DNA of 64,000 nucleotides from Chlorobiaceae bacterium (GCA_013335115.1 JAAXWQ010000001.1:310001-374000), one strand, 5' to 3'; counted from the first letter of the stretch, positions 1 through 64,000 are shown. The notes: generated by a model not told the origin, from the sequence alone. Numbers and translations are program-made.

Positions 1-709
1 TCCACCCTTGCAACTGGTACCGGTTCCCTGCTGCGATGGCGGCGACAAGCCCCCGATCACTTCCCGCAAGCGTCGCAAGATCCCTGTTCCGGGTCAGCAC
101 GACCGGCTCGATGCCGGGCCCCGCCACGACGGTCATCGCGTCGACCTCCACCCCTTCGAGCCTGAGGCCCTCCTGCAGGGCGGCGCCCTTGGTGAGGGCT
201 TCGAGGCGGATCATGCGCGCCCGGGCGTCCGGGGCCCCACCCTCGATGGCGAGGTGGACCATGTCAAGCAGGTTGTGCCGCGCCGTGTCGAGGTCGGGAA
301 AAGCCCCGGACGACCGGTACCGGGGATTGTCCCTGAGCACCCGGGCCAGGGACGACACCTCCTTGAGGTAGGTGTTCAGCTGGTTGCCAGGCACGAGGTA
401 CATGACGACCATGTGCACGGGTGGCTCGCCGTGAACACCGTAATCGATGCCCTCCGGGCTCCAGCCGACGGCGCAGACGAGGTCTCCGTCGAAATCCACC
501 CGCGCATGCGGGCAGGCCCATCCCTCCCCGAGCGAGGTGTTCGAAACTTTCTCGTGCTCCAGCACGGCCTCGACGATGCCGGTGCCGGAAGGGATCGTCG
601 GGACGGCTTCGAGCATCGTCGCCAGGAACTGGAGGGCGTCGCCCTTGTCGTTGTCCGGGAGTTCGACCAGCCGCCCCCGCTGGAGGGCGTCGAGTATACT
701 TTTCAGCAT
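1..709 (-). CDS. PTS EIIA type-2 (PtsN-like) domain protein, 3' end cut by window edge
   Basis: The frame opens at ATG 709 and runs without a stop past base 1, so at least 236 codons are present and the C-terminus is missing. The first ~150 residues look like a PTS_EIIA_2 domain: the phospho-acceptor histidine is His68 in ACPHAR, followed by the family-typical stretch HMVVMYLVPGNQLN and a helix with VSSLARVLRD. The remaining part (from about residue 160) is not recognised. The start is one base after the mgtA stop (TGACATG), so translation is probably coupled to mgtA. By family knowledge, EIIA-Ntr-like domains act by phosphorylation-dependent binding to transporters or kinases; a regulatory role on the magnesium pump is inference. 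No sugar permease is visible in the window. Confidence 0.8.
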   Translation of the reverse strand, partial: MLKSILDALQRGRLVELPDNDKGDALQFLATMLEAVPTIPSGTGIVEAVLEHEKVSNTSLGEGWACPHARVDFDGDLVCAVGWSPEGIDYGVHGEPPVHMVVMYLVPGNQLNTYLKEVSSLARVLRDNPRYRSSGAFPDLDTARHNLLDMVHLAIEGGAPDARARMIRLEALTKGAALQEGLRLEGVEVDAMTVVAGPGIEPVVLTRNRDLATLAGSDRGLVAAIAAGNRYQLQGW

Positions 710-710
710 G

Positions 711-3371
711 TCAGTTTCCTCCGAAACGTTTGAAGAACCACGATTTGACGGTATGGGTCATGGCCCCGTACGCCAACAGGAACGCCGTGATCCACAGGAA
801 ATAGGAGGCCGGGAGCGGCACCATGCCGAACAACGATGCGAACGGCGAGTACGGGAGCCAGGCGGCGACGGCCATGGCCGAGATCGTGGTTAGCAGCATC
901 GGCACCGAAGCGCGGCTCTGCAGGAACGGGATCCTGCCGGTCCGGATGATATGGACGATCAGGGTCTGGGTCAGCAGGGACTCGACGAACCAGCCGGTCT
1001 GGAACATCCTGACGGCATGCTCCCGAACGGGGGCGCCGACCGAGGGATCGACAGAGAGGCTTGCCCCGAACACGAACCACATGAGGGCGAAGGTGGCATA
1101 ATCGAAGATCGAACTGATCGGTCCGACCACCATCATGAACCACTTGATGTTGCCGATATCCCAGCTCCTCGGCCGGGCGACCTGCTCCTCGTCTACCCGG
1201 TCGGAAGGGATGCCGGTCTGGGAGAAGTCGTACAGCAGGTTGTTGAGCAGGATCTGGATCGGCTGCATGGGAAGGAAGGGCAGCAGGAAGCTCGCGCCGA
1301 CGACGCTGAACATGTTGCCGAAATTGGAGCTCGCCCCCATCCGGATATACTTGATGATGTTGGCGAAGACGCGGCGCCCCTCGCAGATGCCGTCGGAGAG
1401 CACCATGAGGCTTTTTTCGAGCAGCACGATATCGGCCGACTCCTTGGCGACGTCCACGGCCGTGTCGACCGAGATGCCCACATCGGCCGCGCGCAGGGCC
1501 GGAGCGTCGTTGATGCCGTCTCCCATGAAACCGATGACATGGCCGTTCTTCCGGAGCGACTGCACCACCTGCTCCTTCTGCATGGGTGAGAGCTTGGCAA
1601 GCACCTCTGCCGACTCGACCGTGCGGTCGAACTCCTCCGGATTCATCCTGGACAGTTCGTCACCGGTCGCGAAATGGTTCACGACGAGGCCGACGTCCCT
1701 GCAGATCTTCCTCGTCACCAGGGCGTTGTCACCGGTCAGGATCTTGACCCGCACGCCGGCATCCCCGAGGCTGACCAGCGCCTGGGCCGTCGAGTCCTTC
1801 GGCGGGTCGAGGAAGGCGATATATCCAAGGAGGATCAGGTTCCGTTCGTCCTCATGGGTGAAGTGCCTGCGTTCGGAGGGAAAATCATTGTAGGCGATGG
1901 CGAGCACGCGGTAGCCGTTGCCGTTCAGGCCGGCGACTTCCTCGAACAGGTCGTCGCGGATCATGCCGATCAGCGGGTAGATGCCATCGTCGATCTGGTA
2001 GCGGTCGCAGCAGGTGTAGATCTCCTCCACCGCCCCCTTGCAGATCAGCACATGGTCGTTTTCGTAGTCGACCACCACCGACATGCGGCGACGCTGGAAG
2101 TCGAACGGCAGCTCATCCACGAGCGTGCAGCTCTGGTGGACGGCGAATTCCTGATGATCCAGCACCGCCCGGTCGAGCAGGTTCGGCAGGCCGGTCTGGA
2201 AAAAGCTGTTCAGGTAGGCGTACCGGAGCACGCTGCCACTCTGTTCACCCAGGACGTCGACGGCCAGCTCGAGCAGTACGCGATCCTGGGTCAGGGTGCC
2301 GGTCTTGTCAGTGCAGAGGATGTCGATGGCCCCGAAGTTCTGTATCGACGAAAGGTGCTTGACGATCACTTTCCTGCCTGCCATGGCCAGGGCCCCCCTT
2401 GCGAGGTTGACCGTCACGATCATCGGCAGCATCTCAGGCGTAAGGCCGACGGCAACCGAAAGGCTGAACAGGAGCGATTCCATCCAGTTGCCCCTACTGA
2501 AGCCGACGATAAGGAATACCGATGCCACCATGACGACCATGAATCGGATCATCAGCCAGGTGAAGGAACGGATGCCCCGGTCGAAACTGGTTTCGTCGCG
2601 TTTTTTGTCGAGCCGTTCGGCGATCGCCCCGAAAAAGGTCCTGGTGCCGGTGTTGACCACGAGCGCCCTTGCCGAACCGCTGCTGACGCTGCTGCCCTGG
2701 AAACAGGCGTTGGGCAGTTCGAGGATCGGGAGGCTGTCGCCTGCAGATGGGTCGGCATGTTTTTCGATCGGCATGTTCTCGCCGGTCAACGAAGCCTGGC
2801 TGACGAAAAAGTCCTTCGCGGAGATCAGCCGGAGGTCGGCCGGAATGACCGAACCCGCCTGCAGCAGGACGATGTCGCCAGGCACCAGGCCGGCAATCGG
2901 CAGCTCGGCTTCGACACCGTCGCGGACGACACGCGTCGTCGAGCGGACCCGCCTGCCAAGCGCCTCGACCGCATTGCCGGAACGATAGTCCAGAACATAG
3001 GAGATGCCGACGCTGAGCACAAGCATCCCCCCTACGATGGCCGTCGAGGTGAGTTCGCCCATGGCCGCCGACACGACAGCGATCAGGAGCAGCTGGATGA
3101 CAAGGGGGCTCGATAGGCGGTGCAGGATGTCCCGCATGAAGGAGGGGCGGCTGGCCCGGGAGATTTCGTTCCTGCCGTACAGGGCGGCGCGCTTTGACGC
3201 CTCCCGGCCATCGAGGCCCCCGTCTCCGCTCCCCATGAGCCGCAACGCCTCGTCGACAGGCGCAGCGCAGAGCTTCAGGAGGAGGTGTTCGTCATCCGGG
3301 CGGGTATGCGGCGCAGCTGCCTCCCGCCGGATGGCGTTTGCAGGAAGCTTGCCGTAGATGGTCCGGAACAT
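711..3371 (-). CDS. mgtA: Magnesium-translocating P-type ATPase MgtA/MgtB
   Basis: An 886-residue P-type ATPase, normal length for the MgtA/MgtB (P3B) group, which imports Mg2+ across the inner membrane. Visible landmarks: actuator TGE (residues 196-198), the family signature VGLTPEMLPMIVT (308-320), the phosphorylated Asp355 in CTDKTGTLT, the hinge GDGINDAPALRAADVGIS, and the membrane segment LLNNLLYDFSQTGIPSD. These match MgtA/B closely rather than Ca2+ or K+ pumps. ATG 3371 is preferred over upstream in-frame codons because it has a GAGG ribosome site in the 10-base spacer after purU. It lies in the unit thiM-purU-mgtA-EIIA. No Mg2+ riboswitch could be placed because the upstream gene is so close, so the pump is expected to be transcribed from further upstream. 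Confidence 0.93.
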   Translation of the reverse strand: MFRTIYGKLPANAIRREAAAPHTRPDDEHLLLKLCAAPVDEALRLMGSGDGGLDGREASKRAALYGRNEISRASRPSFMRDILHRLSSPLVIQLLLIAVVSAAMGELTSTAIVGGMLVLSVGISYVLDYRSGNAVEALGRRVRSTTRVVRDGVEAELPIAGLVPGDIVLLQAGSVIPADLRLISAKDFFVSQASLTGENMPIEKHADPSAGDSLPILELPNACFQGSSVSSGSARALVVNTGTRTFFGAIAERLDKKRDETSFDRGIRSFTWLMIRFMVVMVASVFLIVGFSRGNWMESLLFSLSVAVGLTPEMLPMIVTVNLARGALAMAGRKVIVKHLSSIQNFGAIDILCTDKTGTLTQDRVLLELAVDVLGEQSGSVLRYAYLNSFFQTGLPNLLDRAVLDHQEFAVHQSCTLVDELPFDFQRRRMSVVVDYENDHVLICKGAVEEIYTCCDRYQIDDGIYPLIGMIRDDLFEEVAGLNGNGYRVLAIAYNDFPSERRHFTHEDERNLILLGYIAFLDPPKDSTAQALVSLGDAGVRVKILTGDNALVTRKICRDVGLVVNHFATGDELSRMNPEEFDRTVESAEVLAKLSPMQKEQVVQSLRKNGHVIGFMGDGINDAPALRAADVGISVDTAVDVAKESADIVLLEKSLMVLSDGICEGRRVFANIIKYIRMGASSNFGNMFSVVGASFLLPFLPMQPIQILLNNLLYDFSQTGIPSDRVDEEQVARPRSWDIGNIKWFMMVVGPISSIFDYATFALMWFVFGASLSVDPSVGAPVREHAVRMFQTGWFVESLLTQTLIVHIIRTGRIPFLQSRASVPMLLTTISAMAVAAWLPYSPFASLFGMVPLPASYFLWITAFLLAYGAMTHTVKSWFFKRFGGN

Positions 3372-3381
3372 GACAACCTCG

Positions 3382-4257
3382 TCAGTCGAAGATGACGGTC
3401 TTTCGGCCGTTGACCAGGATGCGGTGCCCGCTGTGCAGGCGCAGGGCCCTGGCAAGGACCAGACGCTCCAGGTCGCGCCCCTTGCGTACCAGGTCGTCGA
3501 GCGTGTCGCGGTGGGAGATGCGGATGATGTCCTGCTCGATGATCGGCCCCTCGTCGAGTTCGTCGGTCACATAATGGCTGGTGGCACCGATGAGCTTCAC
3601 GCCCCGCTGATAGGCCTGGCGGTAGGGGTTCCCGCCGATGAAGGCCGGCAGGAAGGAGTGGTGGATATTGATGATCCGTCCCGGATAGCGTTCGGTGAAC
3701 TGCGGCGAGAGCACCTGCATGTAGCGGGCCAGCACGATCGTATCGACGCCGGCGGCCTGGCAGAGTTCGATCTGCCGCTGCTCGGCCTCCAGCCGCGTCC
3801 CTGCCGTGACCGGGACGACATGGTAGGGGATGCCGTGCTGTGCCGCAAGCGGACCGAGGTCGGGATGGTTCGAGACGATAAGCGGGATGTCGATGCCGTA
3901 CTCCCCCATGCTATGCCGCCAGAGGATCTCCCTGAGGCAGTGGTCGTACTTCGAAACGAAGATGGCCGTCCGGTCCCGCCGCCCCGAAAGCCTGATCTTC
4001 CAGGATGCCCCGAACTCGCGGGCGAGCGGCGTGAATGCCGCATCGATGTCGGCCGCCGGGATGGAGAAGCGGTCGAGGCTCCAGGAGACCCGCAGGAAGA
4101 AGTGGTGCTCTTCGACATCCACATGTTCGTCGAGGTCGAGGATGTTCCCGCCCCGCTCATAGATAAAGTGGGCGATGCGGGCGACAAGGCCCACGCGGTC
4201 CGGGCATGAGAGCAGGAGTACGGCAGTGCTGCCGGGAGCGTTCGGGAACGGGGTCAT
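3382..4257 (-). CDS. purU: Formyltetrahydrofolate deformylase
   Basis: A 291-residue PurU, which hydrolyses 10-formyl-THF to THF and formate and so balances one-carbon pools and can feed formate to purine synthesis. An N-terminal ACT domain (about residues 12-90, starting LLLSCPDRVGLVARIAHFI) is followed by a formyltransferase-fold domain (about 95-285). The catalytic triad is visible as Asn197 and His199 in NIHHSFLPAF and Asp235 in the TDELDEGPII segment. Length is normal. It lies 24 bases after thiM and 10 bases before mgtA. purN and purH, which consume 10-formyl-THF, lie at the other end of the window. Confidence 0.95.
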   Translation of the reverse strand: MTPFPNAPGSTAVLLLSCPDRVGLVARIAHFIYERGGNILDLDEHVDVEEHHFFLRVSWSLDRFSIPAADIDAAFTPLAREFGASWKIRLSGRRDRTAIFVSKYDHCLREILWRHSMGEYGIDIPLIVSNHPDLGPLAAQHGIPYHVVPVTAGTRLEAEQRQIELCQAAGVDTIVLARYMQVLSPQFTERYPGRIINIHHSFLPAFIGGNPYRQAYQRGVKLIGATSHYVTDELDEGPIIEQDIIRISHRDTLDDLVRKGRDLERLVLARALRLHSGHRILVNGRKTVIFD

Positions 4258-4281
4258 GTTTTTGACTGGTGAAAAAGTGGT

Positions 4282-5100
4282 CTATGCTCCTTGAAAAGCA
4301 TCCTGCAAGCCGATGGTCGAAAGGCGGTCGAGGAAACCCACCGCGAAGCTTCCCGGCCCTCCTGCCCTCCCGGCGGCATCCCCACCCACGGCCCCGAAGA
4401 TCGCCGAGGCTGCGGCGGCTGCCCTGAACGGAGTGGCCGAAACCGGCAGGAAGGCGGCGATCAGCGCGCCGAGGGTGCAGCCCATGCCCGTGACCCGGCT
4501 CATGAGCTCATGGCCTCCCTCGACGCTGACGACCTGTTCGCCGTCGGTGACGTAGTCGACCTTCCCGCTGAGGGCGACGACCGACCCGGTGCCCCGGGCC
4601 AGTTCGATTGCCGCCGGCAGGGCATCGGTCGAGGCGACGGTGGAGTCGACCCCGCGGCCCGCGCCGTTCAACCCGTTGAGGGCGAGGATCTCGGAGGCGT
4701 TGCCCCGGATGACCGTCGGACGGAGCCCGACGAGCTTCCCGACGACGGAGGTCCGGTAGGTAAGCACGCCGGCCGCGACCGGATCGAGGACCCATGGCGT
4801 GCCGGTCGCGACAGCCGTCTCTGCGGCCATCAGCATGGCTTCGGCATCAGGTACGGTGATCGTGCCGACGTTGAGCAGCAGTGCGTCGGCGATACGGACG
4901 AACTCCGCAGCCTCTTCGACGCTCACCACCATCGCCGGGGCGGCACCGACGGCGAGCAGGACGTTTGCCGTAAAGTTGGTGACGACGGCGTTGGTGATGC
5001 AGTGGACAAGCGGGGAGCGGCCGCGAAGACGTGCGAGATCATCCTGCAGGTCGGGATGTGGCCACTCGAGGCTTTCCATGCCGGGAACCGGGACACTCAT
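4282..5100 (-). CDS. thiM: Hydroxyethylthiazole kinase
   Basis: ThiM phosphorylates 4-methyl-5-(2-hydroxyethyl)thiazole for thiamine salvage. The protein is a ribokinase-like fold of about 272 residues with the family-typical N-terminus PLVHCITNAVVTNFTANVLLA, a core LDPVAAGVLTYR, the RGNASEI segment, and the C-terminal ATP/anion site VTGMGCTLGALIAAF. ATG 5100 gives a normal family length; an in-frame TTG at 5172 would add 24 unlike residues, and neither has a clear ribosome site. It is the first gene of thiM-purU-mgtA-EIIA; thiD and thiE are not beside it. The upstream ~250 bases show no recognisable TPP riboswitch. Confidence 0.93.
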   Translation of the reverse strand: MSVPVPGMESLEWPHPDLQDDLARLRGRSPLVHCITNAVVTNFTANVLLAVGAAPAMVVSVEEAAEFVRIADALLLNVGTITVPDAEAMLMAAETAVATGTPWVLDPVAAGVLTYRTSVVGKLVGLRPTVIRGNASEILALNGLNGAGRGVDSTVASTDALPAAIELARGTGSVVALSGKVDYVTDGEQVVSVEGGHELMSRVTGMGCTLGALIAAFLPVSATPFRAAAAASAIFGAVGGDAAGRAGGPGSFAVGFLDRLSTIGLQDAFQGA

Positions 5101-5358
5101 AACGTCAATATTATTTTGGGGGTTGAAGAATCGGGCCTGAGGAAAGATCGAAACCTGCGGCATTTCCTGCAAGCGCGGGCCGAAAAAAAGGCAGGCCTCT
5201 GCCCTTCCCCGAATGCGTCGTCGGGCACATCATGGAACGAACCATAACCAGGACATTTTCAAGAACTGCACCACAGCAGTCATCGACATCACCAGAGGCC
5301 CGACCGTGTAAAGGGCACTTCTATTTATCGGAAAATACAATGGCAACTTTCAGGCCAC
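5101..5358. other. Intergenic region, no gene recognised
   Basis: About 260 bases between thiM and the ankyrin-VOC gene. No tRNA, no thiamine riboswitch core and no credible small coding frame are visible. It must hold the thiM promoter and the end of the long minus-strand cluster upstream of it, but no strong hairpin with a T tract is seen. Confidence 0.4.
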
Positions 5359-7065
5359 CTACCACGGCACCGAAGCAAGTTCCAGAATATTGCCTGACGG
5401 ATCGGAGCAGAACACGATGCGAACTCCCTTGACCGTCGTACGGTACAGGATCCGGCCACCATGGGATTCGGCACGACCTGCGTAAAGGTCGACGTCACCA
5501 ACGACCATGCATCCGTGGATAAAGCCTGAACGGGGCCGATCCGGTTTCGGAGGCGCAGGGAAAACCTCGAACAGCTCGATTTTCTGGAGCATCGGGGCAT
5601 CAGGAACCCGCAAGGAAACGCTCCTGACCCGGACGATGCCGCTGCCGAAAAGGGTTTTCGCAAGAGGCCAGCGCATGGGATCATCCGGACTATGGACCAG
5701 GATACTGCCAACCTGCACGAACCCGAAAACATCCCCGTACCACGTTGCAGCCTGTTCGATGTTGGCGACCCCGATTGCGATGTGGTTCCAGTGCGGGACG
5801 GCGCGTAACGAATCAAGTGCCTCGATTACCGCCCGCCTCCGTTCCGGGTCGGTTATACGTATGGCATAGTCACGCTGCGTCAGACCGGAGAAGTCCTCGA
5901 TGTCCGTCCTGGCGCCTGAACCAACTTCCCAGCGAATCTGCTCGAGGTAGGCCTGAAGGCCCTCATCATCCACCGTACCCGCCCGGAGCACGGCGTCATG
6001 CAGGGCTGTCAGGCCATTGACCGGCGGCCGCTCGTTCAGGGCGTCTGCGAGCTGGGCGGCGCTGATCCGCGACGCCATGAGCCTGAGGATGTCAATCCTG
6101 CCGAACACCGAGGCCCTGATGATGGAGTTGACCGCCATCGGATGGATCTCCCGTACCAGCGGGCTGGCGCCTCGGTCGAGCAGCAACCGGGCCAGACGCA
6201 ACCTCAAGGCCGCGACGGCCTCCGGATGCGGAGGGGCGTCAATGCCCGTCACGACGACCACCAGCGGAGGCTCGCGCAATACGCCTCCACAACGGTCGGG
6301 ATCGACCCCATCAATCGCGGTCTCCACCTCCCGGAAAAGCCGGTCCGCCTGCCCGGGATCACGGGATACGGCTGCCAGCGAAGCCTGGATGAGGGCTACG
6401 AAATCGTCCGAGCGCTTCTGGCTGACCTCCTGTCCGGGAGGCACCGATTCACGGACCTTCTCGAGAAGGGCGGCATAATAGTCCTGTTTTTGCTGTTCGG
6501 TTACCGGCCTGGAAAAAACTACGGCGAGAAGCGCATTGTTGCCGAACTGCCGCGCGAAGTCTGCGGCCGTCAGGCCCCGAAGGGTCGTGGCGGCGGGATT
6601 CGCCCCCTTTTCGAGCAGGAACGCCGCCAGCCGGACATGCCCGTAGAAGGAAGCCTCGAGCAGCGGTGTATGCCCGTTGACAGGGAATACGGCGTCGAGG
6701 TCCTGCGGCCGTGCCTCCAGAAGGCGCGATACCGCAGGCACGCTCCCGGAATGCGCCGCCATGTGTATCGGCAATGCCCCGGTCGGAGCGAAAGGCTTGC
6801 CGGGATCTGCCGTCCGCACGGGATTGTCAAGCAGCAAGTCGATTGCGCCTGCCTGGCCGCATGCGGACGCCTTGAGCAGCGGAGTCCATCCATCCTCATC
6901 CGCCTGGTCAGGATTACCGCCGGCTTTGAGCCAGGCCATGAGAGCCTTGCGGTCGCCGTGCCTTGCGGCGTCGAGCGCCGTCTGCAACGCCGGTTCGGAT
7001 GCCGGGGCACACCGGGCGGCAACAGGAACGAACAGCAGGGCAATCAGCAGGATGAGGGTTTTCAT
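5359..7065 (-). CDS. Secreted ankyrin-repeat protein with C-terminal VOC (glyoxalase-like) domain
   Basis: A 568-residue protein starting MKTLILLIALLFVPVAARC, a clear signal peptide. Residues ~25-180 hold ankyrin repeats (for example DGWTPLLKASACGQAGAIDLL, NGHTPLLEASFYGHVRLAAFL), with more divergent repeats at ~270-400. The last ~135 residues are a vicinal-oxygen-chelate fold: WNHIAIGVANIEQAATWYGD, IELFEVF, FIHGCMVVGDVDLY and SGNILELASVPW, which together supply candidate His/Glu metal ligands in the order H-E-H-E. Start ATG 7065 has a GGAG site nine bases upstream. The VOC part suggests metal-dependent chemistry or small-ligand binding in the periplasm, and the ankyrin part protein binding. 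The substrate is unknown. It is the last gene of the long minus-strand cluster. Confidence 0.85.
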   Translation of the reverse strand: MKTLILLIALLFVPVAARCAPASEPALQTALDAARHGDRKALMAWLKAGGNPDQADEDGWTPLLKASACGQAGAIDLLLDNPVRTADPGKPFAPTGALPIHMAAHSGSVPAVSRLLEARPQDLDAVFPVNGHTPLLEASFYGHVRLAAFLLEKGANPAATTLRGLTAADFARQFGNNALLAVVFSRPVTEQQKQDYYAALLEKVRESVPPGQEVSQKRSDDFVALIQASLAAVSRDPGQADRLFREVETAIDGVDPDRCGGVLREPPLVVVVTGIDAPPHPEAVAALRLRLARLLLDRGASPLVREIHPMAVNSIIRASVFGRIDILRLMASRISAAQLADALNERPPVNGLTALHDAVLRAGTVDDEGLQAYLEQIRWEVGSGARTDIEDFSGLTQRDYAIRITDPERRRAVIEALDSLRAVPHWNHIAIGVANIEQAATWYGDVFGFVQVGSILVHSPDDPMRWPLAKTLFGSGIVRVRSVSLRVPDAPMLQKIELFEVFPAPPKPDRPRSGFIHGCMVVGDVDLYAGRAESHGGRILYRTTVKGVRIVFCSDPSGNILELASVPW

Positions 7066-7250
7066 GAAGGCATTCTCCAATGAGTGGAGCCTGATGGGAT
7101 TGACGGAATATTCACTTGATGCACATTGAATGATTCATCACCTATGCGAACCACCGGCCGATACTGCCCGATAGAAATAAAAATCGCCGCTTCCATCGGA
7201 ACAAGTATCACCACAGGCAAGGACGGGATATGGCACAGACGCCATCCGCA

Positions 7251-8525
7251 TCAGAACGCAGCGACAGCCCACAGTTCATAGCGCAGGCGGCTGTGGTTGT
7301 AGGTCGGATCCACCTCGTCCTTGGTGACCATGAAGCGCAGCGTCGGCTGGAGGGTCAGCTTCACATCCTTGTCCTCATAGGCATGGTACTGGTATTGTGC
7401 CCAAGCCAGGTTGTTCGTGTAGGTCTGCTTGATGGCCACGGGCTGATCGGCGCGTTTCGACCTGTCGGTCGTCACGCTGTGGTCCCACCAGACCAGGACT
7501 GGACCATATTCGGCCTTGATCCTCGTGAAGTAGGCGGTATAATCGACAATGGCGTTCCGGTTGTCAAGTCCGTAAGGGTTCCCGCCAACCACGACGTCTG
7601 AGTTGTTATAGACGGCGCGGTCGGGCGTCGTCCCCTTCACGATGCTGTACCAGGCGCCGGCACCGATCTTCACCCCTCCGACGGGCCCGCTCAGGTTTGC
7701 ACCGAAGGTCACCGGCCGAACACCCTGGTGGAACGGCATGCGATACTTGTTGTTCAGGTTTTCGCCGGTGCCGCTGGTCGGGCCCGCAGCCTTGAAGGTC
7801 TCCTGGGTGAAGGAGTCCATCCTGGTGATCGCGGCCAGGACGATGGGTTCGACGCTCACGCCGGCGACCTCTGCCCTGTAGCTCGCCATCAGGAGGTAGC
7901 CGTCTTTCAGGAGACCATCTTTGATGTGCCTCGCTTCCTTGCCGACGATATTGTCGACCACGCCCAATGTCAGGTTCAGTTCACCCGCTCCGACCTTCGT
8001 ACCATAATTGGCGCCGAACATGCTGTCGTTCAGGAAGGTCGCCACCGGGAGCTCGATCGGGTTCCTGGGAAAGAAGGTCAGGTCATAGATTGGATTGTCA
8101 AAGGAGTTCAGGGGCAGGCGGCCGACAGCGTAGTGGCTGTCGCCGTAGTTCCTGCCTAAATAGGCATTGTTGAAACCGAGGGAGGAGAACGATGCGTTGC
8201 CGTAGCCGACGGCCTGCCATCCGCCACCGCCGCCGACAGCCACGGTACCTGGGGCGCCGAAAATACCTTTATCGGAGTCAAGCTTGTTCGGTTCTGTGTT
8301 GGCCAGCTGGACCCTGGCGTAGAAACCGTCGCCGAACCTGACGCTTCCATTCAGGGTCACGCGGTACTGCCACATGACCTCGTCGGCAAACTGGTGGTCA
8401 ATATCGTAGGTCTGGACCCTGAGCCTCGTGGAGACGTCGCCACCGAAGCCGAATTGGGCCGCGACCGCCGGCGCGGGCTGTATGGCCATGGCCAGCAACG
8501 CAGCAAAAGGGATAAGTTTTTTCAT
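7251..8525 (-). CDS. Outer-membrane porin, green-sulfur-bacterial type
   Basis: A 424-residue beta-barrel protein. It starts MKKLIPFAALLAMAIQPAPAVAA (signal peptide) and ends in an aromatic beta-signal, RYELWAVAAF, as expected for BamA-dependent outer-membrane insertion. Alternating polar/hydrophobic strands run throughout; YAVGRLPLNSFDNPIYDLTF and MWQYRVTLNGSV are shared with the next gene upstream, so the two are paralogues. An additional 27 residues could be read upstream but would bury the signal peptide. Substrate specificity cannot be told from sequence. It sits 85 bases downstream of its paralogue with a hairpin between them. Confidence 0.85.
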   Translation of the reverse strand: MKKLIPFAALLAMAIQPAPAVAAQFGFGGDVSTRLRVQTYDIDHQFADEVMWQYRVTLNGSVRFGDGFYARVQLANTEPNKLDSDKGIFGAPGTVAVGGGGGWQAVGYGNASFSSLGFNNAYLGRNYGDSHYAVGRLPLNSFDNPIYDLTFFPRNPIELPVATFLNDSMFGANYGTKVGAGELNLTLGVVDNIVGKEARHIKDGLLKDGYLLMASYRAEVAGVSVEPIVLAAITRMDSFTQETFKAAGPTSGTGENLNNKYRMPFHQGVRPVTFGANLSGPVGGVKIGAGAWYSIVKGTTPDRAVYNNSDVVVGGNPYGLDNRNAIVDYTAYFTRIKAEYGPVLVWWDHSVTTDRSKRADQPVAIKQTYTNNLAWAQYQYHAYEDKDVKLTLQPTLRFMVTKDEVDPTYNHSRLRYELWAVAAF

Positions 8526-8552
8526 GATGCAGGGGGTTTCTGATTTAAACGA

Positions 8553-8578
8553 AAATTCGGGATGCGGTGACGTCCCGA
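8553..8578 (-). terminator. Hairpin between the two porin genes, possible attenuator
   Basis: On the minus strand a 6-bp stem TCGGGA/TCCCGA with a 10-base loop is followed by ATTTTCG. It lies between the two porin genes and could terminate part of the transcripts, giving different levels of the two porins. The stem is short, so this is tentative. Confidence 0.4.
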
Positions 8579-8610
8579 CTGATTTCGGTATCCGGCGACG
8601 ACGCAAAAGG

Positions 8611-9747
8611 TCAGAAGGTGACAGTTGCCCAGAGGTCTGTGCGCAGTCGCTGCTGATTGACGTTCGTTACGCCGCCCTCGGCCTTGTTGGTCAGGTAACG
8701 CAGGGTCGGCTGGATCGTAAAGCTTGCCGATGAGGTTTTGTGCACCGGGATTTCGTAGGAGAGCCAGAAAAAGTTGTTGGTATACTTCGCTTCCGATGCG
8801 AGTGTCCGGCTCTTGTCCGTGGTGCGGTGATAATCCCAGTAGCAACGCACGGGGCCGTAGTCACCTTTGATCCTGATCTGGTAGCCGCTATAGTCCACAT
8901 CGCCGGCATTCGGTTCGTCGGTGAAACCGTTGATACCGCTGTAGCCCGTACTGTTCCTGCCGCGGGTGTAGAAGGCGCCGAGGCCGATCTTTGCCCCGCC
9001 CGCGGGAACGGTAAGGCTGGCTCCGGCCGACCATGGGGTGACGTGGGTGTACCAGGAGGAGGTATAAGGGTAGTGCATGGGAAGGCTTGTCTGCGTCACC
9101 GCCCGAATGAACTGTGGCTCGACGGTGATGTCTCCCACCTTGTCGGAATAAGAGAGGTACAGGGCGTAGCCGTCGTTGAACTTGCCGTCACCCTCCAGTC
9201 CGGTATTGTTGGCCGATCCGTTGTCAAGAACGAAAAGGCTCGCCCGCAGGTTGCCCGCAAGGAACCGGGTGTTGTAGTTCACTCCGAAAAGCCGGTCCAT
9301 GCCTACGCTGGCGAGCGGGCTCTCCAGGGGCTGGAACGGGAAGAGCGTCAGGTCGAGGATAGGAGTGTTCACTGCATTGAGCGGCAGGCGCCCGATCGCA
9401 TAGCCGTTGTCGGCCGTCTGGCGGCCAAAGGAGAAGTTCGAGACCTGCAGGTTGTAGGTCTCGCTACCGGTTACGGTGTTCCAGCCTCCGTCGCCCTCGG
9501 TCTCGTCGGTCGCCATGGCCTTGAAGTAGTACCCGTCCCCGAGGTCGGCAGAGGCGAACAGGCGAACCCGATACTGCCACATCAGGTCGCTGGCGGCCCT
9601 GCTGCTCCCTTGCGAAAATGCGGTACCGCTGTAGTTCTCGTCCCTTAACCTGAGTCCGGCGTACCCGCCGAAGTTCACTGCGGCTTCGGCAGGGGCTGCC
9701 GAAAAGAGCGCCGCTAACAGCGCCGCAAACGAAAGCGATTTGTTCAT
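8611..9747 (-). CDS. Outer-membrane porin, paralogue of the next gene
   Basis: A 378-residue barrel protein starting MNKSLSFAALLAALFSAAPAEAA (signal peptide) and ending RTDLWATVTF, a C-terminal aromatic beta-signal. Segments such as DLMWQYRVRLFASADLGDGYYF and YAIGRLPLNAVNTPILDLTLF align with its downstream neighbour, so a tandem duplication is likely. ATG 9747 is the only start that leaves the signal peptide at the N-terminus; the frame is open far upstream but that part overlaps glgX. It follows glgX after 136 bases, which may contain a separate promoter. Confidence 0.85.
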   Translation of the reverse strand: MNKSLSFAALLAALFSAAPAEAAVNFGGYAGLRLRDENYSGTAFSQGSSRAASDLMWQYRVRLFASADLGDGYYFKAMATDETEGDGGWNTVTGSETYNLQVSNFSFGRQTADNGYAIGRLPLNAVNTPILDLTLFPFQPLESPLASVGMDRLFGVNYNTRFLAGNLRASLFVLDNGSANNTGLEGDGKFNDGYALYLSYSDKVGDITVEPQFIRAVTQTSLPMHYPYTSSWYTHVTPWSAGASLTVPAGGAKIGLGAFYTRGRNSTGYSGINGFTDEPNAGDVDYSGYQIRIKGDYGPVRCYWDYHRTTDKSRTLASEAKYTNNFFWLSYEIPVHKTSSASFTIQPTLRYLTNKAEGGVTNVNQQRLRTDLWATVTF

Positions 9748-9883
9748 ATGGTTGTCAGTTTTGTTGCTATTACCCCGCCGAATCCGGAAGTAACCAGAAC
9801 TATCACAGACCATGCATAAAGCCGTTTGAGCGGCATTATCCACGAGATGGGAAAAGGAACCGGACTCCCGGCGCCGTTTTCCG

Positions 9884-11998
9884 TCAACCGGGAAGCACCT
9901 CAAGCAGAACGCTTGAGCGGGGTCCCAGGAGAAACCGGCTCCCGGGCCGGATCGCCGGCCCCTGGCCCGGCTCGAAAGCGTCGTCGGGCGCAGGGCACCC
10001 CGTATTGGCTGAAACACGCCATACCAGGCCATCGGGGAGGGCCGGCAGTTCGACCATGGCCGGCAGGTGCCCGGCATTCCATGCATAGAAGAGGACGTCG
10101 TCGCCCGAAGGCGTAGCCGTTGCGAACAGCGCGGCAACGATGCGTGAATCATCGGACCAATCCGGCTCCCATGGGCGGCAGCCGTGCCACGACACCTCGG
10201 GAAATCCGAGGGCTCCCGGGGTGTCACTCCTCGGATGATGCCCCAGGCGCAGGACAGGATGTGCTTTCCGCAGGGCAATAACCAGACGGGTGAATCGGAA
10301 AAGCTCCTGCTCGCGGTCGAGGAGCGTCCAGTCCAGCCAGTTGAATTCGTTGTCGTGGCAATAGGCGTTGTTGTTACCCCGCTGCGTGCGTCCCATCTCG
10401 TCGCCCATGAGCATCATGGGGGTCCCACGGGCCACCATGAGCGCCAGGAGGGCGTTCTTGCTTTGTCGAAGGCGGAGCGCGACGATCTCCGGATCACCGC
10501 TATCCCCTTCTTCCCCGCAGTTCCAGCTCCGGTTGTCGTCGCAGCCGTCACGGTTATCCTCGGCGTTCGCATCATTGTGCTTTGCATTGTAGCTGACCAG
10601 GTCGCGAAGCGTGAAGCCGTCGTGGCAGGTGATGAAGTTGATCGAGGCCTGGGGCCCCCTGCCTCCGGGCTCGTAGAGGTCGGGCGAACCGGAGAGGCGC
10701 GTGGCCACGAGGCCGGCGCGACCGGACTCGCCGCGCAGGAAATCGCGCAGGTCGTCCCGGAATTTCCCGTTCCATTCGGAGAAACGGCCATAATTGGGGA
10801 ATTTGCCAAGCAGGTAGAGCCCGCCGGCGTCCCAGGCTTCGGCGATCAGCTTGCACTTCTTCAGGATCGGGTCCAGCGCGACCGACTCGAGCAACGGCGG
10901 GTTGTTCAGCACCGCCCCCGAAAAATCGCGCCCGAGGATCGCCGCGGCATCGAACCTGAAGCCGTCGATATGGTATTCGGAAACCCAGAAGCGCAGGCAT
11001 TCGAGCACCATGTCCCTGACGACAGGGTTGTTGCAGTTGAGCGAGTTCCCGCAACCGCTGAAGTTGTGGTAGTATCCTTCAGGGGTGAGCATGTAGTAAA
11101 TCTGGTTGTCGAGCCCCCTGAACGAGATGGTCGGCCCCCGGTGGTCCCCTTCGCAGGTGTGGTTGAAGACGACGTCGAGGATGACCTCGATGCCGGCGGC
11201 ATGCAGGGCGCGAACCATGCTCTTGAACTCGTCAGCCTGCATCCCCATGGAACCGGTCGCCGCGTACCCCCCTTTCGGCGCGAAGAAGCCGACGGTGCTG
11301 TATCCCCAGTAGTTCATCTTGTTGTCGCCGGTCCAGGGGTTCGGCTCGGACATCTCGAACTCGTCGAATTCGAACACCGGCAGCAGCTCAACGCAGTTGA
11401 CGCCAAGGCTCTCCAGGTAGGGAATTTTTTCGACGACCCCCGCATAGGTGCCCGGATGGGGCACGCCGGAGGATGGGTGCCGGGTGAAGCCGCGGACATG
11501 CATTTCGTAGATGACGAGCCCTCCCGCCGGAATCTCAAGCGGTCGGTCGCCGCGCCAGTCGAAATCCTCGGGGATGACGAAGCCGCGGTACGGGAACCCG
11601 TCGTCCCGGTCAGGCGTGGCGCCCCAGACATCCCGTCCAGAAATGGAGCGGACATAGGGGTCGAGCAACACCTTCGACGCGTCGAAGCGATGCCCCGCCA
11701 CCGGGTCCCACGGCCCCTCCATCCTGAAGCCATACTCGAAGCTTTCAGGATCGAGGTCGAAAATCGTGATACTCCAGACATCGCCGATCTTGAAGGCATC
11801 GGGTACCTGGAGCTCACCCATCAAAGCCCGGCTCTGCCGGTCGAAGAGTACCAGGGAGCATGTTGTGGCGGTGCTGGAAAAAACCGAAAAATTGACCCCG
11901 CCGGCCACGAGCGATGCGCCGTAGGGCCTGACACGGCCAGGGCGCACTTTCCACCCGGAAATCTCGAAGGTGGGATAAAGATCTATTCGTCCACTCAT
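9884..11998 (-). CDS. glgX: Glycogen debranching enzyme (isoamylase-type, GlgX)
   Basis: A 704-residue GH13 isoamylase/GlgX enzyme that cleaves alpha-1,6 branches of glycogen. An N-terminal CBM48-type domain (about 1-150, beginning RVRPYGASLVAGGVNFSVFS) precedes the catalytic barrel. Catalytic residues are visible: nucleophile Asp350 in GFRFDAA, acid/base Glu387 in LIAEAWD, and Asp460 in NFITCHDGFTL. Length fits the family. Green sulfur bacteria store glycogen, so a cytoplasmic glycogen-degradation role is expected. Unusually, it sits 12 bases after a STAS protein within a signalling/envelope cluster rather than with other glg genes. Confidence 0.94.
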   Translation of the reverse strand: MSGRIDLYPTFEISGWKVRPGRVRPYGASLVAGGVNFSVFSSTATTCSLVLFDRQSRALMGELQVPDAFKIGDVWSITIFDLDPESFEYGFRMEGPWDPVAGHRFDASKVLLDPYVRSISGRDVWGATPDRDDGFPYRGFVIPEDFDWRGDRPLEIPAGGLVIYEMHVRGFTRHPSSGVPHPGTYAGVVEKIPYLESLGVNCVELLPVFEFDEFEMSEPNPWTGDNKMNYWGYSTVGFFAPKGGYAATGSMGMQADEFKSMVRALHAAGIEVILDVVFNHTCEGDHRGPTISFRGLDNQIYYMLTPEGYYHNFSGCGNSLNCNNPVVRDMVLECLRFWVSEYHIDGFRFDAAAILGRDFSGAVLNNPPLLESVALDPILKKCKLIAEAWDAGGLYLLGKFPNYGRFSEWNGKFRDDLRDFLRGESGRAGLVATRLSGSPDLYEPGGRGPQASINFITCHDGFTLRDLVSYNAKHNDANAEDNRDGCDDNRSWNCGEEGDSGDPEIVALRLRQSKNALLALMVARGTPMMLMGDEMGRTQRGNNNAYCHDNEFNWLDWTLLDREQELFRFTRLVIALRKAHPVLRLGHHPRSDTPGALGFPEVSWHGCRPWEPDWSDDSRIVAALFATATPSGDDVLFYAWNAGHLPAMVELPALPDGLVWRVSANTGCPAPDDAFEPGQGPAIRPGSRFLLGPRSSVLLEVLPG

Positions 11999-12010
11999 GG
12001 CGGCAATGGT

Positions 12011-12343
12011 TTAGGAGATGGCTGCTACGGCATTTTCGACCGTGCCGTAAGTGATGAATTGCTCCCAGAACCCGGTGACCGACATGACGTCCTTCACGGA
12101 ATCGGGTACGGCCGCAAGGACCAGTTTCTTGCCGGCCTGGCGGGATTCACGATAAAGCAGCAGGAGCGTGCGGAGCCCGGCGCTCGTGAGTAGACCGATG
12201 CCTTCGAAGTCGAGCACGAGCCCCCCGGCAGAACCGAGGGCGGAGAAAAGACCCGCCTCGAATTCACCGGCGACGGCATGGGTGATGTCTCCGGTGACGG
12301 CCGCAACCAGCGCTTTACCGGATGGTGATATAGTGATGTTCAT
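12011..12343 (-). CDS. STAS-domain anti-sigma-factor antagonist (RsbV/SpoIIAA-like)
   Basis: A 110-residue single STAS domain. The signature LLTSAGLRTLLLLY is present, with Ser54 the likely residue phosphorylated by a partner RsbW-type kinase. Family role: unphosphorylated RsbV-like proteins bind the kinase and release its target; an RsbU phosphatase reactivates them. A kinase and a phosphatase are fused in one protein encoded two genes upstream, and a second STAS gene lies at 16284-16631. The start ATG 12343 follows the stop of the preceding gene after one base (TGACATG). glgX begins 12 bases downstream. Confidence 0.9.
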   Translation of the reverse strand: MNITISPSGKALVAAVTGDITHAVAGEFEAGLFSALGSAGGLVLDFEGIGLLTSAGLRTLLLLYRESRQAGKKLVLAAVPDSVKDVMSVTGFWEQFITYGTVENAVAAIS

Positions 12344-12344
12344 G

Positions 12345-12872
12345 TCAGGATTCAGGTTTGTACAGAGGTACCGTTTTTTCAAAAGCATCGACAATTTTCT
12401 TCTTGATCAGCACCCTGCCGTCGACCGCCGATTTCTCAAGTTCGATTCGCTGGTGCGACAGATAAGCCTGGTAATGGCTTTGCGCATCCCCGGGTTTCCA
12501 TGCGCGGAACTCCCATCGAACCACGATAATGATCCTGGCCGTCCCTCCGTCGAGCTTGATGTCGATGGACTCGATCTTGTGCGTTTCGTCGAAATACTTC
12601 ACCAGCGCATCGGCATACCAGGCAGCGAATGCGGGCTTGCCCGTGAATGGTTTCGGGCTGTCCGGGTAGTACATCTGCACATCATCCGCCAGGTAGGCCA
12701 GCAACTGGTCGACCGGCTTGTGGTCGTTGGTCCCCGCATACCAGCCGAGCAGCACGTTCTTCACCATCGCCTCGTCCAGGACGGGCGCCGAGGCCATGCC
12801 CCGGACGGGGCTGATGATGCCGGCAACCAGCATGAAGATTGCCAGCATGAGTGGAATTTTTTTCCCGGGCAT
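12345..12872 (-). CDS. Secreted NTF2/SnoaL-like protein of unknown function
   Basis: A 175-residue protein with an N-terminal signal peptide (KIPLMLAIFMLVAGIISPVRG) followed by an NTF2/SnoaL-like cone: a helix VLLGWYAGTNDHKPVDQLLAYL, then ADDVQMYYPDSPKPFTGKPA, and paired strands ending RIIIVVRWEFRAW. This fold is a common pocket for small ligands or a dimer platform; no catalytic residues can be assigned. It is joined end-to-end with both neighbours (the RsbU/RsbW fusion and a STAS protein), so it belongs to the same transcript and may act with the sensor's periplasmic domain. That link is inference. Confidence 0.75.
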   Translation of the reverse strand: MPGKKIPLMLAIFMLVAGIISPVRGMASAPVLDEAMVKNVLLGWYAGTNDHKPVDQLLAYLADDVQMYYPDSPKPFTGKPAFAAWYADALVKYFDETHKIESIDIKLDGGTARIIIVVRWEFRAWKPGDAQSHYQAYLSHQRIELEKSAVDGRVLIKKKIVDAFEKTVPLYKPES

Positions 12873-15299
12873 TCAGTCCTCCTTCGTTTTCAGTTTATGC
12901 CCCATGGTCGGGCGTGTCCTTGAGCGAACCATCACCAGGACATTGATGTCGGAAACGCGGTACAGGTGATATTCATCGGTCGAATTGCCGATGATGAACC
13001 AGCCCAGCCCCCCGGCCTGGCGATCCTCGAGGGGAAGGGTAACATCGACTGGCGACAACTCCGAGGGATTGAACGGCGGGCCGGGGTCTTCGATGCGCAC
13101 GACAAGATCGTCGTCGGACCAGGAAACAAAGACACGGTAGGAGAGCGCCTCGTCCTCGTGGAGCGAGTAGGAGATGACGTTGGTGACCGCTTCACAGGCC
13201 GCCAGGGATATCTCGCGTGCAGCCGCCGTGCCCATTCCACCCTCGATGGCCGTCGATTCGACCATCGCCACAACCTCTCCGATGGTCGCCATGGAGGCCG
13301 GCAGGCACAGCTGCCGGGCTGGATGACCTGCCCGGACGAGCGTCAGGGTGATGTCGTCGAATCGTTCATCGCCTACCTGCCATGCCTGGACCGCCTCCAA
13401 CAGATCAAGCGAGGATTGGTCTACCGGCCGCAGGCGGTTCAGCGACAGGAAACCATTCATTCGTTCCATGCCGAACTGCTCCCCCGACGGATCCATGGCT
13501 TCGCTGATGCCGTCCGTATAGATCGCCAGGAGGTCTCCTTCGTTGAACGGGACCTGCCATACCGGGAACTGCTGCCCGGTAATCACACCGAGGGCAGGAC
13601 CGCTACGCTTCGAAAGGCTTTCGACAGTTCCATCGGCCCTGACCAGGACCGGCGGGTTGTGGCCGGCGTTGACATAACTGAGCGTCTGCCCCACCGGATC
13701 CATGACCGCATGGAAGAGCGTGACGAACATCATCGTCGGGTTCGATTCTGCAAGCATCGTATTGATGCGGGTGATCGCCTCTCCGGGCCCGACAACCGAG
13801 GCCAGGCTACGCAACAACAGGCTGACCTGCATCATGAACATCGCTGCCGAGACCCCCTTGCCGGAAATGTCCCCGACCGTGAAGACCGTCAACCCGCCAG
13901 GCAGCACGAAATGGTCGTAGAAGTCCCCGCCGACCTCAAGCGCCGGGACCGAAAGGCTGAAATGGCATCCTCCAAGGAGCTTCATCGGCTCCGGGAGCAC
14001 CGAGGCCTGGATCGTATGGGCGAGTGCCAGCTCGGTCGACAGGCGCTGCTGGCTTCGGGCCATCTCCTCGCGCTTGAGTATCGACCGGTTCAGCTCCCCG
14101 ACCATGCCGTTGAACGCATCGATGACGTCTGCGGTTTCGTCGTGGGTGGCCGACAGTTTCTGTATCGTCGTGAAATTCCCATCCTGCACGCTCCTCACCC
14201 CTTCACGCAATAGATCGAGGTTCCTGGTAGCACGCCCGGCACTCCAGCTGAACAGCAGGCCGATGCCGACAATGCAAAGCAACCCCGCCAACAGCACGCC
14301 TCCGGCAAACAACCATTGTTCCGTGGCGAACTGGCTGAGAGGAAAGACATACAGGAAAATGAGCGACAACCCTGGAACCCGTTTGTAGACAAAAAAAGAG
14401 TGCCCTTTCCCGAAAGGGTCTTCAGCTTCGAAAGAGCCCGTCTCAAGTGAGGAGTTGCTGAGCCCTGGATAACGGCGCGCGGGTACAGGCTTCGAGTCCA
14501 CAAGGGCATGGAGACTGCCGGCCGGAGCCACGCCCTCCGCGTTGCCAACAGACGCAGAGGCGAGAACATGGTGTCCGGAGTCGAGAACGTAGAGCCGGCA
14601 GTCGGCATTGATGTCGACGGCCGCCATACGCCGAAGAAACGTGTCGATACTGACGTCGACGGCGGCCACCCCGTCGAGCGACGCTTTGCCGGCCTCGACG
14701 CGGTTGATTGGCAGAATGCAGGATACCACCTGACGGCGCCCGGTTTCGGGAGAGGTGTAGGGACTGCTCCAGTTCCCTACAGTCGACGACACCCCCACCT
14801 CGCGGGCAGGCAGGTACCAATGGAGACCGGGCCCCTCCAGCTCTTCGGGCAGGTACCGCAGCTTCTCACGGGCGACCTTTCCATCCCCATCTGACCGGAC
14901 ATAATAAGCACGTTTTTTATCCGGATTGAACTTGCTGCCTTGCTCGAATGCCAGCCTTACCCCGCTGGCGCTTGGCATACGGTCGAGCGCACCCTCCATG
15001 ATGTCGTACCACGACTGCGATCCGGCAGGTTTCCACATCTGCACCAGGTCAGTTAGCGACAGCAGTTCCTGCCTGACCTCATACATATCGGACGAAGCCT
15101 TCACGAAGGATGCTTCGAGCCGGGTCCGGAGTTCATCCTCTTCGCGGTCGATGATTGCCAGGTGTCCCAGCCAGACGATCACCGGCGCGGCCAGCAGGAA
15201 CACCACGCCGGAACAGATCAGGGCGATGACCGTGAAGCGCTCCCTGAGCGTCCGGGGCAGGATGCCGTGAGCGGCTATGTTCCGATACCTGACGGTCAC
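12873..15299 (-). CDS. Membrane sensor with fused RsbU-type PP2C phosphatase and RsbW-type kinase
   Basis: About 808 residues. Transmembrane helix 1 (about 22-50) and helix 2 (about 328-352) enclose a ~275-residue periplasmic sensor region that resembles a dCache module; a HAMP-like linker follows (353-410). A SpoIIE/RsbU PP2C phosphatase spans ~425-655, with GGDFYD (457-462), GDISGKG (476-482), TDGISE (595-600) and the final DD (648-649). A GHKL kinase of the RsbW type spans ~665-800, with the N-box EAVTN (703-707) and nucleotide loops DPG (738-740) and GGLGWFI (763-769). The predicted start is GTG 15299, overlapping the upstream stop as GTGA; no in-frame ATG precedes helix 1. One chain therefore carries both opposing activities of a partner switch, with STAS substrates encoded on both sides. 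Confidence 0.88.
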   Translation of the reverse strand: MTVRYRNIAAHGILPRTLRERFTVIALICSGVVFLLAAPVIVWLGHLAIIDREEDELRTRLEASFVKASSDMYEVRQELLSLTDLVQMWKPAGSQSWYDIMEGALDRMPSASGVRLAFEQGSKFNPDKKRAYYVRSDGDGKVAREKLRYLPEELEGPGLHWYLPAREVGVSSTVGNWSSPYTSPETGRRQVVSCILPINRVEAGKASLDGVAAVDVSIDTFLRRMAAVDINADCRLYVLDSGHHVLASASVGNAEGVAPAGSLHALVDSKPVPARRYPGLSNSSLETGSFEAEDPFGKGHSFFVYKRVPGLSLIFLYVFPLSQFATEQWLFAGGVLLAGLLCIVGIGLLFSWSAGRATRNLDLLREGVRSVQDGNFTTIQKLSATHDETADVIDAFNGMVGELNRSILKREEMARSQQRLSTELALAHTIQASVLPEPMKLLGGCHFSLSVPALEVGGDFYDHFVLPGGLTVFTVGDISGKGVSAAMFMMQVSLLLRSLASVVGPGEAITRINTMLAESNPTMMFVTLFHAVMDPVGQTLSYVNAGHNPPVLVRADGTVESLSKRSGPALGVITGQQFPVWQVPFNEGDLLAIYTDGISEAMDPSGEQFGMERMNGFLSLNRLRPVDQSSLDLLEAVQAWQVGDERFDDITLTLVRAGHPARQLCLPASMATIGEVVAMVESTAIEGGMGTAAAREISLAACEAVTNVISYSLHEDEALSYRVFVSWSDDDLVVRIEDPGPPFNPSELSPVDVTLPLEDRQAGGLGWFIIGNSTDEYHLYRVSDINVLVMVRSRTRPTMGHKLKTKED

Positions 15300-16222
15300 C
15301 AGCCGTAACGCCTGAGACCGTGTTCGAGCACCTCGACCAGTTTCTGGCCGCACAGTTCGGAATCACCGGTGGTACGGGCCGTGATGATCGGATAGTCCAC
15401 GATCACCGAGTATTTCTTCCCGACATTACCGATGAACTGACCTTCGAGCCCAACGGCATCCTTCAGGATGAACTCGAGCTGGTAGGGGGCCCCCTGGAAA
15501 CCATGGTCGATCTTCAGGTAACCGTGGCCGTCGTTGTAGTCGAACGCCAGAGGATGGCCGGTGACCCGCTTGCCGAAAACGATGCTCTTTTCGGTGACCT
15601 CGTCGCGAGTGAAGGCAAGAACCGCGACGCCGTAGCACTCCCCGGCAACAGGCTTGCCCGCCTTGATGAAAAGACGGATCAGGTCATGGAGCCGCTTGTT
15701 GTTGGCCATGTCGAGGATCGGCCCGGAACCGCCGACGAGGACCAGCGCATCGTATTTCCTGACATCGCCGGCAATCCTGTCGAGCGCCGCGTTGTAGGCA
15801 AAAAGCTCGTCAAGGTACTTCGGCGAGCTGAAATAGGGCTTGACCGGCAGCCAGGCCGTCAGGTTGAGCGGCTTGTCGAGCTTGTCGGAAGCCTCTATCC
15901 TGCGCACTTTTTCGGCGACTTCGGGCGTAGTGACCGTGCGGCCGAGGGGCGGATCGACATAGTTGGGGTCCATGCTGGGCGGCAACGCAAGCGGCTTGGT
16001 CCCCTTCGGGGTAGCGAAGTCAATCTTGTAGCCTGCATTCTCGAGCACCTCCAGCGGTCCGAGCAGCTCTTCGCCCCAATAGCCAAACTCGGAAAGGACG
16101 AAAAGGACCCGCTTGTTGAGGTGGCGGTTGGTACCCTGGCGATCGTCCGCCGAGGCTTGACGGGTCACCGCCGTTCCGATGAGCAGGAACACAACGGCTA
16201 TTTTCAGGAATTTCATCTTCAT
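15296..16222 (-). CDS. Exported DJ-1/PfpI-family protein
   Basis: 308 residues with a signal peptide (MKMKFLKIAVVFLLIGTAVTRQASA) before a class-I glutamine-amidotransferase-like fold. The nucleophile elbow is AGECYGVA with Cys196, and an acidic residue for the DJ-1 active site is available in YWGEELLGP (around 51-52). Residues ~75-150 form an insertion relative to short PfpI proteins, resembling the long Hsp31/type-1 glutamine amidotransferase-like members. Family members are deglycases, chaperones or stress proteins; export to the periplasm is uncommon. A GGAG site precedes ATG 16222. The stop overlaps the GTG of the sensor gene by four bases, showing translational coupling. Confidence 0.85.
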   Translation of the reverse strand: MKMKFLKIAVVFLLIGTAVTRQASADDRQGTNRHLNKRVLFVLSEFGYWGEELLGPLEVLENAGYKIDFATPKGTKPLALPPSMDPNYVDPPLGRTVTTPEVAEKVRRIEASDKLDKPLNLTAWLPVKPYFSSPKYLDELFAYNAALDRIAGDVRKYDALVLVGGSGPILDMANNKRLHDLIRLFIKAGKPVAGECYGVAVLAFTRDEVTEKSIVFGKRVTGHPLAFDYNDGHGYLKIDHGFQGAPYQLEFILKDAVGLEGQFIGNVGKKYSVIVDYPIITARTTGDSELCGQKLVEVLEHGLRRYGW

Positions 16223-16283
16223 GGTGGGCTATCTCCCGATTCGAAATGTTGATGGATTTGTTTCAAACGAAGGACAAGGTTCC

Positions 16284-16631
16284 TTATGACGAAATCTTCC
16301 GGACCGCATCTTCAACCCCAAGGGTAATGGTGAAATACCGAAGAAAGCCGGTGATGTCAAGCGTATCACGCATGGTGTCGGTCAGCCGGCAGAGGACGAG
16401 TCCACCATCCAGCTTGTTGACCTGCCGGACGACCAGCAGAAGCATCCGCAACCCGCTGCTCGCCAGGTAAGTGACCCCTCCGAAATCGAGCACGAGGAAC
16501 TTCTTCCCTTCCTGGATCATCCTGACAAGCCGTTCTTCGACAGACGGCGTCGTCGAGGCGTCCAGCTTTCCGAGCAGTTCGACGATGGTCGTGTCTCCCT
16601 GTGCCTTTTCCTTGATCTCTATCATGTTCAT
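16284..16631 (-). CDS. STAS-domain anti-sigma-factor antagonist, second copy
   Basis: A 115-residue STAS protein. The phospho-site motif is YLASSGLRMLL (Ser58 or Ser59). It is diverged from the STAS protein at 12011-12343 but has the same length class and fold. It lies 31 bases after the carbohydrate-binding-like protein and 61 bases before the DJ-1 gene, inside the same minus-strand run. With the fused phosphatase/kinase downstream it could be one of two alternative substrates of the same sensor. No sigma factor or anti-sigma target is encoded in the window. Confidence 0.9.
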   Translation of the reverse strand: MNMIEIKEKAQGDTTIVELLGKLDASTTPSVEERLVRMIQEGKKFLVLDFGGVTYLASSGLRMLLLVVRQVNKLDGGLVLCRLTDTMRDTLDITGFLRYFTITLGVEDAVRKISS

Positions 16632-16661
16632 GCGATTTGGTCTTGTTGGACAACTCTAACG

Positions 16662-18257
16662 TCAGCGAAGCCTGATGAAGTTAACGGAATACTCACCTGA
16701 TTCGACGTCGGCCGAGAAGCGGTAGAGGCCGCTGTCGGGGCACTCGAACCGGAGCGCCGGAGGATTGCCATGCGGCGCGAGGCGGCGGTAGCCGTCGTAG
16801 GGGTAATCGACCAGCGACCATGCCCATCCTGCACGGTTGGCGGTATACTTATACTCGTAAACGACGCCACCGGCCAGATTGAGCTCTTTGGTATAACGGC
16901 GGCCGTCCAGGGAAGCCATGTCATGACCCGGATCAGTCGGGTTCCAGCCCCCGCTGCCGTCCATTGCAAGCTCCGGGAAATTTCCCGATATCTGCAGGGA
17001 CTCGACGTTCGTCAACGGCCTGACCCCGGGCTCGAAGGAGAAGGTCCCTTTTGCCGGATCGAGGGTCACCAGGTAATCGCCCTCGCGTTCGACACGGAAC
17101 AGCAGGTTCCACTCCTGCGGGTCCGAATGCCAGGTGCGCCCCCAGGCCCCACCGAAGCCGATGCTGTCGAGCGCCCAGTTGCCGTCGATGGAGAAGTTCA
17201 TCGTGTAGGTGCCGTTGCCGAGCGAACCGCCGTTTGGGGTCAGGTGCAACTGCTTCGTCCAGTTTCCCCGGGCGTCCTGTGCCATCCTGTGCGACGGGGA
17301 TGCCGGATTCCACGGATCCTCCACGACATCGCCGTTGACCTGGAACTCCTGGCCCCGGAAATATTCGACGGAGGGGGTGATGGTGTAACGACATAAGTAC
17401 GGTTGGACGGTGATGGTGTATTCGCCATCCTTCACGACACGGAAAACGACGGCGGACTCGCCGATATGGCCGACCCTGCTGTCGTAACCGTTCCCGGCAG
17501 CAAGGCGTCCGGGCTGGCCGATGATGCCGCCGTAGCCCCAGTCCGAATTGTGGTTTGCGGAGAAGAGGCACTGGTAGACACCGTTCTTCTCATGACCCCC
17601 GGTCGACGACAGCGGTAGCGTGATGCTCCAGGAGCCATCCGGCCGGCGGGTGAATTCGTGTCCAGGGGCCCATTCGTCCCACTTTTCTGCCGGGCGGGTC
17701 CTCCGCCCGTCGAACCATTCTGTTGCGCCTTCCCGGTCGTGCACGAATCCATTCACCTGGAATGACTTGATCTTCATCTTCTCCTCGACCCGGGGCCTGA
17801 TGAAGTAGGTGCCGGCCGCAGGATCGAAGCCGACCGTGTACCAGCCGTCCCTCGGAACCCTGAAAATGACATTGCCTGCCGAAGCGGACATGGGGCCACT
17901 GACCAGCCGGCCGGCTCGTGCACCGCGTTTGAAAACCTCGCGCAGTTCCCTGCCGGTATGGAACCGCATGGCATAGATGCCGTCGGCGTTGCGTCCACCG
18001 GTTGTACTGAGGTAAAACCTGCGGCTGAAAACCCCTCGTGCTTCACGATGCATATCGTTGCCGGCATGGAACGGGTTCCAGCCGTACCTTCCGCCGACGA
18101 CGGTACCGACGACCTGGGCGCTGGCCGGTACGTGTGGTTTTGCAAACGCGGCAGGGGAAGCCAGCAGAGCCAATCCGGTCAGGATGGTTGCAGCCGCTTT
18201 CCCAATCCATGCCGGGCAGGTCCGGTGCAAGGTTCGATTTGCCATACCAATGTCCAT
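16662..18257 (-). CDS. Secreted protein with four tandem carbohydrate-binding-like beta-sandwich repeats
   Basis: 531 residues with an N-terminal signal peptide (ILTGLALLASPAAFA). Four repeats of roughly 110-130 residues follow. Each has an entry like QVNG or QISGNF, a motif resembling WNPxxPxHxM (YGWNPFHAGNDM, DPWNPASPSHRM, GWNPTDPGHDM; more divergent in repeat 2), a middle strand G-x-Y-x-x-x-FS, and a closing hairpin such as FRVEREGDYLVTLDPAKGTF. The layout recalls CBM48/CBM20-like or SusE/SusF glycan-binding sandwiches, so alpha-glucan binding is a reasonable guess, not proven. ATG 18257 has GGGAG five bases upstream; a GTG at 18275 overlapping the previous stop is the alternative. No catalytic domain is visible. 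Confidence 0.75.
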   Translation of the reverse strand: MDIGMANRTLHRTCPAWIGKAAATILTGLALLASPAAFAKPHVPASAQVVGTVVGGRYGWNPFHAGNDMHREARGVFSRRFYLSTTGGRNADGIYAMRFHTGRELREVFKRGARAGRLVSGPMSASAGNVIFRVPRDGWYTVGFDPAAGTYFIRPRVEEKMKIKSFQVNGFVHDREGATEWFDGRRTRPAEKWDEWAPGHEFTRRPDGSWSITLPLSSTGGHEKNGVYQCLFSANHNSDWGYGGIIGQPGRLAAGNGYDSRVGHIGESAVVFRVVKDGEYTITVQPYLCRYTITPSVEYFRGQEFQVNGDVVEDPWNPASPSHRMAQDARGNWTKQLHLTPNGGSLGNGTYTMNFSIDGNWALDSIGFGGAWGRTWHSDPQEWNLLFRVEREGDYLVTLDPAKGTFSFEPGVRPLTNVESLQISGNFPELAMDGSGGWNPTDPGHDMASLDGRRYTKELNLAGGVVYEYKYTANRAGWAWSLVDYPYDGYRRLAPHGNPPALRFECPDSGLYRFSADVESGEYSVNFIRLR

Positions 18258-18271
18258 CGAATCTCCCGTTT

Positions 18272-20566
18272 TCACTTTTTCTGGCCGGCCTGGCCGACAG
18301 GCTGGATGATTTCGCTCAGCGACATCCGGCTGTCCATGACGTCGTAAACCCCGCCAAGGATATCTGAAACCCGCATCCGCTCATCTGCGGGAAGCGATGC
18401 GACACCGATAAGGATACGGTCGAGCGCCACTTCTCCAAGGTCGGGAAGTAGCGGCAACACCTCCTCTTTCAGTTGCCTGCCCGCCCCTTCGGAACTGAGC
18501 GTCCGGCACATGACCCCGACCGCATGATCCATGAGGGACATTTCTGCGCCGAAGCGCACCATACCAGCCCCGGCAAGGATCCTGATGGCCGCATCAGGGG
18601 ATTCGAGCAGCATTGCAGGCAGGGATGCAGCCGGGCACTCCCCGACGAGATGGCAGGCCACGAGGGCCGCCTTCACCGCTTCCGGGTCCCCGGAGGCCAG
18701 CAATCCGGCGAGTCTCTCCCTGAGGGCCACCTTCATCCCCGCCTCGTCCCAGAGCGCCTTGACGACAGCCGCCACGACCACGCCGGAGGGGTCGTCGAGC
18801 AATGGCTCGAGCAGGGCCCTGCGGTTTGCCGAGTGCATGCCGAGGGCTTCGACGATGCGCTTGCGGACCGGCACCGATTCATGTTCGAGCCATTTCCGCG
18901 CCTTCTGTTCCCAGGCTTCCGGTGATTCCCTGTGCAGGCTGATCTTGAATGCATCCGCGCGGATGGCCGGTTCGGGATCCGATTCGACCACCTGCCTGAG
19001 TGCCTCGTCGACAACATGCGGGAGGTCCCGAACATGCTGTCTGGAGATCGACCGCAAGGCTTCGGCCCGCACCTGGGGCGCAGGATCCAGGAGCATGCCG
19101 CACAGCGCCTGTAGCGAGGCTTCACCAGGGATGTTCCCCCGGACCCGGGCCGCCGCCGCCCGCCGTTCAGGGTCGGCCATGCCGGCCACCTCGTCGAGCA
19201 ACGCCCCGGCCCTGCCGCTGCCCGGCTCGACGAGGCACTCGATCGCATCCATCACGGTCCGTTTTTCAGGACTCCTGAGGTTGTCGGCAATCAGGTTCAG
19301 GTAGTGCTTCTGCGAACCGACGACCACCACGATCCAGAGGGTGGCGAGCAGGATGCCGGCAATCGTCACCTCGTCGCTCCACCCCTGGCCATCCGTCGCA
19401 TCGAAGGCCGCGTGCAGGGCGAGGATGAGCAGGCCGCCGAGCACACCGCCAAGCGGATTGACCACCCCTTCGATGAAGCCACGGATACGCGCACGGAGCG
19501 CCGATGGCATGGCGTTCTGAGCAAGCTGGTAAGAGTTCCCCTGGAGGGTCATGCCGACGAGGTCCCAAGTGAAACGGAGGAAGAATCCCGCCCAGAAGAC
19601 GGGTTGCAGGGCGATGAAGGCGAATCCCGCCAGCACGGTGATGGGCAGGGCACAAAGGCCTCGGGAGACGCCGATCCGCCTGATGAGGTAACCGCTGAAC
19701 AGCACCTGCACCAAGAGGCCGGTGACATTGATGACGATATTATAGATACCGTAGAACCCGGCAAGCTTCGCCTCGGTAGGGAAAGTGGCGTTCATGATGC
19801 GGGTGTATTGGAAATCGGCGACGGAGCCGACCACCCAGAACATTACGGCGACGAAGCCAAGCACAAGGGCCATCGGGGAACTGGCAAAAAATCTCGCCCC
19901 CTCTTTCAGGTGAGCCCCCTTCTCCTTGTCACCGGCCTCGGCCTTACTCCTCCCACCCAGTTCACCGCCGAACCGCTGCCTGAGCAGCATGGTGAGCGGT
20001 ATCAGCGCCAGGACCGAAACGGCCCAGACCAGGGTGAGGTTGGCCGTGCCCATCGAATTGGCGAGGAAATGGATCGAAGCGCCGCCGGCGATGCCGCCGA
20101 TGGTTCCCGCGGTGCCGACGATGGGATAGAGGCGCCGCCCCTGCGACGGGGTGAAAAGGTCGCTGATGATGGTCCAGACCTGTGTCCCGAGAGTCGAGTT
20201 GCCGACCCCCTGGGCAAAAAAGACGACCATGAAAAAGAGGAACAGCTGCAGGGTGAACCCCGGCGTGCTCTCCTGGTTGGCGGAGACCAGCATGCGTGCA
20301 AGGAGCAGCAGCAGGCCGGTGACGAGGGAGAAGAGGATCAGCAGCCGGTCGCGCCGCACTTTGTCGGCGAACATCAGGTAGACCGATGAGCCGAGCATAC
20401 CGAGCAGGCTGATGCCGATGTAGGTGTAGGGCAGGTACTGGATGCCCATCCGCTTGACCAGCATCGAATGCACCGCGCTCCACCCGATCGAGTAGCCGAC
20501 GGCCAGCAGCGCGACCATCACCCAGGTGACGACCACCTTTGAAATCTCCTCTTTGCGTACCTGCAT
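18272..20566 (-). CDS. MFS / ATP-ADP-translocase-like transporter with C-terminal HEAT-repeat domain
   Basis: 764 residues. The first ~425 contain about twelve transmembrane helices; segments such as TLGTQVWTIISDLFTPSQGR and LYPIVGTAGTIGGIAGG resemble the Npt1/Npt2 nucleotide-translocase branch of the major facilitator superfamily. From ~440 to 740 the chain is soluble and made of HEAT-type helical repeats (AALLDEVAGMADPERRAAAA, ALCGMLLDPAPQVRAEALRS and so on). The substrate cannot be assigned; the HEAT tail suggests a cytoplasmic protein partner. It ends in GTGA, overlapping a possible start of the next gene, and follows the AGE-like gene by 60 bases. Confidence 0.8.
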   Translation of the reverse strand: MQVRKEEISKVVVTWVMVALLAVGYSIGWSAVHSMLVKRMGIQYLPYTYIGISLLGMLGSSVYLMFADKVRRDRLLILFSLVTGLLLLLARMLVSANQESTPGFTLQLFLFFMVVFFAQGVGNSTLGTQVWTIISDLFTPSQGRRLYPIVGTAGTIGGIAGGASIHFLANSMGTANLTLVWAVSVLALIPLTMLLRQRFGGELGGRSKAEAGDKEKGAHLKEGARFFASSPMALVLGFVAVMFWVVGSVADFQYTRIMNATFPTEAKLAGFYGIYNIVINVTGLLVQVLFSGYLIRRIGVSRGLCALPITVLAGFAFIALQPVFWAGFFLRFTWDLVGMTLQGNSYQLAQNAMPSALRARIRGFIEGVVNPLGGVLGGLLILALHAAFDATDGQGWSDEVTIAGILLATLWIVVVVGSQKHYLNLIADNLRSPEKRTVMDAIECLVEPGSGRAGALLDEVAGMADPERRAAAARVRGNIPGEASLQALCGMLLDPAPQVRAEALRSISRQHVRDLPHVVDEALRQVVESDPEPAIRADAFKISLHRESPEAWEQKARKWLEHESVPVRKRIVEALGMHSANRRALLEPLLDDPSGVVVAAVVKALWDEAGMKVALRERLAGLLASGDPEAVKAALVACHLVGECPAASLPAMLLESPDAAIRILAGAGMVRFGAEMSLMDHAVGVMCRTLSSEGAGRQLKEEVLPLLPDLGEVALDRILIGVASLPADERMRVSDILGGVYDVMDSRMSLSEIIQPVGQAGQKK

Positions 20567-20626
20567 GCTCCGTTCCGGTTTGGTGTTCCTAAGGCTCCCG
20601 TCTGCTTTCGGGCTGCTTTCGGCAGC

Positions 20627-22516
20627 TCATCGGGGAACGAGCGTCACGACCACCGGTTCGGGCACCTTCCAGTCGGGCAGCATGACGGAGAGCCTGTCTG
20701 AGTCGAAATTGCGCCATGGGCGGCCGCCGATGCTCACCGAAGCGAGCCGGACGGAGCCCTTCGGGAAGGCGATCGGCTGGACCTGGAACCGGGTTCCCGC
20801 AGCTTCAGCGCCTGGCCGGAAATGTAGTGCTACCGGACGACGGTTGACCAGCAGGTTGGTGTAAAGGTGCGCGAAATAGGTCAGTTCCATATTGTGGTAG
20901 CCGCTTTTCGAATGGCTCCCCTTGTCGGCCCGATCGCCCAGCAGGTAGGGTGTACCGTCCGACTGGCAGTCGAAGAAGATGTCGCCGTCGTCATGGTCCG
21001 GGAACGCCAGGTTGTAGAAGCCGGAGCCGGCACGGGCAGAGGCGAGGTAGGCGGGATCATGGACGGTACCGTACAGGACATAGTAGGCCAGGATGCCCTG
21101 CTCCTGCTGCCACCAGGCCTTCCTGTCGTGCCAGACCAGTTCGTAACGGCCGGTCACCGGGTCGGGCTCCCGTTCGATCACGTCGTACCAGCCTCCGCGG
21201 CGGACATCCTGGCCATAGACCTCCATCAGGTCTGCGCATTTGCGGGCGGTCCGCAGGTAGCGGTCATGGGGGGCCAGGCCGTGCAAGCGGGTCAGGCACC
21301 AGGCGATCTTGAGGTTGTGCCCTACCACGCCCCGGTTCTGCTGCCAGGCATAGCCATGGTCCGGATTCCAGCGGGCGTCGAACCGTTCGTTCACGAAGGG
21401 GCTCCCCTTGTCCGGGAAGTGCTCGACGATCAGGTCGGCCAGCTCGACAAGCCGCTTGAGGTGTTTCGGGTCGCGGGTGCCCAGATAGAGGTTCTCGAGG
21501 TAGGCCGGAAGGTGGTCGCCGACCGAATTCCAGTTCTTGCGGAGGCCGTTGGGCCCGCTCTCGACAACCTGCAGCGTCCCGGGATCGAGATGGGAGAAGT
21601 AGCCCCGCTGCATCGGGTCTTTCGGTGTACCGTCCCAGTAGTGCTCGTCCATGAAACGGATGGTCTTCTCGATATCGGCCAGGATGACGGTATCCCCGGT
21701 GGCGCGATAGTACTGGGTGAGGCCCGCGAGGCAGTAGATCTGCTCGTAGAGCGGTATCGTACCCGCGTCGTCGGCAAAGAGCGAGGCAAGGACGGGGCGC
21801 CCGTCCCGCAACGCATGCAGCCAGTATACCTGCGTGCCGTCGGCGCTCTCGATGCGGAACCGCTCACGCTGGTAGCGCACCAACTGCCTGGCCGCTTCGA
21901 GCACCCTCGGGTTGCCGTTGAGGATATAGGTGGAACTGAGCCCGTAAATGAGCCGGGAAATGGTGTCGGTCTCCTGCAGGTTGACCGATTCGGGCCGCTT
22001 CGTCCCGGCCTTGGTGATATTGGTACGGTAGGCCGTGGGATCGACGGGGTCGCCGGGGCCGAACTGCGTTTTTATCCAGAAGTCAGCCAGCTCCCTGGCC
22101 TGTGAAGACCACCAGTCGGGATCCTCGAAAATCGGCTTGTCGACGGCATGGTCGAAAAAGGTGACCTCCTTGGCGACCAGCTCGGGGCGGTCCGAATAGA
22201 CCAGGCCCGAAGCTGCGATGCGAGTACCGGAAGCGAAGGCCGGGATCCCCTTCGGCTCGGGGCGGCGGGAGCGTTCGTCGAGGCCCTTGAGCGGATGGAG
22301 ATAGGCGTTCGAAGCGATCCTGAGCCTTTGTGTCGAACCGTCGAGCAGCCTCACAACGACGAGAGCGCTATCGGGGTTCACCCTACTCACCGTGCCCTGG
22401 ACACGATCGTAACGGACCGTCGGCACGGGCTTCGACGCAAGGGCGGCTGTTGCTGGAACGGAAAAGATATGGCAGGCGAGCAGGAATCCAGGAATTCCGT
22501 AAGAGCAATTGGCCAT
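20627..22516 (-). CDS. AGE-like (alpha/alpha)6-barrel protein, probable sugar-active enzyme, exported
   Basis: 629 residues. It starts MANCSYGIPGFLLACHIFSV, a probable signal peptide, and is preceded by a strong GAGGAGG ribosome site, which fixes ATG 22516. A ~110-residue beta-rich N-terminal region (YDRVQGTVSRVNPDSALVVV) precedes a helical barrel (~150-560) resembling N-acylglucosamine 2-epimerase/cellobiose epimerase folds: YGLSSTYILNG, GVVGHNLKIAWCLTRL, and KAWWQQEQGILAYY near the pocket. A short beta-domain closes the chain. Epimerase, isomerase or glycoside hydrolase/lyase activity are all possible on this fold. It is the first gene of the long minus-strand cluster. Confidence 0.7.
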   Translation of the reverse strand: MANCSYGIPGFLLACHIFSVPATAALASKPVPTVRYDRVQGTVSRVNPDSALVVVRLLDGSTQRLRIASNAYLHPLKGLDERSRRPEPKGIPAFASGTRIAASGLVYSDRPELVAKEVTFFDHAVDKPIFEDPDWWSSQARELADFWIKTQFGPGDPVDPTAYRTNITKAGTKRPESVNLQETDTISRLIYGLSSTYILNGNPRVLEAARQLVRYQRERFRIESADGTQVYWLHALRDGRPVLASLFADDAGTIPLYEQIYCLAGLTQYYRATGDTVILADIEKTIRFMDEHYWDGTPKDPMQRGYFSHLDPGTLQVVESGPNGLRKNWNSVGDHLPAYLENLYLGTRDPKHLKRLVELADLIVEHFPDKGSPFVNERFDARWNPDHGYAWQQNRGVVGHNLKIAWCLTRLHGLAPHDRYLRTARKCADLMEVYGQDVRRGGWYDVIEREPDPVTGRYELVWHDRKAWWQQEQGILAYYVLYGTVHDPAYLASARAGSGFYNLAFPDHDDGDIFFDCQSDGTPYLLGDRADKGSHSKSGYHNMELTYFAHLYTNLLVNRRPVALHFRPGAEAAGTRFQVQPIAFPKGSVRLASVSIGGRPWRNFDSDRLSVMLPDWKVPEPVVVTLVPR

Positions 22517-22772
22517 GGGGGAGCCTCCTCTTGGGCTATGTTTCGATTCAGGAATCCAGAGCAAAGGACAATGATCCCCCCCGAGCAAAATCCTTGAGGG
22601 AACAGGCAAGAGTAAACTTATAAAATTATTACGGTAAATAGGCAATTCACCCCGAACAGTCGTCGGACTTTCTTGCCGAATGGATATCCGGTGGAATCGG
22701 CACTCAGGGGATGCTACAGCTTCGATGTGGATGAAGCGTCGTACTGTGGGAAAATTCATTATTTTATGCACC
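22517..22772. other. Divergent promoter region, no gene recognised
   Basis: About 256 bases between the divergently read AGE-like gene and the PAP2 gene. It is locally AT-rich around 22610-22645 (TATAAAATTATTACGG), consistent with promoters for both directions. No RNA gene or palindrome stands out. It is the only long upstream spacer of the twelve-gene minus-strand cluster, so it probably carries that cluster's main promoter. Confidence 0.45.
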
Positions 22773-23453
22773 ATGGAAACACCCCGTCCCCGCGACACGC
22801 AAAGGGAAGGTTTTCGATGGATAACCCGACACATGATGCACGTCCGAATTACCGTTTGGCCATACCTGCTCCTGACCCTACTCCTCTGCGCGGCGGCTTG
22901 GTTCTTCGCGGATATCGGCCTCGCACGATATTTCCACCAGTTCAGGTGGGCATCCTGGATGGGCATCTGGGACGCCATCACCCTCGCGGGGCAGTCGGAA
23001 TGGTACCTCGTCGGCGGGCTGGCCATGTTCCTCGGATTTCGCAAACGGAACCGGAGGGCTTCGCTCGCGGGCCTCTTCATCTTCATGTCGGTGGCGGTAT
23101 CGGGGCTTGCGGCCGACCTTCTGAAGCTCCTCCTGGGCAGGGCCAGGCCGATGCTCCTGTTCGATCCGGGCACCTTCGGGTTCGGTGGCTTCCGTTTCGG
23201 CTATGAATGGAACTCGTTTCCATCGGGGCATTCGGCGACGGCACTGAGCGTAGCGGTGGCACTCTCCCTGCTCCAGCCCCGTTACCGCCTGCCCTTCCTT
23301 GCCGCCGGCGTCCTCATCGCGGCGAGCCGCGTCGTGCTCTGCCACCATTACCTGAGCGACGTGCTTGCCGGCTCGATGCTCGGCGCCGCCACCGCAATGC
23401 TGCTTTACCAACGCCTGTTCACCAGCAAGTTCGATGAAACCCGAAGCGCATAA
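22773..23453 (+). CDS. PAP2-family membrane phosphatase
   Basis: A membrane-bound phosphatase with the three PAP2 motifs: KLLLGRARP (K-x6-RP), FPSGHSAT (PSGH), and SRVVLCHHYLSD (SR-x5-H-x3-D). About six transmembrane helices are predicted. Such enzymes dephosphorylate phosphatidic acid, lipid-linked sugars or polyprenyl diphosphate on the outer face of the membrane. The start is uncertain: ATG 22773 gives 226 residues and ATG 22833 gives 206, and neither has a good ribosome site. The 3' end overlaps the next gene by 20 bases, and the downstream genes handle lipid-linked sugars, which points to polyprenyl-diphosphate recycling or lipid modification. Confidence 0.85.
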   Translation: METPRPRDTQREGFRWITRHMMHVRITVWPYLLLTLLLCAAAWFFADIGLARYFHQFRWASWMGIWDAITLAGQSEWYLVGGLAMFLGFRKRNRRASLAGLFIFMSVAVSGLAADLLKLLLGRARPMLLFDPGTFGFGGFRFGYEWNSFPSGHSATALSVAVALSLLQPRYRLPFLAAGVLIAASRVVLCHHYLSDVLAGSMLGAATAMLLYQRLFTSKFDETRSA

Positions 23454-24999
23454 CCTGAACCGGAACATCCTGCTCGCAGGGCTCGGCCTCCTCTGCTTCC
23501 TGAGCTTCCTGGCCGGAATCGGCTCGGGTCCGCTCTTTGACGTGGACGAGGGCGCTTTCAGCGAAGCCACCCGGGAGATGCTCGTTTCGAAGAACTACCT
23601 GACCACCTACCTGAACGGGATGCCCCGGTTCGACAAGCCGATCCTCATCTACTGGCTGCAGCTCCTTTCGGTCCGGTCGTTCGGCATCACCGAATTCGCC
23701 TTCAGGCTGCCATCGGCACTCTCGGCCGCCGTTTGGGCTGGGGCCACCTTCGCCTTCGTCCGCAGGGAGCGGAACGAAACCGAGGCCTTCTTCGCCACAG
23801 CCCTTCTGGCACTGTCGCTGCAGGTATCGATCATCGCCAAGGCGGCCATCGCCGACGCCCTCCTGAACTGCTGCCTTGCGATCTCCATGTTCGCCATCTA
23901 CCGCTACCAGCGTGAAAAACGGAGATCCTCGATCTACATCGCCTTCGCGGCCATGGGTCTGGGGGTGCTGACCAAGGGGCCGGTCGCCGTGCTGATCCCG
24001 TTCGCCACGTCGTTCATGTTCTTCCTGGCTGAGCGCGACCTGAAGTCCTGGTTCCGGGCTATCCTGAACCCGACGGCCATCGCCCTCTTCCTCGTCATCG
24101 TCCTCCCCTGGTACACGATGGAGTACCTCGACCAGGGCGACGCGTTCATCCAGGGATTCTTCATGAAGCACAACGTCGGCCGGTTCAGCGGCTCGATGGA
24201 GGGCCATTCGGGCTCTCTCCTCTACTATGTGCCAGTCATCCTCGTCGGCGTCATGCCATCGACCACCCTCTTGTTGTCGTCGCTCGCAAGGTTCCGCACG
24301 CTCGTCGCCGACCCGCTCTCCCGCTTCGGCCTGATCTGGGCCGGCTTCGTGTTCCTGCTTTTCTCGCTTGCAAGCACCAAGCTGCCCCACTACGTGATCT
24401 ACGGCTACACTCCCCTGTTCGTCATCATGGGTGCAACACTGGCCCGCTCGACACGGCCATGGCTGCACAGCATCGCACCGGCAGCAATGCTCCTGTTGCT
24501 CGCCGCGCTCCCGGCTATCGCACAACGCCTGCTGCCGTCGATCACGCAGCCGCTGGTCGTTGCGCAGGTGCAGGGATTCCTGGGAGAGATGGCGGCAATC
24601 CGGTTCCCGATGATCATGGCCGTGGCCGCCGCGCTCTGCCTGCTGATCCAGGCGCTGCCAAGGGTTGCGCCAGCCATACGCCTTATCCTCGGTGGCGCCG
24701 TACTGACAATGTCGGCCAACTTCATCATCATGCCGATGGCGGCACGGGTGCTGCAGGAGCCGGTCAGGGAGGCCGCCCTCCTGGCAAAGCGGCAGGGGCT
24801 GAAAATCGTGATGTGGGAGGTCTATTACCCTTCGTTTTTCGTATATTCGGGATCGCTTGCCGAAAGGCGCCAGCCGCTTGCCGGCGAGGTCGTGCTGACC
24901 AGCGTCGACGACATCGGCAGGCTTGGAACCAGTGAGCGCCTGTACGAAAAGCATGGGATAATCCTCGCACGAATACCAGCAGAACCCGCACCCCGATGA
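23434..24999 (+). CDS. ArnT/PMT-like polyprenyl-phosphate-sugar glycosyltransferase
   Basis: 521 residues, with about eleven to twelve hydrophobic helices. The first periplasmic loop contains the family signature: DVDEGAFSEATREMLVSKNY followed by PRFDKPILIYWLQ, as in ArnT and other GT39/GT83 enzymes that move a sugar from a polyprenyl phosphate to lipid A, protein or another acceptor. It begins inside the PAP2 gene (20-base overlap) and ends with an ATGA overlap to the next glycosyltransferase, so the three are co-translated. The acceptor is unknown; lipid A or an outer-envelope glycan is likely from family knowledge. Confidence 0.85.
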   Translation: MKPEAHNLNRNILLAGLGLLCFLSFLAGIGSGPLFDVDEGAFSEATREMLVSKNYLTTYLNGMPRFDKPILIYWLQLLSVRSFGITEFAFRLPSALSAAVWAGATFAFVRRERNETEAFFATALLALSLQVSIIAKAAIADALLNCCLAISMFAIYRYQREKRRSSIYIAFAAMGLGVLTKGPVAVLIPFATSFMFFLAERDLKSWFRAILNPTAIALFLVIVLPWYTMEYLDQGDAFIQGFFMKHNVGRFSGSMEGHSGSLLYYVPVILVGVMPSTTLLLSSLARFRTLVADPLSRFGLIWAGFVFLLFSLASTKLPHYVIYGYTPLFVIMGATLARSTRPWLHSIAPAAMLLLLAALPAIAQRLLPSITQPLVVAQVQGFLGEMAAIRFPMIMAVAAALCLLIQALPRVAPAIRLILGGAVLTMSANFIIMPMAARVLQEPVREAALLAKRQGLKIVMWEVYYPSFFVYSGSLAERRQPLAGEVVLTSVDDIGRLGTSERLYEKHGIILARIPAEPAPR

Positions 25000-25922
25000 A
25001 ACTCTCCGTCGTCATACCGGTCATGAACGAGGCCGAAAGCATCCGGCCCCTCTTCGATGCGCTTGCCGGCGCCCTTGGGGGCGTCGACCACGAAGTCGTC
25101 CTGGTGGATGACGGTTCGACCGACGGGACGGTGGCCGAAATCAAGCGGCTCGCACCACCCAACTGCAGGCTGGTCGTGCTGAACAAGAACTACGGCCAGA
25201 CCACCGCCATGGCTGCCGGCATCGACCAGGCGAACGGCGAGTTGATCGCCACCATGGACGGCGACCTGCAGAACGACCCGGCCGACATACCGATGATGAT
25301 CCGCCACCTGGAGGAGCATGAGCTCGACGTGGTCGCCGGCAGGCGGGCCGGGAGGAAGGACGGCATGATGCTGAGGAAGATTCCCAGCCGGATTGCCAAC
25401 GCGCTCATCAGGAACCTCACCAACGTGCACATCCGAGACTACGGCTGCACCCTCAAGGTCTTCCGGAGGGAGGTCGCCAGGAACCTCGGGCTCTACGGCG
25501 AGCTGCACCGCTTCATCCCGGTGCTCGTCCAGCTCTACGGCGCGAAGATGGAGGAGGTCGACGTCAGGCACCACGCCCGCAAGTTCGGCACTTCCAAGTA
25601 CGGCATCGGCAGGACCATGAAGGTGATGAGCGACCTGCTCTTCATGGTCTTCTTCCAGAAATGGGGCCAGAAGCCCATGCACCTGTTCGGAACCCTCGGA
25701 TTCCTTACCCTCTTCACGGGGATCGGCATCAACCTCTACCTGCTGGCCCTGAAGATCCTCGGCCAGGAGATCGGCGGCCGACCGCTGCTCACCCTCGGGG
25801 TCATCCTGACCTTCATCGGCATCCAGCTGATCACGACGGGCTTCATCGCCGAGTTCATCATGCGCACCTACTACGAGTCGCAGAACAAGAAACCCTACAT
25901 CATCAAGCAGATCGTTGACTAA
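24996..25922 (+). CDS. GT2-family polyprenyl-phosphate glycosyltransferase (DPM1/ArnC/GtrB-like)
   Basis: 308 residues. A cytoplasmic GT-A domain (~1-230) has the nucleotide-binding VVLVDDGSTDGT and the DxD-containing TMDGDLQNDP, followed by two C-terminal transmembrane helices (about 232-255 and 268-292). This is the layout of enzymes that make polyprenyl-phosphate-linked monosaccharides for export. It starts with an ATGA overlap to the ArnT-like gene and ends overlapping the TTG start of the flippase-like gene. It probably makes the donor for the ArnT-like enzyme. Confidence 0.9.
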   Translation: MKLSVVIPVMNEAESIRPLFDALAGALGGVDHEVVLVDDGSTDGTVAEIKRLAPPNCRLVVLNKNYGQTTAMAAGIDQANGELIATMDGDLQNDPADIPMMIRHLEEHELDVVAGRRAGRKDGMMLRKIPSRIANALIRNLTNVHIRDYGCTLKVFRREVARNLGLYGELHRFIPVLVQLYGAKMEEVDVRHHARKFGTSKYGIGRTMKVMSDLLFMVFFQKWGQKPMHLFGTLGFLTLFTGIGINLYLLALKILGQEIGGRPLLTLGVILTFIGIQLITTGFIAEFIMRTYYESQNKKPYIIKQIVD

Positions 25923-26790
25923 GTCCAAGAGCCTCAACAGGAAACTCCTCAAGGCCCTGCTGCAGGCGGCCATAACCGTGGCTGCGCTCTCCATCGTGCT
26001 GCGCAAGGTTGACCTGCACCGCCTGGGCATGCTCGTCTCCCACGCCAACCCCTGGCACCTGCTTGGGGCGGCCATTTTCTTCAACATCTCCAAGGTCGTG
26101 AACGCGCTGCGGCTGAACCGCTTCTTCAGGGCGATCGGGCTCCGGCTCCCGGAGTGGTACAACCTCAAGCTCTACTACCTGGGAATGTTCTACAACCTGT
26201 TCCTGCCGGGCGGGGTCGGCGGCGACGGCTACAAGATCTTCATCCTGAAAAAGCACCACGGCATGACGGTGATGAACGTGTTCAGCGCGGTGTTCTGGGA
26301 CCGGGTGAGCGGTATCTTCGCGCTGCTCTTCCTGTCGGCCGTGCTACTGCTGCCGAGCGGGTTCCTGGTGCTCTACCCCCGGCTGACGATATGGGCGTGG
26401 GCAATCATCATCACGGCCTACCCCCTCTCGGTGCTGCTGACCCGCCTCATGTACCGGCAGTTCCTTTCCGTCTTCGTCCCGACGGCAATCGAATCGCTCC
26501 TCGTGCAGGCGACGCAGCTGATCTCGGCGTGGTTCATCCTCATGGCGATCTCGGCGACATCGAACCAGATCGACTACCTGGCCATCTTCCTCATCTCGTC
26601 GGTCGCGACCATCCTCCCGCTGACCATCGGGGGCGCAGGGGCACGCGAAGTGACCTTCTTCTACGCCCTCAGCCATCTCGGGCTCGACACCAACACCGGC
26701 GTGGCTCTCTCGCTCATCTTTTTCGTCATTTCGGCACTCTCCTCCCTACCGGGAATCCTGGCGAAGTTGCGGCACGAGCAGGCGGAATGA
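25915..26790 (+). CDS. UPF0104 / LPG-synthase-transmembrane-family protein, flippase-like
   Basis: 291 residues with about eight transmembrane helices; signatures of the lysylphosphatidylglycerol_TM/UPF0104 family include YYLGMFYNLFLPGGVGGDGYK and LPLTIGGAGAREVTFF. The start is TTG 25915, overlapping the preceding stop (TTGACTAA). In similar clusters this family sits beside DPM1-like enzymes and is proposed to help move polyprenyl-linked sugars; the function is not settled. Its stop lies directly before a short inverted repeat shared with the end of recJ. Confidence 0.8.
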   Translation: MTKSKSLNRKLLKALLQAAITVAALSIVLRKVDLHRLGMLVSHANPWHLLGAAIFFNISKVVNALRLNRFFRAIGLRLPEWYNLKLYYLGMFYNLFLPGGVGGDGYKIFILKKHHGMTVMNVFSAVFWDRVSGIFALLFLSAVLLLPSGFLVLYPRLTIWAWAIIITAYPLSVLLTRLMYRQFLSVFVPTAIESLLVQATQLISAWFILMAISATSNQIDYLAIFLISSVATILPLTIGGAGAREVTFFYALSHLGLDTNTGVALSLIFFVISALSSLPGILAKLRHEQAE

Positions 26791-26799
26791 AGAATGCTG

Positions 26800-26885
26800 A
26801 GTGATGAGTGATGAATTAATAAAGAGGTAGGGGTTCCATGGGGGTCATAAGATCATTCATCACTCATCATTCATCACTCATCACT
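26800..26885. repeat. Inverted repeat built from GATGAGT-type units, shared 3' end of convergent genes
   Basis: A perfect 17-base arm (26800-26816, AGTGATGAGTGATGAAT) is repeated inverted at 26869-26885, and almost perfectly at 26855-26871. The arms consist of short tandem GATGAGT/GATGAAT units. The element lies between convergent genes and its right arm forms the last codons and stop of recJ. It may act as a two-way terminator, although no T tract follows; the low complexity suggests a mobile or slippage-born intergenic repeat. Confidence 0.7.
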
Positions 26886-28582
26886 ACTAAATCCTTCAGT
26901 TTCAGCTGCAGGTACTCCCGGCCGTTCCACTGCTTGCGCTCGGGTACGTAAACGAGTTGCAACCGGGCGTCTCGACCCATGCGGGTCAGGTCTTCATAGA
27001 TATCGGGACGGTCGAAAGCGATGACCTCGACGGCTGGCCCCTTGCCCTCCTTCACCATGAACTTGACGTGGCGCTCCTTGAGCAGCCTTGGCGTTCCGGA
27101 GAGCGAACAGTTCCCTGACACGAACAGGGGCTCGCGGTTGCCGAAGCCGAAAGGGGAGAACTGCCCGAGCACGTTCATGAACCGCTGGGTGATCTCCCGT
27201 ATGCCGAGCTCGGCGTCGACGAGCAGTTCCCGCTGGCGCTCTTCAACCGGCAGCAGGTCACGGCACACCTCGTCGAACCGCTTCCTGAAACCCGAAAGCT
27301 GTTCCGGCCTGAGCGTCAGGCCGGCAGCCTGGTGATGGCCTCCGAACTGTTCGAGGTGGTCGCGGCACTCATGGAGGACATCATAGATATTGAGGTTGCC
27401 GATGCTCCTGACCGAGCCTTTGACCAAGCCGTTCATCCGGCCCATGATCACGGTCGGCAGGGCGTATTTGTCGAGGATCTTCGAAGCCACGATACCCAGC
27501 ACGCCGAGATGCCAATCCTCGTCGTACAGCACGATCGACGAGCAGTAGGTTGCGCAGTGGCCGGCGACCATCGTCTCGGCCCTGGCCATGATGCCCGCGT
27601 CGATCTCCCTGCGCCGGGTGTTCAGCTCTTCGAGTGCGGCGGCATGGCGCCCGGCTTCGCCAGCATCCCGCGCCAGCAGCCACTGCATGGCGCTGCGCGC
27701 CGACTCCATCCTCCCTGCGGCATTGATGCGCGGGGCGATGCCGAAGGCTATATTGGTCATGCTGATCTCTTCGGGCCGGACGTTCATCAAGACAGACATC
27801 GCCTTGAGGCACTCCCTCGGGGCCTCCCGCAGGCGGCGGAGCCCCTCATGGAGGTAGGCCCGGTTCTCCTGCTGCAGCGAAACCATGTCGGCGGCGGAGG
27901 CTATCGCAACGAGGTCGAGGTACTGCTCCCACGCCCCGGGGCGGCCACCCTCAGCCTGGACGATGGCCTGCATGAGCTTGAAGGCGACACCGCAACCGCA
28001 CAGCTCACGGAACGGATAGGCGCAACCGTCGACCTTGGGATCGAGGATGGCGAACGCCTCGGGGAGTTCTCCGGCCTCGTGGTGGTCGCAGATGATCACT
28101 TCGATCCCCTGTGCCGAGCACTTGCGGACCTCGTCGACGGCACGGATGCCGCAGTCGACCGTGACGATGAGCGTCACCTGACGTTCGACGGCGAAGGCGA
28201 TCCCCTCGTCCGACAGGCCGTAGCCCTCCGTGAAGCGGTCGTTGATATAGTGGCAGACATCCGCGCCGCGCCCTTCGAGGAACATCGACAGCATGGCCGT
28301 GCCGGTCGTGCCGTCCACATCGTAGTCGCCGTAGATCATGATCCTTTCGCCGCTGCCGACAGCCCTCGTGAGGCGCTTCACCGCCGTCTCCATGTCCTTG
28401 AACAGGAACGGTGACGGCACGCTGTCGAGCGAAGGCCGGAAGAACCGGCGAGCATCGTCGAAGGTCGATATGCCACGGTTGCAGAGCGCAGCGGCTATGG
28501 GCTCGCTGACGTTGATCGCCTTCGAAAGTTCCATGACGAGGCTTTCGTCGGGCTCGAGGCGGGTCCATCGGTAACGCTTCAT
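26867..28582 (-). CDS. recJ: Single-stranded-DNA-specific exonuclease RecJ
   Basis: 571 residues, typical for RecJ, a 5'-3' ssDNA exonuclease in recombination and mismatch repair. DHH-family motifs are visible: DYDVDG (86-91), VTVDCGI, and CDHHE, followed by a DHHA1 segment with GGHHQAAGLTL and a C-terminal OB-like domain. ATG 28582 (MKRYRWTRLEPDES) is preferred; upstream in-frame codons would add an unlike extension. The last residues VVMSDE are encoded by an intergenic repeat, so the natural C-terminus has probably been extended by a few residues. It is divergent from fbp. Confidence 0.95.
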   Translation of the reverse strand: MKRYRWTRLEPDESLVMELSKAINVSEPIAAALCNRGISTFDDARRFFRPSLDSVPSPFLFKDMETAVKRLTRAVGSGERIMIYGDYDVDGTTGTAMLSMFLEGRGADVCHYINDRFTEGYGLSDEGIAFAVERQVTLIVTVDCGIRAVDEVRKCSAQGIEVIICDHHEAGELPEAFAILDPKVDGCAYPFRELCGCGVAFKLMQAIVQAEGGRPGAWEQYLDLVAIASAADMVSLQQENRAYLHEGLRRLREAPRECLKAMSVLMNVRPEEISMTNIAFGIAPRINAAGRMESARSAMQWLLARDAGEAGRHAAALEELNTRRREIDAGIMARAETMVAGHCATYCSSIVLYDEDWHLGVLGIVASKILDKYALPTVIMGRMNGLVKGSVRSIGNLNIYDVLHECRDHLEQFGGHHQAAGLTLRPEQLSGFRKRFDEVCRDLLPVEERQRELLVDAELGIREITQRFMNVLGQFSPFGFGNREPLFVSGNCSLSGTPRLLKERHVKFMVKEGKGPAVEVIAFDRPDIYEDLTRMGRDARLQLVYVPERKQWNGREYLQLKLKDLVVMSDE

Positions 28583-28681
28583 GGAACGGGCTTGAGAAAT
28601 GGAAAGAGGTCGAAGAATGTACGGATTATTCGACCCTTTCTTGAGGGAAAAATACGCCCTGAAGTCACAATGCCGGCGGGG

Positions 28682-28715
28682 CGATCTTGGTATTACTCGT
28701 GAAATAGCATAAATT
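28682..28715 (+). promoter_or_regulatory. Candidate fbp promoter, sequence block shared with pdxJ
   Basis: The block CGATCTTGGTATTACTC followed by GTGAAA (28682-28704) recurs almost unchanged upstream of pdxJ (50339-50360). It contains TTGGTATTACT, similar to an extended -10 (TGnTATnnT); alternatively TTGGTA at 28687-28692 and TAAATT at 28710-28715 are spaced 17 bases apart as -35/-10. It lies 58-80 bases upstream of the fbp ATG. Confidence 0.4.
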
Positions 28716-28761
28716 TTTTGGTCATGCACTCTTGCACCAACCTTTCCTGGATACCCGGACC

Positions 28762-29763
28762 ATGAACAGACTGACCACCATCGAAAGCCACTTCCTGCAG
28801 CAGCAAAAACTCTACCCCGAAGTCAACTCGGAGGTCACCGACCTGCTCAACGACGTCGCCTTTGCGGCCAAGCTGGTGCGGAACAAGGTCGTCCGCGCCG
28901 GACTCGCCGATATCCTCGGCATGGCCGGAAGCACCAACGTCCAGGGGGAGGAGGTCAAGAAGCTCGACCTGTTCGCCAACGAGCAGATCATCAACGCCAT
29001 CGGCCAGCACGGCAGGTTCGCCATCATGGGCTCCGAAGAGAACGACAGCATCATCATCCCGCCGGTGAACGAAACCGGGAACTACGCCCTGCTCTTCGAC
29101 CCGCTCGACGGTTCGTCGAACATCGACGTGAACGTCAGCGTGGGCACGATCTTCTCGATCTACCGCCTCAAGGCAGACGACCCCGGCCAGGCGAGCCTTG
29201 AGGACTGCCTGCAGAGCGGCGCCGAACAGGTCGCGGCGGGCTACGTCATCTATGGCTCTTCGGTGGTGCTGGTCTACACGACCGGCCATGGCGTGCATGG
29301 CTTCACCTACGACCCGGGAATCGGCGAGTTCCTGCTCTCACACGAAAACATCACCACGCCGGAACGCGGCAAGTACTACTCGATCAACGAGGGCTCCTGG
29401 GCGCAGCTCAATGATGGCACGAAGCGCTACATCGACTACCTCAAGGAGGAGGACCCGTCGACCGGCCGTCCCTACAGCACCCGCTACATCGGTTCGCTCG
29501 TGGCCGACTTCCACCGGAACCTGCTGACCGGCGGCATCTTCGTCTACCCGGCCACCAAGAAGCACAAGAACGGCAAGCTCAGGCTCATGTACGAGGCCAA
29601 CCCGCTTGCCTTCATCTGCGAACAGGCTGGTGGCCGTGCCACTGACGGCCAGCGCCGGATCCTCGACATCAGCCCGGAGGAGCTGCACCAGCGCACCCCA
29701 CTCTACATCGGCAGCACCGACGACGTGCTCGTCGCCGAGGAGTTCGAAAGCGGTAGCCGCTGA
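28762..29763 (+). CDS. fbp: Fructose-1,6-bisphosphatase class I
   Basis: 333 residues. Class I FBPase hydrolyses fructose-1,6-bisphosphate to fructose-6-phosphate, the irreversible gluconeogenic step that an autotroph using the reverse TCA cycle needs to make sugars and glycogen. The metal-site signature [20 protein letters not shown] and the upstream GSEENDS acid pair are present, as is [15 protein letters not shown] near the C-terminus. ATG 28762 is chosen; an in-frame TTG 10 codons upstream is less likely. pepD follows after 15 bases. Confidence 0.95.
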
Positions 29764-29778
29764 ACCGGGGAAACTCCT

Positions 29779-31245
29779 TTGACCGACATCCTGAACCTTG
29801 AACCGCAGAGGGTGTGGAAGCAGTTCCACGCCCTCACGCAGATACCGCGCCCCTCCGGCCACGAGGAGCAGGCCAGGGAGTTCCTCTCCGCGTTCGGCAG
29901 GAAACTCGGGCTTGAAACCATTGCCGACGGGGCAGGCAACATCATCATCCGAAAGCCGGCCACGCCAGGCATGGGACACCGCAGGGGGATCGTCCTGCAG
30001 GCCCACCTCGACATGGTGCCGCAGAAGGACAGCTCTACGGAACACGACTTCCTGCGCGATCCGATCGAGACGATCGTCGACGGAGGGTGGGTAAGGGCAA
30101 AAGGCACCACCCTCGGTGCCGACAATGGCATCGGCCTGGCCGCAGCACTGGCGGTGCTCGAGTCGTCCGACATCCCCCATGGACCGCTTGAGGCGCTCTT
30201 CACCGGCAACGAGGAGGCGGGCATGACGGGTGCACGCGGCCTGCAGCCGGGGCTGCTGAAGGGGAGCATCCTCCTGAACCTGGATTCCGAAGAGGAGGGG
30301 GAGCTGTTCGTCGGCTGTGCCGGGGGACTCGACGCCGTCGCGGCATTCGATACACCGGAACGGACGACCCCGCCGGGCATGCAGGGATTCCGGATCACGG
30401 TCACCGGCCTCCGGGGCGGGCACAGCGGCATGGACATCGGCCTCGGCAGGGGTAACGCCAACAAGGTCATGAACCGCCTCCTGCACGACGCCCACGGCCG
30501 CTACGGGCTCCTCCAAGGCTCAATCGAGGGCGGTAGCCTCCGCAACGCGATCCCGAGGGAGTCGTTCGCCCATGTCGCCGTTCCGGTGTCGAACGTCGAA
30601 GGCTTCCACACATCGTTCGACACCCTTGCGGCATCGATCCGCAAGGAGCTCTCCGCGACCGAACCGGACCTGCGCATCGCAGCCGCACCGGCAGGCCTGC
30701 CGGACAGCGTGATCGAAGACGATGCGAGCGGACGCCTTCTTAAAGCCGTCCACGCCTGCCCGAACGGCGTGATGCGCATGAGCGACACCATGGGAGGCCT
30801 CGTCGAAACCTCGGTCAACCTTGCCATCGTCCGGTCGACGAAAGGCGCCGTAACGGTCGAGTGCCTGCTCAGGAGTTCAGTTGATTCCTCGATGGAGGAT
30901 CTTTCGAAAATGGTCGGGAGCGTTTTCGGCCTGGCCGGTGCCACGACGCGTTTCGAAGGGGGCTACCCCGGTTGGAAACCAAACCCGGGTTCGCCGATCC
31001 TGAAGTTGATGAAGCAAATCCACGAAAGAAAGTCCGGCAGGGCGCCGGAGGTCCGGGCGGTGCATGCGGGCCTGGAATGCGGAATTTTGGGGGGCACCTA
31101 CCCGCGCCTCGACATGATCTCCTTCGGCCCGACCATCCGCCATCCCCACTCCCCCCACGAGAAGGCCGGGATCGACTCGGTCGGCAGGTTCTGGGAGATC
31201 CTCGTCGCCACCCTGGCGGCTTTGGGGGAAGAGAAAAATGACTGA
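29779..31245 (+). CDS. pepD: Cytosol non-specific dipeptidase (PepD, M20 family)
   Basis: 488 residues. An M20 metallopeptidase that cleaves dipeptides in the cytoplasm. Zinc-site segments are visible: LQAHLDMVPQ, TTLGADNGIGLAAALAV, the general-base region FTGNEEAGMTGA, and NLDSEEEGELFVGCAGG; the lid-domain segment GLRGGHSGMDIG is characteristic of PepD. The start is TTG 29779 with GGGG seven bases upstream; no better ATG exists near the conserved N-terminus (LNLEPQRVWKQFHAL). It ends immediately before a short GGGAC-type repeat. Confidence 0.92.
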   Translation: MTDILNLEPQRVWKQFHALTQIPRPSGHEEQAREFLSAFGRKLGLETIADGAGNIIIRKPATPGMGHRRGIVLQAHLDMVPQKDSSTEHDFLRDPIETIVDGGWVRAKGTTLGADNGIGLAAALAVLESSDIPHGPLEALFTGNEEAGMTGARGLQPGLLKGSILLNLDSEEEGELFVGCAGGLDAVAAFDTPERTTPPGMQGFRITVTGLRGGHSGMDIGLGRGNANKVMNRLLHDAHGRYGLLQGSIEGGSLRNAIPRESFAHVAVPVSNVEGFHTSFDTLAASIRKELSATEPDLRIAAAPAGLPDSVIEDDASGRLLKAVHACPNGVMRMSDTMGGLVETSVNLAIVRSTKGAVTVECLLRSSVDSSMEDLSKMVGSVFGLAGATTRFEGGYPGWKPNPGSPILKLMKQIHERKSGRAPEVRAVHAGLECGILGGTYPRLDMISFGPTIRHPHSPHEKAGIDSVGRFWEILVATLAALGEEKND

Positions 31246-31275
31246 AGGGACAACAGGGACATCAGTCCTTTTCCC
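31244..31275. repeat. Short GGGAC-type repeat between convergent genes
   Basis: AAGGGACAACAGGGACATCA followed by GTCCTTTTCCC lies between pepD (+) and the ymdB-like gene (-). GGAC-ATCA-GTCC followed by TTTT could form a weak terminator for pepD. The unit GGGAC/ACAGGGACATCA is the same kind as in the larger repeat downstream of queG (60413-60506). Confidence 0.5.
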
Positions 31276-31279
31276 TTTC

Positions 31280-32080
31280 CTAAAACTCCGGGTAAAAAAT
31301 CCTTTCGATCGCCAGGGCCTTTCCCGTGGCAGTGTCGAGGGTAAGCAGGACGGCAGAGAAGTGCACGTCGTCGGTGGCGCACTCATACTTGTGCGGGGTC
31401 TGGTAAAGCATCCGGTCCACGGCTGACTTTACCTGCATGCCAATCACCGAATGGTAGGGGCCGGTCATGCCCACGTCGGTCAGGTAGCCCGTGCCCTTCG
31501 GCATGATCCGCTCGTCGGCGGTCTGCACGTGGGTATGGGTGCCGATGACGGCCGAGACCCGGCCGTCGAGGTACCACCCGAGGCCGAGCTTCTCGGCGGT
31601 GGCTTCGGCATGGAAATCGACCACGATCATCGGCGACTGCTCCTTCACCTGCTTGATCACCCAGTCGGCCGTCCGGAACGGGCAGTCGATCGGGTTCATG
31701 AAGGTCCTTCCCTGCAGGTTCAGCACCGTGATGCTTCCCAGCCCCTTCGGCAGCCTGTAGGTCCCGAAACCTCGTCCGTAGGTCCCTTTCGGGTAGTTCT
31801 GCGGCCGGAGGACCCGTTCGTGGGTCTTGAGGGTTTCGAAGAAGTTGAAGTTGTTCCAGATATGGTTTCCGCCGGTCACGACGTCCACCCCCGCCTCGGT
31901 CATGAGGTTCAGCGCTTCAAGGCTCATGCCTTTACCGTTGTGCGCGTTCTCGCCGTTGCAGATGACGAAATCGACTTCGTGCTTCGAAATGAACCCTTTC
32001 AGCATCCTGCTCACGATCTGGAGGCCGGGGTTACCGACGACGTCGCCGATAAGGAGGATGTTTGCGGTTTTTGCGCTCAT
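31280..32080 (-). CDS. YmdB-type metallophosphoesterase (cyclic nucleotide phosphodiesterase family)
   Basis: 266 residues of the TIGR00282/YmdB family. Metal-binding motifs of calcineurin-like phosphoesterases are visible: LLIGDVVGNPG, ICNGENAH, TGGNHIWNN, VDFHAEATAEK, and IGTHTHVQTAD. Family members hydrolyse 2',3'-cyclic nucleotides or cAMP in the cytoplasm. ATG 32080 (MSAKTANILLIGD) places the first metal motif at the N-terminus as is normal; the longer upstream frame is not supported. It is divergent from the L,D-transpeptidase-like gene. Confidence 0.9.
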   Translation of the reverse strand: MSAKTANILLIGDVVGNPGLQIVSRMLKGFISKHEVDFVICNGENAHNGKGMSLEALNLMTEAGVDVVTGGNHIWNNFNFFETLKTHERVLRPQNYPKGTYGRGFGTYRLPKGLGSITVLNLQGRTFMNPIDCPFRTADWVIKQVKEQSPMIVVDFHAEATAEKLGLGWYLDGRVSAVIGTHTHVQTADERIMPKGTGYLTDVGMTGPYHSVIGMQVKSAVDRMLYQTPHKYECATDDVHFSAVLLTLDTATGKALAIERIFYPEF

Positions 32081-32201
32081 GGACTGCTGGTGGCTGGATT
32101 GATGGATTGACTGCTCTAAGGTAAGCAATGGCGGCAACATTGAAAACGCCGGCATCCGGCTTTTGCAGGAAATACCGCGCGGATGGCGTTATATTTCCAC
32201 C

Positions 32202-32840
32202 ATGACCAGCCCCACCCTGAAAACAGCCCTGCTCGCGGCCCTGGCCGCCATGCTCCTCTTCGTCCCGCCCGGCATCACCTTCCTCCTGCGCGACCCGGGG
32301 CAGGTCTCCGAAAAGGCCGTCGCCAAAGCGAAGGCCGAGCTCGGCCGCTACGCCCTGCTGCATCCGGAAGAGGAGATCCGCACCCTCGCGGTGGTGGACT
32401 TCTCGAAGCCCTCGTTCATGAAGCGTATGCTCCTCATCGACCTGCACAGCGGCCGGAGGTGGCCCTGTCGGGTGGCCCACGGCAGGCGAAGCGGGGAACT
32501 CCTGGCCCGAAGCTTCTCGAACGTGCCCGAATCGAACATGAGCAGCCTCGGCCTGTTCAGGGTCGGGCGCACCTACTCAGGAGAACACGGGATGGCCCTG
32601 CGCCTCGACGGCCTCGACTCGCTCTGCAACGGCAACGCTGCCCCGCGCGACATCGTCGTACACTCGGCGGACTACGTCTCCATACCCTACATCCTCTGGA
32701 ACCTCGCCACCTTCAACGGCCCGCGCATCGGCAGAAGCAACGGCTGCTTCGTGGTTTCGAGAGGCGACATCCTCCCTGTCGCCAGCCTCCTCGGCCGCGG
32801 TGGATTCATCTACGCCTGGGATAGTAGCGGGCCGCCGTGA
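32202..32840 (+). CDS. Murein L,D-transpeptidase catalytic-domain family protein, membrane-anchored or secreted
   Basis: 212 residues with one N-terminal hydrophobic segment (TALLAALAAMLLFVPPGITFLL). The C-terminal part resembles the murein L,D-transpeptidase catalytic-domain family: DIVVHSADYVSIP provides a histidine and GRSNGCFVVSRGD contains the S-x-GC nucleophile motif. A role in peptidoglycan cross-link editing or lipoprotein attachment in the periplasm is inferred from the family. Start ATG 32202 lies just after a TATATT box, so a very short leader is possible. A strong terminator follows. Confidence 0.8.
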   Translation: MTSPTLKTALLAALAAMLLFVPPGITFLLRDPGQVSEKAVAKAKAELGRYALLHPEEEIRTLAVVDFSKPSFMKRMLLIDLHSGRRWPCRVAHGRRSGELLARSFSNVPESNMSSLGLFRVGRTYSGEHGMALRLDGLDSLCNGNAAPRDIVVHSADYVSIPYILWNLATFNGPRIGRSNGCFVVSRGDILPVASLLGRGGFIYAWDSSGPP

Positions 32841-32886
32841 GCATTCCACTGATCCGTCCGATCTGACCAATCGGTTGACAGGAAAC

Positions 32887-32916
32887 AGCAAAGCCCGGCG
32901 TCTGCCGGGCTTTGCT
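32887..32916. terminator. Bidirectional intrinsic terminator
   Basis: A perfect 13-bp stem (AGCAAAGCCCGGC, 32887-32899, with its inverse at 32904-32916) closes a four-base loop GTCT. T-rich sequence follows on both strands. It sits between the convergent L,D-transpeptidase-like gene (+) and idh (-) and can serve both. Confidence 0.9.
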
Positions 32917-32939
32917 TTGGTAGGTCGTCGAGGATTGAC

Positions 32940-35267
<2,328 letters not shown>

Positions 35268-35295
35268 TCAGGCGCTATGGCTGGAAAATGGGTGG

Positions 35296-35315
35296 AAAAC
35301 CGGCTCGTGCCGGCC
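35296..35315 (-). terminator. Probable intrinsic terminator of fabI
   Basis: On the minus strand a short stem CCGGC-ACGA-GCCGG, extendable by G-T pairs, is followed directly by TTTTCC, some 15 bases after the fabI stop and before the idh promoter region. Confidence 0.55.
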
Positions 35316-35327
35316 TTCCGGGAAACC

Positions 35328-36209
35328 TTACCTGGATGGATAGAACTCGTCGAGGTCCACCCGCTGGGCAAGATCCTTGTCGTGCAGCACTTCATGCGCG
35401 AGCTTGATCATCGGAATGGTCGCCCCCATGGAGCTGTAACCGCCGTCGTGGAACAGGTTCTGCATGGTCACCTTGCGGGTAAGGTCGCTCAGGATCGTCA
35501 TGGTGTACTCGGCACACTCCTCGGCGGTGGCGTTGCCGAGCGGAGACATCAGTTCGCCGTAGTCATACATTTTCTCGAACCCGGGGATGCCGCTACCTGC
35601 CTTGGTGTAGGTGGGACTCTGCGAGATCGTGTTGATGCGGATGGCGCGTTTGGCCAGCCTCGGCCCGAAGCTGCGGGCAATCGACTCGAGGAGCGATTTG
35701 GCGTCGCCCATATCGGAATAGGTCCAGTAGTTTCGCTGCGACGCGATGTAGGAGAGCGCAACGATGCTTGCGCCGTCGTTGATCGCCTCGTTCTTGAGCG
35801 CGTAGGCCACCAGGCGGTGGAACGAAATGCCGGATACGTCGAGGGTCCTCATGAACCACTCATAGTTCAGGTCCTCGTAAGGAACCTGCTTGCGGATGTT
35901 CTGCGACATACCGATCGAGTGCACGATGAAATCGACCGGGCCGAACGTCTCCTTGAGCTCCTTGAAGCAGGCGTCGACATCCTCGTTCCTGGATGCGTCG
36001 CAAACAAGGACCGGCGCGTTGCCGCAGGCATCGGCGAGCTGCTGGAGGTTTCCAAGGCGGATGGCCATAGCAATGTTCGAAATGGCGATCTGGGCACCTT
36101 CACGATAAGCATGCAGGGCGATCTGCCAGCCAATGCTGCTTTCATCAAGAGGGCCGAAAATAATGCCTTTCTTCCCTTTCAACAAGCCATAGTGCGATTT
36201 CCCGGACAT
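35328..36209 (-). CDS. fabI: Enoyl-[acyl-carrier-protein] reductase (NADH), FabI
   Basis: 293 residues of the short-chain dehydrogenase fold, catalysing the last reduction in each fatty-acid elongation round. Catalytic residues match FabI: Tyr154 (LSYIASQ), Tyr164 and Lys171 in YSDMGDAK, the spacing Y-x6-K typical of FabI rather than the Y-x3-K of general SDRs. The N-terminal nucleotide site reads GIIFGPLDESSIGWQIALH. It is slightly longer than E. coli FabI because of an extended C-terminus, as in the Bacteroidetes/Chlorobi group. ATG 36209 is preferred over a GTG at 36248. Confidence 0.93.
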   Translation of the reverse strand: MSGKSHYGLLKGKKGIIFGPLDESSIGWQIALHAYREGAQIAISNIAMAIRLGNLQQLADACGNAPVLVCDASRNEDVDACFKELKETFGPVDFIVHSIGMSQNIRKQVPYEDLNYEWFMRTLDVSGISFHRLVAYALKNEAINDGASIVALSYIASQRNYWTYSDMGDAKSLLESIARSFGPRLAKRAIRINTISQSPTYTKAGSGIPGFEKMYDYGELMSPLGNATAEECAEYTMTILSDLTRKVTMQNLFHDGGYSSMGATIPMIKLAHEVLHDKDLAQRVDLDEFYPSR

Positions 36210-36438
36210 GGTATAAACTGGTTCTTTGTGGAGATAGGGGTATGCCACCCTGTTGATGGTCGTCCAAAGCTATCAAGATACAAGTTTCCCGTGAATAGTT
36301 AAACACTTCCCGGCAAAATTCCCGCAGACGGCTGCGCGGAGGACAGCTCACGGGACGCATTGAAAGGCAAGTCCCCGGGTCGGAACCGGGTCTTGCATGA
36401 AGGATGCGGACAAGGATGCCGCCAGGATACGCGGGACG

Positions 36439-37740
36439 TCAGATCTTGAGGCGGCGCATCGAGCGCAGCTTGTCGAGCACGTTCTTGTTGACGTTGAGCT
36501 CCATCGCCTCCTGCTCGACGGGGTTGTCCCTGAAGACCACCCTGAGCAGGTTGTCCTCGCGGATGAACTTGTCCATCTCAAGGCTGTAGAGGGCCCTCGG
36601 CAAGGTGATGATCCTCTGGGCGCGGTCGACGGTGACGATGATGTCCGTGCCCATGCGGTCGACCTTGACCTCCTCGGCATCCTTGAGGAAGGGGACGCGG
36701 ATGCAGAGTATCTCGCGGTGGTCGGAGGTCGCCTGGTTCTTCTGGCTCTCGATCCAGAAGTTCTTGCCGGAATAGAAGATCTTGTCTGGCTCCTGGTCGC
36801 CGAACACCATCTGGCTGATTTCGTAGAGGGCATCCGGGCCGATCGGCTCGGTGCGCTGCAGGTGGCAGCGGAAGACCGGAGTCGGGTAGAAGGAGTTGTC
36901 GATCTCCAGAAGGTACTTGGTGTGCAGGTCGGACCAGAACTCGAAGTACTCGCCTACCGTCTTCGATGTCGGCAGGATCTTGTTGATCACGATGCCGTCG
37001 ATATTGATACCGTAAAGGTGCACGAAGGTGTAGGCGCGCTTGGTCTCGAGGATGGAGAGCTTCTCGGGGTTCAGCACGAGCCGGAAGGTCACCTCCGGGC
37101 TCAGGATGAAGCGGTTGATATCCTCCATCTGCTTGAGCAGCACGTTCACCTCGTTGAAGAAATCGTCGTCCGGGATGGAGTTGCCGGAAAGCGGCCTGGC
37201 CAGCGACGACATGCTCTTGTAAAGCTTGAAGAACTGCTTGCCCATGTTGCCGCCGATGATGATCTCCGGATAGGCGAGGAGCCGCAGCGTGTTGCCGGTC
37301 GGGGAGGTATCGAGCACGATCGCGTCCCACCTGCCGGACTGCGCTTCGTCGACGAGCCTTGAGAGGGCGAAGATCTCGTCGAGGCCGGGCTGCGTGGTGA
37401 GTTCGGAGGCAATGCCGCTATCAAGCCCCTGATTCTTGTACGACGAGGAGACGAACTTCTGGAAGCCCGACATGTTCTTCTTCAGCTCGTAGATCGTATC
37501 GACCTCAAGGCCGTAGAGGTTCCGCTCGATCTTCAACGGCTCGTTCCGGCTGATCTGCACGTTGAACACGTCGGAAAGCGAGTGTGCCGGGTCGGAAGAC
37601 ATGATCAGCACGCGTTTGCCCTGGCGGGCGAGCGCGACGGCGGTGGACGACGAGACGGTGGTCTTGCCTGTCCCCCCCTTGCCTGAATAGATGATGATCC
37701 TCGGCCGGGACTGGTTTTCGGTTAAATCCCTCGACGTCAT
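36439..37740 (-). CDS. ArsA-type P-loop ATPase with C-terminal HSP20-like domain
   Basis: 433 residues. An ArsA/Get3-family ATPase with the deviant Walker A SGKGGTGKTT (19-28), the switch SSDPAHSLSDVF (49-60) and the A-loop-like VLDTSPTGNTLRLL. The last ~80 residues (REILCIRVPFLKDAEEVKVD through LRVVF) resemble the HSP20-like ArsA tail found in cyanobacteria and green sulfur bacteria. The two Cys pairs of arsenite-responsive ArsA are not evident, so arsenite transport is unlikely; a role in delivering membrane proteins or in photosystem/chlorosome assembly is only a suggestion. AAAGGAG seven bases before ATG 37740 fixes the start. Confidence 0.88.
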   Translation of the reverse strand: MTSRDLTENQSRPRIIIYSGKGGTGKTTVSSSTAVALARQGKRVLIMSSDPAHSLSDVFNVQISRNEPLKIERNLYGLEVDTIYELKKNMSGFQKFVSSSYKNQGLDSGIASELTTQPGLDEIFALSRLVDEAQSGRWDAIVLDTSPTGNTLRLLAYPEIIIGGNMGKQFFKLYKSMSSLARPLSGNSIPDDDFFNEVNVLLKQMEDINRFILSPEVTFRLVLNPEKLSILETKRAYTFVHLYGINIDGIVINKILPTSKTVGEYFEFWSDLHTKYLLEIDNSFYPTPVFRCHLQRTEPIGPDALYEISQMVFGDQEPDKIFYSGKNFWIESQKNQATSDHREILCIRVPFLKDAEEVKVDRMGTDIIVTVDRAQRIITLPRALYSLEMDKFIREDNLLRVVFRDNPVEQEAMELNVNKNVLDKLRSMRRLKI

Positions 37741-37828
37741 GCGACACTCCTTTTCTGCAGCGTTGATACGTGGCAGGGCACGGCACCCGGCCGTCACCCA
37801 TGACCTTGAAGGTATGATATTTCCCCTG

Positions 37829-38413
37829 TTAGATAAAATGAATCTTTTTGGAGAGCGCATCTTCGAGCTGCAGCATATACGCTTCGTGGTCGACCTCCTC
37901 GGCACCAAGCAGCTGCAGGTGCGGGTTCATGATCTGGGCGTCGAGCAGGCGGTAGCCTCGGTGTCGCAACTGCCCGACAAGGTGGGCGAAGGCGACCTTC
38001 GAAGCATCGGGCCTGCGGGAGAACATCGATTCGCCGAAAAATGCGCCGCCCATCGCCAGGCCGTAGAGGCCGCCCGAGAGCTCCCCGTCCTGCCAGGACT
38101 CGACGCTGTGGGCAATCCCCAGGCGATGCAGCCTGACGAACACCTCGATGATCTCTTCGGATATCCAGGTCTCCTCTCCGTACGCCCTCGGCATCGCGCA
38201 GCTCCGGATCACCCCTTCGAAGTCGGTGTCGATCCTGACGCTGAACCGCTCCTCGCGCAGGGTCCGGAGAAGCGACCTCGCCGGGCGCCAGGAGTCGATC
38301 GGCACGACCGCCCTGCGGTAGGGCTGGCACCAGCTGACCTCGCCTTCGCGGGACTCGGCCATCGGGAAGAATCCATGCCGGTAGGCGCGGAGGAGGTCCT
38401 CGACCCTGATCAT
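37829..38413 (-). CDS. aat: Leucyl/phenylalanyl-tRNA-protein transferase
   Basis: 194 residues. Aat adds Leu or Phe to proteins bearing N-terminal Lys/Arg, marking them for ClpS/ClpAP degradation. Family signatures are clear: LLRAYRHGFFPMAE at the N-terminus, SVESWQDGELSGGLYGLAMGG in the centre, and FGESMFSRRPDASKVAFAHL. The length is slightly short relative to proteobacterial Aat, mostly in the N-terminal domain. It lies 33 bases after a glycosyltransferase gene and 88 before the ArsA-type gene. Confidence 0.95.
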   Translation of the reverse strand: MIRVEDLLRAYRHGFFPMAESREGEVSWCQPYRRAVVPIDSWRPARSLLRTLREERFSVRIDTDFEGVIRSCAMPRAYGEETWISEEIIEVFVRLHRLGIAHSVESWQDGELSGGLYGLAMGGAFFGESMFSRRPDASKVAFAHLVGQLRHRGYRLLDAQIMNPHLQLLGAEEVDHEAYMLQLEDALSKKIHFI

Positions 38414-38446
38414 GGCTTTTCCCTCGGCAACGGCCCGGCCTTTAGC

Positions 38447-39499
38447 TCATCCATGCCACCCGTCCCCTGAATCGTTGTCCTGCCATGCCGCGTCGGTGAA
38501 GGTCCGAATGTCGTCCCAGCGGCCGGAGCTGATCCATTCCGAGATGTAGTCGACGGTCCGGCGGTAGTTGCGCGGGGGAATGCCGGGCTGGCCGAGCCAG
38601 TGGTTCAGGACGTCGTGGTCGAGCCGGTGCATGGCCATGCCGTAGCCGAGCTCCACCATCGCCAGCGCGTTCGACGCCTGCTCGATCTGGCCGTCAAGCG
38701 GACGGAGCAGCAGCTTCTTGCCGAGATGCAGCGCTTCTCCCGGAAGCTCGAAGCCGGCATTGCAAACCACACCGGAACACTCCATCAGATCACGCAGGAA
38801 CCCTTCGCGGGAATAGCTCCTGAAATGGAGGTGCCCGTAATCGAAGCCCTCTTTCACCTTACCGTAGATAAAGAACTCGAACTCCTTGAAGGGCTGGACG
38901 AAGGCATCGACGTCCTCGAGCTCCTCGAAGGGCAGGTAGACCAGGACCTTCTCCGGCTGTTCGGGGGGCCGCGACGCGCGGTAGAGCGTCTCGGGGATGA
39001 CCGGGGGGAAAATCGGCTGGTCGAAATGGTGCCAGTGCAGGCCCGCGTTGTATCGGGCCGGGGCGAAATTGAGCAGCGTGTATTTTTCAAACATATTGCC
39101 CCTGACGACCGGGATATTGAACGGGAAAGCGTACTGGTGGCCGAATCCTACGCTGGGGATCCCTTTCATGCGCGCTGCCATCGCGGTGACGGGTTCGAAA
39201 TCGGTGACCACCAGGTCGACACCGGCCATGTCGAGGCTGAGGACGTCGGAAGTGAGTGTGAGGAGATCGAGGTGGAACATCGTCTCGATATAGTTCATCC
39301 GGCCACGATACGTCACAAGCGTCAGTCCCTTCAGGACACGGTAGGGCTGGAAAACCTCGACCTCCCGGAGTTCATCCTCCCTGCGACCGCTGATGACGAC
39401 CTGCACATCGTGGCCGTCATCCCTGAGCTTCCTGACCAGCTCCCTGCTGCGGCTGATATGGCCGTTTCCCGTTCCCTGGACACCGAAAAGGATTTTCAT
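38447..39499 (-). CDS. MJ1255/VC2487-type glycosyltransferase
   Basis: 350 residues of a GT-B fold. The N-terminus MKILFGVQGTGNGHISRSRE is the glycine-rich motif of the MurG/UDP-glycosyltransferase superfamily, and the C-terminal half has the donor-site stretch CSGVVCNAGFELPGEALHLG with LLLRPLDGQIEQASNA. It matches the uncharacterised family PF13528-like proteins (MJ1255/VC2487). Acceptor and donor are unknown. No obvious partner gene adjoins it; aat follows on the same strand. Confidence 0.82.
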   Translation of the reverse strand: MKILFGVQGTGNGHISRSRELVRKLRDDGHDVQVVISGRREDELREVEVFQPYRVLKGLTLVTYRGRMNYIETMFHLDLLTLTSDVLSLDMAGVDLVVTDFEPVTAMAARMKGIPSVGFGHQYAFPFNIPVVRGNMFEKYTLLNFAPARYNAGLHWHHFDQPIFPPVIPETLYRASRPPEQPEKVLVYLPFEELEDVDAFVQPFKEFEFFIYGKVKEGFDYGHLHFRSYSREGFLRDLMECSGVVCNAGFELPGEALHLGKKLLLRPLDGQIEQASNALAMVELGYGMAMHRLDHDVLNHWLGQPGIPPRNYRRTVDYISEWISSGRWDDIRTFTDAAWQDNDSGDGWHG

Positions 39500-39644
39500 G
39501 CACTGCGCTGTTTAAAACCATGGGGAGGTGCCACCTGCCAACCGGCAGGTTGATCAATAGCCCTTTATATCCTTAAAAATACGATTTTAACGCGCACCTT
39601 GAAAACGTCTCCTTTGCGACCCCGGCCTGGCGCTCACCGCGAAA

Positions 39645-39700
39645 TCGCAATCGATGGCGACCCCGATGGCGATAACGATAAGGATGGCGATGTTGATGAC
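39645..39700. repeat. Low-complexity GATGGCGA-type tract downstream of pcrA
   Basis: On the plus strand the unit GATGGCGA or close variants recurs four times between 39652 and 39691 (GATGGCGACCCCGATGGCGA followed by TAACGATAAGGATGGCGATG). It lies in the 3' spacer of the minus-strand helicase gene. No start codon supports a small protein in either direction. Confidence 0.45.
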
Positions 39701-39715
39701 ACGCCTGCAAAATCC

Positions 39716-41956
39716 TCAGACGATTTTCAGGTTGGCATACTGCACCATCAGCGTCTTTTCCCCAGCCGTGCGGAAACCGATCCTCACCTTCTGCTTCGAC
39801 CCGCTCCCCTGCACGTCGATCACCGTGCCAGGGCCGAAGATCGCATGGTGCACCTTCGTTCCCGCACGAAGGGCGCTTTTCTGCTGCGGGGTTGCCGAAG
39901 GGGCGGAGGATTGCCCCTGGCGCTGCACGGGAAGCGACCTGGCCGGCACGGGCGGCGGCCCGGAGCCGAACACCGGCCGGCCGGCCATGGCCGAAGCGGC
40001 GACCTTCTTCGGGCTTTCGGAGAGGCGCCGCCCACCCTCGGTGCAGACGATGTCGGGATCGATCTCGTTGATGAAGGTCGAACGCAGGCACATCTGCTGC
40101 TGGCCGAACTGGTACCGACTCTGGGCCCACGAAAGGAAGAGCTTCTCGCGCGCCCTGGTGATGGCCACGTAGAAGAGCCTGCGCTCTTCTTCGAGCAAGG
40201 CGGGTTCATAGGCGTTGAGCGGGAAGAGCTTCTCCTCCATGCCGGTGACGAACACCACCGGGAACTCGAGCCCCTTGGCCGCATGGATCGTCATGAGCGA
40301 CACGTAGTTGTCCGAATCCTGCACCTCGTCGTAGTCCGATGCGAGCGAGATAGTCGACAGGAAGTCGGAGAGCGTGGCGTTATCGGGGTTGTGGTCCGAA
40401 AAATCCCTCGCCATCGAGAGCAGTTCCTTCAGGTTCTCGCAGCGCGCGAGGGCTTCCGGGGTGTTCTCGGCCTGCAGGAGCGAGAGCAGCGAAGTCATGT
40501 CGTACAGCAGCGAAAGCACATCGTAGGCCGTCCCGCCCGCAGCCTTCTCCTTCAGGGTCTCGACGAGCGCCGCAAACTCCTTCAGGGCATGCACGAGCCT
40601 TGACTGGAAGCCGCCCTCGTCAGCCCGGCGGATTGCATCGTAGAGCGACATCCCGCCCGCCTCGGCGAACTCCTTCAGCTTCGAGATGCTCACATCGCCG
40701 ATCTTGCGAGGCGGAAAGTTGATCACCCGAAGGAGCGACTCGCCATCCCGGTCGTTCATCACCAGGCGCAGGTAGGCCACGGCGTCCTTGATCTCCTTGC
40801 GCTTGTAGAAGGAGACGCTGCCGAAGATCCGGTACGGGATGCGGTTCTGGCGCATGACGTCCTCAATCACCCTCGACTGCGCGTTGGTGCGGTAGAAGAT
40901 GGCGAAGGCCCGGAAATGGTAGCCCTTGGAGAGGTGCAGCTGGCGGATGTAGTCCCCGACCTTCTCGGCCTCGCGCCGTTCGTTGTAGGCTTCGATGAGC
41001 GTCAGCGGCTCTCCGGTGCCCGCGTTGGCCACCAGCTCCTTTTTGATCTGCCGCTGGTTGTTCTTGATGACGCTGTTTGCCGCATCGAGGATGGTCTTGG
41101 TGCTGCGGTAGTTGTCGACCAGCTTGATGAGCTTCGCGTCCTGGTAGTCTTCCTGGAAGTTGAGCATGTTGCTGATATCCGCGCCGCGCCAGGAATAGAT
41201 CGACTGGGCGTCGTCGCCCACCACGAAGATGTTGCGGTGCTTCTCCGAGAGCATCCTGGCCACCAGGTACTGCGCACGGTTGGTGTCCTGGTACTCGTCG
41301 ATCAGGAGGTACCTGAAATAGTCCTGAAGCTGGTCGAGCAGGGCCGGCTGCTCGCCGAACAGCTCGATCGGCTTGATGAGCAGGTCGTCGAAATCGAGGG
41401 CGTTGTTCTCGCGGAGCTTCTGCACGTATTTCTCGTAGACCAGTGCCGTCTTCTGCTGCTGGTAATCGCCGGCTTTGCGATGGAACTCCGGAGGCAGCAC
41501 GAAACCGTTCTTGGCCTTGCTGATCATCGAATGGACCAGGTTGACCGGAAGGGTGTCGGGCGACAGGTTCAGCTCCTGCATGCACTGCTTGACGAGGCTC
41601 TTGCTGTCGTCCGCGTCGAAGATGGAGAAGTTCCGGTCGTAGCCGATCAGGTGGATGTAGCTCCGGAGCAGGCGGGCGAAAACCGAATGGAAGGTACCCA
41701 CCCAGAGGCTTGAGGAGCTTCCCTGGCGGAGGATGCCGTCGATCCTGTGGCGCATCTCCCCCGCCGCCTTGTTGGTGAAGGTCAGCGCAAGGATGTTCTG
41801 GGAAGGGACCTCGACGTTCCTGATCAGGTGGGCGATGCGGTAGGTGATGACCCTGGTCTTGCCGGAGCCGGCACCGGCAAGCACCATCACCGGCCCCTCG
41901 GTCGCAAGCACGGCCTCACGCTGGACTTCGTTGAGTTCCCGGAGAAAATCTGTCAA
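39716..41956 (-). CDS. pcrA: UvrD/PcrA-type DNA helicase
   Basis: 746 residues of superfamily 1A helicase, acting in nucleotide-excision and mismatch repair and in clearing recombination intermediates. Motifs are in order: Q-motif LNEVQREAV, Walker A AGAGSGKT (27-34), Ia LTFTNKAAGEM, II DEYQDTNRAQY, III GDDAQSIYSWRGA, IV, V MTIHAAKGLEF, VI VAITRARE. The C-terminal ~60 residues form a Tudor-like fold (VHHAIFGPGTVIDVQG). The family N-terminus demands a start near TTG 41956; the longer open frame to 42184 would add 76 unlike residues. A palindrome lies 65-81 bases upstream. Confidence 0.93.
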   Translation of the reverse strand: MTDFLRELNEVQREAVLATEGPVMVLAGAGSGKTRVITYRIAHLIRNVEVPSQNILALTFTNKAAGEMRHRIDGILRQGSSSSLWVGTFHSVFARLLRSYIHLIGYDRNFSIFDADDSKSLVKQCMQELNLSPDTLPVNLVHSMISKAKNGFVLPPEFHRKAGDYQQQKTALVYEKYVQKLRENNALDFDDLLIKPIELFGEQPALLDQLQDYFRYLLIDEYQDTNRAQYLVARMLSEKHRNIFVVGDDAQSIYSWRGADISNMLNFQEDYQDAKLIKLVDNYRSTKTILDAANSVIKNNQRQIKKELVANAGTGEPLTLIEAYNERREAEKVGDYIRQLHLSKGYHFRAFAIFYRTNAQSRVIEDVMRQNRIPYRIFGSVSFYKRKEIKDAVAYLRLVMNDRDGESLLRVINFPPRKIGDVSISKLKEFAEAGGMSLYDAIRRADEGGFQSRLVHALKEFAALVETLKEKAAGGTAYDVLSLLYDMTSLLSLLQAENTPEALARCENLKELLSMARDFSDHNPDNATLSDFLSTISLASDYDEVQDSDNYVSLMTIHAAKGLEFPVVFVTGMEEKLFPLNAYEPALLEEERRLFYVAITRAREKLFLSWAQSRYQFGQQQMCLRSTFINEIDPDIVCTEGGRRLSESPKKVAASAMAGRPVFGSGPPPVPARSLPVQRQGQSSAPSATPQQKSALRAGTKVHHAIFGPGTVIDVQGSGSKQKVRIGFRTAGEKTLMVQYANLKIV

Positions 41957-42020
41957 AGGTACTGAAGGATTACAGGTTAGCGGTGGAGCGTCCCCCGATG
42001 TGGCCGGGGCAGGGAAAATC

Positions 42021-42037
42021 GTACGGAAATTTCGTAC
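42021..42037. promoter_or_regulatory. Near-perfect palindrome upstream of pcrA, possible operator
   Basis: GTACGGAAATTTCGTAC is a 16-base perfect palindrome (GTACGAAATTTCGTAC) apart from one inserted G. It lies between pcrA and the pterin dehydratase gene, in the promoter-proximal region of pcrA. The regulator is unknown; a damage-response repressor is one possibility. Confidence 0.4.
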
Positions 42038-42193
42038 AACTTTACCCCAATTACAACCATCTTCATGCAAAACATCCCCGACCATCCGGAAATGCCGAAG
42101 ATCGGCCCCGCACGCAGGAGTGCGGCATGCGCACCCGACCCGGTCGGAGAGTCGGGAGCCCCGCAACGTCGAATCCGCCAGCAAGCCGGCCGC

Positions 42194-42526
42194 TCAGACC
42201 CGGTCGGTCTTTGCCGCCATGATGAAGTCGTTCAGGTGCAAACCGCCGATAGCGTGGGTCCACCAGCTGACGGTCACGCGGCCCCACTCCACCAGGAGTG
42301 CGGGATGATGCCCTTCGGCCTCGGCAAGCCTGCCGACCTTGACGGCAAATTCCATGGCCTCGTTGAAGCCGGCAAAGGTGAACACTTTCGACAGGCGGTT
42401 CACCCCGCCATCGGCGATCACCTCCCAACCGGGCACGCTCGCGCGATGCAGGTCGATCTCTTCCGCCCCCAATGGCGTGGCCGCCCCGGAGCAGGGCACG
42501 CAATGTCTGGTTTCCAGGTTTGTCAT
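42194..42526 (-). CDS. Pterin-4a-carbinolamine dehydratase
   Basis: 110 residues of the PCD/DCoH family, which dehydrates 4a-hydroxytetrahydropterin. The active-site signature is complete: EGHHPALLVEW, then TVSWWTHAIGGLHLNDF. GAGGG seven bases before ATG 42526 fixes the start. No aromatic amino-acid hydroxylase is encoded nearby; stand-alone copies in bacteria are thought to serve other pterin or molybdopterin roles, which cannot be resolved here. Confidence 0.93.
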   Translation of the reverse strand: MTNLETRHCVPCSGAATPLGAEEIDLHRASVPGWEVIADGGVNRLSKVFTFAGFNEAMEFAVKVGRLAEAEGHHPALLVEWGRVTVSWWTHAIGGLHLNDFIMAAKTDRV

Positions 42527-42697
42527 GCTTGTCCCTCGCTGTTTTGCTGAAAGGGGGAAAAAAAAAGAACGCCTTGAAGCGGGACAGAGTTGCATCCCTC
42601 CGGCAGCATACCGGCAGGAAAACCGAAGGAATTGATTTTTCGTTTTTATATTGTGAGTTACAGTCTCTTTCATCTGCAACAGGCACCACGACTCCCC

Positions 42698-44152
42698 ATG
42701 TTTCCTCTTGTCTACGAAATCAACACGAGAGTGTGGCTGAAAGAGCTCTCAGGCAAACTCGGCCGGACCATTACCCTCGAAGAGGTGCCGGACCAGGAGA
42801 TCGAGCTCTTCAGCGAGGCCGGTTTCGACATCGTCTGGCTGATGGGGGTCTGGAAGCCGAGCAGGTACAGCACCGCCATCTCCGCCTCGCACGGTGGCCT
42901 GAGGTCAGACTTCCTGGAGCACCTCAAGGACCTGCTGCCGGAAGATATCGTCGGCTCGCCGTATGCGATCCCGTCTTACGAGGTGAACGACTCCCTTGGC
43001 GGCTGTGCCGGCCTCCTGTCGTTCCGCAAGCGGCTTGCCGACCGCGGCATCCGGATCATGCTCGATTTCGTTCCGAACCACATGGCCCTCGACAACCGCT
43101 GGCTGCCGGAGCATCCCGACTTTTTCGTCAACATCTCGAAGCACGAACAGTGCCAGGATCCCCGCTCATGCTACGAATATGCGCGAGGGAAGTACCTGGC
43201 CCACGGCAGGGACCCCTATTTCCCGCCATGGACCGACACCCTGCAGCTGAACTACGCGAACCCGGCCACCCACGAAATGATGATCCACAACCTGTCGCAC
43301 ATCAGCGACATGTGCGACGCGGTCAGGTGCGACATGGCGATGCTGATGCTGAAGGATATCTTCAACACGACATGGGGAAAGCTCGGCGGAAAGATGACCG
43401 AAGAGTTCTGGCCAAAAGCCATCCAGGCGGTCAAGAAAAAGCACCCTGAATTCCTGTTTCTGGGCGAGTCGTACTGGAACCGGGAATGGGACCTGCAGCA
43501 GAAAGGGTTCGACTTTACCTACGACAAGCCCTTCTACGATTACCTCGGGAGCTCGCCGGTCAATGTGATGAAGCTCAAGGACCACCTGATGGCCGACTGG
43601 AACTACCAGAAGAAACTGTGCCGCTTCATCGAGAACCATGACGAGATCCGCGCTTCGGAACGGTTCGGCCCAAACCACGCCGTCGCAGCCCTTGTCCTGC
43701 TGACCACGCCGGGTATGCATCTGGTCCACCAGGGACAGCTGACCGGCCTGAAGAAAAAAATCCCCGTCCAGCTATTGAGGCATGCCAAAGAGCCGACCCA
43801 CAAGTCCCTGCTCCACCTGTACCTGATGCTGTTCGCATTCAGGTCCGAGGCAATCCTGCAGGAGGGACGACTCGAATGGCTGGAACTGAACGCGAACGGC
43901 GAGTCGCTGTGCTTCGGCTACTGCCGGTCGCTGGAGGAGAGCCACGCATTCGTGCTGGCCAATTTTTCTGCCACGGGCATCGAGGCGCAATTCCGCCACC
44001 CTGCCCTTGCAGGCCTGTCCGGCGAGGCATGCACGACCTTCACCACCCGATTCCCCGAGCCTGCACACGAGATGAAAATCTCCGACTCGACCCTGAACAT
44101 CCGACTGGCCCCCCATGAAGGAACACTCATCATGGTGCACAAGGAGCATTAA
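42698..44152 (+). CDS. GH13-family alpha-amylase-like enzyme
   Basis: 484 residues of the alpha-amylase superfamily, without signal peptide, so cytoplasmic. Conserved regions: I, MLDFVPNHMALD; II, AVRCDMAM with the nucleophile Asp212; III, FLFLGESYWN with the acid/base Glu257; IV, FIENHDEIRAS with Asp315. Residue Cys211 occupies the position between Arg210 and Asp212. The catalytic set is complete, so activity on alpha-glucans or maltosyl compounds is expected, but the subfamily and the reaction (hydrolysis, transfer, trehalose/maltose chemistry) cannot be fixed. ATG 42698 starts at MFPLVYEINTRVWL, the first barrel strand. Confidence 0.88.
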   Translation: MFPLVYEINTRVWLKELSGKLGRTITLEEVPDQEIELFSEAGFDIVWLMGVWKPSRYSTAISASHGGLRSDFLEHLKDLLPEDIVGSPYAIPSYEVNDSLGGCAGLLSFRKRLADRGIRIMLDFVPNHMALDNRWLPEHPDFFVNISKHEQCQDPRSCYEYARGKYLAHGRDPYFPPWTDTLQLNYANPATHEMMIHNLSHISDMCDAVRCDMAMLMLKDIFNTTWGKLGGKMTEEFWPKAIQAVKKKHPEFLFLGESYWNREWDLQQKGFDFTYDKPFYDYLGSSPVNVMKLKDHLMADWNYQKKLCRFIENHDEIRASERFGPNHAVAALVLLTTPGMHLVHQGQLTGLKKKIPVQLLRHAKEPTHKSLLHLYLMLFAFRSEAILQEGRLEWLELNANGESLCFGYCRSLEESHAFVLANFSATGIEAQFRHPALAGLSGEACTTFTTRFPEPAHEMKISDSTLNIRLAPHEGTLIMVHKEH

Positions 44153-44199
44153 CCTTGCAGCGCACCGGCAGCGCCGCCACTGCCGGCAACCCTGACGGC

Positions 44200-44228
44200 C
44201 CATTATCCATTATCAATTGTCCATTACC
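44200..44228. repeat. AT-rich short repeat CCATTAT/CCATTAC
   Basis: CATTATCCATTATCAATTGT followed by CCATTACCC lies just upstream of the yjbQ start. CCATTA-type heptamers occur three times, and the tract is much more AT-rich than the flanking genes. It looks like a dispersed intergenic repeat rather than a promoter. Confidence 0.45.
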
Positions 44229-44230
44229 CG

Positions 44231-44659
44231 ATGTCCTACCACATCGCCACCATATCCTGCCGGACCGAAAAGCCGATCGACATCATCGATATCACTGGCG
44301 ACGTCCGCTCGGCCCTTGAGAAAACGGGACTCCGGCAGGGCACGGTCACGGTGCTCAGCCGCCATACCACCGCCTGCATCAACATCAACGAGCAGGAACC
44401 AAGGCTGGTCCAGGATATGGTCACCTTCCTGAAAAGGCTGGTGCCGAGGGACGGGGACTACCAGCACAACCTGGAGCCGATCGACGGCAGGGACAACGCC
44501 CACGCCCACCTGATCGGCCTGTTCATGAACAGTACCGAAACCATACCCTTCGCCGAAGGCCGCATGCTGCTCGGCGAGTGGCAGTCGATCTTCCTCGTCG
44601 AACTCGACGGCCCCCGCAACGAGCGCCAGGTGCTCCTGCAGATCCAGGGGGAGGCTTGA
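44231..44659 (+). CDS. yjbQ: YjbQ-family (UPF0047) protein
   Basis: 142 residues of the UPF0047/YjbQ family. Typical segments are present: GTVTVLSRHTTACININEQE, a histidine-rich centre around QHNLEPIDGRDNAHAHL, and the C-terminal RMLLGEWQSIFLVELDGPR. Some family members have weak thiamine-phosphate-synthase activity as a secondary function; the physiological role is unsettled. No ribosome site is apparent before ATG 44231, which directly follows an AT-rich repeat. Confidence 0.9.
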   Translation: MSYHIATISCRTEKPIDIIDITGDVRSALEKTGLRQGTVTVLSRHTTACININEQEPRLVQDMVTFLKRLVPRDGDYQHNLEPIDGRDNAHAHLIGLFMNSTETIPFAEGRMLLGEWQSIFLVELDGPRNERQVLLQIQGEA

Positions 44660-44747
44660 CAGAAGGAACCGAACGACGTAATTCGTGGTTGACTATCCAC
44701 ATAAGTATCGAAGAAATCCTGCCGTAACCACCCATCCAAGCCACTCC

Positions 44748-46673
44748 ATGACCGATTCATCATCCAGCTTTCAGCTTGAGTCCTACCCGCTGCTCTCGAA
44801 AATCAATGGCCCGGAAGACCTGAAGCCGCTCGGCACGAAGGAGCTTGAAGCCGTTGCCTCCGAGTGCCGGAAGCGCGTCATCGAACTGGTGTCGATGAAC
44901 GGCGGCCATTTCGGCTCAAGCCTCGGCGTCGTCGAGCTTACCGTTGCTCTGCACCATGTCTACGAGAGCCCGAAGGACCGGATCGTCTGGGATGTCGGCC
45001 ACCAGGCGTATGTGCACAAAATCCTCACCGGCAGGATGTCCGGGATGCACTCCAACCGGCAGTACGGAGGCCTCGCAGGGTTCCCGAAACGCACGGAGAG
45101 CCCCCACGACGCCTTCGACACCGGCCACGCATCAACGTCCATCTCGGCGGCCGCAGGCATGGCCGCCGCACGGGACATGGCCGGCAGGGACGAAAGGGTG
45201 GTGGCGGTCATCGGGGACGGCAGCATGACCGGGGGTATGGCGTTCGAGGCCATGAACCACCTCGGCGACATCAAGTCCGACGTGCTGGTGATCCTGAACG
45301 ACAACCAGATGGCCATCTCGCCGAGCACCGGGGGTCTCAAGAACTACCTGGTCAACATCCCGCTGAACAAGACCTACAACCGCCTCAGGAAGTTCGTCTG
45401 GGACAGCATCTCCCTCCTGAACAACGACCTCGGCGACACGGCCAAAACCACCGTACACCGGATCGAGGATGGCATCAAGGCCGCATTCACACCGGGCGCA
45501 TTCTTCGAGGCGCTGGGGTTCCGGTATTTCGGCCCGATCGACGGGCACAACATGGAACAGATGGTCAAGGCGCTTCGCGAAATGCGCTCGCTGCCGAACC
45601 CGAAGCTGCTGCACGTGATCACCACCAAGGGCAAGGGGTTCAAGCCCGCAGAGGACAACCAGCCCAAGTGGCACGCCAGCGCCGGCGGCTTCGATATCGA
45701 GACCGGCAAGTCCCTCCATGCTTCAGGCAAACCCTCCTTGCCGAAATACCAGGAGGTGTTCGGAGAAGCCCTGGTCGAGCTCGCCCTCAAGGACCGGACG
45801 ATCGCGGCCATCACGGCAGCCATGCCGAGCGGGACCTCACTCGACCTCTTCCAGGAGGCCATCCCGTCCAGGTTCTTCGACGTGGGCATCGCCGAGCAGC
45901 ACGCCGTCACCTTCGCCGCGGGCCTGGCGGCCGGTGGCTACAAGCCGGTCTTCGCCGTCTACTCGACCTTCCTGCAACGGGCATACGACCAGCTCATCCA
46001 CGACGTCGCCCTGCAGAACCTGCACGTCGTATTCGCCATCGACCGGGCCGGCCTGGTCGGCGAAGACGGGCCGACGCACCACGGTTCCTTCGACCTCTCC
46101 TACCTCCATGCCGTACCGAACCTGACCGTCATGGCGCCGGGAGACGAACAGGAGCTCCGTGACATGCTCTACACGGCGCTCTACGAAATCAATGGGCCGG
46201 TCGCGATCCGCTACCCGAGGGGCAGCGGCAGCGGTGCCCTGCTCCGCAAGGAGTTCACCCCGTTGCCGATCGGCAAGGGGCGGGTGCTTCGCGAAGGAGG
46301 CTCCATCGCCCTGCTCGGCATCGGAACCATGGCATCGCGGGCACTCGAGACGGCGCGGATCCTCGAATCCGAAGGCCTCGACCCGCTGGTCTGCGACATG
46401 CGCTTCCTGAAACCCCTCGACACCGGGATGCTTGACCACGTTGCCTCACGATGCGACCATGTCGCCGTCATCGAGGAGAACAGCGTGATCGGAGGCCTGG
46501 GCAGCGGGGCCCTGGATTACCTGCACCGGACGCACCCCGGGGTCAGGGTCACCCATTTCGGGCTCCCGGACGCCTTCGTGACGCACGGCAGCATCAGCGA
46601 GCTCTACCGGGAAATCGGCCTCGACGCCCTGTCGCTGGCCGAAAAGATCGGAGATTTTTACAGGATGCCCTGA
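44748..46673 (+). CDS. dxs: 1-deoxy-D-xylulose-5-phosphate synthase
   Basis: 641 residues. Dxs condenses pyruvate and glyceraldehyde-3-phosphate, the entry step of the MEP isoprenoid pathway that feeds carotenoids, quinones and the bacteriochlorophyll tails. The thiamine-diphosphate site is visible (VIGDGSMTGG through LNDNQMAIS), with the N-terminal MNGGHFGSSLGVVELTVALH, the pyrimidine-domain signature FFDVGIAEQHAVTFAAGLA, and the C-terminal transketolase domain (EENSVIGGLGS). ATG 44748 gives a family-length protein. The last 16 bases overlap the convergent pgpA gene. Confidence 0.97.
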   Translation: MTDSSSSFQLESYPLLSKINGPEDLKPLGTKELEAVASECRKRVIELVSMNGGHFGSSLGVVELTVALHHVYESPKDRIVWDVGHQAYVHKILTGRMSGMHSNRQYGGLAGFPKRTESPHDAFDTGHASTSISAAAGMAAARDMAGRDERVVAVIGDGSMTGGMAFEAMNHLGDIKSDVLVILNDNQMAISPSTGGLKNYLVNIPLNKTYNRLRKFVWDSISLLNNDLGDTAKTTVHRIEDGIKAAFTPGAFFEALGFRYFGPIDGHNMEQMVKALREMRSLPNPKLLHVITTKGKGFKPAEDNQPKWHASAGGFDIETGKSLHASGKPSLPKYQEVFGEALVELALKDRTIAAITAAMPSGTSLDLFQEAIPSRFFDVGIAEQHAVTFAAGLAAGGYKPVFAVYSTFLQRAYDQLIHDVALQNLHVVFAIDRAGLVGEDGPTHHGSFDLSYLHAVPNLTVMAPGDEQELRDMLYTALYEINGPVAIRYPRGSGSGALLRKEFTPLPIGKGRVLREGGSIALLGIGTMASRALETARILESEGLDPLVCDMRFLKPLDTGMLDHVASRCDHVAVIEENSVIGGLGSGALDYLHRTHPGVRVTHFGLPDAFVTHGSISELYREIGLDALSLAEKIGDFYRMP

Positions 46674-47134
46674 GGCAGGAACATCGGAAACAGCGCCATC
46701 ACGAGGCGCACCGAGGCGTTGGCCAGGAGGCCGGCGAGGAGGTCGTCCACCATGATTCCCCATCCCCCCGGGAGCGACTGGGCCTTGTCGACGAGGCCTG
46801 GCTTGGCGATGTCGTAGAGCCTGAACAGGAAGAACGAGAGCAGCACCACGGCCGGAGATGCCGGCAGGGCCGCAAGCGCCACCCATTGCCCGGCAAGCTC
46901 GTCGATGACCACCGACGAAGGGTCTTGCCCGTACTCTTCCTCCATCACGCCGCCTGCCCAGACGCCGAGGGCGCTCGTGGCGACAATGAGCGGCAGGAAC
47001 CACAGAAGCGGGGAAACAGCAGGAATCAGGAGGTAGACGAGGGCGGCCGCGAGGCTGCCGAAGGTGCCCGGCGCAAAAGGAATGAAACCGATGCCCAGGA
47101 CGCTGCCCGCAGCGTTTGCGAAGAGGCGCCGCAT
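46658..47134 (-). CDS. pgpA: Phosphatidylglycerophosphatase A
   Basis: 158 residues of the PgpA membrane phosphatase family, which removes the phosphate from phosphatidylglycerol-phosphate. Signatures: GFIPFAPGTFGSL at the N-terminus, SSVVIDELAGQWVAL, RLYDIAKPGLVDKAQSLPGG and GIMVDDLLAGLLAN. It follows pgsA, the enzyme making its substrate, after a TGA-gccc-ATG junction (a GTG at 47149 overlapping the pgsA stop is the alternative). The gene overlaps the convergent dxs 3' end. Confidence 0.95.
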   Translation of the reverse strand: MRRLFANAAGSVLGIGFIPFAPGTFGSLAAALVYLLIPAVSPLLWFLPLIVATSALGVWAGGVMEEEYGQDPSSVVIDELAGQWVALAALPASPAVVLLSFFLFRLYDIAKPGLVDKAQSLPGGWGIMVDDLLAGLLANASVRLVMALFPMFLPQGIL

Positions 47135-47138
47135 GGGC

Positions 47139-47735
47139 TCAACTGCCACCTTCGGGGTTGCGAAGGGCGAGGTTCCAGTTGCTGACCAGGTAGGAGATGC
47201 CGGTCCAGACCGTGAAGAGCGTGATGGCCAGCATCACGTAGTCGAGGTAGCCTGAGTGGAGTACCCCCTCCGTTGCCACAGCGACACGCTTGCCGAAGAA
47301 GAGGTCCTCCTTCAAGAGGATGCACACCATGACGACATAGGCGAACACGTTCTGCGCGATGGTCTTGTACTTGGCCTCCTTCGAGGTCACGACCGGGCGG
47401 TCACGATACTCGGCGTAGACCCGCAGCACGGTAATGAGGATGTCCCTTGCCGCCATGAGCAACACCATCCAGAGGGCAAGGTAGCCCTGCCAGACATAGA
47501 GCAGGAAGGCCGCGGTAATCAGGAGCTTGTCGGCGAGGGGGTCGAGGAAGGCTCCAAGCCGGGTGGTTTCGCCGTACTTGCGGGCATGGTAACCGTCGTA
47601 GGCGTCGGTGAGGGAGGCGATGGCAAAGACGATGACGCCGACCAGTTTCATCCAGGGGTCTTGCTGCAGCAGCAGGACGACAAACACCGGCACGAGGATG
47701 ATTCTCAATGTCGTCAGCTGGTTCGGTAAGGTCAT
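47139..47735 (-). CDS. pgsA: CDP-diacylglycerol-glycerol-3-phosphate 3-phosphatidyltransferase
   Basis: 198 residues with several transmembrane helices. The CDP-alcohol phosphatidyltransferase motif is complete: DAYDGYHARKYGETTRLGAF then LDPLADK (D-x2-DG-x2-AR-x8-G-x3-D-x3-D). It makes phosphatidylglycerol-phosphate, the substrate of the following pgpA, so the pair supplies phosphatidylglycerol, an essential lipid of photosynthetic membranes. ATG 47735 opens at the family N-terminus MTLPNQLTTLRI. Confidence 0.95.
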   Translation of the reverse strand: MTLPNQLTTLRIILVPVFVVLLLQQDPWMKLVGVIVFAIASLTDAYDGYHARKYGETTRLGAFLDPLADKLLITAAFLLYVWQGYLALWMVLLMAARDILITVLRVYAEYRDRPVVTSKEAKYKTIAQNVFAYVVMVCILLKEDLFFGKRVAVATEGVLHSGYLDYVMLAITLFTVWTGISYLVSNWNLALRNPEGGS

Positions 47736-47846
47736 GTCTGTTAAAAAACCGTTTTTGGAGCACTCGGCACCGGGTGTCCCGGAAGGGGAGACCCGTCACG
47801 GCACAAGATAAGTTTTTAAGCGATGTTTTTCAATGCGCGAAGCTGC

Positions 47847-50234
47847 CTATTGCAGTTCGACCACCGTCACGCCGGCCCCCCCTTCGGACCACTCGCCGAG
47901 GCGGAAGCTGCGCACATGCCGGTGCTGCTTCAGGAACTCGGCCGTACGTGCCCTGAGGGCCCCCGATCCCTTGCCATGGATGATCGTACCGACCGGGAAC
48001 CGATGCATCACCAGCCCGTCGATGAACCGCCCGATCTCCGCGATGGCCTCCTCACCGGTCATGCCCCGCAGGTCGAGCCTGCTCGATTCGGGAGCCGACG
48101 CCTGCACCGACCATGCCCCTCCTTTTTTCGTCCCCTCCCCCTCCTTCCTCATCCGGCGCTCATCCCCTTTCGAAATCTTTTCGAGGCCCCGCAGCGAGGT
48201 GGTCAGCCTGAAGTTCCCGCACAGCACCACCACCGAATCCCCCTGCACCGATTCGACCTGCCCGGTCGTGCTGGTGTCGGAGAGGCGGACAAGGTCGCCG
48301 GGGCTGATCGAAAGATCGACCGGAGCCGTCAGCTGGCGCTCCTTTTCGAGTGATGCCTCACCGGTGTCGGCATTCCGCTTCATGGTTGCGAGACGCGTTT
48401 TGGCCCGCTGCTGCACCTCCCGGTCGGCAGGATGCTCCTTCACGTCACGAAGCAGGTCCCTGATCTCCTTGCGGGCATGTTCGAGCTCCTTCTGCAAGTC
48501 GCGCAGGCCTCTCGACCTGAGATCCCGCGTCATTCGCCGCACCTCCCCTTTTTCGACCGCAAGGGCGGCCTTGAGCTCTTCGACCGAGGCACGGTCGGCC
48601 TCGAGCGTGGCCGAAAGCCCACGATTGCGCGCGATGTCGGTGCGCAGCTCCTCGATCATCTCCTCGAGGCCGGCATGGCCGAGCCCCATGAAGCCGGCGG
48701 CTTTTGAGACCAGAGCGGGAGGGAACCCCATCCGCTGCATCATGGCGAAGGCAAAGCTGTTGCCGGGAAGCCCCTTCATGAACCGGAAGGTCGGCACCAG
48801 CCCCGCGCGGTCGAACTCCATGGCCCCGTTCACGACCCCCTCGCGCCGGTGCGCGTAGACCTTGAGCTCCCCGAGGTGGGTCGTGACGATGGTCTTGACC
48901 CCGCGTTCGAGCAGCTCCTCGATCACGGCGCGGGCAATGGCCCCGCCCTCCTCGACGTCGGTGCCTGCGCAGATCTCGTCGATCATGACGAGGCTCCCGG
49001 GGCCGGCATGTTCGATGATGTGCCTGACGGCAGAGAGGTGCGAGCTGAAGGTGGAGAGGTCGTTCTCGATGGACTGTTCGTCGCCGATCTCGATGAACAG
49101 GCTGTCGAAGGCAGGGAACACCGAGCTCTCGCTGCAGGGCACGAGGTAACCATGGCTGAGCATGCAGCTGAGGAGGCCGACCGTCTTCATGGCGACCGAC
49201 TTGCCGCCGGCGTTCGGGCCGGAGATCACGAGGACCTGCTCCTCCCTGCCGAGCTCCATGTCGAGCGGGAAGAGCTTCTCCCGGGTAGCCTGGTGGGAGA
49301 TCAGGAGCCACGGGTGATACCCCTTCACGACCTTCAGGCGCCGGGTGCCGGTCATCTCGGGAAGGTTCGACGCGGTCTCGACGGCGAGCCGTGCCCGGCC
49401 GTAAAGCGAATCGAATCCGGCAAGCAGCTCCTGGTTGTGATGCACGTCGAAGAGCTCGCTGCGCACGATCGACGACAGCTCCCTGAGGATGCGCTCGATC
49501 TCCCGGCGTTCGGCGATTTCGAGCTCCTGGATCCTGTTGCTGGTCTCAAGGCTCTCTGCGGGCTCGATGAAGACCGTCTGGCCCGTCTGGGAGTAGTCCT
49601 GCACATAGCCCGGCAGCCGGTACTTGTACTCTACCCTCATGGCGAGTACCTGGCGGCCGTTCTTCATGGCTACCGTATCCTCCATGAGCCACCCTTCACC
49701 CTGGCATCGCCGCAGGAGGCGCTCCATCCGGCGACGAAGCGAGCTCCTGGCCTCGTCCAGGTCACGACGGATCATGAGCAACCCGTCGCTGGCGGTATCC
49801 CGAACCCTGGCCTGGTCGTCGATGGCCCGGGAGATGGCGTACTGGATGCTCTTCTCGAGCCAGAGCCGGATGGTGTAATCGTTCAGCTCCGGGTAGCGTT
49901 CCCGGTTCGTGAACATGAAGCGGCGGAGCTGGGCCGAAGCCTGCAGGAGGTGGAAGATGTCGAGCAGTTCGGCGGGTTCGAGCCAGCTGTCCACGACTTC
50001 GAGCCTCGAGAGCAGCTCGCGGGTGTCGGGCAGGTGGCCGAACGGAAGCGGCTGGCCTTCCAGGAGGAACTCCTTCAGTTCGAGCACCCGCGTCAGCTCG
50101 CGCCCCGGCTCGTCGGGGCCCGAAGGGGGCTGCAGTTCGAGCAGGCGGTCGCGCCCCATCGGCGAGATGCAGAAGCCGGCGGCGTGCGCGGCGACCTTGT
50201 CGAATTCGAGCTTTTTCAGAACGATGCTGTCCAT
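47847..50234 (-). CDS. mutS2: Endonuclease MutS2
   Basis: 795 residues. The MutS2 layout is complete: N-terminal helical clamp/lever region, an ATPase with Walker A SGPNAGGKSVAMKTVG and Walker B MIDEICAGTDVEEGGA, a long charged coiled coil (about 515-630), and a C-terminal Smr nuclease domain (LDLRGMTGEEA, IIHGKGSGALRA). MutS2 suppresses recombination and, in other bacteria, acts on collided ribosomes. Walker B reads EICAGTD where ELGAGTD is usual. GGAGG six bases before ATG 50234 fixes the start. Divergent from pdxJ. Confidence 0.96.
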   Translation of the reverse strand: MDSIVLKKLEFDKVAAHAAGFCISPMGRDRLLELQPPSGPDEPGRELTRVLELKEFLLEGQPLPFGHLPDTRELLSRLEVVDSWLEPAELLDIFHLLQASAQLRRFMFTNRERYPELNDYTIRLWLEKSIQYAISRAIDDQARVRDTASDGLLMIRRDLDEARSSLRRRMERLLRRCQGEGWLMEDTVAMKNGRQVLAMRVEYKYRLPGYVQDYSQTGQTVFIEPAESLETSNRIQELEIAERREIERILRELSSIVRSELFDVHHNQELLAGFDSLYGRARLAVETASNLPEMTGTRRLKVVKGYHPWLLISHQATREKLFPLDMELGREEQVLVISGPNAGGKSVAMKTVGLLSCMLSHGYLVPCSESSVFPAFDSLFIEIGDEQSIENDLSTFSSHLSAVRHIIEHAGPGSLVMIDEICAGTDVEEGGAIARAVIEELLERGVKTIVTTHLGELKVYAHRREGVVNGAMEFDRAGLVPTFRFMKGLPGNSFAFAMMQRMGFPPALVSKAAGFMGLGHAGLEEMIEELRTDIARNRGLSATLEADRASVEELKAALAVEKGEVRRMTRDLRSRGLRDLQKELEHARKEIRDLLRDVKEHPADREVQQRAKTRLATMKRNADTGEASLEKERQLTAPVDLSISPGDLVRLSDTSTTGQVESVQGDSVVVLCGNFRLTTSLRGLEKISKGDERRMRKEGEGTKKGGAWSVQASAPESSRLDLRGMTGEEAIAEIGRFIDGLVMHRFPVGTIIHGKGSGALRARTAEFLKQHRHVRSFRLGEWSEGGAGVTVVELQ

Positions 50235-50338
50235 GCCGTGTCCTCCATGATGATCATCTCTTGCCGACCGGCATTACCGGTGCCCGGTGAAGATAAAAAG
50301 AGAATTGCAAGGAGGCCGTTCCTTTTTCTTTTTTTTCA

Positions 50339-50360
50339 CGATCTTGTTATTACTCTGAAA
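50339..50360 (+). promoter_or_regulatory. Candidate pdxJ promoter, sequence block shared with fbp
   Basis: CGATCTTGTTATTACTCTGA followed by AA matches the block upstream of fbp (28682-28704) with one substitution and one missing base. It contains TTGTTATTACT, an extended -10-like sequence, and lies 38-59 bases before the pdxJ ATG. Confidence 0.4.
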
Positions 50361-50397
50361 CTTGAGCCGATACAGAAACCGAACCCATCACGCACCT

Positions 50398-51111
50398 ATG
50401 AGACTGGCAGTAAACATCGACCATATGGCAACCCTCCGCAACGCAAGGAACGAGGGGGACCCCGATCCCGTAGAGGCCGCATTGCTTGCGGAGGAAAGCG
50501 GCGCGGCAGGCATCGTCTGCCACCTCAGGGAGGACCGCCGCCATATCCGCGACAACGACCTTGAACGGGTTCGTGCAGCGATATCGACCAAACTCGACCT
50601 CGAGATGGCCATGACCGCGGAAATGCAGTCCGTCGCCATCAGGACGAAACCGGAGCTGATCACCCTCGTGCCTGAAAAACGCGAGGAGCTGACCACCGAA
50701 GGGGGATTCGCCATCAGGGCGCACTTCGCCGCACTGTCAGAGTTCGTCAAGCCGATCCGCGACAACGGCATCCTGGTCAGCCTGTTCATCGAGCCCGAAG
50801 AGGAGGCCATCGCCCTTTCCAAAAAGGCCGGCGCCGACCTGGTCGAGCTGCACACCGGCCCCTACTCGCTCTGCACCACCGGGGAGGAGGCCGAACGTGA
50901 ACTGGAACGGATCCGCTCGGCCGCACGCTTCGCCCGTCGCGAAGGGCTCGCGGTCGTGGCCGGCCACGGCCTCAGCGTCAGGAACATCGCCCCGTTCCGG
51001 GAAATCCGTGAGATCGAGGAGGTCAGCATCGGCCATGCGATCATCGCCAGGGCCGTATTCATCGGCCTGCCCGCGGCTATCGGCGAAGTCATCGACCTCA
51101 TCCGGCGGTAG
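50398..51111 (+). CDS. pdxJ: Pyridoxine 5'-phosphate synthase
   Basis: 237 residues of a TIM barrel that condenses 3-hydroxy-1-aminoacetone phosphate with deoxyxylulose-5-phosphate (the product of Dxs, encoded 4 kb upstream). Signatures: [40 protein letters not shown]-like segment [26 protein letters not shown] and [14 protein letters not shown] 50398 is at the family N-terminus. rdgB starts four bases after its stop. Confidence 0.96.
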
Positions 51112-51115
51112 CGGC

Positions 51116-51841
51116 ATGCAGGCCCAGGGAGGAGATGCGGGCGCCGTGAACCACACGGTCGCCATCGTGCTGGCTACCGGCAACCGCGACAAGGTGCGGG
51201 AGATCCGGCCGATGCTTGAAGGGCTCTCCCCCATGCTGAGGGTCTGGTCGCTCGCCGACCTCGGCCTGTCGGCTGATATCGAGGAGACCGAGCCGACCCT
51301 GGAGGGCAATGCCGGGCTCAAGGCCGCCGAGGTACTCCGGCTCGTCGCACCTCGTCTCGGCTGGTTCATCGCACTCGCCGACGACACCGGCCTGGAGGTC
51401 GACGCCCTCGGGGGCGCCCCCGGCGTCCGATCCGCAAGGTTTGCCCCCGTCCCCGAAGGCACTTCGCCCTCGTATGCACAGAATGTCGAGCACCTCCTCC
51501 GGTCCATGGCCGGCTTCGACGACCGCACCGCCCGGTTCAGGACGGTCATGGCCATGAAAGGCCGCCTGCCGTTGCCCGGCGGAGGCCTCATGCCCATCGA
51601 CGAAACGGTCGACGGGCGCATCGAAGGCCGCATCACCAGCGAACGCCACGGCGAGGGCGGCTTCGGTTACGACCCCGTCTTCATGCCCGAGGGTTCATCC
51701 AGGACCTTCGCCGAAATGAGGATCGAAGAGAAAAACGCCATCAGCCACCGTGGCAGGGCCGTCAGCGCAGCCGCCGCCAGGATCCGGGAGCTCATGGCCC
51801 GATGCAGCTTCGAACCAACCCCTAACGCCATCCGCCCATGA
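51116..51841 (+). CDS. rdgB: XTP/dITP diphosphatase (RdgB/HAM1)
   Basis: 241 residues; removes deaminated purine nucleotides (dITP, XTP) from the pool. Family motifs: VLATGNRDKVREIRPML at the N-terminus, ADDTGLEVDALGGAPGVRSAR in the active site, GEGGFGYDPVF and NAISHRGRA. ATG 51116 is four bases after pdxJ; a GTG at 51146 would also fit the fold and remove a ten-residue leader. The C-terminus runs past the usual end by some residues and overlaps uppP by four bases (ATGA). Confidence 0.94.
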   Translation: MQAQGGDAGAVNHTVAIVLATGNRDKVREIRPMLEGLSPMLRVWSLADLGLSADIEETEPTLEGNAGLKAAEVLRLVAPRLGWFIALADDTGLEVDALGGAPGVRSARFAPVPEGTSPSYAQNVEHLLRSMAGFDDRTARFRTVMAMKGRLPLPGGGLMPIDETVDGRIEGRITSERHGEGGFGYDPVFMPEGSSRTFAEMRIEEKNAISHRGRAVSAAAARIRELMARCSFEPTPNAIRP

Positions 51842-52686
51842 ACCTCCTCCAGGCCATCGTCCTCGGCATCGTGCAGGGACTCACCGAATTCCTGCCGATC
51901 AGCAGTTCGGCGCACCTGCGCTTCCTGCCCGCGCTCCTCGGCTGGACAGACCCGGGGGCCGCGTTCACGGCCGTCATCCAGATCGGCACCCTCTTGGCGG
52001 TACTGATCTACTTCGCGAAGGACATCGCCTCGATTGCCGGGGCATTCGTCTCGGGGATCCTGAAGGGAAAGCCGCTTGACACGACGGAAGCCAGGACTGG
52101 CTGGATGATCATGGTCGGCACCATACCGATCGTGGTGTTCGGCCTGCTTTTCAAGAAGCACATCGAGACCACGCTCCGGTCGCTCTACTGGGTCAGCGCA
52201 TCCATGATCCTGCTTGCACTCCTGCTGTCGCTCGCCGAGCACCACCTCCGCTCGAGGATGCAGCAGGGGCTTCGAGGCAAGTCGATCAGGGAGTTAGGGT
52301 GGATGGATGCGATCGTGATCGGCCTGGCCCAGGCCGTGGCGCTGATTCCCGGCTCGTCCCGTTCCGGCGTCACCATCACCGGCGGCCTGTTCATGAACCT
52401 CGACCGTGAAACCGCTGCACGCTACTCATTCCTGCTCTCCATCCCCTCGGTGTTCGCCGCCGGCATCTTCGAGCTCTACAAGACCAGGGCCGAAATCATG
52501 GCCTCGACAGGGAACATGGCCGCCATCGCCGTGGCGTCTCTGTGCGCCTTCATCGTCGGCTACCTCAGCATCGCTTTCCTGCTCACCTACCTCCGCAGGC
52601 ACACCACCACGGTCTTCATCGCTTACCGGCTGCTGGTCGGCACCTTGCTCATCGTGCTGATGGCGACCGGAAGGCTGATGCCCTGA
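51838..52686 (+). CDS. uppP: Undecaprenyl-diphosphatase (UppP/BacA)
   Basis: 282 residues with about eight membrane segments. It recycles undecaprenyl diphosphate to the monophosphate carrier used for peptidoglycan and other glycans. Signatures: LGIVQGLTEFLPISSSAHL (catalytic Glu-rich loop), and PGSSRSGVTITGGLFMNLDR (PGxSRSG). It begins with an ATGA overlap to rdgB. It is functionally related to the lipid-linked sugar module at 22773-26790. Confidence 0.96.
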   Translation: MNLLQAIVLGIVQGLTEFLPISSSAHLRFLPALLGWTDPGAAFTAVIQIGTLLAVLIYFAKDIASIAGAFVSGILKGKPLDTTEARTGWMIMVGTIPIVVFGLLFKKHIETTLRSLYWVSASMILLALLLSLAEHHLRSRMQQGLRGKSIRELGWMDAIVIGLAQAVALIPGSSRSGVTITGGLFMNLDRETAARYSFLLSIPSVFAAGIFELYKTRAEIMASTGNMAAIAVASLCAFIVGYLSIAFLLTYLRRHTTTVFIAYRLLVGTLLIVLMATGRLMP

Positions 52687-52769
52687 CACGATTTTTCCGG
52701 CAGGAGCCGCACTATCCTGCAACTTTCCGTCGAAAAAAAATATTGTATATCTAGTCAGCCCGCAGGGAA

Positions 52770-52790
52770 AATTTTGTTATATACTGAGAT
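52770..52790 (+). promoter_or_regulatory. Candidate promoter of the PHP phosphatase gene
   Basis: ATTTTGTTATATACTGAG lies in an AT-rich stretch 37 bases before ATG 52822 and resembles the extended -10 forms seen before fbp, pdxJ and mlaE. It overlaps a TTG (52774) that would otherwise be read as an upstream start. Confidence 0.35.
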
Positions 52791-52821
52791 AGAAAAAACA
52801 CACAAAACCAAACATTCGGCC

Positions 52822-53685
52822 ATGCCATACAGCTCGTCAGGTGTAGGGCATAATGGCTTTGATAGAGCAGACTTACACATACACACCAAATGTTCCGACG
52901 GAATATTCACCCCGGAAGAAATTGTCCTGAAAGCGGCCAGGGTCGGCTTGAAGGGCATCAGCATTACCGACCATGATTCCGTCGCAGGCATCGACAAAGC
53001 AAAGCCATTAGCACAACAAACCGGCGTCGAGCTTATTCCCGGTGTAGAAATGAGCTCCGCCTACAAGGGGTATGACATACATATCCTCGGTTATTTCTTC
53101 GATTATCAGCACTCGGAGCTGAAACAGTACCTGGACCACTGCCGCCGTCTGCGCACCGAAAGGGCCGAACGGATGGTCCACAAACTGGCAAAGATGGGCG
53201 TCAAGATCGAGATCGAGCAGATCATCACGAAGGCCCAGAACGGCAGTGTGGGCCGCCCCCATATCGCAGCCGTGCTCCAGGACGGAGGCTTTGTCAAAAG
53301 TTTCAGCGAAGCGTTCAGCAAATACCTCGGTTCGCACAGCCCGGCCTACGTCAAGAGCATCGAAACGCACCCCGAGGAGGTCATCAGGCTCATCAACGAA
53401 GCCTCAGGCCTGTCGTTCATCGCCCACCCGGCCCAGAACGTGCCCGACGAGATCCTCAGGCAACTCATCTCCTTCGGCCTCGACGGCCTCGAGATCATCC
53501 ACCCGTCGCACGACACCTACCGGCAGAACTACTACCGGGAGATCGCCAACGAATACTTCCTGCTCTTCTCCGGCGGGTCGGACTACCACGGCCTGAAGGA
53601 CCATGAGGACAACTTCGGCCATACCTGGATTCCCTACGAATGGGTTACCAAGATGAAAAGCCGCCTGCTCCCGGCAGACAAGTGA
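52822..53685 (+). CDS. PHP-domain phosphoesterase (YciV/RnaAM-like nucleoside bisphosphatase)
   Basis: 287 residues. PHP-family metal motifs are present: ADLHIHTKCSDG, ITDHDSVAG, PGVEMSS, GRPHIA, and the closing SGGSDYHG. Closest in layout to YciV/TrpH-type 3',5'-nucleotide phosphatases or 5'-3' RNases that act on short RNA ends. Start ATG 52822 is favoured because TTG 52774 falls inside a likely promoter. The 5' third of the gene is visibly richer in A/T at third codon positions than the 3' part, which resembles the neighbours. Confidence 0.88.
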   Translation: MPYSSSGVGHNGFDRADLHIHTKCSDGIFTPEEIVLKAARVGLKGISITDHDSVAGIDKAKPLAQQTGVELIPGVEMSSAYKGYDIHILGYFFDYQHSELKQYLDHCRRLRTERAERMVHKLAKMGVKIEIEQIITKAQNGSVGRPHIAAVLQDGGFVKSFSEAFSKYLGSHSPAYVKSIETHPEEVIRLINEASGLSFIAHPAQNVPDEILRQLISFGLDGLEIIHPSHDTYRQNYYREIANEYFLLFSGGSDYHGLKDHEDNFGHTWIPYEWVTKMKSRLLPADK

Positions 53686-53740
53686 TGGGCTTGCCATGCC
53701 CTTGATACATCGTGGTGCGGAACATTTTTTCGGAAGCACC

Positions 53741-53769
53741 CTGAAGAAAAGGCCAAGTTTTGGTATACT
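53741..53769 (+). promoter_or_regulatory. Candidate promoter of the mla operon
   Basis: TTTTGGTATACTTG contains an extended -10 (TGGTATACT, -10 at 53764-53769). A weak -35 (CTGAAG, 53741-53746) lies 17 bases upstream. The ATG of mlaE is 67 bases downstream. Confidence 0.4.
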
Positions 53770-53835
53770 TGCACCTCACGAGAATGTACCCGCGCACGGA
53801 CGGGACCGATTTTTCGACGACCAGACGATGAAATC

Positions 53836-54633
53836 ATGCCGGTGACCAGCCCCTCCAACCTGAAAGAACAGGCCGAACTCAAGCTGAAGGATTTCCTTCT
53901 CACCATGCAGGAGTTCTTCTTCTTCGCGGTCCGGGCCTTCTCCACCATACCGAAGATCAAGCGATACTGGCGGGATGTCCTCGACCAGGCCCTCATCTGC
54001 GGCGTCGAATCGATCCCCATCGTTCTGGTCAGCGCAATCTCCATCGGCGGCCTCATGGCCATGGAGGTCGGCAACCTCCTCGAGGATTTCGGGGCGAAGA
54101 CCATGCTGGGGCGCTCCACCTCCAACGCCGTACTGCGCGAACTCGGCCCCCTCCTGATGGGACTGATGCTCGCCGCACGCTACGGCTCAAGGAACGGTGC
54201 CGAACTCGGCGCCATGCAGATATCCGAACAGATCGACGCCTTGCGCGCATTCGGCACCGACCCCATCGCCAAACTGGTCATGCCGAGGCTGGTGGCCGCT
54301 TTGCTGATGTTCTTCCCCCTGGTTGCGCTTTCAGATTTCGCCGGACTGCAAACGGCGGCATTCGTCGCTGAACATTACCACAAGATCGATCCAGGGATAT
54401 TCTGGAATTCGATCTACCCGAAACTTGCACCCAAGGACTTCGTCGTCACCTTCCTGAAGGCCCCGGTATTCGCCGTCATCATCACCCTGGTCAGCAGCTT
54501 CAACGGATTTTCCGCCCGTGGAGGCACGGCAGGCGTCGGAAGGTCGACCATCAAGGGGATCGTTGCCTCTTCAGGGCTGGTGCTGGTCGCCAACTTCTAC
54601 GTCTCGAAACTCGTGCTCGATTTCATGCATTAA
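53836..54633 (+). CDS. mlaE: MlaE-type ABC permease for lipid transport
   Basis: 265 residues of the MlaE/YrbE permease family, the membrane subunit of an ABC system that moves phospholipids between inner and outer membrane. Signatures: AISIGGLMAMEVGNLLEDFGA and the coupling region VLRELGPLLMGLMLAARYGS, with AQISEQIDAL-like AMQISEQIDALRAFGTDP. Five or so membrane helices are present. First gene of mlaE-mlaF-mlaD plus a serine hydrolase; mlaF starts five bases downstream. Confidence 0.93.
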   Translation: MPVTSPSNLKEQAELKLKDFLLTMQEFFFFAVRAFSTIPKIKRYWRDVLDQALICGVESIPIVLVSAISIGGLMAMEVGNLLEDFGAKTMLGRSTSNAVLRELGPLLMGLMLAARYGSRNGAELGAMQISEQIDALRAFGTDPIAKLVMPRLVAALLMFFPLVALSDFAGLQTAAFVAEHYHKIDPGIFWNSIYPKLAPKDFVVTFLKAPVFAVIITLVSSFNGFSARGGTAGVGRSTIKGIVASSGLVLVANFYVSKLVLDFMH

Positions 54634-54638
54634 CGAAA

Positions 54639-55373
54639 ATGATCGAACTCAGAAACGTCACCCTGAAATACGGCGAGAAACTGATCCTCGACAAGGTCTC
54701 TCTGACCGTCCGGAATAACACCATCAAGGCGGTGCTTGGTCCGAGCGGCGTCGGCAAGAGCACCATCATCAAGCTTATGCTCGGGCTGATCAAGCCGAAC
54801 AGCGGCCAGGTGCTGGTCGATGGCGTGGACATCACCCCGATGAAGGAGGCCGAGCTCTACCCGATACGGCGCAAGATGGGCATCGTCTTCCAGGGCAACG
54901 CCCTCTTCGACTCCATGACCATCAGCCAGAACTTCAGCTTCTTCCTGAGGGAGAACCTGCGACTCCCCGAAGAGGAGATCGAACGCCGGGTCATGGAGCA
55001 GATCCGCTTTGCCGGCCTCGAGGGTTACGAAGAGCAGCTTCCCGAAAGCCTGAGCGGCGGCATGCGCAAGCGGGTTGCCATCGGCAGGGCACTGATCTTC
55101 AATCCCGGGACGATCCTTTTCGACGAACCCACGGCAGGTCTCGACCCGGTCAGTTCAAAGAAGATCCTCAACCTGATCGCCGACCTCCGGAAGAACAGCA
55201 ACCTCGGCGCCGTGTTCGTCACCCACATCATCGACGACGTGTTCGCCATCGCCGACGAAACGGCGGTCCTGTACCAGGGAAAGATCATTTTTGACGACCT
55301 GACCGGCAAACTGCACGAGTCCGACCATCCGTTCATCTGCTCCATCCTGTCGGACAAGATCCTCGAACTTTAA
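54639..55373 (+). CDS. mlaF: MlaF-type ABC ATP-binding protein
   Basis: 244 residues. Complete ABC ATPase: Walker A GPSGVGKSTIIK, Q-loop IVFQGNALFDSM, signature ESLSGGMRKRVAIGRAL, Walker B GTILFDEPTAGLDPVS, and switch His in FVTHIIDD. The SGGMRKRVA form of the signature is typical of MlaF rather than of importers with binding proteins. It sits between mlaE and mlaD with spacers of 5 and 23 bases. Confidence 0.95.
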   Translation: MIELRNVTLKYGEKLILDKVSLTVRNNTIKAVLGPSGVGKSTIIKLMLGLIKPNSGQVLVDGVDITPMKEAELYPIRRKMGIVFQGNALFDSMTISQNFSFFLRENLRLPEEEIERRVMEQIRFAGLEGYEEQLPESLSGGMRKRVAIGRALIFNPGTILFDEPTAGLDPVSSKKILNLIADLRKNSNLGAVFVTHIIDDVFAIADETAVLYQGKIIFDDLTGKLHESDHPFICSILSDKILEL

Positions 55374-55396
55374 TACCCCAAGATCCCGGACACAGC

Positions 55397-56254
55397 ATGA
55401 AAAACCTGAAAGAACTGAAATGGAGCGACCTGAAAACAGGCATCTTCTTCGTACTCGGGCTCGGGTTCGCAGCCTACCTCGGCCTGGTGATCGGAAAGAA
55501 CACCAGCATGTTCACCGGCGTGACGACCATCAGCGTGATGACCAACAACGTCAACGGCCTGGCTGAAAACAACTTCGTCTCCGTCGCAGGCAAGAAGATC
55601 GGAACGGTCTCGAAGCTTAATTTCACCATGAAGCGCGACTCCCTTTACGTCATCGCGGACCTCAAGCTGCGGAACGAGTTCGCCGGACTGGTCACGAAGG
55701 ACTCGAAAGCGACCATCCGTTCGCTGGGCATCCTCGGGGACAAATATGTGGACATCACCACCGGTAACGGGCCTTCGGTCAGGGAGGGGGACTTCATCCG
55801 GCTTGAAACCGATGACGGGCTTGCCGGCCTGACGTCGAACGCCAAGGAGACGATGGAAAAAATCAACACCCTGCTCGACAACCTCAACAACGGCAAGGGA
55901 CCGGCAGGACGCCTCATCTCCGACGAGAAGATGGGTAACGAACTGAACGAAACCATAGCCAACCTTCGCACAACCTCGGCCGAACTCTCAAAGGTCAGCA
56001 CCGAGCTCTCGAAGGGGAATGGCCTCCTGCCAAGGCTGATGAAGGACAAGGCGCTGGCAGACAATACCGCCCAGACCCTCGAGAACCTGAAGGCCACCAC
56101 CGCGAAGCTGAACAGCAACCAGGGCACGATCGGCAAGCTGAGCTCGGACCCTGCGCTGTACGACAACCTGAACCGGACGATGAACTCGCTCGACTCGCTC
56201 CTGACCGACCTGAAGCGGAAACCCGGCAGATATGTCAAGTTCTCGCTCTTCTGA
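55397..56254 (+). CDS. mlaD: MlaD-type MCE-domain substrate-binding protein
   Basis: 285 residues. One N-terminal transmembrane helix (~15-38, TGIFFVLGLGFAAYLGLVIG) anchors a periplasmic MCE domain (~40-130; VNGLAENNFVSVAGKKIGTV, RSLGILGDKYVDI). The tail (~145-275) is helical with repeated ELSKVSTELSK-like heptads, suited to a lipid tunnel or needle. Third subunit of the Mla-type system. The gene overlaps the next one by 23 bases. Confidence 0.93.
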   Translation: MKNLKELKWSDLKTGIFFVLGLGFAAYLGLVIGKNTSMFTGVTTISVMTNNVNGLAENNFVSVAGKKIGTVSKLNFTMKRDSLYVIADLKLRNEFAGLVTKDSKATIRSLGILGDKYVDITTGNGPSVREGDFIRLETDDGLAGLTSNAKETMEKINTLLDNLNNGKGPAGRLISDEKMGNELNETIANLRTTSAELSKVSTELSKGNGLLPRLMKDKALADNTAQTLENLKATTAKLNSNQGTIGKLSSDPALYDNLNRTMNSLDSLLTDLKRKPGRYVKFSLF

Positions 56255-57413
56255 CCCCGGCCGGCGGAACCTGTCACCGGCGCTCCGCCGACTCGTCGCG
56301 GCCATCGTTGCCGTGGCCGCCATCCTGGGCTCGCGCCCTTCGGTGGCCTGCGCCACCGACTTCTCCCCTCTCGAAACGCTCATGCGGCGCGCCGTGGGTG
56401 ACAGCGTCTTCCCCGGGGCAAGCATCGCGGTCATCCATCGGGGAAAGGTCGTGTTCCACCGTGCCTTCGGCCGCCTGACCTACGATCCACAGAGCGCGCC
56501 GGCCGACACCTCGACGATCTACGACGCCGCTTCCCTCACCAAGGCTGTAGCCACCACGAGCATTGCCATGCAGCTCGTCGAGCACGACTCCCTCGACATC
56601 AACACCCCGGTGAGCCGGTACCGTCCCGGCTTCGCCGCCAACGGCAAAGGCAGGGTAACCATCGGGCAGCTCATGCGCCACGTTTCGGGCCTGAGGGCGC
56701 ACCGCTACTTCGCCGAAACCTGCAGGACGCCCGAGGAGGTGTTCCGGACCATCGACCGCGACTCCCTGACCTGCACGCCGGGCACGAAGACCGTCTACAG
56801 CGACCTGAACTTCATGCTGCTCGGCCGCATCGAGGAGGCGTTGACCGGAAAGAGCCTCGCCGCAAACTTCCAGGCACGCTTCTCCGTGCCGCTCGGCATG
56901 ACATCGACCATGTTCACCCCGGCGCCTGCCCTACGGCCCCGCATCGCCCCGACCGGTGAAGACGGCATGTGGAAGCTGGACCGACCCCGACCCCTGGTCA
57001 ACGACCAGAACGCGGCCCTGCTCGGCGGCATCTCCGGCCACGCAGGACTCTTCACCACGACCGGCGACCTGGCGAGGATGGTGCGGATGCTCATGAACGG
57101 GGGGACATTCGACGGCAGGAGGTACCTGAAGGCCTCGACGGTGGAAACCTTCCTGAAGAAGGGCGACGGGTCACGGGCGCTCGGATGGGACCTCGTCACG
57201 CCGGGTGGAGCCTCATCTGCCGGCTCGAAGTTCTCCGCATCGTCCTGGGGGCACCTCGGCTTCACCGGGACGAGCATCTGGGTCGACCCCGAACGGGAGA
57301 TCGCCGTCATCCTGTTGAGCAACCGCGTCTGGCCCAGCCCCGACAACATCAAGATCCGCAAGTTCCGCCCGGTGCTGCACGACACGGTCGTGGACTGTAT
57401 CGACAACCCGTGA
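56232..57413 (+). CDS. Exported beta-lactamase-family serine hydrolase
   Basis: 393 residues with an N-terminal signal sequence (RRLVAAIVAVAAILGSRPSVACA). The class-C beta-lactamase/AmpH/esterase fold is shown by SLTK (Ser101-x-x-Lys104), the tyrosine motif YSDLNF (Tyr189) and the third motif GHLGFTG. YSD in place of YxN suggests a peptidase, esterase or penicillin-binding-like hydrolase more than a resistance enzyme. It begins inside mlaD (23-base overlap), so it is translated with the lipid transporter, and a role on lipids or peptidoglycan in the periplasm is possible. Confidence 0.85.
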   Translation: MSSSRSSDPGRRNLSPALRRLVAAIVAVAAILGSRPSVACATDFSPLETLMRRAVGDSVFPGASIAVIHRGKVVFHRAFGRLTYDPQSAPADTSTIYDAASLTKAVATTSIAMQLVEHDSLDINTPVSRYRPGFAANGKGRVTIGQLMRHVSGLRAHRYFAETCRTPEEVFRTIDRDSLTCTPGTKTVYSDLNFMLLGRIEEALTGKSLAANFQARFSVPLGMTSTMFTPAPALRPRIAPTGEDGMWKLDRPRPLVNDQNAALLGGISGHAGLFTTTGDLARMVRMLMNGGTFDGRRYLKASTVETFLKKGDGSRALGWDLVTPGGASSAGSKFSASSWGHLGFTGTSIWVDPEREIAVILLSNRVWPSPDNIKIRKFRPVLHDTVVDCIDNP

Positions 57414-57430
57414 GGGCTGAGCTCCCGGGC

Positions 57431-59383
57431 CTAAGCGAACAACCCCTGCATCGGCACGACGGGAAGCGCGGTCTGGCGGAGGGACTCCTTGGCGGAAATG
57501 GCGTTGGCGGCCATGCGCCCCGTGAACACGGCGGCCTCCATGAGGAAGACCGGCGCTTCGGTTCCCACCCAATCCCCGGCGAGGAAGAGGTTGGAGAACG
57601 GCGTTTCGACACCCGGACGTGAAGCGTGGTCCCCCGGCGCCCAGCGTGAGAAGTTGGACTGCATCATGAAGATCTCGTGCAGGATCGTTGCTCGGCGGCT
57701 CTCAGGGAACATCTCGTACAGCTCGCGCAGCATCGCCTCCCGGATTTCGGCCTCAGGCCGGACCTGATCCGGCGCGATGGCGTAGGCGTGCAGTTCGGCC
57801 ACGCAACCACCTGTTTTCCGGGCCCAAGCGGCGAACGGTTCCTGGAAGCTGGAGTAGAGGGAGATGGAATCGGTATAGGTGTAACCGGAGACGGTGTAGA
57901 ACGGAAACTTCGCCGATTTCAGCGGGCGATCCAACCAGACCCGCCACACCGCATACGGATCGGCCTCTCCGAGCGATGCCACCTGCGTGCCGAAATCGGG
58001 GTTCACGGCCCCGGCGTCACGGAGCAACGCCTTGGTCCCCCTGACATTGGCGGCCACGATGCAATAGTCGCACGGCAGGGATTCCGGACCAGGCTCAACC
58101 GCCGGAACCGCATCCCCTGTCCCCCGCTCCAGCACGAGGAGATCCCCCTCCTCCCTGACCTGCAGCGAGGCGAGCGGGGCTTGGGGCGGACCGCCGACGG
58201 GGCGCCCTTCGTCGTCGAACCGGCCGGCGTGGCAAGGGCAGACCAGGCCGCCGGCCGTGTTGTCAGGCCTGACCGGGCAACCCATATGCGTGCAGCGGGC
58301 GTCGAAGGCCACCCACCCCGCCCCCCGGCGGGCAAGCAGCAGTGGCAAGCCCTCTTCTGACTGCATCGCGTGCCATCCGGACGCCGGCACCTCAGCACTC
58401 GCGATAGTCGAGACAACTTCCGGCCCGGTGCCCGAAGCCCCCTCCAGCCGGATGGAAGCGACACGCCCTCCTTGCAGTTCAAGGCCGGCGACACGAGTGC
58501 CCTTCACGACCTTCACCCCCATGGAAAGGAGTTTGCGCTCGAGGGGATCGATGAGGCTGCTCATGCAGTCGCGCCTGGTGATCCTGAAACCGAGCCCCTC
58601 CGGGCTGCCCATGAAATAGAAGTGGAAATAGCGCATCGCCTCGGCGGCCGAGAGTGACTCCATCCGGTTCATGGTGGCGTCGGCGAATGGATGCAGCACC
58701 GTATCCACGAACGCAGGAAGCACCTTTCCCCGCTTGCAATAGGTCATGAAATCGATGTCGTCGTACTCCCGGAAAGTGCTGCCGTAGCGGTAACGGAACA
58801 TCTCGATGACCGGCCAGAGCCCGCGGTACTCCCTCAGGAAGGAGGCAATGTCGAGGGTGCGCGACTGCTCGACGACCGAAAGGATGTTGAACGGAAAGAG
58901 TTTCGGGGTCTTGCCGAACACCTCGACCGCCTTGTCGTGGAACAGCACGGGATAGCCCGGCGACGGGGTGAACACGTCGGCGTGCACGCCTGCCGAAGCG
59001 AACATCCCGTTCAGGTTGTAGTACTGGTCGAAGAAGCCGTGGAAGCCGTGCTCGACCGGGAAAGTCTCTCCGAGGGCTTCGATGTTCCAGCCCGTCAGCT
59101 TGCCGCCGAGGGAGGAGGAAGCCTCGACGAGGGTAACCTCGAAATTCCTCTGCGCGAGCTCCATCGCCGCGCTGATGCCGGCAAGGCCGCCACCGACCAC
59201 CACGGCACGCTTCGGCACCTTGAGCTTTTCGGGCAGGGATGAGGAAAGGTCCGCAGGGCCTTTGCCATACCACTCCTTCCTTGGCTGGTAGTAACCGATA
59301 AGGCCCGCAGTGCCTGCAGCAAAGACCCCCGCGCCGATACCGGCCCTTTTCATGAAAATCCTGATAAAGTCGCGTCGATCCAT
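57431..59383 (-). CDS. crtU: CrtU-like carotenoid phi-ring synthase (desaturase/methyltransferase) with internal Rieske domain
   Basis: 650 residues. The N-terminus MDRRDFIRIFMKRAGIGAGV has a twin-arginine-like motif before a hydrophobic stretch. An FAD site follows (VVVGGGLAGISAA, 62-74), then HGFHGFFDQYYNLNGMF (112-128), which fits the CrtU branch of amine-oxidase-like carotenoid enzymes. A Rieske [2Fe-2S] domain is inserted at ~335-420 with Cys364, His366, Cys382 and His385 as ligands and Cys369/Cys384 as the possible disulfide pair (CTHMGCP, CPCHAGRFD). The C-terminal FAD segment is FLAGDWVGTEAPVFLMEAA. In green sulfur bacteria CrtU converts a beta-ring to the aromatic phi-ring of chlorobactene or isorenieratene. 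The exact assignment is from memory of the family, so another Rieske carotenoid oxidoreductase is not excluded. Confidence 0.75.
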   Translation of the reverse strand: MDRRDFIRIFMKRAGIGAGVFAAGTAGLIGYYQPRKEWYGKGPADLSSSLPEKLKVPKRAVVVGGGLAGISAAMELAQRNFEVTLVEASSSLGGKLTGWNIEALGETFPVEHGFHGFFDQYYNLNGMFASAGVHADVFTPSPGYPVLFHDKAVEVFGKTPKLFPFNILSVVEQSRTLDIASFLREYRGLWPVIEMFRYRYGSTFREYDDIDFMTYCKRGKVLPAFVDTVLHPFADATMNRMESLSAAEAMRYFHFYFMGSPEGLGFRITRRDCMSSLIDPLERKLLSMGVKVVKGTRVAGLELQGGRVASIRLEGASGTGPEVVSTIASAEVPASGWHAMQSEEGLPLLLARRGAGWVAFDARCTHMGCPVRPDNTAGGLVCPCHAGRFDDEGRPVGGPPQAPLASLQVREEGDLLVLERGTGDAVPAVEPGPESLPCDYCIVAANVRGTKALLRDAGAVNPDFGTQVASLGEADPYAVWRVWLDRPLKSAKFPFYTVSGYTYTDSISLYSSFQEPFAAWARKTGGCVAELHAYAIAPDQVRPEAEIREAMLRELYEMFPESRRATILHEIFMMQSNFSRWAPGDHASRPGVETPFSNLFLAGDWVGTEAPVFLMEAAVFTGRMAANAISAKESLRQTALPVVPMQGLFA

Positions 59384-59394
59384 GGTGCTGAATG

Positions 59395-59428
59395 TAGGGA
59401 TTCGTGCGGATAATGAGCCCAATCCCTA
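59395..59428. promoter_or_regulatory. Inverted repeat in the crtU/queG divergent promoter region
   Basis: TAGGGATT (59395-59402) and AATCCCTA (59421-59428) form a perfect 8-bp inverted repeat with an 18-base spacer, 12 bases upstream of the crtU ATG. The layout suits a dimeric regulator. The AT-rich stretch TATATTTAACAATAATTAC follows. Confidence 0.4.
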
Positions 59429-59493
59429 TATTTAACAATAATTACAGCTACCGCAAACCGTTCCGGACCTTTCGCCGGGCATCACCCTTGCCG

Positions 59494-60456
59494 ATGGACA
59501 GGCTCAAGGCATCGATCAGGCAGAAAGCCCTCTCGCTCGGATTCTGCGCCGCCGGCTTCGCCGCCGTCCGTCCGCAGGATGTCGCCATGGAACGAATGCG
59601 ATCGATGATCGCCGAGGCAAGGCACGGTGAAATGCACTACCTGGAGGCCGGTATTGCCGAGCGCGAAGACCCGACACGCTTGCTCCCGGGCGTCAGGACG
59701 GTGCTCTCCGTCGCCTTGCCCGGGCCGGCACCCTCCTTCCGATATGGGGAGTCGGGAATCTTCAGCGCGCACGCCACCGTGCAGGACTACCACCGCGTCG
59801 CCAGGGGCCTGCTGCTCGAGCTCCTCGATTTCATCCGCGCCGCCACCGGCATACCGGTCGAAGGGATTGCCTGCGTCGACGGGGCCCCCGTGCTGGAGAA
59901 GGCGTGGGCCGAATCGGCGGGGATCGGCATGAGCGGGAAGAACACCCTCATCATCGTGCCCGATGCAGGCTCCGTGGTATTCCTCGGGGAACTGCTCCTT
60001 GCCATCGACATCGAACCTGACCAGCCCATGGAGTGGGATCCCTGCGGCACCTGCTCGGCCTGCCTTGATGCCTGCCCAACCGGCGCACTCACGGCCCCCG
60101 GCAAACTCGACGCCCGACGTTGCATCTCCTACCTGACCATCGAGCTGAAACGGGAGTTCACGACAGAAGAGGCCGCCATGGCCACCCCCTGGATCTTCGG
60201 CTGCGACCGCTGCATGGCAGCCTGCCCACACAACGCCGCAAGGAGCGCAGCCGCGCACCCCGCATTTACCCCGTCGCCGGAGATCATGGCGCTGACGGCT
60301 GAAAAGGTGCTCACCCTCACCGGCTCCGGCTTCAGGAAACTCTTTGCCGGCACAACGGTGATGCGGTTGGGGTTGAAAAGGTTGAAGCGGAACGCGAGGG
60401 CGGTAAAAAGAGAAAGGACTACAGGGACCTCAAGGACATCAGGGACGACCATGTGA
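59494..60456 (+). CDS. queG: Epoxyqueuosine reductase
   Basis: 320 residues. QueG reduces epoxyqueuosine to queuosine in tRNA, using cobalamin and two [4Fe-4S] clusters. The cluster motifs are CGTCSACLDACPTGAL and CDRCMAACPHN; the cobalamin-domain segments HYLEAG, DGAPVLEKAWAESAGIGMSGKN are clear. ATG 59494 gives the family N-terminus. The C-terminal tail RERTTGTSRTSGTTM is encoded by a GGGAC-type intergenic repeat and is probably a recent, non-functional extension. queE of the same pathway lies 2.4 kb downstream. Confidence 0.94.
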   Translation: MDRLKASIRQKALSLGFCAAGFAAVRPQDVAMERMRSMIAEARHGEMHYLEAGIAEREDPTRLLPGVRTVLSVALPGPAPSFRYGESGIFSAHATVQDYHRVARGLLLELLDFIRAATGIPVEGIACVDGAPVLEKAWAESAGIGMSGKNTLIIVPDAGSVVFLGELLLAIDIEPDQPMEWDPCGTCSACLDACPTGALTAPGKLDARRCISYLTIELKREFTTEEAAMATPWIFGCDRCMAACPHNAARSAAAHPAFTPSPEIMALTAEKVLTLTGSGFRKLFAGTTVMRLGLKRLKRNARAVKRERTTGTSRTSGTTM

Positions 60457-60506
60457 AGCGCTGTCCCCTGATGCCGTTGATGTCCCTGCAGTCCCTGCTG
60501 TCCTTT
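60413..60506. repeat. GGGAC-type inverted repeat between queG and purH
   Basis: The left arm (60413-60441: AAAGGACTACAGGGACCTCA then AGGACATCA) pairs with the right arm (60478-60506) with only a few mismatches, giving a ~29-bp stem with a ~36-base loop. It lies between convergent genes and may terminate both. Units of GGACATCAGGGAC are tandemly repeated within each arm. The left arm encodes the last residues of QueG. Confidence 0.65.
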
Positions 60507-60534
60507 AGTCGTCCTTGAGTCCTTTGCTTCCCGC

Positions 60535-62109
60535 TTAATGCTTGAAGTGGCGCATGCCGGTAAACACCATCGCCAGGTTGTTGGCGTCGGCGGCTTCGAT
60601 CACTTCGTTGTCGCGGATCGAACCGCCGGGCTGGATGACCGCGGTCACTCCTGCTTCAGCTGCGGCCAGCAGGCCGTCGGCGAAGGGGAAGAATGCGTCG
60701 GAGGCTACCACGGAACCCTTCAGGTCGAGGCCCACTTCGGAGGCCTTCCAGCGGGCGATCTTCGACGAGTCGACCCGTGACATCTGGCCGGCGCCGACGC
60801 CGTAAGTGCGGCGATCCTTCACGTAAAGGATGGTATTGCTCTTGATGTGCTTGGCGATCTTCCAGGCGAACATGAGGTCGTCGAGCTCCTTTTCAGTCGG
60901 CTGGCGCTTCGTGACGGTCTTCAGATCCTCCCTCGAGACGATCTTGCTGTCGCGCTCCTGCACCAGCATGCCGAACGGGGTCGACTTGTACTCCCATCCG
61001 CCTTTCGGCAGTGCCTGTTTCTGGATGAGCAGCCTGCGGTCCTTCTTCTTCATGAGCAGGTCGAGCACCCCCTCCTCGTACGCCGGCGCGATGATGATTT
61101 CGGTGAAGATCCCGTTCACGGCAACGGCCGTCTCCATGTCGAGCGGGCGGTTGAAGGCGATGATGCCTCCGAAGGGCGCCTGCGTGTCGGTGGCGAAGGC
61201 GCTGTGCCATGCCTCGACGAGGCTCGACGCCTGGGCGACGCCGCAAGGGTTGGTGTGCTTGACGATGACCACCGACGGGTCCTCGCCGCGGAACTCCTCG
61301 ATGATGCTGGTCGCGGCGGCGGTATCGAGCATATTGTTGTACGAAAGCTCCTTGCCGTGCAGCTTCTCAAAGAAGTCGCCGAACGAACGGGCTCCGGTAC
61401 CGTCGTTCATCGTGTAGAACCCGGCGTTCTGGTGCGGATTCTCGCCGTACCGCATGTCGAGCTCCCTGTTGAGCCTGACGGTCATGGTTGCCGCGGCGTC
61501 CCTCGCGGTGCCGGCAGCGTTGGCCATGTAGGCGGCGATGGCCGTATCGTACTTCGAGGTCAGGGCGAAGACCTTCGCGGCCAGGTTCAGGCGGGTAGCC
61601 CTCGTGGTGGCGCCTGCGTTGGCTTTCATTTCGGCGAGCACGTTCGCGTAGTCGGCCGCATCGGTGATCACGGTCACGGACTCGTTGTTCTTGGCGGCGC
61701 TGCGAAGCATGGAGGGGCCGCCGATGTCGATGTTCTCGATGGCGTCCTCGAAGGTCACGTCCGGCCTGGCGACCGTCGCCTCGAACGGGTAGAGGTTGAC
61801 GGCGACGAGGTCGATGAACTCGATGCCGTTGTCCCGGGCAGCCTTCTGGTGCTCGGGGTTCTCACGGACGGCGAGCAGGCCTCCGTGGATTTTCGGATGC
61901 AGCGTCTTGACCCTGCCGTCCATGATCTCCGGGAACCCGGTGATGGTGGAGATCGATGCGGCATTGATTCCTGCGTCCATGAGGGACTTCAGGGTGCCTC
62001 CGGTCGAAAAGACCTGGACGCCCATGGAGGCGAGTTCGCGGCAGAAATCGACGATGCCGGTTTTGTCGGAAACAGAAACGAGAGCCCGCTTGATGACAGG
62101 ATCAGACAT
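60535..62109 (-). CDS. purH: Bifunctional AICAR formyltransferase / IMP cyclohydrolase
   Basis: 524 residues, catalysing the last two steps of IMP synthesis. The N-terminal MGS-like cyclohydrolase (~1-195; [42 protein letters not shown]) is followed by the transformylase (~200-524) with [12 protein letters not shown], the catalytic Lys-His pair, and [28 protein letters not shown]. Length is normal. It is divergent from purN and consumes the same cofactor, 10-formyl-THF, which PurU hydrolyses. Confidence 0.97.
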
Positions 62110-62297
62110 GTTCGGAGTAGTTGATTGGAGTTTCGAGGCAGTTCGTAAAGGCTGAATTTAACAAAAAAACCGATTTGTCGAGCCGCTTTCATGCCTGGCG
62201 CGGCCATGCCGATCGAGCAGGAACAGGCAATCTTTTGAAAAGAGGGCTCGTCGGGTGCATATTAGCATAACCATCACTAACCATTGCATGTACCTGA

Positions 62298-62897
62298 ATG
62301 GCTCATAACAAGAAACGACTGGCGGTGTTCTGCTCGGGAACGGGCTCCAACTTCAGGGCGCTGTTCCGGGCAGTCCGGGAGCGGGAGCTGCCGGCCGAAA
62401 TCGTGCTCTGCCTCTCGAACCGCTCACAGTGCGGGGCGTTCGACTTCGCTCACGAGCAGGATATCCCGACCCTGCACCTTTCGGAAAAGCAGTTCGAGAC
62501 CTTTGAAGAGTTCTCGCTCGCCATGGTGGCGGCACTCCGGGAGCGGGGCATCGACTTCGTCCTCTTGGCCGGCTACATGCGCAAGGTGCCTGACGCGGTA
62601 GTGGAGGCCTTTTCAGACCGGATCATGAACATCCACCCCGCACTGCTGCCGAAATTTGGCGGCGAGGGGATGTACGGCATCCATGTCCACACGGCGGTGA
62701 TCGCGGCCGGCGAAACAGAGAGCGGCGCTTCGGTGCACCTGGTGAATGAGGAGTACGACAAGGGAAGGATCGTCATGCAGCGCAAGGTACCGGTGCTTCC
62801 TTCAGACACACCCGAATCACTCGCTGCGCGGGTGCTGGAATGCGAACATTCGCTTTACCCCGACGCCCTCGAAAAACTTCTTGCCGGGCAATCATGA
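62298..62897 (+). CDS. purN: Phosphoribosylglycinamide formyltransferase
   Basis: 199 residues. PurN transfers the formyl group of 10-formyl-THF to GAR. Motifs: VFCSGTGSNFRAL (phosphate loop), the catalytic IMNIHPALLPKFGGEGMYG with Asn and His, and HLVNEEYDKGRIVMQR with the Asp. ATG 62298 opens at the family N-terminus. The stop overlaps the queE start as ATGA. purH reads in the opposite direction from the 188-base spacer. Confidence 0.95.
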   Translation: MAHNKKRLAVFCSGTGSNFRALFRAVRERELPAEIVLCLSNRSQCGAFDFAHEQDIPTLHLSEKQFETFEEFSLAMVAALRERGIDFVLLAGYMRKVPDAVVEAFSDRIMNIHPALLPKFGGEGMYGIHVHTAVIAAGETESGASVHLVNEEYDKGRIVMQRKVPVLPSDTPESLAARVLECEHSLYPDALEKLLAGQS

Positions 62898-63556
62898 CCA
62901 ACAGCATGGAGATCCTCGTCAGCGAGATATTCCTTTCGATCCAGGGCGAATCGTCGTTCGCCGGCTGGCCCTGCGCCTTCATCCGCCTGGCGGGATGCGG
63001 ACACGGCTGCCTCCACTGCGATACGACCTACGCGGAAAAGGGCGGGGTGGCGATGAGCGTGGGCGAAGCTGTCGGACGGGCGATCGCGTTCGGTGCGCCA
63101 TGCATCGAGGTGACCGGCGGCGAACCGCTGCTCCAGGCCGGAGCCTACCCGCTGATGGAGGATCTCTGCGAGGAGTGTCCGAACGTGCTGCTTGAAACAG
63201 GTGGATTCCTCCCCGTCGACCAGGTTGATCCCCGCGTGCGCATCATCCTCGACATCAAGCCGCCATCGACCGGGGTCGCCGAGCAGAACTGCCTGACCAA
63301 CATCGACCTCGCGCTCGAGTCGCCCCATCGCTTCGAATTCAAGATCGTACTGGCCTCCCGTGAGGACTATGCATGGGCAAAGGAGTTCATTGCCCGCCAC
63401 CAGATTGCGGGCACCTGCACGATCCTCTTCGGCGCAGTGTTCGGCGAACTCGAACCGGAGCGGCTGGCAGCATGGATCCTTGAGGACCGCCTGCCGGTCA
63501 GGATGCAGCTGCAGTTGCACAAGTACATCTGGCAACCAGGCACGAGGGGGGTGTGA
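62894..63556 (+). CDS. queE: 7-carboxy-7-deazaguanine synthase
   Basis: 220 residues, a radical-SAM enzyme forming the deazapurine core of queuosine/preQ0. The cluster motif is Cys35-x3-Cys39-x2-Cys42 in RLAGCGHGCLHCDTTY, preceded by the substrate-binding FLSIQGESSFAGWPC and followed by EVTGGEPLLQ and LETGG. The start overlaps the purN stop (ATGA); the open frame upstream lies inside purN. The next gene starts one base after its stop. Confidence 0.94.
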   Translation: MTNSMEILVSEIFLSIQGESSFAGWPCAFIRLAGCGHGCLHCDTTYAEKGGVAMSVGEAVGRAIAFGAPCIEVTGGEPLLQAGAYPLMEDLCEECPNVLLETGGFLPVDQVDPRVRIILDIKPPSTGVAEQNCLTNIDLALESPHRFEFKIVLASREDYAWAKEFIARHQIAGTCTILFGAVFGELEPERLAAWILEDRLPVRMQLQLHKYIWQPGTRGV

Positions 63557-63557
63557 C

Positions 63558-64000
63558 GTGACCGCCATCTCCGTCATCGTGCCGCTCTACAACGAGCAGG
63601 AATCCCTTCCGGAACTCATACGGCGCCTGCTCGAGGCACTCGACGACCGCGAGCTCACCGGTGTCGCCGGCGTGGGCGACGGCTTCGAGATCATCATGGT
63701 GGACGATGGTTCGACCGACGGTTCCGCCGCGCTGGTCCGGGAGATGATCGCCGACAGGCCCGAGATCAGGCTGGTTTCGTTCAGGAGGAACTTCGGCAAG
63801 ACCGCCGCACTGTCAGCAGGATTCAGGGCCGCGTCCGGCCAGGTCATCATCACCATCGACGCTGACCTGCAGGACGATCCAGGCGAGTTCCGGGCGCTCC
63901 TGGAGAAGCTCCGTGAAGGGTACGACATGGTGAGCGGCTGGAAGCAGGAGCGGCAGGATCCACTGTCCAAGACCCTGCCGTCGAAGCTCTTCAACCTCAC
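63558..64000 (+). CDS. GT2-family glycosyltransferase, 3' end cut by window edge
   Basis: The frame opens at GTG 63558, one base after the queE stop, and continues past 64000 (147 complete codons seen). The N-terminal GT-A domain shows VIVPLYNEQESLPEL, IIMVDDGSTDGS, FRRNFGKTAALSAGFRAASG and ITIDADLQDDP, the pattern of polyprenyl-phosphate (GtrB/ArnC/DPM1-like) transferases, related to the enzyme at 24996-25922. Whether it has the two C-terminal membrane helices of that group cannot be seen. Confidence 0.88.
   Translation, partial: MTAISVIVPLYNEQESLPELIRRLLEALDDRELTGVAGVGDGFEIIMVDDGSTDGSAALVREMIADRPEIRLVSFRRNFGKTAALSAGFRAASGQVIITIDADLQDDPGEFRALLEKLREGYDMVSGWKQERQDPLSKTLPSKLFNL

Follow-up and report, generated by a model that had tools for sequence, protein, structure and literature searches.

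A predicted exported, sensor-fused variant of the icfG-type partner-switching and alpha-glucan cassette in Chlorobiaceae

The icfG operon of Synechocystis PCC 6803 (slr1852-slr1862), which is associated with inorganic-carbon and glucose phenotypes, encodes an AGE protein (Slr1855), two STAS proteins (Slr1856 and Slr1859), GlgX (Slr1857), the PP2C phosphatase IcfG and an RsbW-like kinase, Slr1861 (PMC12329169, PMC8670252). Slr1861 phosphorylates Slr1856, Slr1859 and Ssr1600 and is the anti-SigC factor, and IcfG dephosphorylates Slr1856 (PMC12329169). Here we compare with this operon a gene block in the window, by which we mean the whole stretch of 64,000 nucleotides that was analysed (GCA_013335115.1 JAAXWQ010000001.1:310001-374000), taken from a Chlorobiaceae bacterium with a genome of 2.10 Mb. 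A preliminary description had held that no described system has this composition. That claim is wrong, because the icfG operon shares the core of the block and plasmid-borne versions exist in several phyla. As in icfG, the window brings together AGE, GlgX and two STAS genes with a SpoIIE/PP2C phosphatase and an RsbW-type kinase, the homology resting on the published annotation of Synechocystis and on plasmid relatives (Nostoc and others), whose sequences were compared. However, the order in icfG is AGE-STAS-GlgX-x-STAS-PP2C-kinase and that in the window is AGE-MFS-HEAT-X25x4-STAS1-PfpI-[dCache-HAMP-SpoIIE-HATPase]-SnoaL-STAS2-GlgX-porin A-porin B-ankyrin-glyoxalase, and we therefore file the block as a variant rather than as the icfG operon proper. 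It differs further in that the phosphatase and kinase are fused behind a membrane sensor, in that AGE, PfpI and SnoaL carry export leaders, in the addition of the MFS-HEAT, X25x4 and ankyrin-glyoxalase genes, and in the lack of a SigC-type sigma factor. We consider it probable that the block is an icfG-type cassette gained by lateral transfer, joining a partner switch to alpha-glucan metabolism in an exported form, with a sensing mechanism that is proposed below. What is new here, as predicted from sequence, is an exported, sensor-fused variant of such cassettes to which X25x4 and MFS-HEAT have been added.

Layout and limits of the gene block

All twelve minus-strand ORFs between 22516 and 5359 are present and open, and each has named domains (Table 1), as the preliminary description had stated. 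The spacers of mostly under 65 bases that it reported are found among the nine genes from AGE to GlgX, with gaps of 60, -4, 30, 61, -4, 0, 1 and 12 bp, and not among the last three, where porin A, porin B and the ankyrin gene follow gaps of 136, 85 and 185 bp. The close junctions that it named are also there: at both 18275 and 15299 a GTG start shares 4 bp with the stop of the gene before it, and a single base pair separates the SnoaL stop from the STAS2 start at 12343. Because the tight gaps end after GlgX, the compact unit comprises nine genes. A weak terminator-like stem lies directly past GlgX (9872-9859). Across the region such stems are no commoner than in shuffled sequence (15 observed against 14.8 expected), and at this chance level the promoter and terminator scan sets no firm unit boundaries. 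Rfam and tRNA scans gave no matches. Between the ankyrin gene and thiM the gap is 186 bp, similar in magnitude to the spacers of the last three genes.

Table 1. Genes of the block, with window positions and the evidence for each assignment.
Product	Position	Strand	Evidence
AGE, N-acylglucosamine-2-epimerase-like, leader, 629 aa	20627..22516	-	PF07221 1.4e-14
MFS transporter-like membrane protein with C-terminal HEAT repeats (MFS-HEAT), 764 aa	18272..20566	-	MFS_1 3.2e-13, HEAT_2 1.5e-12
Four tandem X25 starch-binding-type domains (X25x4), leader, 537 aa	16662..18275	-	PF22058 X25
STAS1, anti-sigma-antagonist-like, conserved phospho-acceptor Ser (LASSGL)	16284..16631	-	STAS 2.2e-20, alignment
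PfpI/ThiJ-like class I GATase-fold protein, leader, Cys in GECYG	15296..16222	-	PF17124, PF01965
Sensor phosphatase-kinase, dCache/PDC-like-HAMP-SpoIIE PP2C-RsbW-type HATPase, 808 aa from GTG 15299	12873..15299	-	SpoIIE 2.9e-45, HATPase_c_2 5.6e-16
SnoaL/NTF2-like protein, leader, 175 aa	12345..12872	-	SnoaL_2 1.8e-6
STAS2, second antagonist-like protein, conserved Ser (LTSAGL)	12011..12343	-	STAS 5.5e-12, alignment
GlgX glycogen debranching enzyme, without leader, 704 aa	9884..11998	-	TIGR02100 676 bits, cutoff 641
Porin A-like, neighbour, not cassette-specific	8611..9747	-	homologues in 25/25 genomes tested
Porin B-like, neighbour, not cassette-specific	7251..8525	-
Ankyrin-repeat protein with C-terminal glyoxalase (VOC), leader	5359..7065	-	Ank_4 5.6e-20, Glyoxalase 2.1e-9

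The block is flanked by PAP2-GT39-GT2-LPG synthase genes on one side and by thiM-purU-mgtA on the other. One relative, G026, carries its cassette between the same flanks, and in G030, a member of the same genus, PAP2 and thiM lie less than 0.4 kb apart with no cassette genes between them, which amounts to a near-empty site. The shared flanks together with this site indicate that an inserted block extends from 22516 to 5359. PAP2 adjoins purU in the non-carriers G018 and G024; in three others (G004, G010, G002) purU is a few kb away, and in G008 and G014 it is outside the stretch fetched. The stretches fetched from the carriers G027 and G085 hold none of these flank genes, and the cassette is thus placed elsewhere in both. 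Separate searches at the two edges of the block found no repeats of the kind that an insertion leaves. The G+C content of the nine-gene core equals that of the rest of the window (61.6 and 61.7%), which lends no support to a recent transfer.

Distribution in Chlorobiaceae and on plasmids

Our comparison set comprised 86 family genomes labelled Chlorobi or Chlorobiaceae, in which we distinguish the exported cassette of the window (type I) from a different cassette found in other Chlorobiaceae (type II). Orthologues of the RsbU-type protein (full-length, with at least 53% identity) and of the MFS-HEAT protein occur in the same five genomes (G000, G012, G026, G027 and G085); were the presence patterns unrelated, such a match would arise by chance once in 34.8 million, a figure that is overstated because the genomes share descent. 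Gene order in G026, G027 and G085 is AGE-MFS-X25-ankyrin/VOC-STAS1-PfpI-RsbU-SnoaL-STAS2-GlgX, and G012 is consistent with this although its genes are spread over three contigs. The ankyrin-glyoxalase gene thus stands between X25 and STAS1 in the relatives, whereas in the window it comes last in the block, beyond the porins: it is a cassette member that has been displaced in the window genome. The porins, which in G012 lie upstream of AGE, were rejected as cassette members, their family being general in Chlorobiaceae, and this, with the position of the ankyrin gene in relatives, makes a unit of twelve genes too wide. A 10-kb contig labelled Chthoniobacter flavus (Verrucomicrobia), L050, carries AGE-MFS-STAS1-PfpI-RsbU-ankyrin/VOC at 43-69% identity; X25, SnoaL, STAS2 and GlgX were not found on this contig, but it stops at the ankyrin gene.

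The comparison of gene order across Chlorobiaceae that the preliminary description had proposed therefore finds the neighbourhood conserved, in two genera and on one Verrucomicrobia-labelled contig. It bears on the view that nothing but position and orientation links these genes. The loose spacing of the porins and ankyrin gene and their shifts between genomes are what that view would predict, but the common five-genome distribution, the kept neighbourhood, the overlapping genes and the recurrence of the gene set across phyla make it very improbable as an account of the block. It is contradicted for the nine-gene core and stands for the porins alone.

Type II cassettes are found in G019, G052, G053, G057 and G083 in the order NTF2-PfpI-TPP-DJ1-VOC-GlgX-AGE-STAS, with GlgX-AGE-STAS alone on the short G053 contig. 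They share NTF2, PfpI, VOC, GlgX, AGE and STAS genes with the window, but AGE and GlgX are only about 42% and 45% identical and fall on separate branches of the respective trees, which points to a separate acquisition.

Searches by tblastn with the window AGE and PfpI as queries recovered further cassettes on plasmids. That of Streptomyces encodes PfpI, a TPP enzyme, DJ-1, AGE, STAS, GlgX, STAS, RsbW, SpoIIE and MinD; that of Deinococcus has this set with NTF2 and VOC, its unannotated RsbW being recovered by tblastn, and both show the order AGE-STAS-GlgX-STAS-(RsbW)-SpoIIE. A Runella plasmid carries NTF2/ester cyclases, DJ-1, VOC, AGE, STAS, GlgX, STAS and RsbW and, further on, a distant MFS-HEAT homologue (E 5e-20), and the Nostoc NIES-3756 plasmid has DJ-1, AGE, STAS, GlgX and MinD. 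Partial forms occur in Gemmobacter, Nostoc C052, Gloeothece, Gloeocapsopsis and Nostoc ATCC 53789. Homologous AGE, GlgX and mostly PfpI are common to the plasmid cassettes and the window, and several also have NTF2, STAS, RsbW and SpoIIE. The window AGE is 42-44% identical to that of plasmid cassettes, PfpI 50-58%, and SnoaL 26-31% to the cassette NTF2; GlgX matches copies from AGE-STAS-GlgX arrangements at 57-60% identity and copies from GlgX-AGE arrangements at about 45%, in agreement with the GlgX tree. In contrast to the window, the plasmid homologues lack leaders and many cassettes add TPP-enzyme, DJ-1, GMC and MinD genes, of which the TPP-enzyme, DJ-1 and MinD genes are missing from the window cassette. 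No description of the cross-phylum cassette was found in the open-access literature searched. The little-understood icfG operon is in this way tied to a cassette of cyanobacteria, actinomycetes, deinococci, Bacteroidota, alphaproteobacteria and green sulfur bacteria that is often plasmid-borne, and the comparison separates its constant parts (AGE and GlgX, often with STAS, PfpI and NTF2) from the variable ones, namely sensor, transporter and export.

Predicted exported products

Six or seven products had been described as exported or destined for the outer membrane, and we find N-terminal hydrophobic leaders on seven (AGE, X25x4, PfpI, SnoaL, porin A, porin B and ankyrin-glyoxalase), the calls being readings of hydropathy rather than SignalP predictions. 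The STAS proteins and GlgX have none. AGE, PfpI, SnoaL and ankyrin-glyoxalase have a hydrophobic leader in each type I copy found, SnoaL being counted in those type I genomes where it was found, whereas their plasmid and type II homologues start at or near the domain without one. For the AGE of L050, where the automatic start choice was internal, the leader was read from the full ORF, which begins MKSIVFSFVCWVVLAGSVMG.

The product of the third gene is predicted to be an exported protein of starch-binding fold. Its four repeats are some 20-24% alike with one aligned Trp in common, and the Pfam X25 profile matches 6 of 16 repeat sequences. The structure model of the whole protein is of low confidence (51.6), and a single-repeat model (pLDDT 81.7) was used instead; this resembles Sca5 X25-2 (7rpy), the Amy703 N/F domain, the AmyP starch-binding domain, B. 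acidopullulyticus pullulanase (BaPul) and SusF. Ligands of the Sca5/Sas20 X25 modules include maltooligosaccharides and amylopectin (PMC9112005). Tandem X25 beta-sandwich repeats behind an export leader are a likeness to SusE/SusF-type proteins, and the SusF-like repeats, the leader on AGE and the nearness of an MFS protein and porins to GlgX would fit a polysaccharide-utilisation locus, in which the X25 protein would bind external alpha-glucan, the porins pass it, periplasmic enzymes modify it and the MFS protein import it to GlgX under regulation by the switch. We regard such a locus as unlikely: the twelve genes include neither a SusC/SusD pair nor a secreted glycoside hydrolase, the porins are not cassette-specific, and the MFS-HEAT protein weakly matches ADP/ATP-type carriers, so that its substrate may be something other than sugar. 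The obligate autotrophy of green sulfur bacteria also speaks against such a locus.

The leaders might also point to a carbonyl or redox-stress module, in which DJ-1/PfpI, glyoxalase, SnoaL and AGE would act on periplasmic reactive sugars or aldehydes and the switch would report on them, with GlgX in a minor part. PfpI and VOC proteins accompany AGE in most cassettes, and all four proteins have export leaders in type I; GlgX is, however, at least as constant across cassettes as the VOC proteins, and the NCBIfam scores of PfpI are far below cut-off for a canonical DJ-1 or HchA, so that we hold this module to be quite improbable. For AGE, a PDB sequence search gave only weak matches.

The partner switch and its possible role

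The protein encoded at 12873-15299 is a SpoIIE phosphatase and an RsbW-type kinase in one fused polypeptide behind a predicted periplasmic sensor domain. All the PP2C motifs (GGDFYD, GDISGKG, YTDG and FDDIT) are present, as are the N-box (E..N) and GGLG of the kinase part, and sequence alignment places a phosphorylatable Ser in both STAS proteins; the HAMP and dCache/PDC matches are weak and below Pfam cut-offs. The architecture is SiaA-like, with 39 bits to the SiaA model, which is far below its cut-off, but the block differs from SiaABCD in having no diguanylate cyclase (SiaD). Phosphatase-kinase fusion is shared with the Rv1364c-type switch (3ke6), although the window protein has no fused STAS domain, and SigB/SigF-type switches differ in their dedicated alternative sigma factor. 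No such factor was found in the carriers, and an extra sigma factor was rejected: each genome encodes a single protein of RpoD length and one to three of ECF length, in carriers as in non-carriers. The complete RsbU/RsbW/RsbV switch of the preliminary description thus stands as to kinase, phosphatase and antagonists and not as to a dedicated sigma factor, and the output would have to pass through RpoD, an ECF factor or a non-sigma partner.

The role of the cassette is likely to be periplasmic sensing of carbon or stress in the control of alpha-glucan use, by a mechanism that we infer from homology. According to this model, the periplasmic part of the fused protein would respond to a cue relating to carbon or stress, which might be made by AGE, PfpI, SnoaL or ankyrin-glyoxalase or might be glucan bound to the X25 protein. 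The cue would set the balance of PP2C phosphatase and RsbW-type kinase activity on STAS1 and STAS2, whose phosphorylation state would free or capture an output partner, either an ordinary sigma factor (RpoD or ECF, compare Slr1861-SigC in Synechocystis) or a non-sigma target, and in this way the cassette would adjust how its own GlgX uses alpha-glucan. A tentative version, less than likely but worth weighing, dispenses with sigma factors: the direct target of the STAS proteins would be metabolic, for instance GlgX, and the sensor would read the products of the periplasm-relocated enzymes. In that case a carbon-control cassette of the cytoplasm would have been redirected towards the envelope.

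That the partner-switch and glycan genes form one coherent module, as first proposed, is borne out by the conserved neighbourhood, the predicted-exported X25 protein and the tie between GlgX and carriers. GlgX was found in 11 of the 86 family genomes, namely the five type I and five type II carriers and G080, where the copy is at a contig edge, and not in the remaining members at the search threshold used. Chlorobiaceae GlgX being confined, but for that copy, to cassette carriers, a role of the switch in glycogen metabolism is testable with natural carriers and non-carriers.

Plasmid-borne cassettes

Cassettes combining AGE, GlgX, PfpI, TPP, NTF2, DJ1 and VOC genes occur on plasmid records (L053-L058 and L096-L098) from cyanobacteria, Streptomyces, Deinococcus, Runella and Gemmobacter, where GMC oxidoreductases and alpha-glucan enzymes frequently accompany them. 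A search of open-access papers found no description of this wider cassette. RiPP leader peptide genes of the Nif11/NHLP type lie inside or adjoin the Nostoc cassettes, and several plasmid cassettes adjoin STAND/WD40, NB-ARC and CHAT proteins, which are possibly additional signalling or defence-like components.

Genes associated with or flanking the cassettes
Genes	Location	Orientation
Nif11/NHLP-type leader peptides	L098:17146-17806; L053:1-327	
STAND/WD40, NB-ARC, CHAT	L054:19013-22204; L057:4994-8515; L096:16437-17789	
PAP2, GT39-type glycosyltransferase, GT2, LPG-synthase-like	window 22680-26790	divergent

Type I copies and the window flank

The type I core is also present on a 10-kb contig labelled Chthoniobacter flavus (L050, from a sulfidic cave MAG), which may be a misbinned Chlorobi-like contig. 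In the type I carrier G085 (L045/L049) the ankyrin-glyoxalase match falls into two pieces, the first ending at residue 509 and the second starting at 511, a break that points to a frameshift. One in-frame TAA is recorded for the RsbU match in this genome. The divergent PAP2, GT39-type, GT2 and LPG-synthase-like genes flanking the window cassette are kept across the genus independently of it.
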